This document shows, piece by piece, positions 1-64,000 of a stretch of DNA of 64,000 nt (its first letter is position 1; each line of letters begins with the position of its first letter). The DNA comes from Larus michahellis (lineage: Eukaryota; Chordata; Aves; Charadriiformes; Laridae). Position numbers and translations under genes: made by a program. Where the stretch lies: NCBI RefSeq assembly GCF_964199755.1, contig NC_133906.1:1798001-1862000 (forward strand). Reading direction: 5' to 3'. The notes below the pieces were generated by a model that saw nothing but the letters and a program-made list of their open reading frames with translations, did not search any database and was not told the DNA's origin.

Positions 1-1440
1 TGAACCCGCTCATCTCACAGTTGAACAATGTATCCAGAAGAATTCTCCGAGGGATGATATCTACAGTCACACAAGAATCCAGAAAAACTACATCCACAGC
101 CTTCCTTCACGCACGGGACAGGTGACCTCATAATAGAAGAGTGTGGACCTGTTGGAGTGAGTCCAGAGGAGGGCCATGAGGATGACCAGAGCACTGGAGC
201 ACCTTTCCTATGAAGAGAGACTGAGAGAGTTGGGGTTGTTCAGCCTGGAGAGGAGAAGGCTTCAGGGAGACCTTATAGAAGCCTTCCAGTATGTAAAGGA
301 GGCCTCCAGCAAAGATGGGAAGGGACTCTTTATTAAGGAGTGTAGCAATAGGAAAAAGGAGAATGGTTTTAAACTGAAAGAGGGGAGATATAGATTAGAT
401 ATTAGGAAGACATTCTTTACTGTGAGGGTGATGAGACACTGGAACGGGTTTCCCAGGGAAGTTGTGGATACCCCTTCCCTGTAAGTTTTCAAGACCAGGC
501 TGGATGGGGCTTTGAGCAACCTGGTCTAGTGGGAGGTGTCCCTGCCCATGGCAGGAGTGGTGGATCTAGGTGATCTTTAAGGTGCCTTCGAAATCAAACC
601 ATTCTATGATTTTATGACATCAAAGCAATTAAACAGGACTTTCCCTTGGTGAATCCATGTTGACTGCGCCTGATGATTGCATTGTTCTTTCAGTGCCTTT
701 CAGTAGTACTCAGTATCATCTTTAATCTATAATTTTCCCAGGGTCTGAGGTTGGACTAACATGTCAGTAGTTTCCTGGGTCTTCCCTCTTGCCCTTCTTG
801 TAAATTGGAAGAACATTGGCTAGCTTCCAGTCAGCAGGGACCCCTCCCCAGTCTCCCAAGGCCTTTGGCAGCTGATCAAGTGGTGTCTTGCTGTAACACT
901 AACTAGCACCTTCAGTAATCTGGGACAAATCCCATCAGGCGCCACGGACTTGTGAACATTCCGCTGATGCATCCAATTCCTGACAATTTCAGCATCCACA
1001 AATGGAAAGTCACTGTTCCTGCATTCGTGGTCCTCTGACTCAGTGGACTGGGCAGCCCAAAGTTCATTTGCAGTATTAAAGACTGAGGGAAGAAAAGCAT
1101 TGAATGCCTCCTCTTCTTCTTCATCCCTGTCGGTCAGGTTACTGTCTTCAACAAGTATCAGTCTCATGTTTTCTTTAGACCTCCTCTTGATATTGACATA
1201 CTTTAAAAAGCCTTGCTTGTTGTCTGACACAACGCTGGCCAGTTTCCACTCTAATTGTGCTTTGTGCATTCATGTCTTCTCCCTGCATATACAAACCGCA
1301 GCTCTGCAGTCTTCCTGCAAAGCCTGACCTTGCTTCCCGAGATCACACAATTTCTTTTTCCTCTTGAGCTCCAGGAGGAGTTCCCTGTTTGGGCAAGCTG
1401 CTCTTCTGCCCTGTTTGCTTGACTGTTGACACAGTGGAAT
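1..1440 (-). mobile_element. CR1 LINE remnant (reverse transcriptase region), minus strand
   Basis: On the minus strand, short frames read CR1 ORF2-like protein, for example NKQGFLKYVNIKRRSKENMR, a conserved stretch before the reverse transcriptase core, and later NVHKSVAPDGICPRLLK (the family motif is close to NxHKSMGPDxxHPRVLREL). The element is interrupted by a younger CR1 at about 140-617 and continues to about 1440. It is broken and is one of five copies of the same insertion in this window. The left end lies outside the window. Confidence 0.85.
140..617 (+). mobile_element. CR1 LINE 3' end, plus strand, nested in the minus-strand CR1
   Basis: The sequence reads through the standard CR1 3' untranslated region and ends in the octamer-like repeats TTCTATGATTTTATGA. 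It splits the older minus-strand CR1, whose sequence resumes right after it. The same nested insertion is present at 10991-11462, 18420-18897, 28479-28956 and 36737-37208, so it predates the duplications. The 102-codon open frame inside it is repeat sequence and not a gene. Confidence 0.9.
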
Positions 1441-2593
1441 TGCTTGTTTGTAGACTGTAACTGTTCAGAGTTGTGAAAACATGCTCATTGCCTTTGTGTG
1501 CATTGTAAGGAAACTGCACAAGTTGCTTCAAAGGACTTTGTCTGAAGGTAGAATTGAGATGAACTAGGAAAAAGCCCATTGAGTTTTCTCTGATCATTGT
1601 TCCTGAGTTCAGAGGTTTATTGATGGGAGGGGAAATCTGTCCCACCAGGATTTCCTGGGTTTGTGTTAGAGCATTTGCATTCTGCTTTCTGCCCTTTCTC
1701 CTTCTACTTTGTGAACTGTGTTTGAGCATTGTCTTACCTCTTCCCCTTAAGAAGGACTGTCACTCCATGTATAATATTGGATTCTTTAAAAGAAGGCTGT
1801 TTGAATGTTTGAATGGCACAGAATATTTGGAAACGTGACGTTGTGTTGTGCTGCAGTTATTAATTGTAAAGCAGGATACCCTTGAGTGTAAAAATGAAAT
1901 AAAGAGAACACCTGAATGCCTTGTGTGGAGACAGTAGTCTTTGTTGAGTTGTTTGTTGTTTTTTTTTTCTGGGGAAGCTCTGTCAAGGTTTTTCCAAAGG
2001 TTGTGAGCTTTTTTCTCATTTTTGTCCCTTGGCTGATGTAAATTTGAGCAGGTACATTTCTTCAGTTTGGCAATGAGGCCTGTATCGCATTGAGTGAAAT
2101 TGTGGGGAGCACGGCTTTGCTGACAGACCTGTATGGGTCTTCTGAGCACTGAGTTGCTGGTTGCTACAGGGCCCAGTTAGACCCAGTCAGCGGAAACTGG
2201 CCCCCACCCTAACAGGGACCGTGGGTGTGCAAAGGCCTCTGCAAAGCAGTGAGGTTGGGGATAGTGACCTATCCCACTCTTCCTAGAGTGCCAGCTGCAG
2301 AGGGCAACTGGGAAGGCTTTGAGCACAAAGTATTCTGATTCTAAATGTTTTGATGGATGACAGCATACATGTTGCTTTGGAGAAGTCTTTCGGGGAGTCC
2401 CAGGAGGTTGGGAATTGGTGGATGAAGAACTACTACCAGGGATACGGTTCACTCTCAGGAAACGCAGAGCACTACAGGCATCTGCTCCACAAAGGCCTCA
2501 AGAAAAGGATAAGGCCTGAGGACAGGCCGCTGTAGTGATGCTGACCAGAAGACAGTTGTACAGCGAGGGGTGAATGATATACTCTCCAGCTAA
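1441..2593. other. Duplicated intergenic spacer, no gene seen
   Basis: This is low-copy spacer with homologues at 12291-13395, 19721-20873, 29791-30921, 37976-39009 and 42860-44022. No convincing coding sequence was found. It holds an AATAAA hexamer at about 1898-1903 (context TGAAATAAAGAGAA) that recurs in every copy. In the TE-free copy behind gene 5 the hexamer lies about 1.2 kb after the stop codon, so it could be an ancestral poly(A) signal of these genes. That role is inference only. Confidence 0.5.
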
Positions 2594-2888
2594 CCTGAGA
2601 GGAATCATAGAATCGTTTGGTTTGGAAGAAATCCTTGAGACCATTGAGTCCTGCCGTTAACCAAACACTACCAAGTCCACCACTAAACCCTGTCCCTCAG
2701 CACCATGTCCGGGGACGGCAGACACTTCCTTTGGCAGCCCGTGTTAATGCTTGGCAATCCTTTTGATGAAGAAGTTGTTCATAATATCCAGTCTAAGCTT
2801 CCCCTGTCACAACTTGGGGCCATTTCCTCTCATCCTATCACTTCATACTTGGGAAAAAAGACCGACACCTACCTCCTTAAATCTTTCA
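2594..2888 (-). mobile_element. CR1 LINE 3'-end fragment, minus strand
   Basis: The block starts AATCATAGAATCGTTTGG and continues with the reverse complement of a CR1 3' end (accaagtccaccactaaac, then cttggcaatccttttgatga). The flanks CCAGCTAACCTGAGAG and GGCACAGGCCTGTG are joined directly, without this block, near 44031. This is an empty site that marks the fragment as an insertion. Shortened versions sit upstream of genes 2, 4 and 5. Confidence 0.85.
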
Positions 2889-3497
2889 GGCACAGGCCTG
2901 TGCTGTCCTGTGCTGTGTTGTGTGGCACAAATCCTTTGGTGGGAAGATAAACTCAGCTCATTGTAATCGCAGAGGCTGCAGGCAAGACACCTGCAAGCAA
3001 GAAGTCCACCTGCCAAAGTCTTTTACTGCAGCTGTAGAAACGATCAATAGAATTGCTTTCTTGCAGGGAAGTCCTAAGATGGCTTGAATGACTGAAACAG
3101 GGACACTCTGTCTTTTCTATGACCAGGGTCTGCACGGCATGTTGTGCATGGCTGCCGTTCTTTCATGAAGCTCCTCTGCTCAGGGTTCTCCACATCTACC
3201 CTTCCAGTAGGGTGATCTATAATAAAGGGAATTGTGAATGACATTTTAGAGAGTGGGCATGTTTCTCTTGCTGAGATCACAAGGAACCAGCAGCTCCTGG
3301 TATAAAAGTGCTGGTTCTCGGGTCGTTCCAGTTCGAAGGTCCAGGTGTCTGATGCAGTTCATAACCGGATGGTTTCTTACAGTTTGTGACCTATGAAAGG
3401 GGACATGGCATTTCCTGCATTGGAGAGCCAGCACACACGGCTGAGCTTTCCCAAGGGGCTCTTTGCAGGTGCCCTTTAGGAAGGAAAACTTCTAGGC
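2889..3497. other. Duplicated spacer, no gene seen
   Basis: About 600 bp without a supported gene. Parts recur at 21169-21777 and, in diverged form, at 44031-44107 and 50405-50571. In that last copy the provirus lies between the two parts and about 385 bp of the spacer is missing. Confidence 0.5.
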
Positions 3498-4745
3498 CAG
3501 GTAATAGACAGCCCTAGCACAGGGGAGGCTTTTAACCCCCTGGAAACTGCTTTCAGGGACAAGGGAGCACAAGAAAGCTGGCAGATGTTTAAGGATGCTT
3601 TCCACAGAGTGCAAGAGCTCTTGATCCCCACATGTAAGAAATGAGGGAAGGAAGGCAAGACACCAGCATGGCTGAGTAAAGACCTGCTTGTCAGACTAAA
3701 GGGCAAGAAGGAAACGCACAGTCAGTGTACAGGGACCTTGCCCAGTTTTGTAGGGATGCGGTCAGGAAGATCAAGGTGTGGCTGAAGCTGAACACAAAGT
3801 ACAACAAGAAGGGCTTCTAGCGGTATGTCAGACAGAAAAGGAGGGTCAAAGAAAGTGTACCTCCGCTGATGAACACAAGTGGCAAACGGGTAACAACAGG
3901 CAAGGAGAAGGCTGAGGCAATCAGCAACTTTTTTTGCTTCAGTTTTCACTGTCAATCTCTCTTCCCACACTTCTCGAGCGGATGGACCTGAAGGCAGGGA
4001 CCGGGGGAGCAAAGTCCCTCACGCTGTAAGAGAAGATCAGACCACCTGAGAAACCTGAACATAGAGAAGTCTCTGGGACCTGAGAAGATGCCTTCCGGAG
4101 TCCTGAGGGAATTGGCTGATGTGGTTGCTAAGCCACTCTCCATGATATTTGAAATGTCATGGCAGTGAGGTGAAGTCCCTGGTGACTTGAAAAGGGAAAC
4201 ATTACACCCATTTTTAAAAAGAGTAGAAAGGTGGACCCTGGGAAGTACAACTTGTCATCCTCCCCTCTGTGACTGGGAACACGATGAAACAGATCCTCCT
4301 AGAAACTATGCTAAGGCACATGGAGGGCAGAGATGCGTGTCAAGACAGCCAGCATGGTTTCACCAACGTCAAGTCTTGCCTGACCAACCTAGTGATGTGG
4401 GTCAACTTATAGGACGGAATGACTGTATGAGAGGACAAGGGAAGACTGGACTTCTGTAAGGCCTTTGTCACGGTTCCCCACAACATACCTCTCTCTAAGT
4501 TTGGACACCTGGATTTCACGGATGGAGTATTTGGTGGGTAAGGAATTGTCTGGATGGTCCTATCCACAGAGTCATGGTCAAGTCTCAATGTCTGGATGGA
4601 GATGAGTGGCAAGTGGTGCCCCTCAGGGGTCCATATGGGGACAAGTCCTGTTTGACACCTTCATCAACGACATAGTGGGATCAAGTGCACTCCCAGCACG
4701 GTTGCAAATGGCACCAGGCTGAGTGGTACGGCTGACACGCCTGCA
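3498..4745 (+). mobile_element. CR1 LINE ORF2 remnant, plus strand
   Basis: The sequence follows CR1 ORF2 from the endonuclease-RT linker into the RT domain (coding for [22 protein letters not shown]-like text, the [18 protein letters not shown] motif of the family). It is broken in several places and has an internal deletion near its start. Its first bases, AGGTAATAGACAGCCCTAGC, are the same as at 51617, so this and the CR1 before the gamma-A gene descend from one insertion. It ends near 4745 against a protocadherin tail remnant. Confidence 0.85.
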
Positions 4746-4789
4746 AGGCGAGACTCCGGGCATGACTTTTGCCTCCCTCGGCCCGCTGC

Positions 4790-5086
4790 TACGCTGACAG
4801 CGACTTCACCGCCGACAGCGTGGACGTGGCCGGCACGGTCACTCTGTGGCCGGCTGAGCGCTACGAAGTGTGCCTGAGCAGCGGCTCGGGGAGGAGGCAG
4901 TTCCAGTTCCTGAGGCCCGTCCTGTGCAGCCCGCAAAGCAGCGTTGCAGCGGGGCCGGGAAAGAAGAACGAAGATCCCCTGTGCAGCTGGCAGGCCGCGG
5001 GCGAGAGGGAAGGCGAGGCGGGGAGCACGGCCCCTCTGCTCGTTCAGCCGCCGGACTGGCCGGACGACAGGCGCGTCCATGCGTGA
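4790..5086 (+). pseudogene. Orphan tail of a lost beta-type protocadherin
   Basis: One frame ending at the TGA of 5086 reads SVDVAGTVTL, then ERYEVCLSSGSG, then FQFLRPVLCSPQSS. This matches the cytoplasmic tail pattern of beta protocadherins (VDVxGTGTLSxSYxYEVCLTGxSGxxxFKFLKPI). No ectodomain or membrane segment precedes it: the CR1 at 3498-4745 abuts it. It is therefore the 3' end of a gene whose front was lost. The tail differs clearly from that of genes 1-5 (which read [20 protein letters not shown]), so it records a second beta subtype. The copy at 23070-23366 is identical as far as I could see. It could only be expressed as part of another transcript, and there is no evidence for that. 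Confidence 0.75.
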
Positions 5087-5610
5087 GCCTTGTTGAAACC
5101 CGCCTGCCTTCCCCGTCCTCAGCCCGAGACTCCTGAGTAGATGTAGTGCCGTGCTGGGCTGTTACCTGCGTGCTGCCCCTGCGGGGGTTTCTGCCGGGCT
5201 TCCCCGGCCGGGGAAGGCGGCTCGATCCCTCCGGGCTGAGACTCCGCCCCACGGTGCTCCAGGAAATGCCCTGCCCCTCCCTCGACGCCGTGCTCCTGGA
5301 AGTGAAGGGAGCAGCCGTCCGGGAGCCAAGAGCGTCCACCTGCCGGAGGGCTCTGTGCAACGGGCATCGGGGAAAGAGACGGGGCAGCTGCCGGCGCTGC
5401 CCGTGTGCTCGGAGTCAAGCGTCGGCCCCGCAGGATTCCCGGCGCCCCTGCGCTGCGCTTCCCTCGCCGGCGCCGAGTGCGCGCGTCCTGCCGCGGGGCC
5501 CCGAGGCGGGCGAGCGGCCGGAGCCGCGCGTGTGCGCGCGGGCCCGTGTGCCGGTGTGAGGCGGCAGCGCGGGCAGCGGGCGGCGGCGGGCGCAGTCCCG
5601 CCGCGGGCCG
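5087..5610 (+). promoter_or_regulatory. GC-rich CpG-island-like region upstream of beta-type gene 1
   Basis: This stretch is strongly GC- and CpG-rich and has no supported gene. From about 5350 on (GGGATCGGGGAAAGAGACGG in the other copies, GGCATCGGGG here) it is shared with all five beta-type genes, which marks the common promoter block. The part at 5087-5350 occurs only before genes 1 and 3. The open frames on both strands reflect high GC content and are not genes. Confidence 0.6.
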
Positions 5611-5636
5611 CAGGGTGGTGCTCCCGGCCAAGGCGG
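5611..5636 (+). promoter_or_regulatory. Candidate CSE/CTCF element of gene 1 (altered core)
   Basis: The stretch CAGGGTGGTGCTCCCGGCCA followed by AGGCGG aligns base for base with the gamma-B element at 59118-59143, which contains TGTCGCTGTTGGCC. In clustered protocadherins a CSE with a CGCT core, bound by CTCF, lies about 200 bp before each variable exon. Here the core reads GGTGCTCCCGGCC, and the distance to the ATG is about 305 bp. The element is identical in all five beta-type copies. The assignment rests on alignment to the gamma copies only. Confidence 0.55.
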
Positions 5637-5916
5637 CGCCGAGCGGCTGCGGGCGGGGAGGCGGCCCAGCCCAGCCCGCCGCTACACAGCCCGGCCTAGC
5701 CGAGCCGAGCCGAGCCGGGCAACGGCGGCGAGCGGCGGCGAGCGGTGCTCCGTGCCAGCGGCTGCCGGGCCACGGCGGCCGCGCTCCGTGCCGCCATCCG
5801 GAGTCGGCGAGAGGGAGGCCGCCCGACCGCCGCCCCGCCGCGCTGCTGCCGGGCGCCGCTCTCCGCGGAGGAGTGCGCGGGCGATCCGCGAGACGGAGGC
5901 TGTCCGCCGGCCCGAG

Positions 5917-8358
5917 ATGGCGATCGCAAGGCAAGTGCTTTGTCTCTGTGCTTTCCTCTCCCTGCCGCTCGCTCGCTCCGAGCCCATCCGCTACTCCGTA
6001 GCCGAGGAGGCGGCGAGCGGCTCCGTGGTAGCCAACGTGGCGGAGGACGCGGGGCTGTCCCCGGCGCAGCTGGCGGCTCGCGGCGCCCGCCTGGCCTCGG
6101 AGGACGGCCGGCAGCACTTTCGCTTAGACCCCGCCACCGGCCGGCTCGTCGTGGCCGAGAGGCTGGACCGGGAGGAGCTGTGCGGCCAGTCCGCTACGTG
6201 CACGCTCCCCTTCGAGCTCCTGCTGGCAAACCCGCTGCAGTTCTTTCGGGTGGAGGTGGCCGTGGAGGACATCAATGACCATTGCCCCATTTTCCCGGAG
6301 GAAAGAGTTACTATTAAGATCCCGGAAACGAGCAACCCTGGCTCGAATTTCCCTCTGGAGGGTGCTTGGGACCTGGATGTTGGCAGCAACAGCATCCAGG
6401 CTTACAGCATTTCTCCCGAGAACGAGTACTTTAGTGTCTCCTTTGGTAGTCGGAGTAAGGGTGACAAATATGTTGAACTGGTCTTGGAGAAGGCTCTAGA
6501 CAGAGAGGAGGAGGCAGAGGTGGTTTTCAGTCTCATTGCCGTGGATGGGGGCTCTCCTCCCAGGAGTGGGACCACACAAATCCACATTGTTATTTTAGAT
6601 GCAAATGACAACGCTCCTGTCTTCACAGAGGAAGGATACATTGCGCAGGTTTTGGAAAATGCGCCTGTTGGCTCTGTGGTCCTTAGAGTGACGGCTATTG
6701 ATCGGGATGAGGGAGTTAATGGGGACATCACCTATCAGTTCAGGCAAGCAGTGGGACAGAGCAACTCAGCATTCACGATCGACCCTACTAGTGGTGAAAT
6801 TAAACTCACGAAGCCTCTGGACTTTGAGGTGGCAGAGAATCATGAGCTCAGTGTGCGGGCCACGGATGGCGGTGGCCTGTCAGCTATCTGCAAGGTGTTG
6901 GTGGAGGTGGTGGACGTGAATGACAATGCACCGGAGCTGGTGGTCAACTCCTTCAACAGCCCCCTCCCCGAGAACGCATTCCCTGGAACAGTGGTTGCCC
7001 TCTTTACTGTCAGGGACCGGGATTCTGGTGCAAATGGGAAGATCTCCTGTGCCCTTGAGGACCAGCTATTGTTCTCCCTGCGTCTGGCCTATAAGAACTA
7101 CTATGAGCTTGTCACCGTCAATGCTCTGGACAGGGAGGAGATGGCACGGCACATCCTCATTGTCACAGCAGCAGACGCAGGGTCACCTCCTCTCACAACC
7201 ACCCAGACCTTCACGGTGGACATCTCCGATGTCAACGACAAGGCACCTGCCTTCAACCAGACATCATACACGATGTATGTGCGTGAGAACAACGTCCCCA
7301 TGGTGCTTGTTGGAGCTGTCAGTGCTGCAGATGCTGATGTGGGGCCCAATGCCAAGGTGTCATATTTCCTGGCACCGTCCCATCCCACAGAGCAGCCTCC
7401 CTGCTCCTGCATCTCCGTGAACTCTGAGAATGGGCACGTGTTTGTGCTGCGGCCTCTGGACTATGAGCAGGTGAAGCAGATTGATGTGCTGGTGAGTGCC
7501 TCCGATGCCGGATCTCCTCCTCTCAGTGCCAACGTCACCGTCCACCTTGTTGTGGTGGATGAGAATGACAATGCGCCTCTGGTGCTGTACCCATCACAGG
7601 ACAGCGGTCCACCATCCAGCGAGCTGGTGCCTGTATCAGCTGAGGCAGGGTACCTCATCACCAAAGTGGTGGCTGTGGATGCAGACTCGGGACAGAACTC
7701 GTGGCTCTCATACCACCTGCTGAAGGCCACCGAGCCCGGGCTGTTTGTGGTGGGTGCCCAAAGCGGAGAGGTGCGGCTGAAGAGGCCAGTGACAGAGAGG
7801 GATGCTGTGAAGCAGAAGCTTGTTCTTGTGGTGCGAGACAATGGGAAGCCACCATTGTCAGCCACTGCTGCACTGAACGCCCTCCTGCTCAATGACTTCT
7901 CAGACGTGCGCCTACCGCACAGCAGCCTGGCCACGGAGGACGAGAGTGACTCCCTGACAACCTATTTAATCATTTCCTTGACCTTTGTCTCACTCCTCTT
8001 CCTCGCATCCATGACAGCCTTCATCACTCGCAAGGTGTGCAAGAGAAAGGAGCTGAAGGCAGGGCACGTGCTTTATGGTGCTGGCAACTTGCAGAGCAGC
8101 CTGGCTGATGCAGCCACAGCAGGGACCTTGCCCCATGGCTATTGCTATGAGATCAGCCTCACAACGGGCTCTGGGAACAGCGAGTTCAAGTTCCTGAAGC
8201 CCATCCTCCCCAGCCTGCCACCACAGCAGTGCACCACGGTTGGGGGCACCCATGATGAACAGGATTTCCCCCGTGGCCCCATTACTGCAGCAGACATGGC
8301 ACCAGACAACCCTCGGACCCTCTCTGCAGAACAGTTCAATAGTCTTTCCTTTAACTAG
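5917..8358 (+). CDS. PCDHB: Beta-type clustered protocadherin, copy 1
   Basis: A single-exon 813-residue type I membrane protein for calcium-dependent homophilic cell adhesion in neurons. Signal peptide 1-21 (ends PLARS), then EC1 22-122 with the CGQSATC (CX5C) pair typical of clustered protocadherins, EC2 to 228 (DANDNAP), EC3 to 333 (DVNDNAP), EC4 to 438 (DVNDKAP), EC5 to 548 (DENDNAP), EC6, membrane segment about 683-704, and a tail with [14 protein letters not shown] as in PCDHB proteins. It ends in TAG with no splice donor, which fits beta and not alpha or gamma. I chose ATG 5917 because it has a good context (GAGATGG) and the signal peptide follows at once, although the frame is open further upstream. 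Oddities: the EC4-EC5 linker has Lys442 where the paralogues have Asn, and Cys123 (DINDHCP) replaces Ser in the EC1-EC2 linker, an extra cysteine. Member number cannot be assigned. Confidence 0.93.
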
Positions 8359-8728
8359 CATGGAGTCAGCACATACAGAGGCTTCATTCATGCCTCACGA
8401 TAGGAAGGGATCCCTGTTACAGCGTGTGGCAATGGTTCCTCCCAGGTTAATCTGCATTTGCAATTGGTGTCAGTGATTTCTGCCAAATTCTATGTCAGAA
8501 GAAATGTTGTTTCCCCCTCCAAACAAACAAACAAGCAAACAAACAAACAAAAGGACCTCAAGCCTCCTTCACCCAGGAAATAATATTCTTCAGCTGTGAA
8601 ATGCTTTGCGAGTGGGGTTAGGTCCAGGGTCACCAGTCAAGTTCTTGTCTCGCTTGCTGTTAGGCAAGCTCCTGGCCCTCTTATTCTGTGCTGTAACGCA
8701 ATGGCAAAGTCAGGCAGACAAATCCCAT
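8359..8728 (+). other. Putative 3' untranslated region of gene 1 with (AAAC)n repeat
   Basis: This 370-bp stretch after the stop is shared by copies 1-4 with few changes. A short AAAC-type microsatellite sits at 8521-8552 and varies slightly among copies. In copy 5 the homologous stretch is shorter, more diverged and has almost lost the microsatellite. Confidence 0.6.
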
Positions 8729-9349
8729 TGTCCTGGTTTCAGGTGGGATAGAGTTAATTTTCTTCCTAGTAGCTGGTAGCCTAGTAGCTGTGTTTTGGAT
8801 TTAGCATGAGAATAATGTTGATAACACACTGATGCTTTAGTGGTTGCTAAATCGTGCTTGCACTGAGTCAAGGACTTTTCAGCTTCTCATGCCCTGCCAG
8901 GGAGGAGGCTGGAGGTGCATAAGCAGTTGGGAGGAGACAGAGCCAGGACAGCTGACCCAACCTGGCCAAAGGGATAATTCATAGCATATGACATCATGCT
9001 CAGCCTATTGAGTGAGGGGAACTGGCTGGGCATCTTGGGATGCTACTGAGGAACAGGCTTGGCATAGTTTGGTTGGTTGTGAGCAGTTGTTTTTCATTTG
9101 TATCACTTGTCTTTTCTTGGGTTTTAGTTAACTTTTCGTTGTTTTTATTTTCACATTCTTTTTCTTCTTGTTGTTCTTATTATTATTTCATTTTATTTCA
9201 ATTATTAAAGATTTCTCATCTCAACCCATGAGTTTTCTCACTTTTAGTCTCTCAATTCTTTCCCACACCCCACCATGGGGCTGTCTAGGGGGGTTAGTGA
9301 GTCAATGGCTGTGTGGTGCTTAGCTGCCAGCTGGGGTTAAACCATGACA
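8729..9349 (+). mobile_element. Solo LTR, ERV-L type, behind gene 1
   Basis: The element begins TGTCCTGGTTTCAGGTGGGA and ends GGGGTTAAACCATGACA, the TG...CA form of avian ERV-L LTRs, in the same orientation as the gene. No internal retroviral sequence is attached, so this is a solo LTR fossil. An ATTAAA lies near 9205. Copies occur at the same place behind genes 2, 3 and 4. The site is empty behind gene 5 (about 42445). One insertion was thus multiplied with the genes, so it is older than the duplications of units 1-4. Target duplications are not clear. Confidence 0.88.
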
Positions 9350-9784
9350 CACGAGCTCACAGAAATGCCCATAGCCCTCGTCCCAGTTCAGAAAAGCAAG
9401 GAAGTTGTGAGTACTGTGTTACTATGTGGTGGAAGCATGGGGGGCTGGCTCTTCCCTGCGTGCTGGATGTCTCTGTCTGAGATGTTTGGGGTCTATGTGT
9501 TTTGCCTTCTTGTCACGATGTCTGTCTGGACAGCCATTGTGTGTCTGCATATGCTGCACTAGTGCTGCGTGGTGAGGCAGGGAGTTGCTCACATCAAACC
9601 CCTGTGGTGCACGCAGTTCCAGCTCATTGGGCAAGAAAGGTATTTTGTCCCTTTGAGTACAGCAGTCTCCTCTTCTCTAGGGGAGAGCAGTAAGGCACAC
9701 AAGATCTTCCTTTGGCCCACAAGATGTGGTGGGCATGCTGTCTTCCTGGGATTACCTTGGAAATATAGCAGTGCTAACAGGAGT
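9350..9784. other. Spacer between solo LTR and CR1, no gene seen
   Basis: Low-copy host spacer, with close copies at 35091-35525 and a diverged TE-free version at about 42455-42850. The short open frames are not conserved as proteins. Confidence 0.5.
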
Positions 9785-12290
9785 GGAATGGAATGGAGCC
9801 GAGCATAGCAGAATAGACTAGACTAGAGAAGACTAGAATAGAGGAGAATATTTCAGTGGGGACGGACCTGCCAGGATCATTTAGTCCAACTGCCTGAGCA
9901 CTTCAAGACTGACCAAAAGTTAAAGCATGCTTTTAAGGACATTGTCGAAGCGTCTTTTGAACACTGGCAGCCATGAGGCATCAACCCATTGACTCTGGGA
10001 AGCCTGTTCTAATGTTTAACCAACCTCATGATGAAGAAATGTTTCCTAATGTCAAGTCTGGACGTCCCCTGATGCAGTTTGCACCATTCCCACGCGTCCT
10101 GTCTCTGAATACAAGGGAGAAGAGATGAGCACCTCCCTCTCTCAGCCTCCTTTTCTCCTAACTAGGCAAACCCAAATCCTTAGCCACTCCTCATAGGACA
10201 TTCCTGCCAGACCTGTCACCAGATCAGTTGCCCTTCCTCTGGATGCAGCTGAGTATCTCAGCATCCTCCTTTAATGGTGCGGCCCAGGACTGCACAGAGA
10301 ACTCAAGATGAGGCCACACCAACACTAAATAGAGTGGGATAATCACCTCTTCTGACTGGTTTCACTGTGTTTGATGCACCCAAGGATGCAGTTTGCTATC
10401 TTGGCTGCCAGGGCCCAACGCTGACACGTCCTGGGCCTGCTGTCAACCAACACCCCCAGATTCCTTTTTGCAGGGCTGATCTCCAGCCACTCCTCTCCAA
10501 ATTTATACTTGTGCCCAGCATTACTGCATCCCAGGCACAGAATCTGGCACTTGGACTTCTTCAATTTCATGCTATTTATGATTGCCCAATGCTCCAACCT
10601 AACTAGATCCCTCTGCAAGCCCCATTGTCCCTTGAGAGAGCGAGCAGCACCTCCCAGTTTGGTATCATCAGCAAAGTTGCTAATGATGCATTCAACTCCT
10701 GCATCGAGATCATTGGAAAAATATTGAACAGAACTGGCCTGAGAATTTCATCCTGAGGAACATCGCAGGTGATATGTCAGCAGCCAGATATAGCCTCCCC
10801 CAGCCCCATTGACTACAACGCCTCTTTAGCCTCTTCTTTAGCCAGTTCACCATGAACCTGCTCATCTCAGAGTTGGACAACATATCCAGAAGAATTCTCT
10901 GAGGGACAGTGCCTCAAAATGTGCTAAAATCCAGAAATCTACATCCACAGCGTTCCTTCATCCACAGGGCATGTGACTTCATAATAGAAGGACATGGACC
11001 TGTTGGAGCGAGTCCAGAGGTGGGCTGTGAAGATGATCAGAGTGCTGGAGGACCTCTCCTATGAACAGAGGATGAGAGAGTTGGGGTTGCTCATCCTGAA
11101 TAAGAGGGGGCTCCAGGAAGACCTTAGAGCCCCTTCCAGTCCCTAAAGGGGGCCTTCAGAAAAGCTGGGGAGGGATTCTTTATTGGGGAACGTAGCGATA
11201 TGATGAGGGGTAACAGTATAAACTGAAAGAGGGTAGATTTAGATTAGTCATTAGGAAGAAATTCTTAGAGTGTGGTGAGATGCTGTCACAGGTTTCCTAG
11301 GGAAGTTGTGTATGCCCTGTCCCGGGAAGTTTTCAAGACCAGGTTGGGTGGGGCTTTGGGCAACCTGGTCTTGTGGAAGGTGTCCCTGCCCATGGCAGGG
11401 GAGTTGGAACACGATGATCTTTAAGTTGCCTTCCAAATCTAACCATTCTATGATTCTATGATATCAAAGCAGTTAAGCAGGACTTTCCCTTGGTGAACGC
11501 ACGTTGACTGTGCCTGATGATTGCATTGTTCTTTAAATGGCTGTCATTAGTAACCTGTGTGATCTTCTCCATAATCTTTCCAGGATCTGAGCATAGACTA
11601 ACAGGTCGGTAGTTTTCTGGGTCTTCCCTGTTGCCCTTCTTGTAAATTGGAAGAACATTGTCCAGCTTCCAGTCAACAGGGACCCCTCCCCAGTCTCCCA
11701 AGGCCTCTGTCAGCTGATCAAGAGGTCTCTTGCTGTAACATGAACTAGCTCCTTCAGTAATCTGGGACAAAAAATTCCATCAGGCGCCATGGACTTGTGA
11801 ACATTCTGCTGATGCATCTGATCCCTGACAATTTCTGCGTCCACCAATGGAAAGTCACTGTTCTCGCACTCGCAGCCCTCTGACTCAGTGGACTGGGCAG
11901 CCGAAAGTTGATTAGGAGTATTAAAGATTGAGGGAAGAGAACCATTGAATGCCTCCTCTTCTCCTTCATCCCTGTTGGTCAGGTTACTGTCTTCAACAAG
12001 TATCAGTCTCATGTTTTCTTTAGACCTCCTCTTGATATTGATATACTTTACAAAGCCTTGATTGTTGTCTGACACAATGCTGGCCAATTTCCGCTCTAAT
12101 TGTGCTTTGTGCATTCGTGTCTTCTCCCTGCATATACAAACCTCAGCTCTGCAGTCCTCCTGCAAAGCCTGACCTTGTTTTCCGAGATCACACAATTTCT
12201 TTTTCCTCTTGAGCTCCAGCAGGAGTTCCTTCTTTGGCCAAGCTGCTCTTCTGCCCTGTTTGCTTGACTGTTGACACAGTGGAATTGCTT
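9785..12290 (-). mobile_element. Long CR1 LINE, minus strand, interrupted by a second CR1
   Basis: Read on the minus strand, this is a CR1 with its 3' end near 9785 and RT sequence further right (for example LPIYKKGNREDPENYRPVSL, and NVHKSMAPDGI). It is about 2.5 kb including the nested copy at 10991-11462, and is broken. Behind gene 5 the flanks meet without it (about 42850). The units behind genes 1 and 4 keep the long form. Those behind genes 2 and 3 have lost roughly the left 1 kb of it. Confidence 0.85.
10991..11462 (+). mobile_element. CR1 3' end nested in the minus-strand CR1
   Basis: Starts in GGACATGGACCTGTTGGAGC and ends ATTCTATGATTCTATGATA. It sits at the same point of the older CR1 as the fragments at 140, 18420, 28479 and 36737. 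Confidence 0.88.
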
Positions 12291-13395
12291 GCTTGTAGAC
12301 TGTAACTGTTCAGAGTTGTGAAAACATGCTCATTGCCTTTGGGTGCATTGTAAGGAAACTGCACAAGTTGCGTCAAAGGACTTTGTCTGAAGGTAGAATC
12401 GAGATGGACTTGGAAAAGGGCCATTGAGTTTGGTGTCATCTTTGTTGTTCCTGAGTTCAGAGGCTTCTTGATGGGAGGGGAAATCTGTCCCACCAGGATT
12501 TCCTGGGTTTGTGTTAGAGTATTTGCATTCTCCTTTTTGCCCTTTCTCCTTCTACTTTGTGAACTGTGTTTGAGCATTGTCTTACCTCTTCCTCTTAAGA
12601 AGGACTGTCACTCCATGTATAATATGAGATTGCTTGAATGAAGGCAGTGTGGCACAGAATATTTGGAAACCCTGACACTGTGTTGTGCTTGAGTTATAAA
12701 CTGTACCATTGTAAACAGGGATACTCTTGTGTGTAAAAATGAAATAAAGAGAACTCTGGAATGCCTTGTGTGAAGACAGTAGTCTTTGTAGAGATGTTTA
12801 TTTTTGTTGGAAAGGTCTGTCAAAGTTTTTCAAAAGGCTGCAATTTTTTTTTCTCATTTTGTCCCTTGCCTGATGTACGTCTGAGTGGGTGCAATTCTTC
12901 CATTTGGAGATGAAGCCTAAACCGCATTCAGTGATACTGTGGGGAGCAAGGCTTTGCTGGCAGTCCTGCATGGATCTTTGGGGCACTGAGCTTCTGGTTG
13001 CCACAGGGCCTATTTAGATCCAGGTCATTGGAAAGCGGACATCCCAATTGGTCAATGGAAATCCCATTCTTCCTAGAGCGTCACCTCTGGATGGCAGCTG
13101 TGAGGTGTTTGAGCCAAAAACATTTGTGACATTAAAGGTGTAGGAGTTTCAGAAGATGGATGGCCGAAAAACAGCATACATGTTCCTTTCGGGAAGTATT
13201 TGTGGGCACAGGAGGAGGTGGGTATTTGATGAGCGATATCTGCTACCAAGGAAAGGCTTTGATCTCAGGAAATGTAGAAGACTTCACCCATCCCTTCCAC
13301 AGGGACCGGATAAAAAGGTAACACCGGAGGCTGGTGTAGTGAAGACCATTATCTGTCAAGATGTGAATGCAGCACTATCCAGTTAACCGAAGAAG
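12291..13395. other. Duplicated intergenic spacer upstream of copy 2, no gene seen
   Basis: Homologue of 1441-2593, with an AATAAA-containing TGAAATAAAGAGAA motif near 12740. No coding sequence is supported. Confidence 0.5.
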
Positions 13396-13570
13396 AATCA
13401 TGGAATCATTTAGGTTGGAGAAGACCCTTGAGACCATCGAGTCCAACTGTTAAGCTTACATTACCAAGTCCACCACTAAACCCTGTCCCTAAGCACCACG
13501 TCCACGGACGCTGGGCGCTTCCGTGGGCGGCCGGTGTAAAGGATTGACAATCCTTTTTGGGTGCAGAAAT
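13396..13570 (-). mobile_element. CR1 3'-end fragment cut by a deletion, minus strand
   Basis: Begins AATCATGGAATCATTTAGG. It is the left part of the fragment seen whole at 2594-2888. It runs into the protocadherin promoter block at about 13570-13590, so the roughly 2.5 kb that separates the two in units 1 and 3 is missing. The same junction type occurs before genes 4 and 5. Confidence 0.8.
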
Positions 13571-13838
13571 GCTTCCGAGCAAGGGCAACAGGGATCGGGG
13601 AAAGAGACGGGGCAGCTGCCGGCGCTGCCCGTGCGCTCAGAGGCAAGCGTCGGCCCCGCAGGACTCCCGGCGCTCCTGCGCTGCGCTTCCCTCGCCGGCG
13701 CCGAGTGCGCGCGTCCTGCCGCGGGGCCCCGAGGCGGGCGAGCGGCCAGAGCGGCGCGCGTGCGCGCGGGCCCGTGTGCCGGTGCGAGGCGGCAGCGCGG
13801 GCAGCGGGCGGCGGCGGGCGCAGTCCCGCCGCGGGCCG

Positions 13839-13864
13839 CAGGGTGGTGCTCCCGGCCAAGGCGG
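13839..13864 (+). promoter_or_regulatory. Candidate CSE/CTCF element of copy 2
   Basis: Same bases as 5611-5636, about 306 bp before the start codon. The shared altered core is GGTGCTCCCGGCC. Confidence 0.55.
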
Positions 13865-14144
13865 CGCCGAGCGGCTGCGGGCGGGGAGGCGGCCCAGCCC
13901 AGCCCGACGTTACCCAGCCGAGCCGAACCGAGCCGAACCGAGCCGGGCAACGGCGGCGAGCGGCGGCGAGCGGTGCCCCGTGCCAGCGGCTGCCGGGCCA
14001 GGGCGGCCGCGCTCCGTGCCGCCATTCGGAGTCGGCGAGAGGGAGGCCGCCCGACCGCCGCCCCGCCGTGCTGCTGCCGGGCGCCGCTCTCCGCGGAGGA
14101 GTGCGCGGGCGATCCGCGAGACGGAGGCTGTCCGCCGGCCCGAG

Positions 14145-16586
14145 ATGGCGATCGCAAGGCAAGTGCTTTGTCTCTGTGCTTTCCTCTCCCTGCCGCTCGC
14201 TCGCTCCGAGCCCATCCGCTACTCCGTAGCCGAGGAGGCGGCGAGCGGCTCCGTGGTAGCCAACGTGGCGGAGGACGCGGGGCTGTCCCCGGCGCAGCTG
14301 GCGGCTCGCGGCGCCCGCCTGGCCTCGGAGGACGGCCGGCAGCACTTTCGCTTAGACCCCGCCACCGGCCGGCTCGTCGTGGCCGAGAGGCTGGACCGGG
14401 AGGAGCTGTGCGGCCAGTCCGCTACGTGCACGCTCCCCTTCGAGCTCCTGCTGGCAAACCCGCTGCAGTTCTTTCGGGTGGAGGTGGCCGTGAAGGACAT
14501 CAATGACCATTCCCCCATTTTCCCAGTGGAACAAGTAGTTTTTAAGATCCTGGAAACGAGCAACCCTGGCTCGCGTTTCCCTCTGGGGGGTGCTGGGGAC
14601 CTGGATGTTGGCAGCAACAGCATCCAGGCTTACAGCATTTCTCCCGAAAACGAGTACTTTAGTGTCTCCTTTGCAAGTCAGAGTGAGGACGACAAATATG
14701 TTGAACTGGTCTTGGAGAAGGCTCTAGACAGAGAGGAGGAAGGAGAGGTGGTTTTCAGTCTCATTGCCATGGATGGGGGCTCTCCTCCCAGGAGTGGGAC
14801 CACACAAATCCACATTGTTATTCTAGATGTAAATGACAACTCTCCTGTCTTCACACAGAAGCTGTATGTTGGGCAGGTTTTGGAAAATGCCCCTGTGGGC
14901 TCTGTTGTTCTCAGAGTGGTGGCAACTGATCAGGATGTGGGAGTTAATGGGGACATCACCTATCAGTTCAGGCAAGCAGTGGGCCAGAGTAGGTCATTAT
15001 TTGTGATTGACCCCACGAGTGGTGAAATTAAACTCGCGATGCCTCTGGACTTTGAGGTGGCAGAGAATCATGAGCTCAGTGTGCGGGCCACGGATGGCGG
15101 TGGCCTGTCAGCAATCTGCAAGGTGTTGGTGGAGGTGGTGGATGTGAACGACAATGCACCGGAAGTGGTGGTAAGTTCCTTCAACAGCCCCCTCCCTGAG
15201 AACGCATTCCCTGGAACAGTGGTTGCTCTCTTTACTGTCAGGGACCGGGATTCTGGTGCGAATGGGAAGATCTCCTGTGCCCTTGAGGATCAGCTATTGT
15301 TCTCCCTGCGTCTGGCCTATAAGAACTACTATGAACTGGTGACTGTGAGTATGCTGGACAGGGAGGAGATGGCACGGCACATCCTCATAGTCATAGCAGC
15401 AGACGCAGGGTCACCTCCTCTCACAACCACCCAGACCTTCAAGGTGGACATCTCCGATGTCAACGACAATGCACCTGCCTTCAACCAGACATCATACACG
15501 ATGTATGTGCGTGAGAACAATGTCCCCATGGTGCTTGTTGGAGCTGTCAGTGCTGCAGATGCTGATGTGGGGCCCAATGCCAAGGTGACATATTTCCTGG
15601 CACCGTCCCATCCCACAGAGCAGCCTCCCTGCTCCTGCATCTCCGTGAACTCTGAGAATGGGCACGTGTTTGTGCTGCGGCCTCTGGACTATGAGCAGGT
15701 AAAGCAGATTGATGTCTTGGTGAGTGCCTCCGATGCGGGATCTCCTCCTCTCAGTGCCAGTGTCACCGTCCATCTTGTTGTGGTGGATGAGAATGACAAT
15801 GCACCAATGCTGCTGTACCCATCACAGGACAGCGGTCCACCATCCAGCGAGCTAGTGCCTGTATCAGCTGAGGCAGGGTACCTCATCACCAAAGTGGTGG
15901 CTGTGGATGCAGACTCGGGACAGAACTCGTGGCTCTCATACCACCTGCTGAAGGCCACCGAGCCCGGGCTGTTTGTGGTGGGTGCCCAAAGCGGGGAGGT
16001 GCGGCTGAAGAGGCCAGTGACAGAGAGGGATGCTGTGAAGCAGAAGCTTGTTATTGTGGTGTGAGACAATGGGAAGCCACCATTGTCAGCCACTGCTGCA
16101 CTGAGTGCACTCCTGCTCAATGATTTCTCAGCAGTGCGCCGACCACCCACCGGCCTGGCCACGGAGGACGAGAGTGACTCCCTGACAACCTATTTAATCA
16201 TTTCCTTGACCTTTGTCTCACTCCTCTTCCTCGCATCCATGACAGCCTTCATCACTCGCAAGGTGTGCAAGAGAAAGGAGCTGAAGGCAGGGCACGTGCT
16301 TTATGGTGCTGGCAACTTGCAGAGCAGCCTGGCTGATGCAGCCACAGCAGGGACCTTGCCCCATGGCTATTGCTATGAGATCAGCCTCACAACGGGCTCT
16401 GGCAACAGCGAGTTCAAGTTCCTGAAGCCCATCCTCCCCAGCCTGCCACCACAGCAGTGCACCACGGTTGGGGGCACCCATGATGAACAGGATTTCCCCT
16501 GTGGCCCCATTACTGCAGAGGACATGGCACCAGAGAACCCCGGGACCCTCTCTGCAGAACAGTTCAATAATCTTTCCTTTAACTAG
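14145..16586 (+). pseudogene. PCDHB: Beta-type protocadherin copy 2, with one in-frame stop
   Basis: The same 813-codon layout as copy 1 and no indel, but codon 640 (16062-16064) is TGA where the four paralogues have CGA (Arg). This is a C-to-T change at a CpG. Translation would stop in EC6, leaving 639 residues with no membrane segment or tail. The 173 codons after the stop remain open and as well conserved as in the paralogues, so the change looks recent. It could also be a segregating allele, an assembly error, or yield a secreted ectodomain. EC2-EC3 variants: [38 protein letters not shown] and VSMLDREE. Lys replaces Glu just before DINDH at the end of EC1. Promoter and EC1 match the other copies. 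Confidence 0.85.
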
Positions 16587-16956
16587 CATGGAGTCAGCAC
16601 ATACAGAGGCTTCATTCATGCCTCACGATAGGAAGGGATCCCTGTTACAGCATGTGGCAATGGTTCCTCCCAGGTTAATCTGCATTTGCAATTGGTGTCA
16701 GTGATTTCTGCCAAATTCTATGTCAGAAGAAATTTTGTCTCCCTCTCCAAACAAACAAACAAGCAAACAAAGAAACAAAAGGACCTCAAGCCTCCTTCAC
16801 CCAGGAAATAATATTCTTCAGCTGTGAAATGCTTTGCGAGTGGGGTTAGGTCCAGGGTCACCAGTCAAGTTCTTGTCTCGCTTGCTGTTAGGCAAGCTCC
16901 TGGCCCTCTTATTCTGTGCTGTAACGCAATGGCAAAGTCAGGCAGACAAATCCCAT
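16587..16956 (+). other. Putative 3' region of copy 2 with AAAC-type microsatellite
   Basis: Same structure as 8359-8728. The AAAC repeat lies at about 16749-16778. Confidence 0.55.
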
Positions 16957-17590
16957 TGTCCTGGTTTCAGGTGGGATAGAGTTAATTTTCTTCCTAGTAG
17001 CTGGTAGCCTAGTAGCTGTGTTTTGGATTTAGCATGAGAATAATGTTGATAACACACTGATGCTTTAGTGGTTGCTAAATGGTGCTTGCACTGAGTCAAG
17101 GACTTTTCAGCTTCTCATGCCCTGCCAGTGAGGAGGCTGGAGGTGCATAAGCAGTTGGGCGGGGACAGAGCCAGGACAGCTGACCCAACCTGGACAAAGA
17201 GATAATTCATAGCATATGACATCATGCTCTGCATATATAGTGGTGGGAAGTGGCCGGGCATCTGAGAATGCTACTCAGGAAGAGACTGGGCATCAGTCCT
17301 TTGATAGTGAGCAGTTGTTTTTCATTTGTATCCCTTGTCTTTTCTTGTGTTTTAGTTATCTTTTGGTTGTTGTTGTTATTTTCCTTTAATTATTATTAGT
17401 ATTAGTTTTTGTATTAGTATTAGTATTTTAATTTTTTATTTCAATTCTTAAACTGTTTTCATATTAACACAAGAGCTTTGTCACTTTTACTCTTCCAATT
17501 CTATCCCCCTTCGCACTGTGGGTGGAAGGGAGGGGCAGTGAGTGAATGGCTGTGTGGTGCTTAGCTGCTGACTGGGGTTACACCACGACA
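16957..17590 (+). mobile_element. Solo LTR, ERV-L type, behind copy 2
   Basis: Begins TGTCCTGGTTTCAGG and ends ACACCACGACA. Its offset from the start codon is the same as for the LTR behind gene 1. Its right half resembles the LTR behind gene 3 more than those behind genes 1 and 4, with a CATATATA motif near 17231. Confidence 0.88.
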
Positions 17591-17850
17591 CACACGCTCA
17601 CTGAAATGCATGTAGTTGTCCACCCGGGTCAGAAAAGCAAGGAAGTTGTGAGTACTGTGTTACTGTGTGGTGCAAGCAAGGGACTCTTTCTTCTTGGGGT
17701 GCTGGATGGCTCTGTCTGACATGTGTGGGCTCTGTCTGTTTTTTCGTCTGGTCTCAATGTCTGTCTGGACAGCCGTTGTGTGCCTGCCTATGCTGCAATA
17801 GTGCTTCCCAGTGAAGCAGAGAGTTGCTGCCATCCAGACGCTCTGATCAG
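17591..17850. other. Short spacer, no gene seen
   Basis: A shortened form of the 9350-9784 spacer, joined to an internal point of the CR1. Confidence 0.45.
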
Positions 17851-19720
17851 GCAAGAAGGGTATTTTCAACCATCACCCACAGATCCCTTTCTGCAGGGCT
17901 GCTCTCCAGCCACTCCTCTCCCAATGTATATACATACACAGTACTACTCTATCCCAGGTGCAGAATCTGGCCTTTGGACTTCTTAAGTGTCATGCCGTTG
18001 ATGATTGCACAATGCTCCAATCCATCTAGATCCCTCTGCAAGGCCTCTTTTTCCTTCAGAGAGGGAGCAGCACCTTCCTGTTTGGTATCATCAGCAAAGT
18101 TGCTAATGGTACCTTCAACTCCTGCACCCAGATCAGTGAAAATAGTATTGAACAGGACTAGGCCTAGAATTGAACCCTGAGGAACGCCGCTGGTGACATG
18201 TCACCCGCCAGACGTTGCTCCCCTATTCACTGCAACCCTTAGAGCCCTGCCCTTCAGCTGGTTCTTCACCCTGCTGATAGTGAACCCGCTCATCTCACAG
18301 TTGAACAATGTATCCAGAAGAATTCTCCGAGGGATGATATCTACAGTCACACAAGAATCCAGAAAAACTACATCCACAGCCTTCCTTCACGCACGGGACA
18401 GGTGACCTCATAATAGAAGAGTGTGGACCTGTTGGAGTGAGTCCAGAGGAGGGCCATGAGGATGACCAGAGCACTGGAGCACCTTTCCTATGAAGAGAGA
18501 CTGAGAGAGTTGGGGTTGTTCAGCCTGGAGAGGAGAAGGCTTCAGGGAGACCTTATAGAAGCCTTCCAGTATGTAAAGGAGGCCTCCAGCAAAGATGGGA
18601 AGGGACTCTTTATTAAGGAGTGTAGCAATAGGAAAAAGGAGAATGGTTTTAAACTGAAAGAGGGGAGATATAGATTAGATATTAGGAAGACATTCTTTAC
18701 TGTGAGGGTGATGAGACACTGGAACGGGTTTCCCAGGGAAGTTGTGGATACCCCTTCCCTGTAAGTTTTCAAGACCAGGCTGGATGGGGCTTTGAGCAAC
18801 CTGGTCTAGTGGGAGGTGTCCCTGCCCATGGCAGGAGTGGTGGATCTAGGTGATCTTTAAGGTGCCTTCGAAATCAAACCATTCTATGATTTTATGACAT
18901 CAAAGCAATTAAACAGGACTTTCCCTTGGTGAATCCATGTTGACTGCGCCTGATGATTGCATTGTTCTTTCAGTACCTTTCAGTAGTACTCAGTATCATC
19001 TTTAATCTATAATTTTCCCAGGGTCTGAGGTTGGACTAACATGTCAGTAGTTTCCTGGGTCTTCCCTCTTGCCCTTCTTGTAAATTGGAAGAACATTGGC
19101 TAGCTTCCAGTCAGCAGGGACCCCTCCCCAGTCTCCCAAGGCCTTTGGCAGCTGATCAAGTGGTGTCTTGCTGTAACACTAACTAGCACCTTCAGTAATC
19201 TGGGACAAATCCCATCAGGCGCCACGGACTTGTGAACATTCCGCTGATGCATCCAATTCCTGACAATTTCAGCATCCACAAATGGAAAGTCACTGTTCCT
19301 GCATTCGTGGTCCTCTGACTCAGTGGACTGGGCAGCCCAAAGTTCATTTGCAGTATTAAAGACTGAGGGAAGAAAAGCATTGAATGCCTCCTCTTCTTCT
19401 TCATCCCTGTCGGTCAGGTTACTGTCTTCAACAAGTATCAGTCTCATGTTTTCTTTAGACCTCCTCTTGATATTGACATACTTTAAAAAGCCTTGCTTGT
19501 TGTCTGACACAACGCTGGCCAGTTTCCACTCTAATTGTGCTTTGTGCATTCATGTCTTCTCCCTGCATATACAAACCGCAGCTCTGCAGTCTTCCTGCAA
19601 AGCCTGACCTTGCTTCCCGAGATCACACAATTTCTTTTTCCTCTTGAGCTCCAGGAGGAGTTCCCTGTTTGGGCAAGCTGCTCTTCTGCCCTGTTTGCTT
19701 GACTGTTGACACAGTGGAAT
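17851..19720 (-). mobile_element. Minus-strand CR1, shortened form, with nested CR1
   Basis: Corresponds to the inner and right part of 9785-12290. Its left part is missing relative to the long form. Positions from 18281 on duplicate the start of the window. Confidence 0.85.
18420..18897 (+). mobile_element. CR1 3' end nested in the minus-strand CR1
   Basis: Copy of 140-617 at +18,280, ending TTCTATGATTTTATGA. Confidence 0.9.
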
Positions 19721-20873
19721 TGCTTGTTTGTAGACTGTAACTGTTCAGAGTTGTGAAAACATGCTCATTGCCTTTGTGTGCATTGTAAGGAAACTGCACA
19801 AGTTGCTTCAAAGGACTTTGTCTGAAGGTAGAATTGAGATGAACTAGGAAAAAGCCCATTGAGTTTTCTCTGATCATTGTTCCTGAGTTCAGAGGTTTAT
19901 TGATGGGAGGGGAAATCTGTCCCACCAGGATTTCCTGGGTTTGTGTTAGAGCATTTGCATTCTGCTTTCTGCCCTTTCTCCTTCTACTTTGTGAACTGTG
20001 TTTGAGCATTGTCTTACCTCTTCCCCTTAAGAAGGACTGTCACTCCATGTATAATATTGGATTCTTTAAAAGAAGGCTGTTTGAATGTTTGAATGGCACA
20101 GAATATTTGGAAACGTGACGTTGTGTTGTGCTGCAGTTATTAATTGTAAAGCAGGATACCCTTGAGTGTAAAAATGAAATAAAGAGAACACCTGAATGCC
20201 TTGTGTGGAGACAGTAGTCTTTGTTGAGTTGTTTGTTGTTTTTTTTTTCTGGGGAAGCTCTGTCAAGGTTTTTCCAAAGGTTGTGAGCTTTTTTCTCATT
20301 TTTGTCCCTTGGCTGATGTAAATTTGAGCAGGTACATTTCTTCAGTTTGGCAATGAGGCCTGTATCGCATTGAGTGAAATTGTGGGGAGCACGGCTTTGC
20401 TGACAGACCTGTATGGGTCTTCTGAGCACTGAGTTGCTGGTTGCTACAGGGCCCAGTTAGACCCAGTCAGCGGAAACTGGCCCCCACCCTAACAGGGACC
20501 GTGGGTGTGCAAAGGCCTCTGCAAAGCAGTGAGGTTGGGGATAGTGACCTATCCCACTCTTCCTAGAGTGCCAGCTGCAGAGGGCAACTGGGAAGGCTTT
20601 GAGCACAAAGTATTCTGATTCTAAATGTTTTGATGGATGACAGCATACATGTTGCTTTGGAGAAGTCTTTCGGGGAGTCCCAGGAGGTTGGGAATTGGTG
20701 GATGAAGAACTACTACCAGGGATACGGTTCACTCTCAGGAAACGCAGAGCACTACAGGCATCTGCTCCACAAAGGCCTCAAGAAAAGGATAAGGCCTGAG
20801 GACAGGCCGCTGTAGTGATGCTGACCAGAAGACAGTTGTACAGCGAGGGGTGAATGATATACTCTCCAGCTAA
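19721..20873. other. Duplicated spacer upstream of copy 3, no gene seen
   Basis: Same as 1441-2593 at +18,280. No gene is supported. The AATAAA-containing motif lies near 20178. Confidence 0.5.
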
Positions 20874-21168
20874 CCTGAGAGGAATCATAGAATCGTTTGG
20901 TTTGGAAGAAATCCTTGAGACCATTGAGTCCTGCCGTTAACCAAACACTACCAAGTCCACCACTAAACCCTGTCCCTCAGCACCATGTCCGGGGACGGCA
21001 GACACTTCCTTTGGCAGCCCGTGTTAATGCTTGGCAATCCTTTTGATGAAGAAGTTGTTCATAATATCCAGTCTAAGCTTCCCCTGTCACAACTTGGGGC
21101 CATTTCCTCTCATCCTATCACTTCATACTTGGGAAAAAAGACCGACACCTACCTCCTTAAATCTTTCA
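20874..21168 (-). mobile_element. CR1 3'-end fragment, minus strand
   Basis: Copy of 2594-2888 at +18,280. Confidence 0.85.
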
Positions 21169-21777
21169 GGCACAGGCCTGTGCTGTCCTGTGCTGTGTTG
21201 TGTGGCACAAATCCTTTGGTGGGAAGATAAACTCAGCTCATTGTAATCGCAGAGGCTGCAGGCAAGACACCTGCAAGCAAGAAGTCCACCTGCCAAAGTC
21301 TTTTACTGCAGCTGTAGAAACGATCAATAGAATTGCTTTCTTGCAGGGAAGTCCTAAGATGGCTTGAATGACTGAAACAGGGACACTCTGTCTTTTCTAT
21401 GACCAGGGTCTGCACGGCATGTTGTGCATGGCTGCCGTTCTTTCATGAAGCTCCTCTGCTCAGGGTTCTCCACATCTACCCTTCCAGTAGGGTGATCTAT
21501 AATAAAGGGAATTGTGAATGACATTTTAGAGAGTGGGCATGTTTCTCTTGCTGAGATCACAAGGAACCAGCAGCTCCTGGTATAAAAGTGCTGGTTCTCG
21601 GGTCGTTCCAGTTCGAAGGTCCAGGTGTCTGATGCAGTTCATAACCGGATGGTTTCTTACAGTTTGTGACCTATGAAAGGGGACATGGCATTTCCTGCAT
21701 TGGAGAGCCAGCACACACGGCTGAGCTTTCCCAAGGGGCTCTTTGCAGGTGCCCTTTAGGAAGGAAAACTTCTAGGC
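21169..21777. other. Duplicated spacer, no gene seen
   Basis: Copy of 2889-3497 at +18,280. Confidence 0.5.
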
Positions 21778-23025
21778 CAGGTAATAGACAGCCCTAGCAC
21801 AGGGGAGGCTTTTAACCCCCTGGAAACTGCTTTCAGGGACAAGGGAGCACAAGAAAGCTGGCAGATGTTTAAGGATGCTTTCCACAGAGTGCAACAGCTC
21901 TTGATCCCCACATGTAAGAAATGAGGGAAGGAAGGCAAGACACCAGCATGGCTGAGTAAAGACCTGCTTGTCAGACTAAAGGGCAAGAAGGAAACGCACA
22001 GTCAGTGTACAGGGACCTTGCCCAGTTTTGTAGGGATGCGGTCAGGAAGATCAAGGTGTGGCTGAAGCTGAACACAAAGTACAACAAGAAGGGCTTCTAG
22101 CGGTATGTCAGACAGAAAAGGAGGGTCAAAGAAAGTGTACCTCCGCTGATGAACACAAGTGGCAAACGGGTAACAACAGGCAAGGAGAAGGCTGAGGCAA
22201 TCAGCAACTTTTTTTGCTTCAGTTTTCACTGTCAATCTCTCTTCCCACACTTCTCGAGCGGATGGACCTGAAGGCAGGGACCGGGGGAGCAAAGTCCCTC
22301 ACGCTGTAAGAGAAGATCAGACCACCTGAGAAACCTGAACATAGAGAAGTCTCTGGGACCTGAGAAGATGCCTTCCGGAGTCCTGAGGGAATTGGCTGAT
22401 GTGGTTGCTAAGCCACTCTCCATGATATTTGAAATGTCATGGCAGTGAGGTGAAGTCCCTGGTGACTTGAAAAGGGAAACATTACACCCATTTTTAAAAA
22501 GAGTAGAAAGGTGGACCCTGGGAAGTACAACTTGTCATCCTCCCCTCTGTGACTGGGAACACGATGAAACAGATCCTCCTAGAAACTATGCTAAGGCACA
22601 TGGAGGGCAGAGATGCGTGTCAAGACAGCCAGCATGGTTTCACCAACGTCAAGTCTTGCCTGACCAACCTAGTGATGTGGGTCAACTTATAGGACGGAAT
22701 GACTGTATGAGAGGACAAGGGAAGACTGGACTTCTGTAAGGCCTTTGTCACGGTTCCCCACAACATACCTCTCTCTAAGTTTGGACACCTGGATTTCACG
22801 GATGGAGTATTTGGTGGGTAAGGAATTGTCTGGATGGTCCTATCCACAGAGTCATGGTCAAGTCTCAATGTCTGGATGGAGATGAGTGGCAAGTGGTGCC
22901 CCTCAGGGGTCCATATGGGGACAAGTCCTGTTTGACACCTTCATCAACGACATAGTGGGATCAAGTGCACTCCCAGCACGGTTGCAAATGGCACCAGGCT
23001 GAGTGGTACGGCTGACACGCCTGCA
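21778..23025 (+). mobile_element. CR1 LINE ORF2 remnant, plus strand
   Basis: Copy of 3498-4745 at +18,280, with one base difference noticed (21895). It is broken. Confidence 0.85.
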
Positions 23026-23069
23026 AGGCGAGACTCCGGGCATGACTTTTGCCTCCCTCGGCCCGCTGC

Positions 23070-23366
23070 TACGCTGACAGCGACTTCACCGCCGACAGCG
23101 TGGACGTGGCCGGCACGGTCACTCTGTGGCCGGCTGAGCGCTACGAAGTGTGCCTGAGCAGCGGCTCGGGGAGGAGGCAGTTCCAGTTCCTGAGGCCCGT
23201 CCTGTGCAGCCCGCAAAGCAGCGTTGCAGCGGGGCCGGGAAAGAAGAACGAAGATCCCCTGTGCAGCTGGCAGGCCGCGGGCGAGAGGGAAGGCGAGGCG
23301 GGGAGCACGGCCCCTCTGCTCGTTCAGCCGCCGGACTGGCCGGACGACAGGCGCGTCCATGCGTGA
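23070..23366 (+). pseudogene. Orphan beta-type protocadherin tail, second copy
   Basis: Copy of the 4790-5086 remnant, with the same motifs SVDVAGTVTL, ERYEVCLSSGSG and FQFLRPVL and the same closing stop. No ectodomain is attached. Confidence 0.75.
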
Positions 23367-23890
23367 GCCTTGTTGAAACCCGCCTGCCTTCCCCGTCCTC
23401 AGCCCGAGACTCCTGAGTAGATGTAGTGCCGTGCTGGGCTGTTACCTGCGTGCTGCCCCTGCGGGGGTTTCTGCCGGGCTTCCCCGGCCGGGGAAGGCGG
23501 CTCGATCCCTCCGGGCTGAGACTCCGCCCCACGGTGCTCCAGGAAATGCCCTGCCCCTCCCTCGACGCCGTGCTCCTGGAAGTGAAGGGAGCAGCCGTCC
23601 GGGAGCCAAGAGCGTCCACCTGCCGGAGGGCTCTGTGCAACGGGCATCGGGGAAAGAGACGGGGCAGCTGCCGGCGCTGCCCGTGTGCTCGGAGTCAAGC
23701 GTCGGCCCCGCAGGATTCCCGGCGCCCCTGCGCTGCGCTTCCCTCGCCGGCGCCGAGTGCGCGCGTCCTGCCGCGGGGCCCCGAGGCGGGCGAGCGGCCG
23801 GAGCCGCGCGTGTGCGCGCGGGCCCGTGTGCCGGTGTGAGGCGGCAGCGCGGGCAGCGGGCGGCGGCGGGCGCAGTCCCGCCGCGGGCCG
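23367..23890 (+). promoter_or_regulatory. GC-rich promoter region of gene 3
   Basis: Copy of 5087-5610. No gene is supported, and CpG density is high. Confidence 0.55.
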
Positions 23891-23916
23891 CAGGGTGGTG
23901 CTCCCGGCCAAGGCGG
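23891..23916 (+). promoter_or_regulatory. Candidate CSE/CTCF element of gene 3
   Basis: Identical to 5611-5636, about 306 bp before ATG 24197. Confidence 0.55.
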
Positions 23917-24196
23917 CGCCGAGCGGCTGCGGGCGGGGAGGCGGCCCAGCCCAGCCCGCCGCTACACAGCCCAGCCCAGCCCGGCCGAGCCGAGCCGGGC
24001 AACGGCGGCGAGCGGCGGCGAGCGGTGCCCCGTGCCAGCGGCTGCCGGGCCAGGGCGGCCGCGCTCCGTGCTGGCATCCGGAGTCGGCGAGAGGGAGGCC
24101 GCCCGACCGCCGCCCCGCCGCGCTGCTGCCGGGCGCCGCTCTCCGCGGAGGAGTGCGCGGGCGATCCGCGAGACGGAGGCTGTCCGCCGGCCCGAG

Positions 24197-26638
24197 ATGG
24201 CGATCGCAAGGCAAGTGCTTTGTCTCTGTGCTTTCCTCTCCCTGCCGCTCGCTCGCTCCGAGCCCATCCGCTACTCCGTAGCCGAGGAGGCGGCGAGCGG
24301 CTCCGTGGTAGCCAACGTGGCGGAGGACGCGGGGCTGTCCCCGGCGCAGCTGGCGGCTCGCGGCGCCCGCCTGGCCTCGGAGGACGGCCGGCAGCACTTT
24401 CGCTTAGACCCCGCCACCGGCCGGCTCGTCGTGGCCGAGAGGCTGGACCGGGAGGAGCTGTGCGGCCAGTCCGCTACGTGCACGCTCCCCTTCGAGCTCC
24501 TGCTGGCAAACCCGCTGCAGTTCTTTCGGGTGGAGGTGGCCGTGGAGGACATCAATGACTATTCCCCCGTTTTCCCAGTGGAAAAAGTCGTTTTTAAGAT
24601 CCCGGAAACGAGCAACCCTGGCTCGCGTTTCCCTCTGGAGGGTGCTCGGGACCTGGATGTTGGTAGCAACAGCATCCAGGCTTATAGCATTTCTCCCGAG
24701 AACGAGTACTTCAGTGTCTCCTTTGCAAGTCAGAGTGAGGACGACAAATATGTTGAACTGGTCTTGGAGAAGGCTCTAGACAGAGAGGAGGAAGGAGAGG
24801 TGGTTTTCAGTCTCATTGCTAGGGATGGGGGCTCTCCTCCCAGGAGTGGGACCACACAAATCCACATTGTTATTTTAGATGCAAATGACAACTCTCCTGT
24901 CTTCACACAGAAGCTGTATGTTGGGCAGGTTTTGGAAAATGCCCCTGTGGGCTCTGTTGTTCTCAGAGTGGTGGCAACTGATCAGGACGTGGGAGTTAAT
25001 GGGGACATCACCTATCAGTTCAGCGAAGCAGTGGGCCAGAGTAGGTCATCATTCATGATCGACCCTACTAGTGGTGAAATTAAAGTCACGAAGCCTCTGG
25101 ACTTTGAGGTGGCAGAAAATCATGAGCTCAGTGTGCGGGCCACGGATGGCGGTGGACTGTCAGCAATCTGCAAGGTGTTAGTGGAGGTGGTGGATGTGAA
25201 TGACAATGCACCGGAAGTGGTGGTAAGTTCCTTCAACAGCCCCATCCCCGAGAACGCATTACCCAGAACGGTGGTTGCCCTCTTTACTGTCAGGGACCGG
25301 GATTCTGGTGCGAATGGGAAGATCTCCTGTGCCCTTGAGGACCAGCTATTGTTCTCCCTGCGTCTGGCCTATAAGAACTACTATGAGCTTGTCACCGTCA
25401 ATGCTCTGGACAGGGAGGAGATGGCACGGCACATCCTCATTGTCACAGCAGCAGACGCAGGGTCACCTCCTCTCACAACCACCCAGACCTTCACGGTGGA
25501 CATCTCCGATGTCAACGACAATGCACCTGCCTTCAACCAGACATCATACACGATGTATGTGCGTGAGAACAATGTCCCCATGGTGCTTGTTGGAGCTGTC
25601 AGTGCTGCAGATGCTGATGTGGGGCCCAATGCCAAGGTGTCATATTTCCTGGCACCGTCCCATCCCACAGAGCAGCCTCCCTGCTCCTGCATCTCCGTGA
25701 ACTCTGACAATGGGCACGTGTTTGTGCTGCGGCCTCTGGACTATGAGCAGGTGAAGCAGATTGATGTCTTGGTGAGTGCCTCCGATGCGGGATCTCCTCC
25801 TCTCAGTGCCAACGTCACCGTCCACCTTGTTGTGGTGGATGAGAATGACAATGCGCCTCTGGTGCTGTACCCATCACAGGACAGCGGTCCACCATCCAGC
25901 GAGCTGGTGCCTGTATCAGCTGAGGCGGGGTACCTCATCACCAAAGTGGTGGCTGTGGATGCAGACTCGGGACAGAACTCGTGGCTCTCATACCACCTGC
26001 TGAAGGCCACCGAGCCCGGGCTGTTTGTGGTGGGTGCCCAAAGCGGAGAGGTGCGGCTGAAGAGGCCAGTGACAGAGAGGGATGCTGTGAAGCAGAAGCT
26101 AGTTGTTGTGGTGCGAGACAATGGGAAGCCACCGCTGTCAGCCACTGCGGCACTGAGTGCACTCCTGCTCAATGACTTCTCAGAAGTGCGCCTACCACCC
26201 ACCAGCCTGGCCACGGAGGACGAGAGTGACTCCCTGACAACCTATTTAATCATTTCCTTGACCTTTGTCTCACTCCTCTTCCTCGCATCCATGACAGCCT
26301 TCATCACTCGCAAGGTGTGCAAGAGAAAGGAGCTGAAGGCAGGGCATGTGCTTTATGGTGCTGGCAACTTGCAGAGCAGCCTGGCTGATGCAGCCACAGC
26401 AGGGACCTTGCCCCATGGCTATTGCTATGAGATCAGCCTCACAACGGGCTCTGGCAACAGCGAGTTCAAGTTCCTGAAGCCCATCCTCCCCAGCCTGCCA
26501 CCACAGCAGTGCACCACGGTTGGGGGCACCCACGATGAACAGGATTTCCCCTGTGGCCCCATTACTGCAGGGGACAGGGCACCAGAGAACCCCGGGACCC
26601 TCTCTGGAGAACAGTTCAATAGTCTTTCCTTTAACTAG
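24197..26638 (+). CDS. PCDHB: Beta-type clustered protocadherin, copy 3
   Basis: 813 residues with the same domain plan as copy 1: signal peptide 1-21, EC1-EC6, membrane segment about 683-704, tail ending SFN then TAG. Although its 5' flank is almost identical to that of copy 1, the ectodomain is not. EC2 starts VEKVVFKI and has [12 protein letters not shown]3 starts [12 protein letters not shown] with VATDQDVG; then [15 protein letters not shown]; the EC4 start is [20 protein letters not shown]. From VNALDREE onward it agrees with copies 1 and 4. All linkers keep DxND. The tail variant is [20 protein letters not shown]. It is a likely neuronal surface receptor; expression is not shown by the sequence. 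Confidence 0.93.
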
Positions 26639-27008
26639 CATGGAGTCAGCACATACAGAGGCTTCATTCATGCCTCACGATAGGAAGGGATCTCTGTTAC
26701 AGCGTGTGGCAATGGTTCCTCCCAAGTTAATCTGCATTTGCAATTGGTGTCAGTGATTTCTGCCAAATTCTATGTCAGAAGAAATTTTGTCTCCCCCTCC
26801 AAACAAACAAACAAGCAAACAAAGAAACAAAAGGACCTCAAGCCTCCTTCACCCAGGAAATAATATTCTTCAGCTGTGAAATGCTTTGCGAGTGGGGTTA
26901 GGTCCAGGGTCACCAGTCAAGTTCTTGTCTCACTTGCTGTTAGGCAAGCTCCTGGCCCTCTTATTCTGTGCTGTAACGCAATGGCAAAGTCAGGCAGACA
27001 AACCCCAT
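26639..27008 (+). other. Putative 3' region of copy 3 with AAAC-type microsatellite
   Basis: Same structure as 8359-8728. Confidence 0.55.
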
Positions 27009-27644
27009 TGTCCTGGTTTCAGGTGGGATAGAGTTAATTTTCTTCCTAGTAGCTGGTAGCCTAGTAGCTGTGTTTTGGATTTAGCATGAGAATAATGTTG
27101 ATAACACACTGATGCTTTAGTGGTTGCTAAATCGTGCTTGCACTAAGTCAAGGACATTTCAGCATCCTAAGCCCTGCCAGTGAGGAGGCTGGAGGTGCAT
27201 AAGCAGTTGTGAGGGGACAGAGCCAGGACAGCTGACCCAACCTGGCCAGAGGGATAATTCATAGCATATGACATCATGCTCAGCATATATAGTGGTGGGA
27301 AGTGGCCGGGCATCTGAGAATGCTACTTGGGAGGAGAGTGGGCATCAGTCCTTTGATAGTGAGCAGTTGTTTTTCATTGTGTCACTTGTCTTTTCTTGTG
27401 TTTTAGTTATCTTTTGGTTGTTGTTGTTGTTATTTTCCTGTTATTATTATTAGCATTAGTTTTGGTATTAGTTTTATTATTTTAATATTTTAGTTAATTT
27501 CTTAAACTGTTTTCATATTAACACAAGAGTTTTTTCACTTTTACTCTTCCAATTCTCTCCCCCTTTCCACCGTGGGGGGAGGGGAGTGGCAGTGAGTGAA
27601 TGGCTGTGTGGTGCTTAGGTGCTGACTGGGGTTACACCACGACA
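27009..27644 (+). mobile_element. Solo LTR, ERV-L type, behind gene 3
   Basis: Begins TGTCCTGGTTTCAGG and ends ACACCACGACA. It pairs with the LTR behind copy 2 in its right half. Confidence 0.88.
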
Positions 27645-27904
27645 CACACGCTCACTGAAATGCATGTAGTTGTCCACCCGGGTCAGAAAAGCAAGGAAAT
27701 TGTGAGTACTGTGTTACTGTGTGGTGCAAGCAAGGGACTCTTTCTTCTCGGGGAGCTGCTTCTTCTCTGCTCTGTCTGAGATGTGGGCTCTGTCTGATTT
27801 TCTGTCTGGTCACAATGTCTGTCTGGACAGCCGTTGTGTGCCTGCCTATGCTGCAATAGTGCTTCCCAGTGAAGCAGAGAGTTGCTGCCATCCAGACGCT
27901 CTGA

Positions 27905-29790
27905 TCAGGCAAGAAGGGTATTTTCAACCATCACCCACAGATCCCTTTCTGCAGGGCTGCTCTCCAGCCACTCCTCTCCCAATGTATACACATACACAGT
28001 ACTACTCTATCCCAGGTGCAGAATCTGGCCTTTGGAATTCTTAAGTGTCATGCCGTTGATGATTGCACAATGCTCCAATCCATCTAGATCCCTCTGCAAG
28101 GCCTCTTTTTCCTTCAGAGAGGGAGCAGCACCTTCCTGTTTGGTATCATCAGCAAAGTTGCTAATGGTACCTTCAACTCCTGCACCCAGATCAGTGAAAA
28201 TAGTATTGAACAGGACTGGCCCTAGAATTGAACCCTGAGGAACGCCGCTGGTGACATGTCACCCGCCAGACGTTGCTCCCCTATTCACTGCAACCCTTAG
28301 AGCCCTGCCCTTCAGCTGGTTCTTCACCCTGCTGATAGTGAATCCGCTCATCTCACAGTTGAACGACATGTCCAGAAGAATTCTCCGAGGGATGATATCT
28401 ACAGTCACACAAGAATCCATAAAAACTACATCCACAGCCTTCCTTCACGCACGGGACAGGTGACCTCATAATAGAAGAGTGTGGACCTGTTGGAGTGAGT
28501 CCAGAGGAGGGCCATGAGGATGACCAGAGCACTGGAGCACCTTTCCTATGAAGAGAGACTGAGAGAGTTGGGGTTGTTCAGCGTGGAGAGGAGAAGGCTT
28601 CAGGGAGACCTTATAGAAGCCTTCCAGTATGTAAAGGAGGCCTCCAGCAAAGATGGGAAGGGACTCTTTATTAAGGAGTGTATCAATAGGAAAAAGGGGA
28701 ATGGTTTTAAACTGAAAGAGGGGAGATATAGATTAGATATTAGGAAGACATTCTTTACTGTGAGGGTGATGAGACACTGGAACGGGTTTCCCAGGGAAGT
28801 TGTGGATACCCCTTCCCTGTAAGTTTTCAAGACCAGGCTGGATGGGGCTTTGAGCAACCTGGTCTAGTGGGAGGTGTCCCTGCCCATGGCAGGAGTGGTG
28901 GATCTAGATGATCTTTAAGGTGCCTTCGAAATCAAACCATTCTATGATTTTATGACATCAAAGCAATTAAACAGGACTTTCCCTTGGTGAACCCACGTTG
29001 ACTGCACCTGATGATTGCATTGTTCTTTCAATGCCTTTCAGTAGTACTCAGTATCATCTTTAATCTGTAATTTTCCCAGGGTCTGAGGTTGGACTAACAG
29101 GTCAGTAGTTTCCTGGGTCTTCCCTCTTGCCCTTCTTGTAAATTGGAAGAACATTGTCTAGTTTCCAGTCAGCAGGGACCCCTCCCCAGTCTCCCAAGGC
29201 CTTTGGCAGCTGATCAAGTGGTGTCTTGCTGTAACACTAACTAGCTCCTTCAGTAATCTGGGACAAATCCCATCAGGCGCCATGGACTTGTGAACATTCC
29301 GCTGATGCATCTGATCCCTGACAATTCAGCATCCACCAATGGAAAGACATTATTCCTGCATTCGTGTACCTCTGACTCAGTGGACTGGGCAGTCGAAAGT
29401 TGATTAGGAGTATTAAAGATTGAGGCAAGAGAACCATTGAATGCCTCCTCTTCTTCTTCATCCCCGTCGGTCAGGTTACCGTCTTCAACAAGTATCAGTC
29501 TCATGTTTTCTTTAGACCTCCTCTTGATATTGACATACTTTAAAAAGCCTTGCTTGTTGTCTGACACAACGCTGGCCAGTTTCCACTCTAATAGTGCTTT
29601 GTGCATTCGTGTCTTCTCCCTGCATATACAAACCTCAGCTCTGCAGTCTTCCTGCAAAGCCTGACCTTGCTTCCCGAGATCACACAATTTCTTTTTCCTC
29701 TTGAGCTCCAGGAGGAGTTCCCTGTTTGGGCAAGCTGCTCTTCTGCCCTGTTTGCTTGACTGTTGACACAGTGGAATTGCTTGTTTGTAG
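27905..29790 (-). mobile_element. Minus-strand CR1, shortened form, with nested CR1
   Basis: Homologue of 17851-19720, broken, with small differences throughout. The spacer at 27645-27904 before it holds no gene. Confidence 0.85.
28479..28956 (+). mobile_element. CR1 3' end nested in the minus-strand CR1
   Basis: Same insertion as 140-617. Confidence 0.9.
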
Positions 29791-30921
29791 ACTGTAACTG
29801 TTCAGAGTTGTGAAAACATGCTCATTGCCTTTGTGTGCATTGTAAGGAAACTGCACAAGTTACTTCAAAGGACTTTGTCTGAAGGTAGAGTTGAGATGAA
29901 CTAGGAGAAAGCCCATTGAGTTTTCTCTGATCTTTGTTCCTGAATTCAGAGGCTTCTTGATGGCAGGGGAAATCTGTCCCACCAGGATTTCCTGGGTTTG
30001 TGTTAGAGCATTTGCATTCTGCTTTCTGCCCTTTCTCCTTCTACTTTGTGAACTGTGTTTGAGCATTGTCTTACCTCTTCCTCTTAAGAAGGACTGTCAC
30101 TCCATGTATAATATGAGATTGCTTGAATGAAAGCAGTGTGGCACAGAATATTTGGAAACCCTGACACTGTGTTGTGCTTGAGTTATAAACTGTACCATTG
30201 TAAACAGGGATACTCTTGTGTGTAAAAATGAAATAAAGAGAACTCTGGAATGCCTTGTGTGAAGACAGTAGTCTTTGTTGACTTGGGTTTTTTTCTGGGA
30301 AAGGTCTGTCAAAGTTTTTTAAAAGGCTGCAATTTTTTTTTCTCATTTTGTCCCTTGCCTGATGTACGTCTGAGTGGGTGCAATTCTTCCATTTGGAGAT
30401 GAAGCCTAAACCGCATTCAGTGATACTGTGGGGAGCAGGGCTTTGCTGGCAGTCCTGCATGGGTCTTTGGGGCACTGAGGTTCTGGTTGCCACAGGGCCT
30501 ACTTAGATCCAGGTCACAGGAAAGCGGCCCCTACCATAAGAGTGTGTACAAAAGCTTCTGCAAAGGAGTGAGGTGGGGGAGTGACCTATCCCATTTTCCC
30601 TAGAGTGTCACCTGTGGATGGCAGCTGTGAGGTGTTTGAGCACAAAGTGTTTGTGACCTTAAAGGTGTAGCAGTTTCAGAAGATGGATGGCACAAAGACA
30701 GCATACATGTTCCTGTTGGGAAGTATTTGCGGGCACAAGAGTACATGGGCAATTACTGAGTGAAATCTGCTATCGGCGAGAGGCTTTGATATCAGGAAAT
30801 GTAGAAGATTTCATCCATCCCTTCCACAGGGACCAGATAAAAAGGTTAACACCGGAGGCTGGTGTAGCGAAGACTGTTATATGTCAAGACATGAATGCTG
30901 CACTATCCAGTTGGCCCGAGT
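29791..30921. other. Duplicated spacer upstream of copy 4, no gene seen
   Basis: Homologue of 1441-2593. No supported gene. An AATAAA-containing motif lies near 30232. Confidence 0.5.
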
Positions 30922-31095
30922 AGCATCATGGAATCATTTAGGTTGGAGAAGATCCTTGAGACCATCGAGTCCAACTGTTAAGCTTACATTACCAAGTCCA
31001 CCACTGAACCCTGTCCCTAAGCACCACGTCCACGGACGCTGGGCGCTTCCGTGGGCGGCCAGTGGTAAGGCTTGACAATCCTTTTCGTGAAGAAA
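30922..31095 (-). mobile_element. CR1 3'-end fragment cut by a deletion, minus strand
   Basis: Starts CATCATGGAATCATTTAGG and ends at the promoter block, as before copies 2 and 5. Confidence 0.8.
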
Positions 31096-31365
31096 TATTT
31101 CCGAGCGCTGGGCAACAGGGATCGGGGGAAGAGACGGGGCAGCAGCCGGCGCTGCCCGTGTGCTCGGAGTCAAGCGTCGGCCCCGCAGGACTCCCGGCGC
31201 TTCTGCGCTGCGATTCCCTCGCCGGCGCCGAGTGCGCGCGTCCTGCCGCGGAGCCCCGAGGCGGGCGACCGGCCGGAGCCGCGCGTGTGCGCGCGGGCCC
31301 GTGTGCCGGTGCGAGGCGGCAGCGCGGGCAGCGGGCGGCGGCGGGCGCAGTCCCGCCGCGGGCCG

Positions 31366-31391
31366 CAGGGTGGTGCTCCCGGCCAAGGCGG
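31366..31391 (+). promoter_or_regulatory. Candidate CSE/CTCF element of gene 4
   Basis: Same bases as 5611-5636, about 311 bp before ATG 31677. Confidence 0.55.
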
Positions 31392-31676
31392 CGCCGAGCG
31401 GCTGCGGGCGGGGAGGCGGCCCAGCCCAACCCGCCGCTACCCAGCCCAGCCCGGCCTAGCCGAGCCGAGCCGAGCCGGGCAACGGCGGCGAGCGGCGGCG
31501 AGCGGTGCCCCGTGCCAGCGGCTGCCGGGCCAGGGCGGCCGCGCTCCGTGCCGGCATCCGGAGTCGGCGAGAGGGAGGCCGCCCGACCGCCGCCCCGCCG
31601 CGCTGCTGCCGGGCGCCGCTCTCCGCGGAGGAGTGCGCGGGCGATCCGCGAGACGGAGGCTGTCCGCCGGCCCGAG

Positions 31677-34118
31677 ATGGCGATCGCAAGGCAAGTGCTT
31701 TGTCTCTGTGCTTTCCTCTCCCTGCCGCTCGCTCGCTCCGAGCCCATCCGCTACTCCGTAGCCGAGGAGGCGGCGAGCGGCTCCGTGGTAGCCAACGTGG
31801 CGGAGGACGCGGGGCTGTCCCCGGCGCAGCTGGCGGCTCGCGGCGCCCGCCTGGCCTCGGAGGACGGCCGGCAGCACTTTCGCTTAGACCCCGCCACCGG
31901 CCGGCTCGTCGTGGCCGAGAGGCTGGACCGGGAGGAGCTGTGCGGCCAGTCCGCTACGTGCACGCTCCCCTTCGAGCTCCTGCTGGCAAACCCGCTGCAG
32001 TTCTTTCGGGTGGAGGTGGCCGTGGAGGACATCAATGACCATTCCCCCGTTTTCCCGGAGGAAGTAGTCATTTTTAAGATCCTGGAAACGAGCAACCCTG
32101 GCTCACGTTTCCCTCTGGAGGGTGCTCGGGACCTGGATGTTGGCAGCAACAGCATCCAGGCTTACAGCATTTCTCCCGAGAACGAGTACTTTAGTGTCTC
32201 CTTTGGTAGTCGGAGGAACGGTGACGAATATGTTGAACTGGTCTTGGAGAAGGCTCTAGACAGAGAGGAGGAAGGAGACGTGGATTTAAGTCTCATTGCC
32301 ATGGACGGAGGCTCTCCTCCCAGGAGTGGGACCACACAAATCCACATTATTGTTCTAGATGTAAATGACAATGCTCCTGTCTTCAAAGAGGAAGGATATA
32401 TTGCGCAGATTTTGGAAAATGCGCCTGTTGGCTCAGTGGTCCTTAGAGTGACGGCTATTGATCGGGATGAGGGAGTTAATGGGGACATCACCTATCAGTT
32501 CAGGCAAGCAGTGGGACAGAGCAACTCAGCATTCACGATCGACCCTACTAGTGGTGAAATTAAAGTCACGAAGCCTCTGGACTTTGAGGTGGCAGAGAAT
32601 CATGAGCTCAGTGTGCGGGCCACGGATGGCGGTGGCCTGTCAGCTATCTGCAAGGTGTTGGTGGAGGTGGTGGACATGAATGACAATGCACCTGAGCTGG
32701 TGGTCAACTCCTTCAACAGCCCCCTCCCCGAGAACGCATTCCCTGGAACAGTGGTTGCCCTCTTTACTGTCAGGGACAGGGATTCTGGTGCTAATGGGAA
32801 GATCTCCTGTGCCCTTGAGGACCAGCTATTGTTCTCCCTGCGTCTGGCCTATAAGAACTACTATGAGCTTGTCACCGTCAATGCTCTGGACAGGGAGGAG
32901 ATGGCACGGCACATCCTCATTGTCACAGCAGCAGACGCAGGGTCACCTCCTCTCACAACCACCCAGACCTTCACGGTGGACATCTCCGATGTCAACGACA
33001 ATGCACCTGCCTTCAACCAGACATCATACACGATGTATGTGCGTGAGAACAATGTCCCCATGGTGCTTGTTGGAGCTGTCAGTGCTGCGGATGCTGATGC
33101 GGGGACCAACGCCAAGGTGACATATTTCCTGGCACCGTCCCATCCCACAGAGCAGCCTCCCTGCTCCTGCATCTCCGTGAACTCTGACAATGGGCACGTG
33201 TTTGTGCTGCGGCCTCTGGACTATGAGCAGGTGAAGCAGATTGATGTCTTGGTGAGTGCCTCCGATGCGGGATCTCCTCCTCTCAGTGCCAACGTCACCG
33301 TCCACCTTGTTGTGGTGGATGAGAATGACAATGCGCCTCTGGTGCTGTACCCATCACAGGACAGCGGTCCACCATCCAGCGAGCTGGTGCCTGTATCAGC
33401 TGAGGCAGGGTACCTCATCACCAAAGTGGTGGCTGTGGATGCAGACTCGGGACAGAACTCGTGGCTCTCATACCACCTGCTGAAGGCCACCGAGCCCGGG
33501 CTGTTTGTGGTGGGTGCCCAAAGCGGGGAGGTGCAGCTGAAGAGGCCAGTGACAGAGAGGGACGCTGTGAAGCAGAAGCTTGTTGTTGTGGTGCGAGACA
33601 ATGGGCAGCCTCCGCTGTCCGCCACTGCTGCACTGAACGCCCTCCTTCTCAATGACTTCTCAGAAGTGCGCCGACCACCCACCGGCCTGGCCACGGAGGA
33701 TGAGAGTGACTCCCTGACAACCTATTTAATCATTTCCTTGACCTTTGTCTCACTCCTCTTCCTCGCATCCATGACAGCCTTCATCACTCGCAAGGTGTGC
33801 AAGAGAAAGGAGCTGAAGGCAGGGCACGTGCTTTATGGTGCTGGCAACTTGCAGAGCAGCCTGGCTGATGCAGCCACAGCAGGGACCTTGCCCCATGGCT
33901 ATTGCTATGAGATCAGCCTCACAACGGGCTCTGGCAACAGCGAGTTCAAGTTCCTGAAGCCCATCCTCCCCAGCCTGCCACCACAGCAGTGCACCACGGT
34001 TGGGGACACCCATGATGAACAGGTTTTCCCCCGTGGCCCCATTACTGCAGCAGACATGGCACCAGACAACCCCGGGACCCTCTCTGGAGAACAGTTCAAT
34101 AGTCTTTCCTTTAACTAG
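31677..34118 (+). CDS. PCDHB: Beta-type clustered protocadherin, copy 4
   Basis: 813 residues with the same plan as copy 1. EC2 variants are EEVVIFKI and [10 protein letters not shown], then [15 protein letters not shown]3 starts [13 protein letters not shown] with TAIDRDEG and SNSAFTID, the same block class as copy 1. The EC4 start is ELVVNSFN, with [10 protein letters not shown]5 has the private [13 protein letters not shown]. In EC6, Gln replaces Arg in GEVQLKRPV, and RDNGQPP replaces RDNGKPP. The tail carries the [12 protein letters not shown] variant shared only with copy 5. I chose ATG 31677 by homology; the frame is open for another 205 codons upstream, through the promoter block, which is a GC effect. 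Confidence 0.93.
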
Positions 34119-34488
34119 CATGGAGTCAGCACATACAGAGGCTTCATTCATGCCTCACGATAGGAAGGGATCCCAGTTACAGCATGTGGCAATGGTTCCT
34201 CCCAGGTTAATCTGCATTTGCAATTGGCGTCAGTGATTTCTGCCAAATTCTATGTCAGAAGAAATTTTGTCTCCCCCTCCAAACAAACAAACAAGCAAAC
34301 AAAGAAACAAAAGGACCTCAAGCCTCCTTCACCCAGGAAATAATATTCTTCAGCTGTGAAATGCTTTGCGAGTGGGGTTAGGTCCAGGGTCACCAGTCAA
34401 GTTCTTGTCTCACTTGCTGTTAGGCAAGCTCCTGGCCCTCTTATTCTGTGCTGTAACGCAATGGCAAAGTCAGGCAGACAAATCCCAT
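34119..34488 (+). other. Putative 3' region of copy 4 with AAAC-type microsatellite
   Basis: Same structure as 8359-8728. Confidence 0.55.
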
Positions 34489-35090
34489 TGTCCTGGTTTC
34501 AGGTGGGATAGAGTTAATTTTCTTCCTAGTAGCTGGTAGCCTAGTAGCTGTGTTTTGGATTTAGCATGAGAATAATGTTGATAACACACTGATGCTTTAG
34601 TGGTTGCTAAATCGTGCTTTTCAGCTTCTCATGCCCTGCCAGTGAGGAGGCTGGAGATGCATAAGCAGTTGTGAGGGGACAGAGCCAGGACAGCTGACCC
34701 AACCTGGCCAAAGGGATAATTCATAGCATATGACATCATGCTCAGCCTATTGAGTGTGGGGAACTGGCTGGGCATCTTGGGATGCTACTGAGGAACAGGC
34801 TAGGCATAGTTTGGTTGGTTGTGAGCAGTTGTTTTTCATTTGTATCACTTGTCTTTTCTTGGGTTTTGTTAACTTTTCGTTGTTTTTATTTTCACATTCT
34901 TTTTCTTCTTGTTGTTGTTATTATTATTTTATTTTATTGGAATTATTAAAGATTTCTCATCTCAACCCATGAGTTTTCTCACTTTTAGTCTCTCAATTCT
35001 TTCCCACATCCCACCATGGGGCTGTCTAGGGGGGTTAGTGAGTCAATGGCTGTGTGGTGCTTAGCTGCCAGCTGCGGTTAAACTATGACA
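34489..35090 (+). mobile_element. Solo LTR, ERV-L type, behind gene 4
   Basis: Begins TGTCCTGGTTTCAGG and ends AACTATGACA. It is closest to the LTR behind gene 1, including the ATTAAA near 34946. Confidence 0.88.
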
Positions 35091-35525
35091 CACCAGCTCA
35101 CGGAAATGCCCATAGCCCTCGTCCCAGTTCAGAAAAGCAAGGAAGTTGCGAGTACTGTGTTACTATGTGGTGGAAGCATGGGGGGCTGGCTCTTCCCTGC
35201 GTGCTGGATGTCTCTGTCTGAGATGTTTGGGGTCTATGTGTTTTGCCTTCTTGTCACGATGTCTGTCTGGACAGCCATTGTGTGTCTGCATATGCTGCAC
35301 TAGTGCTGCGTGGTGAGGCAGGGAGTTGCTCACATCAAACCCCTGTGGTGCACGCAGTTCCAGCTCATTGGGCAAGAAAGGTATTTTGTCCCTTTGAGTA
35401 CAGCAGTCTCCTCTTCTCTAGGGGAGAGCAGTAAGGCACACAAGATCTTCCTTTGGCCCACAAGATGTGGTGGGCATGCTGTCTTCCTGGGATTACCTTG
35501 GAAATATAGCAGTGCTAACAGGAGT
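35091..35525. other. Spacer between solo LTR and CR1, no gene seen
   Basis: Nearly the same as 9350-9784. Confidence 0.5.
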
Positions 35526-37975
35526 GGAATGAAATGGTGCCGAGCATAGCAGAATAGACTAGACTAGAGAAGACTATAATAGAATAGAATATTTCAGTGG
35601 GGACGGACTTGCCAGGATCATTTAGTCCAACTGCCTGAGCACTTCAAGACTGACCAAAAGTTAAAGCATGCCTTTAAGGACATTGTCGAAGCGTCTTTTG
35701 AACACTGGCAGCCATGGGGCATCAACCCATTGACTCTGGGAAGCCTGTTCTAGTGTTTGACCATCCTCTTCATGAAGAAATGTTTCCTAATGTCAAGTCT
35801 GGACGTCCCCTGATGCAGTTTGCACCATTCCCACGCGTCCTGTCTCTGGATACAAGGGAGAAGAGATGAGCACCTCCCTCTCTCAGCCTCCTTTTCTCCT
35901 AACTAGGCAAACCCAAGTCCTTAGCCACTCCTCATAGGACATTCCTGCCAGACCTGTCACCAGATCAGTTGCCCTTCCTCTGGATGCAGCTGAGTATCTT
36001 AGCATCCTCCTTTAATGGTGCGGCCCAGGACTGCACAGAGAACTCAAGATGAGGCCGCACCAACACTAAATAGAGTGGGATAATCACCTCTTCTGACTGG
36101 ATGGTTTCACTGTGTTTGATGCACCCAAGGATGCAGTTTGCTATCTTGGCTGCCAGGGCCCAACGCTGACACGTCCTGGGCCTGCTGTCAACCAACACCC
36201 CCAGATTCCTTTCTGCAGGGCTGATCTCCAGCCACTCCTCTCCAAATTTATACTTGTGCCCAGCATTACTCCCATCCCAGGCACAGAATCTGGCACTTGG
36301 ACTTCTTCAATTTCATGCTATTTATGATTGCCCAATGCTCCAACCTAACTAGATCCCTCTGCAAGCCCCATTGTCCCTTGAGAGAGCGAGCAGCACCTCC
36401 CAGTTTGGTATCATCAGCAAAGTTGCTAATGATGCATTCAACTCCTGCATCGAGATCATTGGAAAAATATTGAACAGAACTGGCCTGAGAATTTCACCCT
36501 GAGGAACATCGCAGGTGATATGTCAGCAGCCAGATATAGCCTCCCCCAGCCCCATTGACTACAGTGCCTCTTTAGCCTCTTCTTTAGCCAGTTCACCATG
36601 AACCTGCTCATCTCAGAGTTGGACAACATATCCAGAAGAATTCTCTGAGGGACAGTGCCTCAAAATGTGCTAAAATCCAGAAATCTACATCCACAGCGTT
36701 CCTTCATCCACAGGGCATGTGACTTCATAATAGAAGGACATGGACCTGTTGGAGCGAGTCCAGAGGTGGGCTGTGAAGATGATCAGAGTGCTGGAGGACC
36801 TCTCCTATGAACAGAGGATGAGAGAGTTGGGGTTGCTCATCCTGAATAAGAGGGGGCTCCAGGAAGACCTTAGAGCCCCTTCCAGTCCCTAAAGGGGGCC
36901 TTCAGAAAAGCTGGGGAGGGATTCTTTATTGGGGAGCATAGCGACAGGATGAGGGGTAACAGTATAAACTGAAAGAGGGTAGATTTAGATTAGTCATTAG
37001 GAAGAAATTCTCAGAGTGTGGTGAGATGCTGTCACAGGTTTCCCAGGGAAGTTGTGTATGCCCTGTCCCGGGAAGTTTTCAAGACCAGGTTGGGTGGGGC
37101 TTTGGGCAACCTGGTCTTGTGGAAGGTGTCCCTGCCCATGGCAGGGGAGTTGGAACACGATGATCTTTAAGGTGCCTTCCAAATCTAACCATTCTATGAT
37201 TCTATGATATCAAAGCAGTTAAGCAGGACTTTCCCTTGGTGAACGCACGTTGACTGTGCCTGATGATTGCATTGTTCTTTAAATGGCTGTCATTAGTAAC
37301 CTGTATGATCTTCTCCATAATTTTTCTATGAACTGAGGTTAGACTAACAGGTCGGTAGTTTTCCTGGGTCTTCCCTCTTGCCCTTCTTGTAAAGTGGAAG
37401 AACATTGGCTAGCTTCCAGTCAACAGGGACCCCTCCCCAGTCTCCCAAGGCCTTTGGCAGCTGATGGAGAGACGTCCTGCTGTAAGATTGACTAGCTCCA
37501 TCAGTACTCTGGGACAAATCCCACAGGTGCCATGGACTTGTGAACATTCCACTGACACCACTGGTCCCTGACAATTTCTGCGTCCACCAATGGAAAATCA
37601 CTGTTCCTGCACTCGCGGCCCTCTGTTTCAGTGGACCGGGCAGCCCAGCATCAATCTCTATTGTTAAACAGCAGGTCAAGAAAAGCATTGAATGCCTCTG
37701 CTGCTTCTTCATCCCTGTCAGTCAGGTAACCATCTTCAACAAGTATCAGTCTAATGTTTTCTTTAGACCTCCTCTTCCTATTAACATATTTTAAAAAGCC
37801 TTTCTTGTTGTCTGACACAAGGCTGGACAGTTTCCACTCTAATTGAGCTTTGGACTTTCATGTCTTCTCCCTGCATAGACAAACACTAGCTCTGCAGTCT
37901 TCCTGCAAAGCCCGACCTTGCTTCCAGAGGTCACACAATTTCTTTTTCCTCTTGACTTCCACAAGGAGTTGTTCA
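35526..37975 (-). mobile_element. Long CR1 LINE, minus strand, with nested CR1
   Basis: Homologue of 9785-12290. From about 37320 to the right end it is more diverged from the other copies than the left part is, which suggests a different exchange history. It is broken. Confidence 0.83.
36737..37208 (+). mobile_element. CR1 3' end nested in the minus-strand CR1
   Basis: Same insertion as 10991-11462. Confidence 0.88.
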
Positions 37976-39009
37976 AACATGCTCATTTCCTTTGTGTGCA
38001 TTGTAAGGAAACTGCACAAGTTGCTTCAAAGGACTTTGAAGGTAGAATAAAGTTGAACTTGGAAAAGGGACATTGAGTTTGGTGTCATCGCTGTTCTTCC
38101 TGAATTCAGAGGCTTCTTGATGGGATTGGAAAGCCATCTTGATAAGATTTCTTGTGTTTCTATTAGAACACTTACATTCTCCATTTTTCACTTATTCTTT
38201 CTACTTTGTGAACTGTCTTTAAGCATGGAATATTTGGAAACCCTGAGGCTATATTGTGCTACCTTTATAAACTGTACCGTTGTAAACTGGGATACTGTTG
38301 AGTGTAAAAATGAAATAAGGAGAGACCTGAATGCCTTGCGTGGAGACTGTGATCTTTGTAGAGATGTTTTTTTCTGGGAAAGGTCTGTCAAAGTTTTTCA
38401 AAAGGCTGCAAGTTTTTTTCTCATTTTGTCCCTTGCCTGATGTAAAGCTGAGCAGGTACATTTCTTCAGTGTGGCGATGAAGAGGCAGTGAAGGCTATAC
38501 CGCATTCATTGAAATTGTGGGGTGCACGGCTTTGCTGGCAGGCGTGTATGGGTCTTCTGAGCAGTGAGCTTCTGGTTGTCACAGAGCCCTGTAAGATCCG
38601 GGTGAATGGAAAGCGGCCCCTACGATAAGATGGTGTGCAAAAGCTTCTGCAAAGGAGTGAGGTGGGGGGAGCGACCTATCCCATTCTTCCTAGAGCTCCC
38701 CTCGGATGGAAACTGTGAGTTGTTTGAGCACAAAGTGTTTGTGACCTTAAAGGTGTAGCAGTTTCAGAAGATGGATGGCACAAAGACAGCATACATGTTC
38801 CTGCCGGGAAGTATTTGGGGGCACAAGAGTACATGGGCAATTACTGAGTGAAATCTGCTATAGGGGAGAGGCTTCGATCTCAGGAAATGTAAAAGACTTC
38901 ACCCTTCCCTTCCACGGGCACCTGATAAAAATGTAACACAGGAGGCTAGTGTAGCAAAGACTGTTATATGTCAAGAAGTGAATGCCGCACTATCCAATTA
39001 GCCCGAGTA
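37976..39009. other. Duplicated spacer upstream of copy 5, no gene seen
   Basis: A diverged homologue of 1441-2593 with small deletions. No gene is supported. Confidence 0.5.
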
Positions 39010-39183
39010 GCATCATGGAATCATTTAGGCTGGAGAAGACCCTTGAGATCATCGAGTCCAAAGTTAAGCTTACATTACCAAGTCCACCACTGAACCCTGT
39101 CACTAAGTGCCACGTCCACGGACGCTGGGCACTTCCATGGGCGGCCGGTGTTAAGGCTTGACAATCCTTTTGGTGAAGAAATG
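39010..39183 (-). mobile_element. CR1 3'-end fragment cut by a deletion, minus strand
   Basis: Starts CATCATGGAATCATTTAGGC and runs into the promoter block near 39183. Confidence 0.8.
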
Positions 39184-39354
39184 TATCCGAACGCTGTGCA
39201 ACGGGGATCGGGGGAAGAGACGGGACAGCTGCCGGCGCTGCCCGTGCGCTGGGAGTCAAGCGTCGGCCCCGCAGGACTCCCGGCGCTCCTGCGCTGCGCG
39301 TCCCTCGCCGGCGCCGTGTGTGCACGGGCCCGTGTGCTGTCCCGCCGCGGGCCG

Positions 39355-39380
39355 CAGGGTGGTGCTCCCGGCCAAGGCGG
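39355..39380 (+). promoter_or_regulatory. Candidate CSE/CTCF element of gene 5
   Basis: Same bases as 5611-5636, about 306 bp before ATG 39661. Just upstream, roughly 150 bp of GC-rich promoter sequence that the other copies share is missing, in two pieces, so the sequence jumps from the CTCGCCGGCGCCG block to CCCGCCGCGGGCC. Confidence 0.55.
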
Positions 39381-39660
39381 CGCCGAGCGGCTGCGGGCGG
39401 GGAGGCGGCCCAGCCCAGCCCGCCGCTACACAGCCCAGCCCAGCCCGGCCGAACCGAGCCGGGCAACGGCGGCGAGCGGCGGCGAGCGGTGCCCCGTGCC
39501 AGCGGCTGCTGGGCCAGGGCAGCCGCGCTACGTGCCGCCATCCGGAGTCGGCGAGAGGGAGGCCGCCCGACCGCCGCCCCGCCGCGCGGCTGCTGGGCGC
39601 CGCTCTCCGCGGAGGAGTGCGCGGGCGATCCGCGAGACGGAGGCTGTCCGCCGGCCCGAG

Positions 39661-42102
39661 ATGGCGATCGCAAGGCAAGTGCTTTGTCTCTGTGCTTTCC
39701 TCTCCCTGCCGCTCGCTCGCTCCGAGCCCATCCGCTACTCCGTAGCCGAGGAGGCGGCGAGCGGCTCCGTGGTAGCCAGCGTGGCGGAGGACGCGGGGCT
39801 GTCCCCGGCGCAGCTGGCGGCTCGCGGCGCCCGCCTGGCCTCGGAGGACGGCCGGCAGCACTTTCGCTTAGACCCCGCCACCGGCCGGCTCGTCGTGGCC
39901 GAGAGGCTGGACCGGGAGGAGCTGTGCGGCCAGTCCGCTACGTGCACGCTCCCCTTCGAGCTCCTGCTGGCAAACCCGCTGCAGTTCTTTCGGGTGGAGG
40001 TGGCCGTGGAGGACATCAATGACCATTCCCCCATTTTCCCGGAGGAACGAGTTACTATTAAGATTGTGGAAAGGAGCGACCTGGGCTCGCGTTTCCCTCT
40101 GGAGGGTGCTCGGGACCTGGATGTTGGCAGCAACAGCATCCAGGCTTACAGCATTTCTCCCGAGAACGAGTACTTCAGTGTCTCCTTTGCAAGTCAGAGT
40201 GAGGACGACAAATATGTTGAACTGGTCTTGGAGAAGGCTCTAGACAGAGAGGAGGAAGGAGAGGTGGTTTTCAGTCTCATTGCCATGGATGGGGGCTCTC
40301 CTCCCAGGAGTGGGACCACACAAATCCGCATTGTTATTCTAGATGTAAATGACAACTCTCCTGTCTTCACACAGAAGCTGTATGTTGGGCAGGTTTTGGA
40401 AAATGCCCCTGTGGGCTCTGTTGTTCTCAGAGTGGTGGCAACTGATCAGGATGTGGGAGTTAATGGGGACATCACCTATCAGTTCAGGCAAGCAGTGGGC
40501 CAAAGCAACTCAGCATTCATGATCGACCCTACTAGTGGTGAAATTAAAGTCACGAAGCCTCTGGACTTTGAGGTGGCAGAGAATCATGAGCTCAGTGTGC
40601 GGGCCACGGATGGCGGTGGCCTGTCAGCTATCTGCAAGGTGTTGGTGGATGTGGTGGATGTGAATGACAATGCACCTGAGCTGGTGGTCAACTCCTTCAA
40701 CAGCCCCCTCCCCGAGAACGCATTCCCTGGAACAGTGGTTGCCCTCTTTACTGTCAGGGACCGGGATTCTGGTGCGAATGGGAAGATCTCCTGTGCCCTT
40801 GAGGATCAGCTATTGTTCTCCCTGCGTCTGCCCTATAAGAATTACTATGAACTGGTGACTGTGAGTATGCTGGACAGGGAGGAGATGGCACGGCACATCC
40901 TCATTGTCACAGCAGCAGACGCAGGATCACCTCCTCTCACAACCACCCAGACCTTCACAGTGGACATCTCCGATGTCAACGACAATGCACCTGCCTTCAA
41001 CCAGACATCATACACGATGTATGTGCGTGAGAACAATGTCCCCATGGTGCTTGTTGGAGCTGTCAGTGCTGCAGATGCTGATGTGGGGCCCAATGCCAAG
41101 GTGTCATATTTCCTGGCACCATCCCATCCCACAGAGCAGCCTCCCTGCTCCTGCATCTCCGTGAACTCTGAGAATGGGCACGTGTATGTGCTGCGGCCTC
41201 TGGACTATGAGCAGGTGAAGCAGATTGATGTCTTGGTGAGTGCCTCCGATGCCGGATCTCCTCCTCTCAGTGCCAACGTCACCGTCCACCTTGTTGTGGT
41301 GGATGAGAATGACAATGTGCCACTGGTGCTGTACCCATCACAGGACAGCGGTCCACCATCCAGCGAGCTGGTGCCTGTATCAGCTGAGGCGGGGTACCTC
41401 ATCACCAAAGTGGTGGCTGTGGATGCAGACTCAGGACAGAACTCGTGGCTCTCATACCACCTGCTGAAGGCCACCGAGCCCGGGCTGTTTGTGGTGGGTG
41501 CCCAAAGCGGGGAGGTGCGGCTGAAGAGGCCAGTGACAGAGAGGGATGCTGTGAAGCAGAAGCTCGTTGTTGTGGTGCGAGACAATGGGAAGCCTCCGCT
41601 GTCAGCCACTGCGGCACTGAACGCCCTCCTGCTCAATGACTTCTCAGACGTGCGCATACCTCACAGCAGCCTGGCCACGGAGGATGAGAGTGACTCCTTG
41701 ACAACCTATTTAATCATTTCCTTGACCTTTGTCTCACTCCTCTTCCTCGCATCCATGACAGCCTTCATCACTCGCAAGGTGTGCAAGAGAAAGGAGCTGA
41801 AGGCAGGGCACGTGCTTTATGGTGCTGGCAACTTGCAGAGCAGCCTGGCTGATGCAGCCACAGCAGGGACCTTGCCCCATGGCTATTGCTATGAGATCAG
41901 CCTCACAACGGGCTCTGGCAACAGCGAGTTCAAGTTCCTGAAGCCCATCCTCCCCAGCCTGCCACCACAGCAGTGCACCACGGTTGGGGACACCCATGAT
42001 GAACAGGTTTTCCCCCGTGGCCCCATTACTGCAGCAGACATGGCACCAGACAACCCCGGGACCCTCTCTGGAGAACAGTTCAATAGTCTTTCCTTTAACT
42101 AG
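39661..42102 (+). CDS. PCDHB: Beta-type clustered protocadherin, copy 5
   Basis: 813 residues with the same plan as copy 1. Ser replaces Asn in [10 protein letters not shown], the only EC1 change seen among the five copies before the final linker. EC2 combines EERVTIKI (as copy 1) with the private IVERSDLGS and with [10 protein letters not shown] (as copies 2 and 3). EC3 starts [12 protein letters not shown], then [10 protein letters not shown]4 combines ELVVNSFN (as copies 1 and 4) with VSMLDREE (as copy 2). The EC5-EC6 linker is DENDNVP. The tail has [12 protein letters not shown] as in copy 4. Its downstream flank alone lacks the solo LTR and the CR1 nest, so this unit keeps the ancestral 3' arrangement. 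Confidence 0.93.
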
Positions 42103-44107
42103 CATGGAGTCAGCACATACAGAGGCTTCATTCATGCCTCACGATAGGAAGGGATCCTTGTTACATCTGCATTTGCAGTTGGTGTCAGTGATTTCCTATC
42201 AAATTCTAAGTGAGAAGAAATGTTTATCTCTACCTGCAGGAAAAAAACAAACAATAGTAACTGAATTTTCCTTCAGTCCAATAAGAATATGGTTTTGCTC
42301 TCTTACAGCCGCTTCTGAAATTTTTCAAGAGTGGTGTTTGTTCCAGTGCTCCCAGCTAAGTTCTTCTCTCACTTGCTGGCAGTCCAGCCCGTGGACCTCT
42401 TATTCTGTGCTCTAACACAATGTCAAAGTCAGGCTGACAAATCACATCCCTGCTGAAATGCACATAGCCCTCTTCCCAGCAATGAAGGTGTGAGTACTGT
42501 GTTACAATGTGATGCAAGCATCGAGCTCTTTCTTCTCTGGGTGCTGGGTGTCTCTGTCTGAGTTCTATGGGCTCTGTGTGTTTGTCTTCTGGTCAGCTAT
42601 GTCTGTCTGGACAGCCTTTGTGTGTCTGCCTGTGCTGCAATAGTGCTGCCCAGTGAATGCAGCAGTTGCTCTCAACTACTGTGGTGACCTCAATTCCAGC
42701 TCATCAGGTAAGAAGGGTATTTTGTCCTTTTGAGTACAGCAGTCTCACTTCTCTAAGGGAGAGCAGCAAAACGGACAAGATCTTCCTTTGGACGATGAGA
42801 GGGGGGAGGGTGGTCTGTCTTCTTGGGGTTTCCTTGGAAATATAACAGCTGAAGTAAAGTTTGCATAGACAGTAACTGTTCAGAGTTGTTAAAACACGTT
42901 CATTGCGTTTGAATGCATTGTAAGGAAACTCCACATGTCACTTCAAGGGCTTTTTCTAAAGTTAGTATCAAGATGAACTTGGAAAAGGACTATTGAGTCT
43001 GGTTTTGTTATTGTTACCAAATTCAGAGGTTTCTTGATGGGAGGGGAAAGTGGTCTCAACAGGATATTCTCTGTTTTTGTTAGAGCATTTGCATTCTGCT
43101 TTTTGCCCTTTTTCCTTCTACTCTGTGAACTGTGTTTGAGCATTGTCTTACCTATTCCTATTAAGAAGGACTGTTAACCCATGTATAATATCAGATTGTT
43201 TGAATGAAACCAGAGTGTGGCACAGAATATTTGGAAACCCTGACACTGTGTGTTGCTACAGTTATGAACTCTACTGTTATAAACAGGGTTATCCTTGTGT
43301 GTAAAAATGAAATAAAGAGAACACCTGAATGGCATGTTTGAAAATGGTCTTTGTAGACATGTTTTTTGTGGGAAATCTCTGTGAAAGTTTTTCAAAAGGC
43401 CGGGATTTTTTTTTCTTATTTTGTCCCTTGGCTGAGGTTAGGATGAGCGGGTAGATTTCTTCAGCTTGGAGATGCAGCTAATGGAGTATTCAGGAAAATT
43501 GCGGGGAGGAGGCAATTACTGGCAGGCCTACATGAGTCTTCTGAGCACTGAGCTTCTGGTTTCAACAAGGCCCAGTTAGATCCAGAAACTGGCCCCTACC
43601 CTAACAGGAAACTGGCCCCTGCCCTAACAGAGGCAGTGGGTATGCAAAGGCCTCTGCAAAGCAGTGAGGTGGGTGGAGTGACTTTTCCAATTCTCTCAAC
43701 AGCTCCAGCTGCAGATGGCAACTGTGAGGTGTTGGAGCACTAAGTGTTTTGATTCTAAATGTTTTGGAGGATGGATGGCAGAAGAAGAGCATACGTATTC
43801 CTTTAGGGAAGTGTTTGGGAAAGCCCTCGGAAGTGGGCAATTGCTGGGATAATACTACTACCTGGGAGAGGATTCACCCTCAGGAAATGCAGAGGACTAC
43901 ACCTGTCCCTTCCTTAAAGGCCCCAATAAAAAGGTAAGTCCTGAGGGCATGCTGGTGTAGTGATACTGACTAGAAGACCATTGTACATTGAGGACTGAGT
44001 GATCCACCATCCAGTTAATCTGGGAAGGCATAGGCCTGTCCTGTGCTGTCTTATTCTTTGTTGTGCTGCATAAATCCCTGGGTGGCAGGATGAACTCAGC
44101 CAGCTCA
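42103..44107. other. TE-free downstream spacer of gene 5 with three empty insertion sites
   Basis: Homologous to the spacers behind copies 1-4 but without their insertions. The solo LTR site is empty near 42445 (GACAAATCACATCCCTGCTG). The CR1 nest site is empty near 42850 (GAAATATAACAGCTGAAG). The small CR1 site is empty near 44031 (CAGTTAATCTGGGAAGGC). AATAAA occurs near 43310. No gene is supported. Confidence 0.7.
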
Positions 44108-44401
44108 CTGGGGAGCTGGTAGGGAGGGGGAGGGTGGTGTTGTCATGCTGGAGTTGCTGCTTGGAGCGCCCTGGGCTTTGGGTTCTGGTCGGTAAGTGGT
44201 GGTACATTAATGGCACTTTGTGTATTCCTCTATCAGTATTATTGTTGTTTTCCCCTTTCCTTTGCTGTTCTGTTAAACTGCCTTCATCTCAGCCCACGAG
44301 TTTTGCCTTTTTCTTCTGGTTCTGCCTCCATCCCACTGCTGGGGGAGAGTGAGCAAAAGACCATGTGGTTCTTTATTGCCAGCTGGGGCTAAACCACAAC
44401 A
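44108..44401 (+). repeat. Left LTR of the ERV-L provirus, 5' part missing
   Basis: Aligns with the right part of 49947-50404 and ends in GCTGGGGCTAAACCACAACA, as the right LTR does. Confidence 0.8.
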
Positions 44402-47400
44402 GTCCTTTTTTGCACCCAACATGGGACGCAAAAGGTTGAGATAACAACAGATCTGACTAGAATATGTTAAAATGAATTTGTTATACACATTTATTTTATT
44501 AGTTAAATAGTCACTGGTCACAATGTTGCTTTGTTTGTTTGCATGGCTGTGTTATGAAAATTCATATATGCTCATGAAAATTCTTATATGCTCTATGTAC
44601 ACCCTGTGATCCTGTTCACCTCCTCTGGGAGAGAGATCAGATTATCATTTTGCCGTCCTGTGTAATATCAGCTTATGATATGATAACATCACTCTTCAGG
44701 CTGTTATATTGGTGTGTTTATGCAGCATTGCTGTCCTGTTTGTACCTCAGGCACCATCTCTTGGAATTTATTAATAATCGCACCCAATTTATGGGGAAAA
44801 AGGGGATTTAGGGGGGGCTAGTTTCCCCAGCTTTTTCACCTCCATTTTCTCCTTTGGGATGAGTACATCGGCTTTTGAGAATTTTGAATATCCTTGGCAT
44901 GTTCAAACCAGCATGGTTCTGTTGCTACGTATCCTGAAAGTGTTTCAGGTCTTGTTTAGGGTTAAACAACTATTTAAGAATACTACCCAGAGATGTGCCC
45001 GAGGCTGGATAGTCATGGGTAGCATGGCATGTGGGAGAATATGAGTGGGTATCTGGAGAACTTCTCACCTCCAATGGTTTGGAACTTCAGCTCCAGACAA
45101 CTACAGGACCCTGATAAAGTGATAAAATATTTGGAAGGAAAACGCTGTGGCTATTCCAGAGAGGCACAACTTACTGCACTGTCCTGGGCCCTGGCCAGTA
45201 TCTACCAATCACGGCTCAATACTATGCAGCACCCTCAGAGGAAAGAAAGGGAAACCAGACCATCAGACAGGACAGCTACTCCAATCCCTGAGACAGGCAC
45301 TGATACAGGTACTGTGGCTGCTCAAACCCTGGTAACAGGCACTGCAGCTGAATCAGAAAACCAACCCATGAGAGTATCAGGTGCCCCTATTCAGAAGAAT
45401 AAATACACAAAGAAATTGGTTCACTTAGTAAGGGATGATGATAAACCAGGGCCATCACAAGAACCAGACATAATCACCCAATCCCTATCCCTGAGTGAAC
45501 TTCGAGTTATACAAAAGATTTCAGCTGCCATCCAGATGAGCACATTGTCACGTGGCTGCTCCAAAGCTGAGATAACGGGGCCAGGAGCTTGGAGTTAGAG
45601 AGTAGGGAAGCCAAGCAACTGGCATCCCTGTCTAGGGAAGGGGGCATTGACAAGGCAATTGGGAAAAAGACACAAGCCCTTAGCCTCTGGAGGCCACTCA
45701 TGTCAGGCATGAAGAAAAGGTATTCCTTCAGTGAAGATGTTGCATGTCCTCCAAGCAAGTGGACCACCATAGAGAGAGGTATCCAGTACCCCTGAGGGAA
45801 TTAGCCATGCAGGAGATAGATTATTATCACCTGGACAATGCACACTTACCCACAGATCCTGATGAAGTCCAATGCACACAGCCCATGTTGTGCAAGTTTG
45901 TACAGAGCGCACCATCATCGAATGCCAGTTCATTGGCACTGATGGAATGGAAAGGCGAAGAAGTACCAATGACGGATGAAGTGGCTGGCCAACTCCAGCA
46001 ATACAAAGAAAGTTTCTCTTCCTCCCTCATCTCAGCTGTGGAGAAACTGTCCTGGAAGTTACAGCAACTCAAAGAATATGTCCTGTTCCCCACCTGTACG
46101 GGCCAGTATCTCAGTTCTTAGCAGGAGGCGTCTCTCTGCTCAAGAGACAAGATATAGAGGGTACTCACCACAAGGCACTGTGTGGTTTTACCTGTGTGAC
46201 CATGGAAAGGACATGAGGAAGTGGGATGAACAACCTACCCTGACCTTAGAGGTACAAGTACATGAGTCACAAGGAAGAACAATCCAGGAAAAGTGCTTCT
46301 CCAGTTTCCAGTGGACAGTTCCCCACACAGAGTAGAAGGCTTGATCTTATTTCTGATCCCCTTGAAGGGACTTATAAGTCGTTTTTGCAAGATGTGAGTA
46401 AGAGATATTATGGCCATGATTAGAGAGGCCCTGCCTACAGCCAGGTAGAGGAAAGGGACAACCTCATTTATTGGACTGTGTGAATTCAATGGCCTGGCAC
46501 ATCAGACCCACAGGAGTATAAGGCTCTAGTGGACGTTGGTGCACAGTGTACCTAATACCATCAAGCTATAAAGGGGCAGAACCCATCTGTATTTCTGAAG
46601 TGACAGCAGGATCCCAACAGTTGACTGTATTGGAAGCTGAAGTGAGCCTAACTGGGAATGAGTAGCAAAAGCACCCCATTGTTACTGGCCCAGAGGCCCT
46701 GTGCATCCTTGGCACAGACTACATCAGGAAAGGGTATTTCCAGGACCCAAAAGGGTACCAGTGGCCTTTTGGCATAGCTGCCTTGGAGGCAGAGGAAATT
46801 AAGCAGCTGTCTACCTTGCCTGGTCTCTCAGAGGACTGTTCTGTTGTGGGCTTGCTGAGGGTCGAAGAACAACAAGCGACAATTGCACAACATTGCATTG
46901 ACGACAGTATCACACCAATCAAGACCTTTTGATTCCCATCCATAAGCTGATTCATCAACTGGAGACCCAAGGAGTGATCAGCAAGACTCGCTCACCCTTA
47001 AATAGTCCCATGTGGCCAGTGAGAAAATCTAATGGAGAATGGAGACTAACAGTGGACTATCATGGCCTGAATGAAGTTGCACCACCACTGAGCGCCACCA
47101 TGCTAGAATGTTAGAATTTCAATATGAACTGGAGTCAAAGGCAGCCAAGTCATATGCCTCCATTAATACTGCTAATGCATTTTTCTCAATCCCTTTGGCA
47201 GCAGAGTGCAGGCCACAGTTTGCTTTCACTTGGAGGGGTGTCCAGTACGCCTGAAACTGACTGCCCCAGGGGTGGAAACACAACCCCACCATTTGTCATG
47301 GATTGATCCAGACTGCACTGGAACAGGGTGAAGTTCTGTAACACCAGCAATACATTGACAACATCATTATATGGGGCAACACAGCAGAAGAATTTTTTGA

Positions 47401-49830
47401 GAAAGGGAATAAAAGAGTTCAAATCCTTCTGAAAGCCAGTTTTGCCATAAAACAAAGTAAGGTCAAGGGGCCGGCACAGGAGATCCAGTTTGTAGGAACG
47501 AAAAGGCAAGATGGACACCATCAGATCCCAATGGATGTGATCAACAAAATAACAACTATATCTCCACTGACTAGCAAAAAGGAAACACAAACTTTCTTAG
47601 GCATTGTATGTTTTTGGAGGATGCATATCCCAAATTACAATCTGATTGTAAGGCCTCCATATCAAGTGACCTGGAAGAAAAATTATTTTAAATGGGGCCC
47701 TGAGCAATGGCAAGACTTTAAACAAACTAAATAGGTAGTAGTTCATGCAGTAGCCCTGGGGCCAGTCCAGGCAGGGCAAGATGTTAAAAATGTGCTCTAC
47801 ACTGCAGCCATCAAGAATGATCCTACCTGGAGACTCTGTCAGAAAGCACCGGAGGATACTCAAGGTCAGCCCCTAGAGTTTTGGGGTTGGGGATACAGAG
47901 GATCTGAGGCCCACTAAGCTCCAACTGAAGAGATACTGACAGCATATGAAGTGGTTCAAGCTGCTTCAGGAGTGGTTGATACCGAAGTACAGCTGCTCTT
48001 AGCACCTCGACTGCCAGTGCTGAGATGAATGTTCAAAGAAAGGGTCCCCTCTGCACATCAAGCAACTGATGCTACATGGAGTAAGTGGGTCACAATGATC
48101 ACACAGTGAGCTAGGATGGGAAACCCCAGTTGCCCAGGAATTCTGGAAGTGATCATGGACTGGGCAGAAGGCAAAGATTTTGGAATATCACCAGAGGAGG
48201 AGGTGACGCATGTGGAAGAGGCCCTACCATATAATAAACTATCAGAAAATGAGGAGAAATATGGGCCCTGTTGTATTGTAGGAAAACATCAAAGGTGGAA
48301 GGCTGCTGTGTGGAGTCCTACATGACAAGTTGCAGAAGCCACTGAACGACAAGATAAATCAAGCCATTTTGCAGAGGTAAAAGCCATCCAGCTGGCTTTA
48401 GACATTGCTGAACAAGAAAAATGGACAGTACTTTACCTCTATAGTGAGTAATGGATAGTGGCAAATGCTCTGGGCGGGTGGGCTTTACAGCAATGGAAGC
48501 AGAGCAACTGGCAGCACACTGACAAACCCGTTTGGGCTGCTGCACTGTGGCAAGATATTGCTGCCCAGATAGAGAATCTGGTCATAAAAGTACCTCTTCT
48601 TTGATGGTCTGACCTATGAATAATTCAGTCTTATGTTGCCAGTCCAGATCCACCTGAGCCACTTTAATCTTAGCAGCCTGAGGTACTTGCTTGTTGTTTT
48701 GATGTTCCCCAGTGGCCCGACTCTTGGGTGAGTATCTATGTGAGGACGATGGCTGAAATATAATTATGGGGAGGCCTGGTGGATTGATTATATCACACTC
48801 CCACAAACTGGCCTAGGTAAGTGCCATGTGCTTACAATGATGAGATGGCTGGAAACATACCCTGTGCCCCATGCCACCTCCCAGAACACTATCCTGGGCC
48901 TTGAAAAGCAAGTCTTATGGTGACATGGCACCCCAGAGAGAATTGAGTCAGACAACAGGACTCATTTCCAAAACAACCTCATAGACACCTGGGCCAAAGA
49001 GCATGGAATTGACTGGGTATATCACATCCCCTATCATGCACCAGCCTCTGGGAAGATTGAAAGATACAGTGGACTGCTAAAACCTACACTGAGAGCAATG
49101 GGTGGTGGGACCTTAAAACACTGGGATACACGTTTAGCAAAAGCTACCTGGTTATTTAACACCAAGGCATCTACCAATGGAGCTGGCCCTGCCCAGTCAA
49201 AACTTCCATGTACTGTAGAAGGGGATAAAGTCCCCATGGTGTACATGAAGCATATGTTCGGGAAGACACTCTGGGTTAGTCCCTCCTCAGGCAAAGGCAA
49301 ACCCATCCACAGTGTTGCTTTTGCTCAAGGACCTGGGTGTACTTGGTGATGCAAAAGGATAAGGAGGTTTAATGTATACCTCATGGGGATTTGATTTTGG
49401 GTGAGAATAGCCAATAAAACAAATTGTATGATGTTGATTGCCAAATAACCCTGCCACTGTATGTCATCACTATGACAATTACTATGTGCTATATCAATGG
49501 AACTATTTTAAGAATCACCGTAACTAATGATGCGTGGACTTTGATGAAACTGAATATAGAGCAGCGGTGATGGGACCAGAACGGGCTTCAGCAATTGGTG
49601 CCCAGCAACTTCCTCGAGATCAACATCTTCAACCCAGAGACGGTGGGCACAGGCTGCACCAGATACACCAGCCACAAGCTCCGAAGTCAGCATGTAACTG
49701 TCCAGCACCACACACCTTCTCTCCTGCCCTAAGAGACCGTGATAACAGATGGAGCCCAAAGTAATAGATTAAATGAACTCAATGGATATTTCAGAGAGAT
49801 TGCCCATAGACTAAGATGATATCTGCATGT

Positions 49831-49870
49831 ACATATATATAAATATATATATAAATATATATATATATAA
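49831..49870. repeat. AT-rich microsatellite
   Basis: A run of (TA)n with AAATA interruptions inside the 3' part of the provirus. Confidence 0.85.
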
Positions 49871-49946
49871 AACAGGGAAAAGTGGTTAATTGGAAAGTGT
49901 TAAGATCTGGGCATGATATAGATGGTATAGGATAAGGGCTGAATAA

Positions 49947-50404
49947 TGTCCTGTTTCTGGCAGGGATAGGGTTAATTTTCACAAGGAGCTTGGATGGGAC
50001 AGAGGCAGTTTGGCCGACCCAAACTGGCCAAATGGGTATTCAATGACAAGTGAGTCATGCTCAGTATATAGCTGGGGGAGCTGGTGGCAGAAGGTGGGGG
50101 GGGGGTTGGGCGGGAAGAGGGACGGGCAGTAGGAGGGGGAGAGGGGGCTTCTCAGAGTGGGCTGGTCTTTGGGTTCCAGTTGGTGAGCGGTGGTACATTA
50201 ATCATGTTTTGTATATTCCTCTATCAGTATTATTGTTGGTTGTTTTTCTTATTCCTTTGCTGTTCTGTTAAACTGCCTTTATCTCAACCCACGTGTTTTG
50301 CCTTTTTCTTCCAATTCTCCACCTATCCCGCTCCTGGGTGTGTGTCTGCGTGTGAGCAAAAGACCATGTGGTTCTTTGTTGCCAGCTGGGGCTAAACCAC
50401 AACA
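49947..50404 (+). repeat. Right LTR of the ERV-L provirus
   Basis: Begins TGTCCTGTTTCTGGCAGGGA and ends GGGGCTAAACCACAACA. The start and end resemble the four solo LTRs, so all belong to related ERV-L families. A TCAGTATATAG motif lies near 50061. Confidence 0.82.
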
Positions 50405-50571
50405 GTGTGTCTGATGCAGTTCATAACAAGATGGTTTATTTTGTTTTTTACACTACGGGAGGGCAAGGCTGTTTCCTGTATTGGAGGGCCTGAACACATT
50501 GATGAGCTTTCCCAAAGGGCTCATCGGAGGTGCCCTTTAGGAAGTATAACTTCTTAAGCCAGGTGTTGCAT
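50405..50571. other. Remaining host spacer right of the provirus
   Basis: Starts GTGTCTGATGCAGTTCATAA and matches 3345-3497 of unit 1, so the unit upstream of the gamma-A gene is related to the units upstream of beta genes 1 and 3. Confidence 0.7.
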
Positions 50572-51616
50572 TAAAAAGGTCTTAGTTTTGTCACAGAAAC
50601 AAGGCCCTGCCAAGGGCCTTCACTGAAACAATTCTGTTTCAGAGCCAATGGCTCTGACTAAGACAGTTTAACATTTGCCCATTTCAGAGACCTGCCAAGG
50701 GCTTTTACTGAAATAGCATGACAAAGCTGAAAAGATAAATATTTCCTGCTTCGGAGCCCTGCTAAGGACTTCCACTGAGGCAGTTTCACAAAGTTGAAAA
50801 GATAAAATGATTTATTGAAGCAACAGATATAATAGTTTCTGAATTGCTGTTGATAAATGCACTAGCTGCAATAGCGCTAATATACTATAATAATGATAGC
50901 AAAATAAATTGATAAATGAATAAATGTTATCACAGGTGTTCTTCACCAAGAGGTGAAGGTGCAATGCTTACCAAGAAGGTGTCCCTGTTTTGGTAGAGGA
51001 AGAGGAACACAGCCCATTGACTGTCTCTTCTAGGTCTCAAGTTTCTTCTCCCTCGGAGAGATCTCTCTCTCCTGATACTCTCCTCAACATCCCTTACAGA
51101 ATCATAGAATGGTTTAGGTTGGAAGGGACTTTGAAGATCCCTAGTTCCAACCCCCCTGCAATGGGCAGGGACACCTCCCATTAGACTATAATACACCATA
51201 TCATATAACATATCAGACCATAATTTATATCCTAACCTTACCTGATCCCTTCCCTGGGGTGATGTTTTAGCATGATTTGGGTGGAGAGTTGGGTGCTATA
51301 GTCATATATGTTTAGTGTGTTCTTCTTTTAGCTCATTACCATACTTAGGGATGCCAACTTTAATATTTATTTAATGGATAATTAAGCAAAAAGTCTCACT
51401 CTGGGCACCGCGGGCTTCCAGATTCTGTGCTGAAGCTGTTTATCTGCCCATTCCTGCATTCACGAAATTTTGAGCCAAAACAGGACTGACCTGCTGCCAC
51501 AAGACTCCCTTCTTCAACTGTTCTTTACACTGACCTCTCAGCTCTTCCCCACAAGGTTTGCATAGGAGATAAACAGTCATTAGCGTTGTTATCCTCTTAC
51601 ATATTAAATTCCCATA
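50572..51616. mobile_element. LTR-like insertion of about 1.05 kb, family unknown
   Basis: In units 1 and 3 the flanks are continuous (GGCCAGGTAATAGAC at about 3491-3505), while here about 1.05 kb separates CCAGG from AGGTAATAG. This is a clean filled/empty pair. The insert starts TGTTGCATTAAAAAGG. It contains three imperfect copies of a segment starting CCTGCCAAGGGC and running into TTCACTGA (about 50611, 50690, 50757), the last two ending in GAAAAGATAAA. A CR1 3' end lies inside it at 51098-51184. No coding parts were seen. A solo LTR of an unassigned family is the best guess. Confidence 0.55.
51098..51184 (-). mobile_element. Very short CR1 3' end, minus strand
   Basis: AGAATCATAGAATGGTTTAG followed by GTTGGAAGGGACTTTGAAGA, then ATGGGCAGGGACACCTCCCA. 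This is the typical reverse complement of a CR1 terminus. Confidence 0.8.
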
Positions 51617-53660
51617 TCAGGTAATAGACAGCCCTAGCAGAGGGGATGTGTTTCTGGACCTCTCGGTCACCAGCGCAAGTGAGCTAATCATAGATATCAA
51701 GATTGAAGGCAGACTAGGCTGCAGTGACCATGCACTGGTGGAGTTCTCAGTCCTGAGGGATATGGGACAGGTGAAGGGTAAAGTCAGGACCCTGAATTTT
51801 AAGAAAGCAAAATTCCAGCTGTTCAAGTCAAAGAGACACCCGGGGAAACTGTCTTCAGGGACAAGGGAGCAGGGAAAAGGAAGGTCAAAGAAAGCGTACC
51901 TCCCCTGATGAACGCAACTAGCAAACTGGTAGCAACAGGCAAGGAGAAGGGTGAGGTACTCAAGAAATTTTAGCCTCCATCTTCACTAGCAATCTCTCAT
52001 CCCACACCTCTCGAGTGGATGGGCCTCAAGGCAGGGACAGAGGGAGCAAAGCCACTCTGAATGTAATAAGAAGATCAGGTTCGAGACCACCTGAACATAT
52101 GTAAGAGAACCTGAGCATATGTAAGTCCATGGGACCTGATGAGATGCTTCCCCGAGTCCTGAGGGAATTGGCTGGTGTAGTTGCCAAGCCAGTCTCCATG
52201 ACACTTCAAAAGTCATGGCAGTCAGGTGAAATCCTTGGTGACTGGAAAAGGGGAAACATTGCACCCATTTTAAAAAAAGGTAGAAAGGATGACCCAGGGA
52301 ACTACCAACCTGTCAGCCTCCCCTCTATGACTGGCAAGATGATGAAACAGATCCTCCTAGAAGCTATGCTAAGGCACATGGAGGACAGAGAGGTACTTCG
52401 AGACAGCTAGCATGGCTTCACCAAGGTCAAGTCTTACCTGACCAACCTAGTGGCTTCTAGGACAGATTGACTACATCAGTGGGCAACGGAAGAGCTATGG
52501 ATGTCATCTATCTGGACTTCTGTAAGGCCTTTGACATGGTCCCTAGCAGAATCCTTCTCTAAATTGGAGACACATGGGTATGATGGATGGACTATTCAGT
52601 GAATAAGAATTGGCTGGATGGTTGCACCCAGAGGGTTGTGGTCAATGGCTCAATGTCCAGAAGGAGATCAGTCAAAAGAGGTGCTCTCAGGGGTCCATAT
52701 GTGCACCAGTACTATTTAATATGTTCATCAATGACATAGTTGGATTGAGTGCTCCTTCAGCACATTTGCAGATGGCACCAAGCTGAGTGGTGAGGTTAAC
52801 ATGCCTAAGGGATGAGATGCCATTCAGAAGGACATGGAGAAGGTCAAGAAGTGGGCCCATGTGAACCTCATGAGGTTCAACAAGGCCAAATGCAAAGTCC
52901 TTCATCTGCGTTGGGGCAACCCTCAGTATCAATACAGACTGGGGGAAGAAGGGATCAGGAGCAGCCCTGTGGAGAAGGACTTGGGGGTACTGGTGGATGA
53001 AAAAATGGACATGAGCTGACAATGTGCGCTTGCAGCCAAGAAAGCCAGCTGTACCCTGGGATGCATCAAAAGAAACATGGCTGAGGGAGGGGATTCTGCC
53101 TCTCTGCTCCACTCTCCTGAGACCCCTCCTGGAGTGCCACATCCAGTTCTAGAGTCCTCAGTACAAGAAAGACATGGACCTATTGGATCAGGTCCAGAGG
53201 AGGACCAGGAAGATGGAAGACCAGGAAGACCAGTGGGACGGAACACCTCTGCTATGAGAACAGGCTGAGAGTGTTGGGATTGTTCAGCCTGGAGAAGAGA
53301 AGGCTCCAGGAAGACCTTATTGTGGCCTTTCAGTACTTAAAGAGGGCTTACAAGGAAGATGGAGACAGACTTTTTAATAGGGCCTGTAGTGATAGGGTGG
53401 AGGGGTAATGGTTTTAAACTAGAAGAGGGTAGATTCTGATCAGATATAAGGAAGAAATTTTTTATGACATGAGTGGTGAAACTCTGGAACAGGTTGCCCA
53501 GAGAGGTGGTAGATGCCCCATCCCTTGTAACATTCAAGGTCAGGCTGGACGGAGCTCTGAGTCATTTAATCTAGTTAAGGATATCCCTGCTTATTGCAGG
53601 GGGTGGACAAAATGATCTTTAAAGGTCCCTTCCAACCCAAACTATTCTATCATTCTATGA
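51617..53660 (+). mobile_element. Long CR1 LINE, plus strand
   Basis: Follows CR1 ORF2 from the endonuclease end (VFLDLSVTSASELIIDIKIE) through the RT domain ([44 protein letters not shown]-type motifs) to the 3' end (ATTCTATCATTCTATGACTC). It is broken. It shares its left junction with 3498 and 21778, so all three are copies of one insertion and this is the most complete. Confidence 0.88.
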
Positions 53661-53825
53661 CTCTGTGAAGCCATGCGGTGGGCAGGACTTGTCAGAGATA
53701 CTATCCCGAATGCATACATGTAAGGAGTGTTAACAGGGATGATCGCAAGCGCGGGGCTGCAGCAGACGCTGCTCGCTGAGCAGGAGTGGAAGAGCCCGAG
53801 CGCTGCAGTGTCTGTCTGCCGCTGC

Positions 53826-53850
53826 GAGTGTCGCTGTTGGCTCACGCTGA
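53826..53850 (+). promoter_or_regulatory. CSE/CTCF element of the gamma-A exon
   Basis: GAGTGTCGCTGTTGGCTCAC shares the core TGTCGCTGTTGGC with 59118-59143. It lies about 225 bp before ATG 54055, the usual CSE distance. The core carries the CGCT box and a CTCF-like CTGTTGGC. Confidence 0.7.
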
Positions 53851-54054
53851 GCCGAAAGGCGGGCGGCGGAACAAGGGCAAGCGGCGAGTGAGCAGCGGGG
53901 CTGCAAAGTGCGAGTCCGAAGCAGCACGGGGGGAGCGATCAGAATCGGGCTGCTCGGGGGAAGGTGCGGCGGGAAGAGCGCGGCGGCAGCGGTGACCCGC
54001 AGGTCGGCACCGGCGGTCGGAGGGACGAGCGGGCAGCTGGTGCCGGGCTTTGCA

Positions 54055-56481
54055 ATGGCGGAGAGAGGAGGACGCCGGGGCTGGTGGGGACGAGCCCTGT
54101 TGTGGTGCGTCCTGGTGGCGGCGTGGGAGGCGGCGTGGGGGCAGCTGCGCTACTCGGTTCCCGAGGAGATGCCGAAGGGCTCGTTCGTGGGCGACGTGGC
54201 CAAGGACCTGACGCTGAAGCTGCCGGCGCTCCGCGCCCGCGAAGCCCGCGTTTTTGACACCGGTAGGACGCAGTACTTCGTTTTCGACTTGCAAAACGGC
54301 CACTTATCGATGAAGGAAAGGGTGGACAGAGAGAAGATATGCGCAGCTGTTGCTAAATGCGTTCTAAATTTTGAGATTCTTGTTAAAAATCCAGTGAACC
54401 TTTACAGAGGGGAGGTAGAAATACTGGATATTAATGATAATTCGCCGACTTTCCCCGAAAGGAACAGCGTCTTGGAAATCAGCGAATATACTGCACCTGG
54501 CACGCGTTTCCCATTGGAGAAAGCTCAAGATCCCGACATAGGAGTGAACTCTCTACAGAATTACGAGTGTACCGAGAGCACCTATTTCACCTTGGACGTG
54601 AAAAACGGAGACGACGGTATGAAATATCCGGAATTAATATTGGTGAAATCTTTGGATCGGGAACAGCAGGCTGCTCATAATTTAATCCTGACAGCCACGG
54701 ACAGAGGGACTCCTGTGAAATCGGGATCGACAACAATCAAAATAATTGTGTTAGATGGAAATGACAATGCTCCGGAATTTACTCAGCCCGTTTATAAGGT
54801 GACCGTGAGAGAAGACGTGGCCGTGGGAAGCCGGCTGTTACAGGTGTCAGCGACTGACAGAGACGAGGGGCCAAACGCCGAGGTGAAGTACTCGTTCTTT
54901 AAAATCCCGGAGAAGTTCGACAAGACTTTTAAACTAGATCCGGAAAGCGGAGAAATTGAGATAACACAGAAGCTGAATTTCGAGGAACAGGAGTTTTACG
55001 AATTGGACGTGCAGGCTCGGGACACGGGCGGACTCTCGTCCCACAGCAAAGTTCTCATCACGGTCGCTGATGTGAACAACCATGTCCCTGAGATTGTGAT
55101 TATGTCCGTGCTCAGTCCGGTCCCGGAAGATACACCGCTGGGGACAGTCATTGCAATTTTCAGCGTTCAAGACCGGGACTCGGGAGCGAACGGCGAGGTG
55201 AGGTGCAGCATCGGCGGACGCCTCCCGTTCCGTCTGGAGAAGACCTTTGAGGACTACTACCGCGTGGTGACTGCCGAGGTGCTGGACCGTGAGGCGGTGT
55301 CGGAGTACAACGTGACGGTGCGGGCGTCGGACGGCGGTTCGCCGCCGCTGTGGAGCAGCGCGGTGCTGTCGCTGCGGGTGCTGGACGTGAACGACAACGC
55401 GCCGGTGTTCGCGGAGGCGCGGTACAGCGCGCGGGTGGCCGAGAACAACGCGGCGGGCGCGCTGGTGCTGACGGTGCGGGCGGCGGACGCGGACTGGGGT
55501 CAGAACGCGCGCGTGCGGTACCGGCTGTGGGAGGGGCGCGTGCGGGGCGCGCCGCTGTCGTCGTACGTGTCGGTGCACGCGGAGACGGGCGCGCTGTACG
55601 CGCTGCGCTCCTTCGACTACGAGGAGGTGCGCGAGGTGGGGCTGTGGGTGCGGGCGGAGGACGGCGGCGCGCCGTCGCTGAGCAGCAACGTGTCGGTGCG
55701 CCTGGTGATCGTGGACGAGAACGACAACGCGCCGCAGGTGCTGTACCCGCCGCCGGCGTCGGGCGCGGGCTGGGCGGGCGTGGAGCTGGCGCCGCGGTCG
55801 GCGGAGCCCGGGGCGCTGGTGGCCAAGGTGGTGGCGGTGGACGCGGACGCGGGGCAGAACGCGTGGCTGTCGTACGAGCTGGCGAAGGCGACGGAGCCGG
55901 CGCTGTTCCGCGTGGGGCTGCACAGCGGCGAGGTGCGCACGGCGCGGGTGCCGCTGTCCCGCGACGCGGCGCGGCAGAGCCTGGTGGTGGTGGTGAAGGA
56001 CCACGGGCGTCCGGCGCTGTCGGCCACGGCCACGCTGACGGTGGTGCTGGCCGAGGGCGTGGGCGAGCTGCTGTCGGAGCTGGGCAGCGCGGCGGCGGCG
56101 GCGGGCGAGCCGCCCGTCAGCCTGACGCGCTGGCTGGTGCTGGCCGTGGCGGCCGTGTCCTGCCTCTTCCTCGCCTTCCTGCTGCTGCTGCTGGCGCTGC
56201 GCCTGCGGCGCTGGCGCCGCTCGCAGCTGCTGGCGGCGGGCAGCGGCGCCTTGCGCGGCGTCCCGGCCTCGCACTTCGTGGGCATCGACGGCGTCCGCGC
56301 CTTCCTGCACTCCTACTCGCACGAGGTGTCGCTCACCGCCGACTCGCGCAAGAGCCAGCTCCGCTTCTCGGGCGGCAGCTGCTGCGACACCCTCCCGGCG
56401 CGCCCGCCAGCTGAGTCTTCAGGTGATTTCGTGCCTACGGGAGATCGAGTTACTGAAAATGATGGCCAAGTTTCCTTTCAG
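54055..56481 (+). CDS. PCDHGA: Protocadherin gamma subfamily A variable exon
   Basis: 809 residues from ATG to the splice donor. Signal peptide 1-29 (ends AAWG), EC1 from QLRYSVPEE with the CX5C pair CAAVAKC, linkers at 125 (DINDNSP), 234 (DGNDNAP), 339, 444 (DVNDNAP) and 554 (DENDNAP), membrane segment about 693-716, then a tail with HSYSHEVSLTADSRKSQL, the hallmark of gamma-A proteins. The exon ends in CAG with the frame complete (phase 0), for joining to the three gamma constant exons outside the window. The linker after EC3 reads DVNNHVP, lacking the usual DxNDN acidic residue. I chose ATG 54055 because a signal peptide follows directly and the CSE spacing fits. GC content rises sharply from about 55190 to the end. 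Confidence 0.93.
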
Positions 56482-56487
56482 GTACGT
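56480..56487 (+). other. Splice donor of the gamma-A exon
   Basis: AGGTACGT, with the intron starting at 56482. This matches the donor consensus closely, right after a complete Gln codon. Confidence 0.88.
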
Positions 56488-59117
56488 TAATTTATTTTCT
56501 TTTGTTTACGCAATGCTTAGGATTGTTAAGGTAGCCACAGACATTTCGAAGTGCATCGTTCGCAGTCTTGTAAATAACATTTTACGATGGTCACCAGTTT
56601 ATGAATGTCACCTCCTGAACACGTACTGAGTCTGCTGCCTGTGTTTTATGTGTCATGTTCTGTACCTGCTGGGCGGAGCTCGCCTTATCTAGCTGTCTCT
56701 AAGACTGGAAGGTTCTGTTGCATGTGCAGCTGCCCAAGGAAATTTCGGTTTCTAGGTCTTATGACACTTCCTTGATTTTTTTAAGTACTTTTTAATACCC
56801 AGTTCCCAGCATTTAGTTGCTATCCCCAGTATTAGCTCTCAATTGCTGGCAGAATTGGGCAACCTTGAACCTGAAAGCCAATAACTGAAGTCCCATGTTA
56901 CTTGGAAATCTACCTTCAACGAACGAATTAATCAGTCCCAAATAAAGACACTCAAATTTTACAAATAGGTTCGTATTACACGGTGAACCAATTCCTCTGA
57001 TATCCCATCGAGTTTTTTCCCACTGGTGGGCTTCATGGCTTAACCATTCGATACAAAAGTAATTGCCGGTTAGTGTACAGGCGAAATAGAATATATTTAC
57101 TAGACTACAGATGGAAAATATTTTAAAAGAAAGTACGATGCATCACAGTCTGTTTATCCTGCGTTTAATTTCGAAATGTGAGTTAATCTCAGACTACAAA
57201 ATATTTTACTTCTTGTTTTCTTTATAATATAAAACATTCTTTCCTGCCAAACACGCTATTCTGTTCTGAAAGCACATCTACCAAACAGGCTATCTTGGAA
57301 GCGGCCTGCCTTATTTCCTCCATTACTGACCTTTCATCAAGGACTGAACAGGCTTTTAGGACTTCAGGAATATAATTAATAAATAATATTACATTGCTGT
57401 ATTGTTTGTTATTCTGCTATTTATGCCGGTGATACTTTGTATCGTTGCATTTTCAAAAAAATCAACTAGTGGCACATAAAAATGACTGCTTTCAAACTGA
57501 GAGAAAATCATACTGTAAGATTCCCAGTGAAGGTCTGCACATGGTTTTTTTGTGCTGATCTTAGATCTTGCCAAAATATTGTGACTTTCTACTGGTGTAT
57601 ACTGTGTGTAGTGGGAATGTAAGCCGAGACATAATCTTCACATGAACTAACCTTGTGGTCGTTACCTCTTTCTGCTGCCACCCATCAGACACAAACTCAC
57701 ATGCATGTGGGAAGAACATGTTTCCCTTTCTGATGCAGGCTTGTTCTTAGCTGCGTCCTCCCGGGATTTCACTGTGCTGTGGCCCACAGTATCGGGTACA
57801 AGGGGGAAGAGAAAATCCTGGAACTAGGAGACATCAATCTCTGCTCGGAAACAGCGATTTGGAGGGTGCTTCGGTGTGTGAAGATACACGAAAATGTGTT
57901 TCTGGGTTGTGATATGCAATTCTCGCTATATAGGAGGTGAATTGACCCCATAAATAGCCACATCCTTCTCTTGTCCTCATATACAGATGCCCACATGATT
58001 GCTACCCTTTGATTCCTGAAACACTACAAATTCAAACCAGCTTCTCGTTCTGATAGGTTATTCATTTGTTACCGTGAGTTGTGTATAGGTGCAGCTGGAG
58101 GAAAAGACGTTATCCTCCACTGGATAAATGGCCAGCGTTAGCAGGAAAACATATTTTCTAACGACACCTTACTGAGAAGGGGAGGAGATCTTCACATTGG
58201 CGCCTACAGAGAGTCAGCATTGGTGTACGCACGAGAGCTGCTCCTCTAGGTAGGTCGTGTGGAGTGTTTTCTAACCGTTTCTTATCTTCTACATAAGGGG
58301 CTGTGGTGATATATCCCTCCTTCAGATCTTTTTTTTAATTTATTCTTCAAAATATGAGAGACAAGATTTTAATGTACAGGTGAGATACCACGGCTTTTCA
58401 TGAGGATGGGATCTATCTATTTTCTCTTGGCTTGTTCAAGCAACAGTAACGGCCGTCGACATTTGCCAGAAAAATGTTCTTAAGGTTCGAGACCCGCTGC
58501 AGCAACGGCCGGCTTAGAAATTGAGGCCGTGGTTTGTGAGAGACACAGACAAAAGAAATTCGGGATTGGATTGTATGGCACTGATACGGTGATGCTGGGT
58601 TTTGAATGTCGAAAGAGATGGGATCCAGTAGGCCTGGTGTGCCTGCTGTGGTTTTCTCAGTGGCTGGGATTCCCGGCTTTGCTTGTCCATCAGCGACCAC
58701 TGTTCGAAGTGGGAAAGCTGGGCGCTAAATCGGGATCGTACAACTATCGAAAATAAACCGACTATCTCCAAGCAGCGTCCATCCCGTCCTGCCGTTTCTC
58801 TCACAGTGGGCGGACAAGCCCGCGCCCTCACATTAGAGACCAGTAAGATCACTGTGGGGCAGAGATGGAGATCCTCTCCCACATCCACCAAGCAACGGGG
58901 GAGGGTTTTTCTTGCAGAATACTTGCAAATTTAAGAAATTCCTACAATGGGAATTCCTAGATGTACCGTTGCAGCACAGATACAAGTTTTCTGTTTGGCG
59001 CTACTGGTAACACCTGCGCTTTCCGGGCACGCGTGTGAGTACGAATTAAGGATGTGCACGGCAGGACCTTCGGGCTGTCGTCTTCCTCTCGGACGCTGCG
59101 GTTCTCAGGCACCGGCT
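56488..59117. other. Intergenic region between gamma-A and gamma-B exons, nothing seen
   Basis: About 2.6 kb, AT-rich to about 58900. I see no coding exon, no clear mobile element and no RNA gene. The end (58940-59117) becomes GC-rich as the next promoter starts. Confidence 0.55.
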
Positions 59118-59143
59118 CAGGGTGTCGCTGTTGGCCAAGGCGG
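59118..59143 (+). promoter_or_regulatory. CSE/CTCF element of the gamma-B exon
   Basis: Contains AGGGTGTCGCTGTTGGCCAA, about 235 bp before ATG 59362. It shares the CGCT core with 53826-53850 and flanking bases with the five beta-type promoters. Confidence 0.72.
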
Positions 59144-59361
59144 AGAAGCGGCTCCGCAGTCGTCTCCTCCACGGACCCTGCGCCCGCGCAGTGCCGGTCC
59201 GGGCAGAGCAGAGCAAAGAGAAGAGCAGGAACTGCCCAACTCAGCCGGTCCTCCGATCGGCAACAGGGATTTTATGTATTTATTTCTCTCAGGTACTGAT
59301 TCAGCTGCTCGGAAAACCCATTTTAAAATCGTCTGCAGGATACGCTTCATCAAAGCAGAGA

Positions 59362-61809
59362 ATGGAGGTCCGACCGGCAGCACAGGGCCGGGTAGCCGCA
59401 GGGCGGGTCGCGCTGTTGGCTGTGCTGCTGGTGTTGTGCTGCCGGGCGGCGGCGGAGCGGATCCACTACGCCATTCCCGAGGAGCTGGGCAGAGGCTCGC
59501 CGGTGGGGCCGCTGGCGCGGGACCTGGGACTGAGCCCGGCGGAGCTGCCGGCACGCAAGCTGCGGATAGTCTCTGGTGACGAAAAGCAATACTTCACTCT
59601 CGGGGAAGACAATACAAATCTGCGGGTAAACGGGAGGATAGACCGAGAGGGGATCTGCGGGGCCGTGTCGCCCTGTGTCCTCAGCTTGGAGGCAGTAGTG
59701 GAAAACCCATTCAATATATTTCATGTAAGCGTTACTATCCAGGATATTAATGACAACGCTCCGCAATTTGACAGAGAATTTGTTGCCATAGAAATGATCG
59801 AGTCCACCCCTCCTGGGGCCAGGTTCCCATTGGGCAATGGCAGAGACCCCGACACTGGGGTGAATTCATTGCAAAACTACCAACTTACCCCCAACCCGCT
59901 TTTCTCCCTTGTAGTGAGGGAGAGTCCCGATAGGACGAAGCAACCTGAATTAGTGCTGGAGAAAAGCTTAGACCGAGAAAAACAGAGAAATCACCATTTG
60001 ATACTGACGGCGGTGGATGGTGGGGATCCAGTCCGATCCGGGACCGCCCAGATTAAGATTAACGTGACGGACGCAAATGACAACCCGCCGGTATTCACGA
60101 AAGATATTTACAAGGTTCGACTGTTGGAAAACCTGCCAGAGAGCTCCTTAGCTTTTCAGGTGAAAGCTACTGACGGCGACGAAGGCACAAATGCAGAAAT
60201 TACCTACTCTTTTAGTGACATTGCAAACAGTCCTCATCATCTTTTCACTCTGGACTCCAGGACGGGGGATGTGAAGGTAGCAGGCCCCTTAGATTATGAA
60301 GAAGGGAAATATTATGAAGTGACTGTTGAAGGCAAGGACGGGGGTGGGCTGAGTGCGCACGCAAAAGTGCACATAGACATTCTAGACGTGAACGACAATG
60401 CGCCAGCCCTTTCCCTCCTGCCTATCCTGAACCTGATACCTGAAGACACGGTTCCAAGCACTGTTGTAGCTGTGATCAATGTCCGTGACAGAGACTCGGG
60501 AGATAACGGCAAAGTGAGCTGCAACATCGACGGCGATTTGCCTTTCAGATTAGAGCCGTCATCAGAGAACACCTATAAACTAATAATAGCCAGTGCCCTG
60601 GACAGGGAAAAGGACTCCGCTTACAATATCACCATCACTGCCAGGGACCGTGGCAGCCCGTCGCTGTCGAGCCGCGCGTCTCTGGTGCTGGAGGTATCGG
60701 ACGTGAATGACAACGCGCCGGTGTTCGAGGAGGCGGCCTACAGCGCCTACGTGGCGGAGAACAACGCGGCGGGCGCGCCGGTGGTGCGCGTGCGCGCGCG
60801 GGACGCGGACGCGGGCGCCAACGGGCGCGTGAGCTACTGGCTGGCGGGCGGCAGCGCGGGCGCGGCGCCCTACGTGTCGGTGGAGGCGCGGAGCGGCGCG
60901 GTGTACGCGCAGCGCTCCTTCGACTACGAGCAGTGCCGCGAGTTCGCGGTGGCGGTGCGGGCGCAGGACGGCGGGGCGCCGGCGCGGAGCTCCACGGCCA
61001 CGGTGCGCGTCTTCGTGCTGGACCGCAACGACAACGCGCCGCGGGTGCTCTGGCCGCCGCCGGCGGGAGCGTCGGGGTCGGGAGCGTCGTCGTTGCCGGC
61101 GGCGTTCGAGGTGGTGCCGCGTTCGGCCGAGGCCGGCTACCTGGTGGGCAAGGTGGTGGCGGTGGACGCGGACGCGGGGCGCAACGCGTGGCTGTCGTAC
61201 GAGCTGGTGCAGGCGTCGGAGCCGTCGCTGTTCCGCGTGGGGCTGCACAGCGGCGAGGTGCGGACGGCGCGGGCCGTGTCGGAGAGGGACGCGGCGAAGC
61301 AGCGTGTGGTGGCCGTGGTGAAGGACCACGGGCAGCCGGCGCTGTCGGCCACGGCCACGCTGCACGTGGTGCTGGCCGAGAGCTTGCAGGAGGCGCTGCC
61401 GGAGCTGAGCGAGCGGGCGGCGGGCGCCGACTCGCCGGCCGAGCTGCAGTTCTACCTGGTGCTGGCGCTGGCGCTGCTCTCCGCCCTCTTCCTGCTGAGC
61501 GTGGCGCTGGCCGTGCTGGCGCGGCTGCGCCGGGCCGGGCCACCCGCCGTGCTGCGCTGCCTGGGCGCGCAGCGCTTCTCCGTGCCCGGCGCCGCCTTCC
61601 CGGCCGACTTCTGCGAGGGCACCTTGCCCTACTCCTACAACCTGTGCGTGGCGCCGGCACGCGCCGTGGCCGAGGGCGCTTGGCTGCCGCCGCCGCCGCT
61701 GCCCAGCGTGCCCGCGGAGGAGCTGCTCGGCACGGAGCCCTGCGGGAAGCCGAGCCCGAGCAGCAGCGCCGGCGCGGGAGAGCCGCCCACCGACGCCGAC
61801 GCCCCGCAG
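59362..61809 (+). CDS. PCDHGB: Protocadherin gamma subfamily B variable exon
   Basis: 816 residues to the donor. Signal peptide 1-31 (ends CCRAAA), EC1 from ERIHYAIPEELGRGS with the CX5C pair CGAVSPC, linkers at 128 (DINDNAP), 237 (DANDNPP), 342 (DVNDNAP), 447 (DVNDNAP) and 554 (DRNDNAP), membrane segment about 697-722, and a tail with GTLPYSYNLCVA, the gamma-B signature. The exon ends in CAG in phase 0, as in the gamma-A exon, so both feed the same constant exons. The open frame extends upstream through the CSE, but ATG 59362 is followed at once by the signal peptide. GC content jumps at about 60660, and EC5-EC6 is very similar at base level to the gamma-A exon. Confidence 0.93.
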
Positions 61810-61815
61810 GTGTGT
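61808..61815 (+). other. Splice donor of the gamma-B exon
   Basis: AGGTGTGT, with the intron starting at 61810 right after a complete Gln codon. Confidence 0.82.
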
Positions 61816-64000
61816 AAGCCCTCTCGCTCTCGCTTTTTTCTTTGATCTGTGCTGAACCTCCTTGGCTGTTCCCCTGGGATTTCGGGGGGTGATGTGGATG
61901 GGGAGTGCTGGTCCTTGTGTCCCTGAAGAAATGAAAGATCGGGGTAACATTATTCCATTCAGAGCAAGCCGTTAGCCGTGCTCTCCTTGATTTATGGGTG
62001 CTCACGGGTTGATGTTCAGCTGAGGGGTTTTGTCTCCAAGTCTTGTGCTGCCTAAAGTCTTCTGAGGTATTAAGGGTGAAGGGAATGCCTATTGTGTAGA
62101 AAGAGATCCGCTGATTCTGCATGACAGACTCGGGATTCAGACGTGCAGTTGGAGATGTTTCATTTCTGTTCGATTTTTCCCGAAACTGTTCACTTGGGCC
62201 TGGTTGATAACTGGACACAAACCCGTTGGTTAATGTCTTTTTCGGTATTGGACTCTAAAAGGAAACGTACTTGTGTCTCCATGAACGGAAAAGTGACGGA
62301 TTTCTCATCCCTAGTGAAAAAAGAGTGTCGCCCGTCTTTTTTGGAAATGCTGCTGCAGAAATTCCAATGGTGGGACGGGTTAATTTTGTGTTTCTGTGGA
62401 GCGCTGATCCTCGTTTCCATGAAAGAAGGAACACCGTATCCCCCTTCCACTCACATCAGGAATCAAGCGTCGGCACTTCTTAGTTCTTTGGTGGTCGCAG
62501 GTTCAGGTGAGAGCTTTTGGCTACAACTCTCGAATGAGTTAGTAACGGTGAACCCGGTAAATTAATGATTCTGCATGACGAAGTCCGGAAAATGTGGTGT
62601 GGAAAGGAAAGGTGCGTGTGGCTCCATGAATTGAGAAGTGACAGTTTCTTCCTCCCTCGTGAATGTTCCCCTGTTCCACCGTCTGCCCTCATCTTTTGGG
62701 GAAAGATTGCTGCAGAAATGGCAGGATTAATGGGATAGATAAACTCTTTTTCCAGGCAGACCTTTTCCGAGTTCTTTGTGCAGTTATTTCTCTTTTTTTT
62801 TCTTCCATGCTAGGTGGTAGCTCCCTCTTTTTTTCCCGTTCCTGATCAGTCTTTCATACACAGGTGAAGGTGTAAAATGAGATCTCAAGGGGAAAAAAAA
62901 AACCAACCAAAAAAAACCCCCACAACAACCCCAACAACCTAAATCGGCGTTTAGTACTTCAGAGCCTGTCTTCTTTACCTCTCCCCTTTTCCCAAAACGA
63001 GGTAATTGGACCTAATTGATTGCGTTTACGGGGCAATACTTTTTGCAGCAGTTGTTGTGTCTGCCTGTTTACAAGAGGAGGGCTCTACCCGTCCTGAAAA
63101 CATATGGAAAACAACGGTAGAATACTCAAAATGACAGCAATTAGGCACTTGAATAGACTCCATTTGCACATTTACAATTGGTCCGCTCATAGTTTAAGGG
63201 TGTGCAGCCGTACTTGTCTTCTGTCGTCCTACAGTGTGTGGTCGAAAAGGTGAAGAATCAAGAAATAGATGAATACTAATAAGCATCAGTGTTTTACACT
63301 ATGATTTCTGAGAAAATCAAAGCCCCTTCCTGGTTGTTCGAGCTACTGAATTACTTGTTTAAATGTAAATGTGTATAAACTCTAAAACCCCTAAATCAAT
63401 GTGGGCTAATGAAAAGGGAAACCACACAGTAGAGTCCTTCAACTTTCCTTTTCCACTATTAGCTGTCACTGTAAATGTAGCAGCAGTTTAATGTAATTCA
63501 TCTTCTCTCAACCAATTTAAAAATACTGTTGAGAAGATATTAATATCCAGAAAATAGCTGGACAAGAAGAATTTAGAGAAAATCAGCTCTGCCGTATGAC
63601 TGCTTTCAGCCCCTTTTGCTGGTGTGGGATACAGACTAGGCAGAGAAGCAAAGGCAGATGTGCCTGTTATTCTTCTTGCTGCACTCGCAAAGCCATTTTC
63701 CCTGCAGATTGCGGGGAACCGAGCAGAAGATTCTGGCCAGGCTCACTGCAGGTGCTTCCCGCCTCCCGGGTAGCTGTAGTACAATGAGTGCAAAGTGATG
63801 AAGTGACCTACAGCCTGCAAGCGGAGTGGGTCGGAGAGGGTGATTTTCGAGAAGTAGGGGAGCCTTCTCCTGCGCTGTGTTCTCACGAATGTCTTCTAGG
63901 GAGAAATCCCAAATTAAATCGGATTCTCTCTTGATTGCCCACACCTTCTTCAGCCTTTAAATGTTTAATCTCAGTCAGTAGTGGTGGTGGTGTCATTAAC
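61816..64000. other. Downstream intergenic region, nothing seen
   Basis: About 2.2 kb. I found no CSE core, coding exon or mobile element. An A/C-rich simple stretch lies at about 62892-62938. The gamma constant exons are not here. Confidence 0.5.

Follow-up and report, generated by a model that had tools for sequence, protein, structure and literature searches.

Mosaic structure and a homogeneous EC1 domain in a tandem array of gull beta-type protocadherin genes

The window, i.e., the whole 64,000-nucleotide stretch of Larus michahellis DNA analysed here, carries an array of five co-oriented, tandem beta-type protocadherin genes (genes 1-5; Table 1). Counted from the shared ATG, each gene runs 2442 bp to its stop, with zero indels among the five; in genes 2 and 5 the listed ORF starts upstream of the shared ATG. 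A domain scan of gene 1 found five Cadherin stretches, Cadherin_2 and Cadherin_C_2, and the architecture of genes 2-5 was assigned via their identity to gene 1, the one gene scanned. The beta-type architecture of six cadherin repeats, one membrane segment and a short tail in one exon was found as uninterrupted frames in genes 1, 3, 4 and 5. Gene 2 is truncated by a CGA to TGA change, and its membrane segment and tail therefore lie beyond the stop; a 639-aa window-encoded protein in the database listing (P0164) has the length of gene 2 cut at codon 640. In all five genes a stop codon closes the frame, while genes 6 and 7, as judged from sequence, instead cross a donor-like CAG/GT first. The nearest named relatives are beta protocadherins, with many of the 120 matches listed carrying, as database annotations, names such as protocadherin beta-15-like and beta-4-like. 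The genes also resemble solved ectodomains such as those of gamma-B4, beta-8 and beta-6, and homophilic trans-binding via EC1-EC4 is putative.

Table 1. Features of the array. The first coordinate of each gene is its ATG.
Feature	Coordinates	Strand	Remarks
Gene 1, beta-type protocadherin	5917..8358	+	Single open frame, 813 aa; domain scan
Gene 2	14145..16586	+	Premature TGA at codon 640 (16062-16064); predicted end in EC6, ahead of membrane segment
Gene 3	24197..26638	+	813 aa; EC3 start as genes 2, 5; EC4 middle as genes 1, 4
Gene 4	31677..34118	+	813 aa
Gene 5	39661..42102	+	813 aa from shared ATG; downstream flank differs 15-33% per 100 bp from other copies
Spacer upstream of gene 1	1..5692	.	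2 differences from 18281-23972, no gaps
Spacer upstream of gene 3	18281..23972	.	Near-identical to 1-5692; next 102 bases, in promoter, 8 differences
EC1, gene 1 as example	5980..6276	+	Five genes: 2/297 nt variable, 0/63 fourfold sites variable
EC3 first-half block, gene 1	6613..6756	+	21 informative sites, all 1,4 vs 2,3,5; nine synonymous
EC4 start block, gene 1	6936..6948	+	5 informative sites, 2,3 vs 1,4,5; three synonymous
EC4 middle block, gene 1	7062..7125	+	10 informative sites, 2,5 vs 1,3,4; six synonymous
CpG-rich stretch, gene 1 promoter, signal peptide and EC1	5317..6250	+	Genes 1-4 mean observed/expected CpG 0.83-1.27 per 75-bp bin; 5317 is the start of the stretch examined, not a measured CpG edge

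The original prediction was that the recognition domains switch between shared blocks, and these blocks were present as described. The 12-residue block at the EC3 start has one form, APVFxEEGYIAQ, in genes 1 and 4 and another in genes 2, 3 and 5. EC4 starts with ELVVNSFN in genes 1, 4 and 5 and with EVVVSSFN in genes 2 and 3, and its middle reads VNALDREE in genes 1, 3 and 4 and VSMLDREE in genes 2 and 5. All four combinations of EC4 start and EC4 middle occur, again as predicted. The further description, a few multi-base variants per domain, suits EC3 and EC4 more than EC2, where there are many one-copy differences. A single tree was rejected by the 86 biallelic informative sites of the five genes: the PHI-type statistic was 0.353, its mean under permutation was 0.448 and 0 of 5000 permutations were as low; the Hudson-Kaplan minimum was 19 intervals. 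The GENECONV-type check that had been suggested, run with our own implementation rather than the GENECONV program, gave 12 shared tracts with a global P<0.05, their lengths bounded to 34-404 bp. The five genes are mosaics. One way to arrive at such genes would be recent tandem duplication with ordinary divergence and convergent selection on EC2-EC3 residues, and the array does have a near-identical duplicated spacer. This history is already disfavoured and very improbable: synonymous sites go with the motifs and by themselves reject one tree (31 of 5000 permutations, 11 intervals), and the incompatible patterns occur in clusters along the gene. The predicted interpretation is borne out in part: exchange between paralogues is backed by the site incompatibility, by the synonymous sites within shared blocks and by the contrast between coding DNA and flank in gene 5, of which 3.1-kb segments including coding DNA are 92.5-93.1% like other copies while the next flank is 15-33% different.

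The flanks also bear on whether the array has been assembled correctly. The two spacers of Table 1 differ at 2 sites without gaps, like alleles or a false duplication, and near-identical stretches were misassembled in fugu clusters, according to the passages cited (PMC1852091). The copies might then be haplotypes, or collapsed and re-expanded repeats, that were misjoined, and the mosaics chimeras. We consider such an artefact unlikely, as the copies carry different flanks: downstream, gene 1 is like gene 4 (about 97-100% per 250 bp, 8350 to 11600), gene 2 is like gene 3 (about 92-99%, 16335 to 20085), and gene 5 has no close resemblance to any other copy. Further, P0006, an additional full-length paralogue from a contig of equal length, matches none of the five genes, and the EC1/EC2 contrast found in 21 of 21 bird species among the matches listed (below) backs the domain pattern, though not the gene order here.

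The homogeneity of EC1 is a stronger feature than the block swapping. EC1 had been predicted to be almost invariant, which it was (Table 1). Variable fourfold sites among the five genes numbered 0 of 77 in the signal peptide plus EC1, 18 of 76 in EC2 plus EC3 (P 1.1e-6), and 32 of 248 from EC4 to the tail (P 1.3e-4 vs signal peptide plus EC1). With domain borders set by us, mean dS was 0.000 for EC1, 0.116 for EC2, 0.188 for EC3, 0.153 for EC4, 0.055 for EC5, 0.107 for EC6, 0.071 for the linker and membrane segment, and 0.029 for the cytoplasmic part. Synonymous divergence between paralogues is, as expected of regional conversion, locally reduced in EC1, where GC3 is 0.91, compared to 0.55 in both EC2 and EC3. 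Positive selection as the main cause was considered and is unsupported, because mean dN/dS (Nei-Gojobori means, not a site test) was 0.60 in EC2 and 0.33 in EC3, and below 1 in every domain having synonymous change.

The comparison with birds beyond the window was at the protein level, the DNA coming from one gull individual and one assembly. The 120 matches listed comprised 2 of the window's own proteins and 118 that were species-labelled, with 103 within 770-830 aa; together with the five window genes these made 108 proteins, and 106 with 53 bird species labels after a gap filter. Because the database was clustered at 90% identity and the set is the best 120 matches listed, it lacks near-identical paralogues as well as many other proteins. 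Among these matches, paralogue divergence scaled as within-species over between-genus divergence was lower for EC1 than for EC2, and lower than for EC3, in 21 of 21 species and 18 of 18 genera. The ratio was 0.04-0.13 for residues 21-120 and 0.56-0.85 for residues 121-260, with a step at 120/121 (matches listed); EC1 was less low in some birds (Neopsephotus 0.47, Patagioenas 0.45, Amazona 0.40). Among the matches listed, 74 sequences had a conspecific paralogue, and their nearest neighbour was conspecific at frequencies of 0.90 in EC1, 0.45 in EC2 and 0.49 in EC3; by species, EC1 exceeded EC2 plus EC3 in 15 of 21, fell below them in 1 and equalled them in 5, including the gull. FastTree domain trees of the 106 proteins from the matches listed required 55 species-label changes for EC1 (minimum 52), 76 for EC2, 69 for EC3 and 61-67 for the rest. 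Of the 7 species tested with amino-acid PHI, 3 gave P<0.05, and the value of 0.0185 for the gull was lost after correction for seven tests. The original prediction had not included the absence of any synonymous difference in EC1, the EC1/EC2 contrast in other birds or the truncation of gene 2.

At the protein level, paralogues are closer within than between species in EC1, as in concerted evolution. Constraint could instead explain this pattern if EC1 were held by the protein and by an overlapping regulatory CpG island, with EC2-EC3 relaxed or diversifying and little conversion. The CpG-rich stretch does overlap EC1, and the EC2 mean dN/dS is the highest among the EC domains. However, EC1 identity averages 0.867 between genera and 0.938-1.000 within species (13 species with at least three sequences among the matches listed, the gull row including P0006), and constraint does not give between-genus divergence together with within-species sameness. 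With synonymous sites also included in the shared blocks, we regard constraint as quite improbable.

As for the cause of EC1 homogenisation by conversion, base composition offers a candidate. Observed/expected CpG (genes 1-4 mean) falls to 0.54 in the bin from +300 and is 0-0.72 beyond; the +300 to +375 bin contains the end of the CpG-rich stretch, and dense variation begins at +364. This places the EC1/EC2 diversity step of the gull close to the 3' edge of the CpG-rich stretch. This coincidence was seen in one species, along with GC-shifted composition: residues that have GC-rich codons are abundant in bird EC1 (GARP 0.35, FYMINK 0.10, vs 0.21 and 0.20 for mammal beta), while EC2 composition is similar in the two. 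The comparison, of 11 mammal proteins chosen from further database listings that served this purpose alone (one, with 5 aligned EC1 residues, dropped from the EC1 mean) with 27 of the 108 bird-set sequences, is rough because most of the mammal proteins are long predictions. The promoter is not fixed, contrary to what had been proposed: genes 1-4 differ by 17% at -600 to -525 and by 0.9-6% from there to -75, with 0 differences from -75 to the ATG. Across the whole coding region, CpG density and diversity gave rho -0.31 (P 0.054); outside EC1 they were uncorrelated (rho 0.03). Given this value, and the 0.9-17% difference among copies that persists in the CpG-rich stretch upstream of -75, CpG content alone is no predictor of homogenisation. 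A scan for CTCF-like motifs gave loose matches only, most inside coding DNA. In zebra finch, the passages cited report that recombination overlaps CpG islands above chance and that conversion is GC-biased, with tracts of about 32 bp (PMC12047795).

At the recognition interface, four of the gamma-B EC2:EC3 contacts given in PMC5106212 could be mapped, by manual transfer through alignments with the gamma-B4 chain as the gamma-B stand-in, to residues 134, 148, 277 and 320; K338 and R340 landed where that paper puts them. Two of the four mapped contacts (148 and 277) are variable, in a single copy each, compared with 51 variable positions among the 218 of EC2 plus EC3. Gamma-A positions were left out, their numbering being doubtful because residue 206 landed on a calcium-site aspartate. 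Within the Phe-X10-Phe loop (275-286), the copies differ at 4 of the 10 inner positions. We give this mapping no weight in our reading; by analogy with published EC2:EC3 work, it is plausible that exchange reshuffles recognition.

In sum, we think it probable that the five gull genes evolve via recurrent interlocus gene conversion, with the signal peptide and EC1 the most homogenised, EC2-EC3 kept as diverse mosaics, and some duplication or unequal exchange of spacers. Conversion would be strongest on the signal-peptide/EC1 stretch, in concerted evolution, and that stretch would therefore be near-identical in all copies of a species; in EC2-EC3 it would be rarer or selected against, so that variants survive there and are reshuffled in short blocks. 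The observations behind this reading are the mosaicism, its extension to synonymous sites, the lack of any EC1 synonymous difference, and the EC1/EC2 contrast in the protein sets of other birds. We infer that breaks at the CpG island, in birds, which lack PRDM9, may seed EC1 homogenisation, and that EC2-EC3 mosaics may give each copy a different homophilic specificity, with EC1 as a shared contact. More tentatively, it is possible, if somewhat doubtful, that meiosis splits the bird beta array into a 'constant' EC1, through GC-biased conversion at the promoter island, and 'variable' EC2-EC3 cassettes, such that a landscape without PRDM9 confines recognition codes largely to EC2:EC3, unlike in mammalian beta genes. 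If so, the site of meiotic DNA breaks would be linked to the part of a neuronal recognition molecule that is free to vary. Recombination in birds favours CpG islands, and their EC1 would stay uniform with the variation in EC2-EC3; in fish and mammals the converted regions are different ones. Bird beta isoforms would have to differ through EC2:EC3 plus a little EC4 and nothing else, and so would offer a natural test in the published dispute over whether EC1:EC4 carries specificity (PMC5001838 vs PMC5106212). Our literature search found no publication on bird beta protocadherin genes, and did not find EC1 in print as their most homogenised domain. Conversion that spares EC2-EC3 is already known.

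Mouse has PRDM9. According to the published passages used here, Xenopus tropicalis is without it and none was detected in anole, and their EC1 dS values are not near zero (0.26-1.67 and 0.139-0.294, respectively). Because of these values, and because EC1 dS is low in mouse alpha despite PRDM9, absence of PRDM9 neither suffices for a low EC1 dS nor is required for it. The comparisons that follow are likewise with the passages cited. In fugu and zebrafish subclusters, conversion is regional; as in the gull, tandem paralogues are homogenised by region, GC3 is raised in the converted part and EC2-EC3 are described as rarely homogenised, but the part homogenised in fugu starts at EC4 or EC5 and makes up the 3' half, whereas in the gull the most homogenised domain is EC1, with a step at EC1/EC2 (PMC1852091). 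Human and mouse clustered protocadherins also hold most diversity in EC2-EC3; unlike in the gull, conversion in human is reported in EC6 and the cytoplasmic parts, with EC1-EC3 spared (PMC4828864, PMC4978886). Mouse alpha genes resemble the gull genes in low EC1 dS (0.31 vs 2.08 in EC2), while mouse beta genes do not (EC1 1.08, EC2 1.66, EC3 1.43; PMC4978886). The anole beta subcluster, like the gull's, is a set of tandem beta genes in a sauropsid, but its dS values (EC1 0.139, EC2 0.179, EC3 0.126) show an EC1 that is unhomogenised, and little conversion is reported there (PMC2764143).

Five co-oriented beta-type protocadherin genes lie in the window, each 2442 bp long and with 0 indels among them. 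The recognition domains of genes 1-5 had been predicted to be mosaics, and all of the motifs and block combinations quoted in the original prediction were found; exchange between the genes is likewise upheld, as a single tree is rejected. Coding sites variable among the five genes number 203. At the 86 that are biallelic and informative, a PHI-type statistic was 0.353 versus 0.448 after shuffling, with 0/5000 permutations as low, and compatibility between neighbouring informative sites was commoner than after shuffling. There were at least 19 recombination intervals, and our own GENECONV-like run test gave 12 tracts at global P<0.05. Because synonymous sites are present within the exchanged blocks and reject one tree on their own (31/5000), DNA was exchanged among the copies. 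Selection on residues in common does not account for this synonymous-site mosaicism.

Some of the 12 GENECONV-like tracts within the named genes, and gamma-like exons by position along the window
Feature	Genes	Position	Identity to gene 1
GENECONV-like tract	2-5 pair	669-842	
GENECONV-like tracts	2-3 and 3-5 pairs	687-791	
GENECONV-like tract	1-4 pair	760-888	
GENECONV-like tract	3-4 pair	1117-1412	
Gamma-like variable exon	6	54055-56490	42-43% (range for both exons)
Gamma-like variable exon	7	59362-61845	42-43% (range for both exons)

The uniformity of EC1, the first cadherin domain, is a more striking feature than the mosaic blocks. Across genes 1-5 only 2 of 297 EC1 sites vary. Among fourfold sites, 0/77 vary in the signal peptide and EC1 versus 18/76 in EC2 and EC3 (Fisher P = 1.1e-6) and 32/248 in the rest (P = 1.3e-4 against signal peptide and EC1). 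From -66 to +363 relative to the shared ATG there are 2 variable bases only; the 55 bases from +364 hold 16. CpG observed/expected is 0.83-1.27 per bin over promoter and EC1 (mean of genes 1-4), the 3' end of this CpG-rich stretch falls within the bin +300 to +375, and GC3 drops from 0.91 in EC1 to 0.55 in both EC2 and EC3. The upstream part of the stretch, with 0.9-6% differences among genes 1-4 and 17% at its far end, speaks against a simple link between CpG content and homogeneity.

For other birds, 106 beta proteins with 53 species labels, among the matches listed, were aligned. In the 21 species with at least two proteins among these matches, the median ratio of paralogue to between-genus divergence was 0.03 for EC1, 0.66 for EC2, 0.74 for EC3, 0.42 for EC4, 0.53 for EC5, 0.28 for EC6 and 0.52 for the membrane segment and tail. 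The EC1 ratio was below those of EC2 and EC3 in 21/21 species, and reached 0.40-0.47 in three. By 20-residue windows, the ratio was 0.04-0.13 over residues 21-120, 0.56-0.85 over 121-260 and 0.18-0.71 beyond. The nearest neighbour was conspecific at a frequency of 0.90 for EC1, 0.45 for EC2, 0.49 for EC3 and 0.56-0.72 elsewhere (74 sequences among the matches listed); per species (n=21), EC1 scored higher than EC2 and EC3 together in 15, with 5 ties that include the gull and a single reversal, in Buteo. FastTree domain trees required 55 species-label changes for EC1 (minimum 52) and 61-76 for other domains. In the test for amino-acid mosaicism, Larus (P = 0.0185), Patagioenas (P = 0.003) and Phaenicophaeus (0/2000) fell below 0.05; Caloenas (P = 0.076), Columba livia, Lathamus and Pithys did not. 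With residues classed as GARP or FYMINK, EC1 composition was 0.35 and 0.10 in birds versus 0.21 and 0.20 in mammal beta proteins, a shift towards residues with GC-rich codons; EC2 composition was alike in the two groups (0.24 and 0.23).

The 5.7 kb spacers 1-5692 and 18281-23972 differ at only two sites, a near-identity that ends within the gene 1 and gene 3 promoters, with 8 differences in 5693-5794. Either a false duplication in the assembly or a recent duplication whose edge falls within the CpG-rich promoter would account for the pair. The copies have differing flanks and the domain pattern is seen again in other birds, and on these grounds we argue that the main result is independent of this duplication. 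Segments 42859-44025 and 51874-53661 are ~69-81% like beta spacers, and are possibly relics of lost beta genes or common repeats.

The coding frame is uninterrupted in all genes but gene 2, in which codon 640 (16062-16064), CGA in the other four copies, is TGA because T replaces the C of a CpG, so that the product would stop in EC6. The protein database holds a 639-residue window-encoded protein (P0164), and gene 2 could yield a soluble ectodomain or be a young pseudogene. A further full-length paralogue from the gull Larus michahellis (P0006) shows 42-71 differences from genes 1-5 and matches none, so at least one additional copy lies beyond the window. In the gamma-like exons the frames cross splice-donor-like CAG/GTACGT and CAG/GTGTGT ahead of the stop, as expected of gamma variable exons. 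Long minus-strand open frames at 30989-31747 (antisense to the gene 4 promoter region), 60580-61950 and 60635-62122 (both antisense to gene 7) are probably a by-product of high GC.

Published work, in the portions available, places much specificity in EC2:EC3 (PMC5001838, PMC5106212); EC1:EC4 is given mostly affinity in the former and specificity too in the latter. Judged by its sequence, gull EC1 can hardly tell the copies apart, so differences between copies must sit in EC2, EC3 and a bit of EC4, where they may alter binding. A partial mapping of contact positions onto the gull genes gave no enrichment of variation.

Most likely, neighbouring copies would convert one another at the 5' end often enough for EC1 to stay uniform within a species, and in EC2-EC3 such conversion would be rarer, or weeded out. 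Excerpts from earlier studies describe recombination at promoter-like features in birds, which lack PRDM9 (PMC5519329), and, in zebra finch, events overlapping CpG islands above expectation and GC-biased conversion with a mean tract of about 32 bp (PMC12047795); prominent CpG islands are said to flank clustered protocadherin promoters in mammals (PMC10463633). On this basis, we propose that breaks at the island would seed EC1 homogenisation. Mouse has PRDM9. EC1 dS is low in mouse alpha genes as well, as far as the available data go, and, unlike in the gull, is not near zero in the accessible published tables for Xenopus tropicalis (PRDM9 absent) and anole (none found); these data count against island-seeded breaks being enough.

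A literature search, not exhaustive, found no title or abstract start on bird beta protocadherin genes. EC1 as their most homogenised domain is apparently new, in that the accessible parts of the literature yielded no description of it, which is not proof of absence. Conversion that spares EC2-EC3 is already known from fish protocadherin clusters, and in human protocadherins conversion has been reported in EC6 and the cytoplasmic parts, according to the available portions of those reports.
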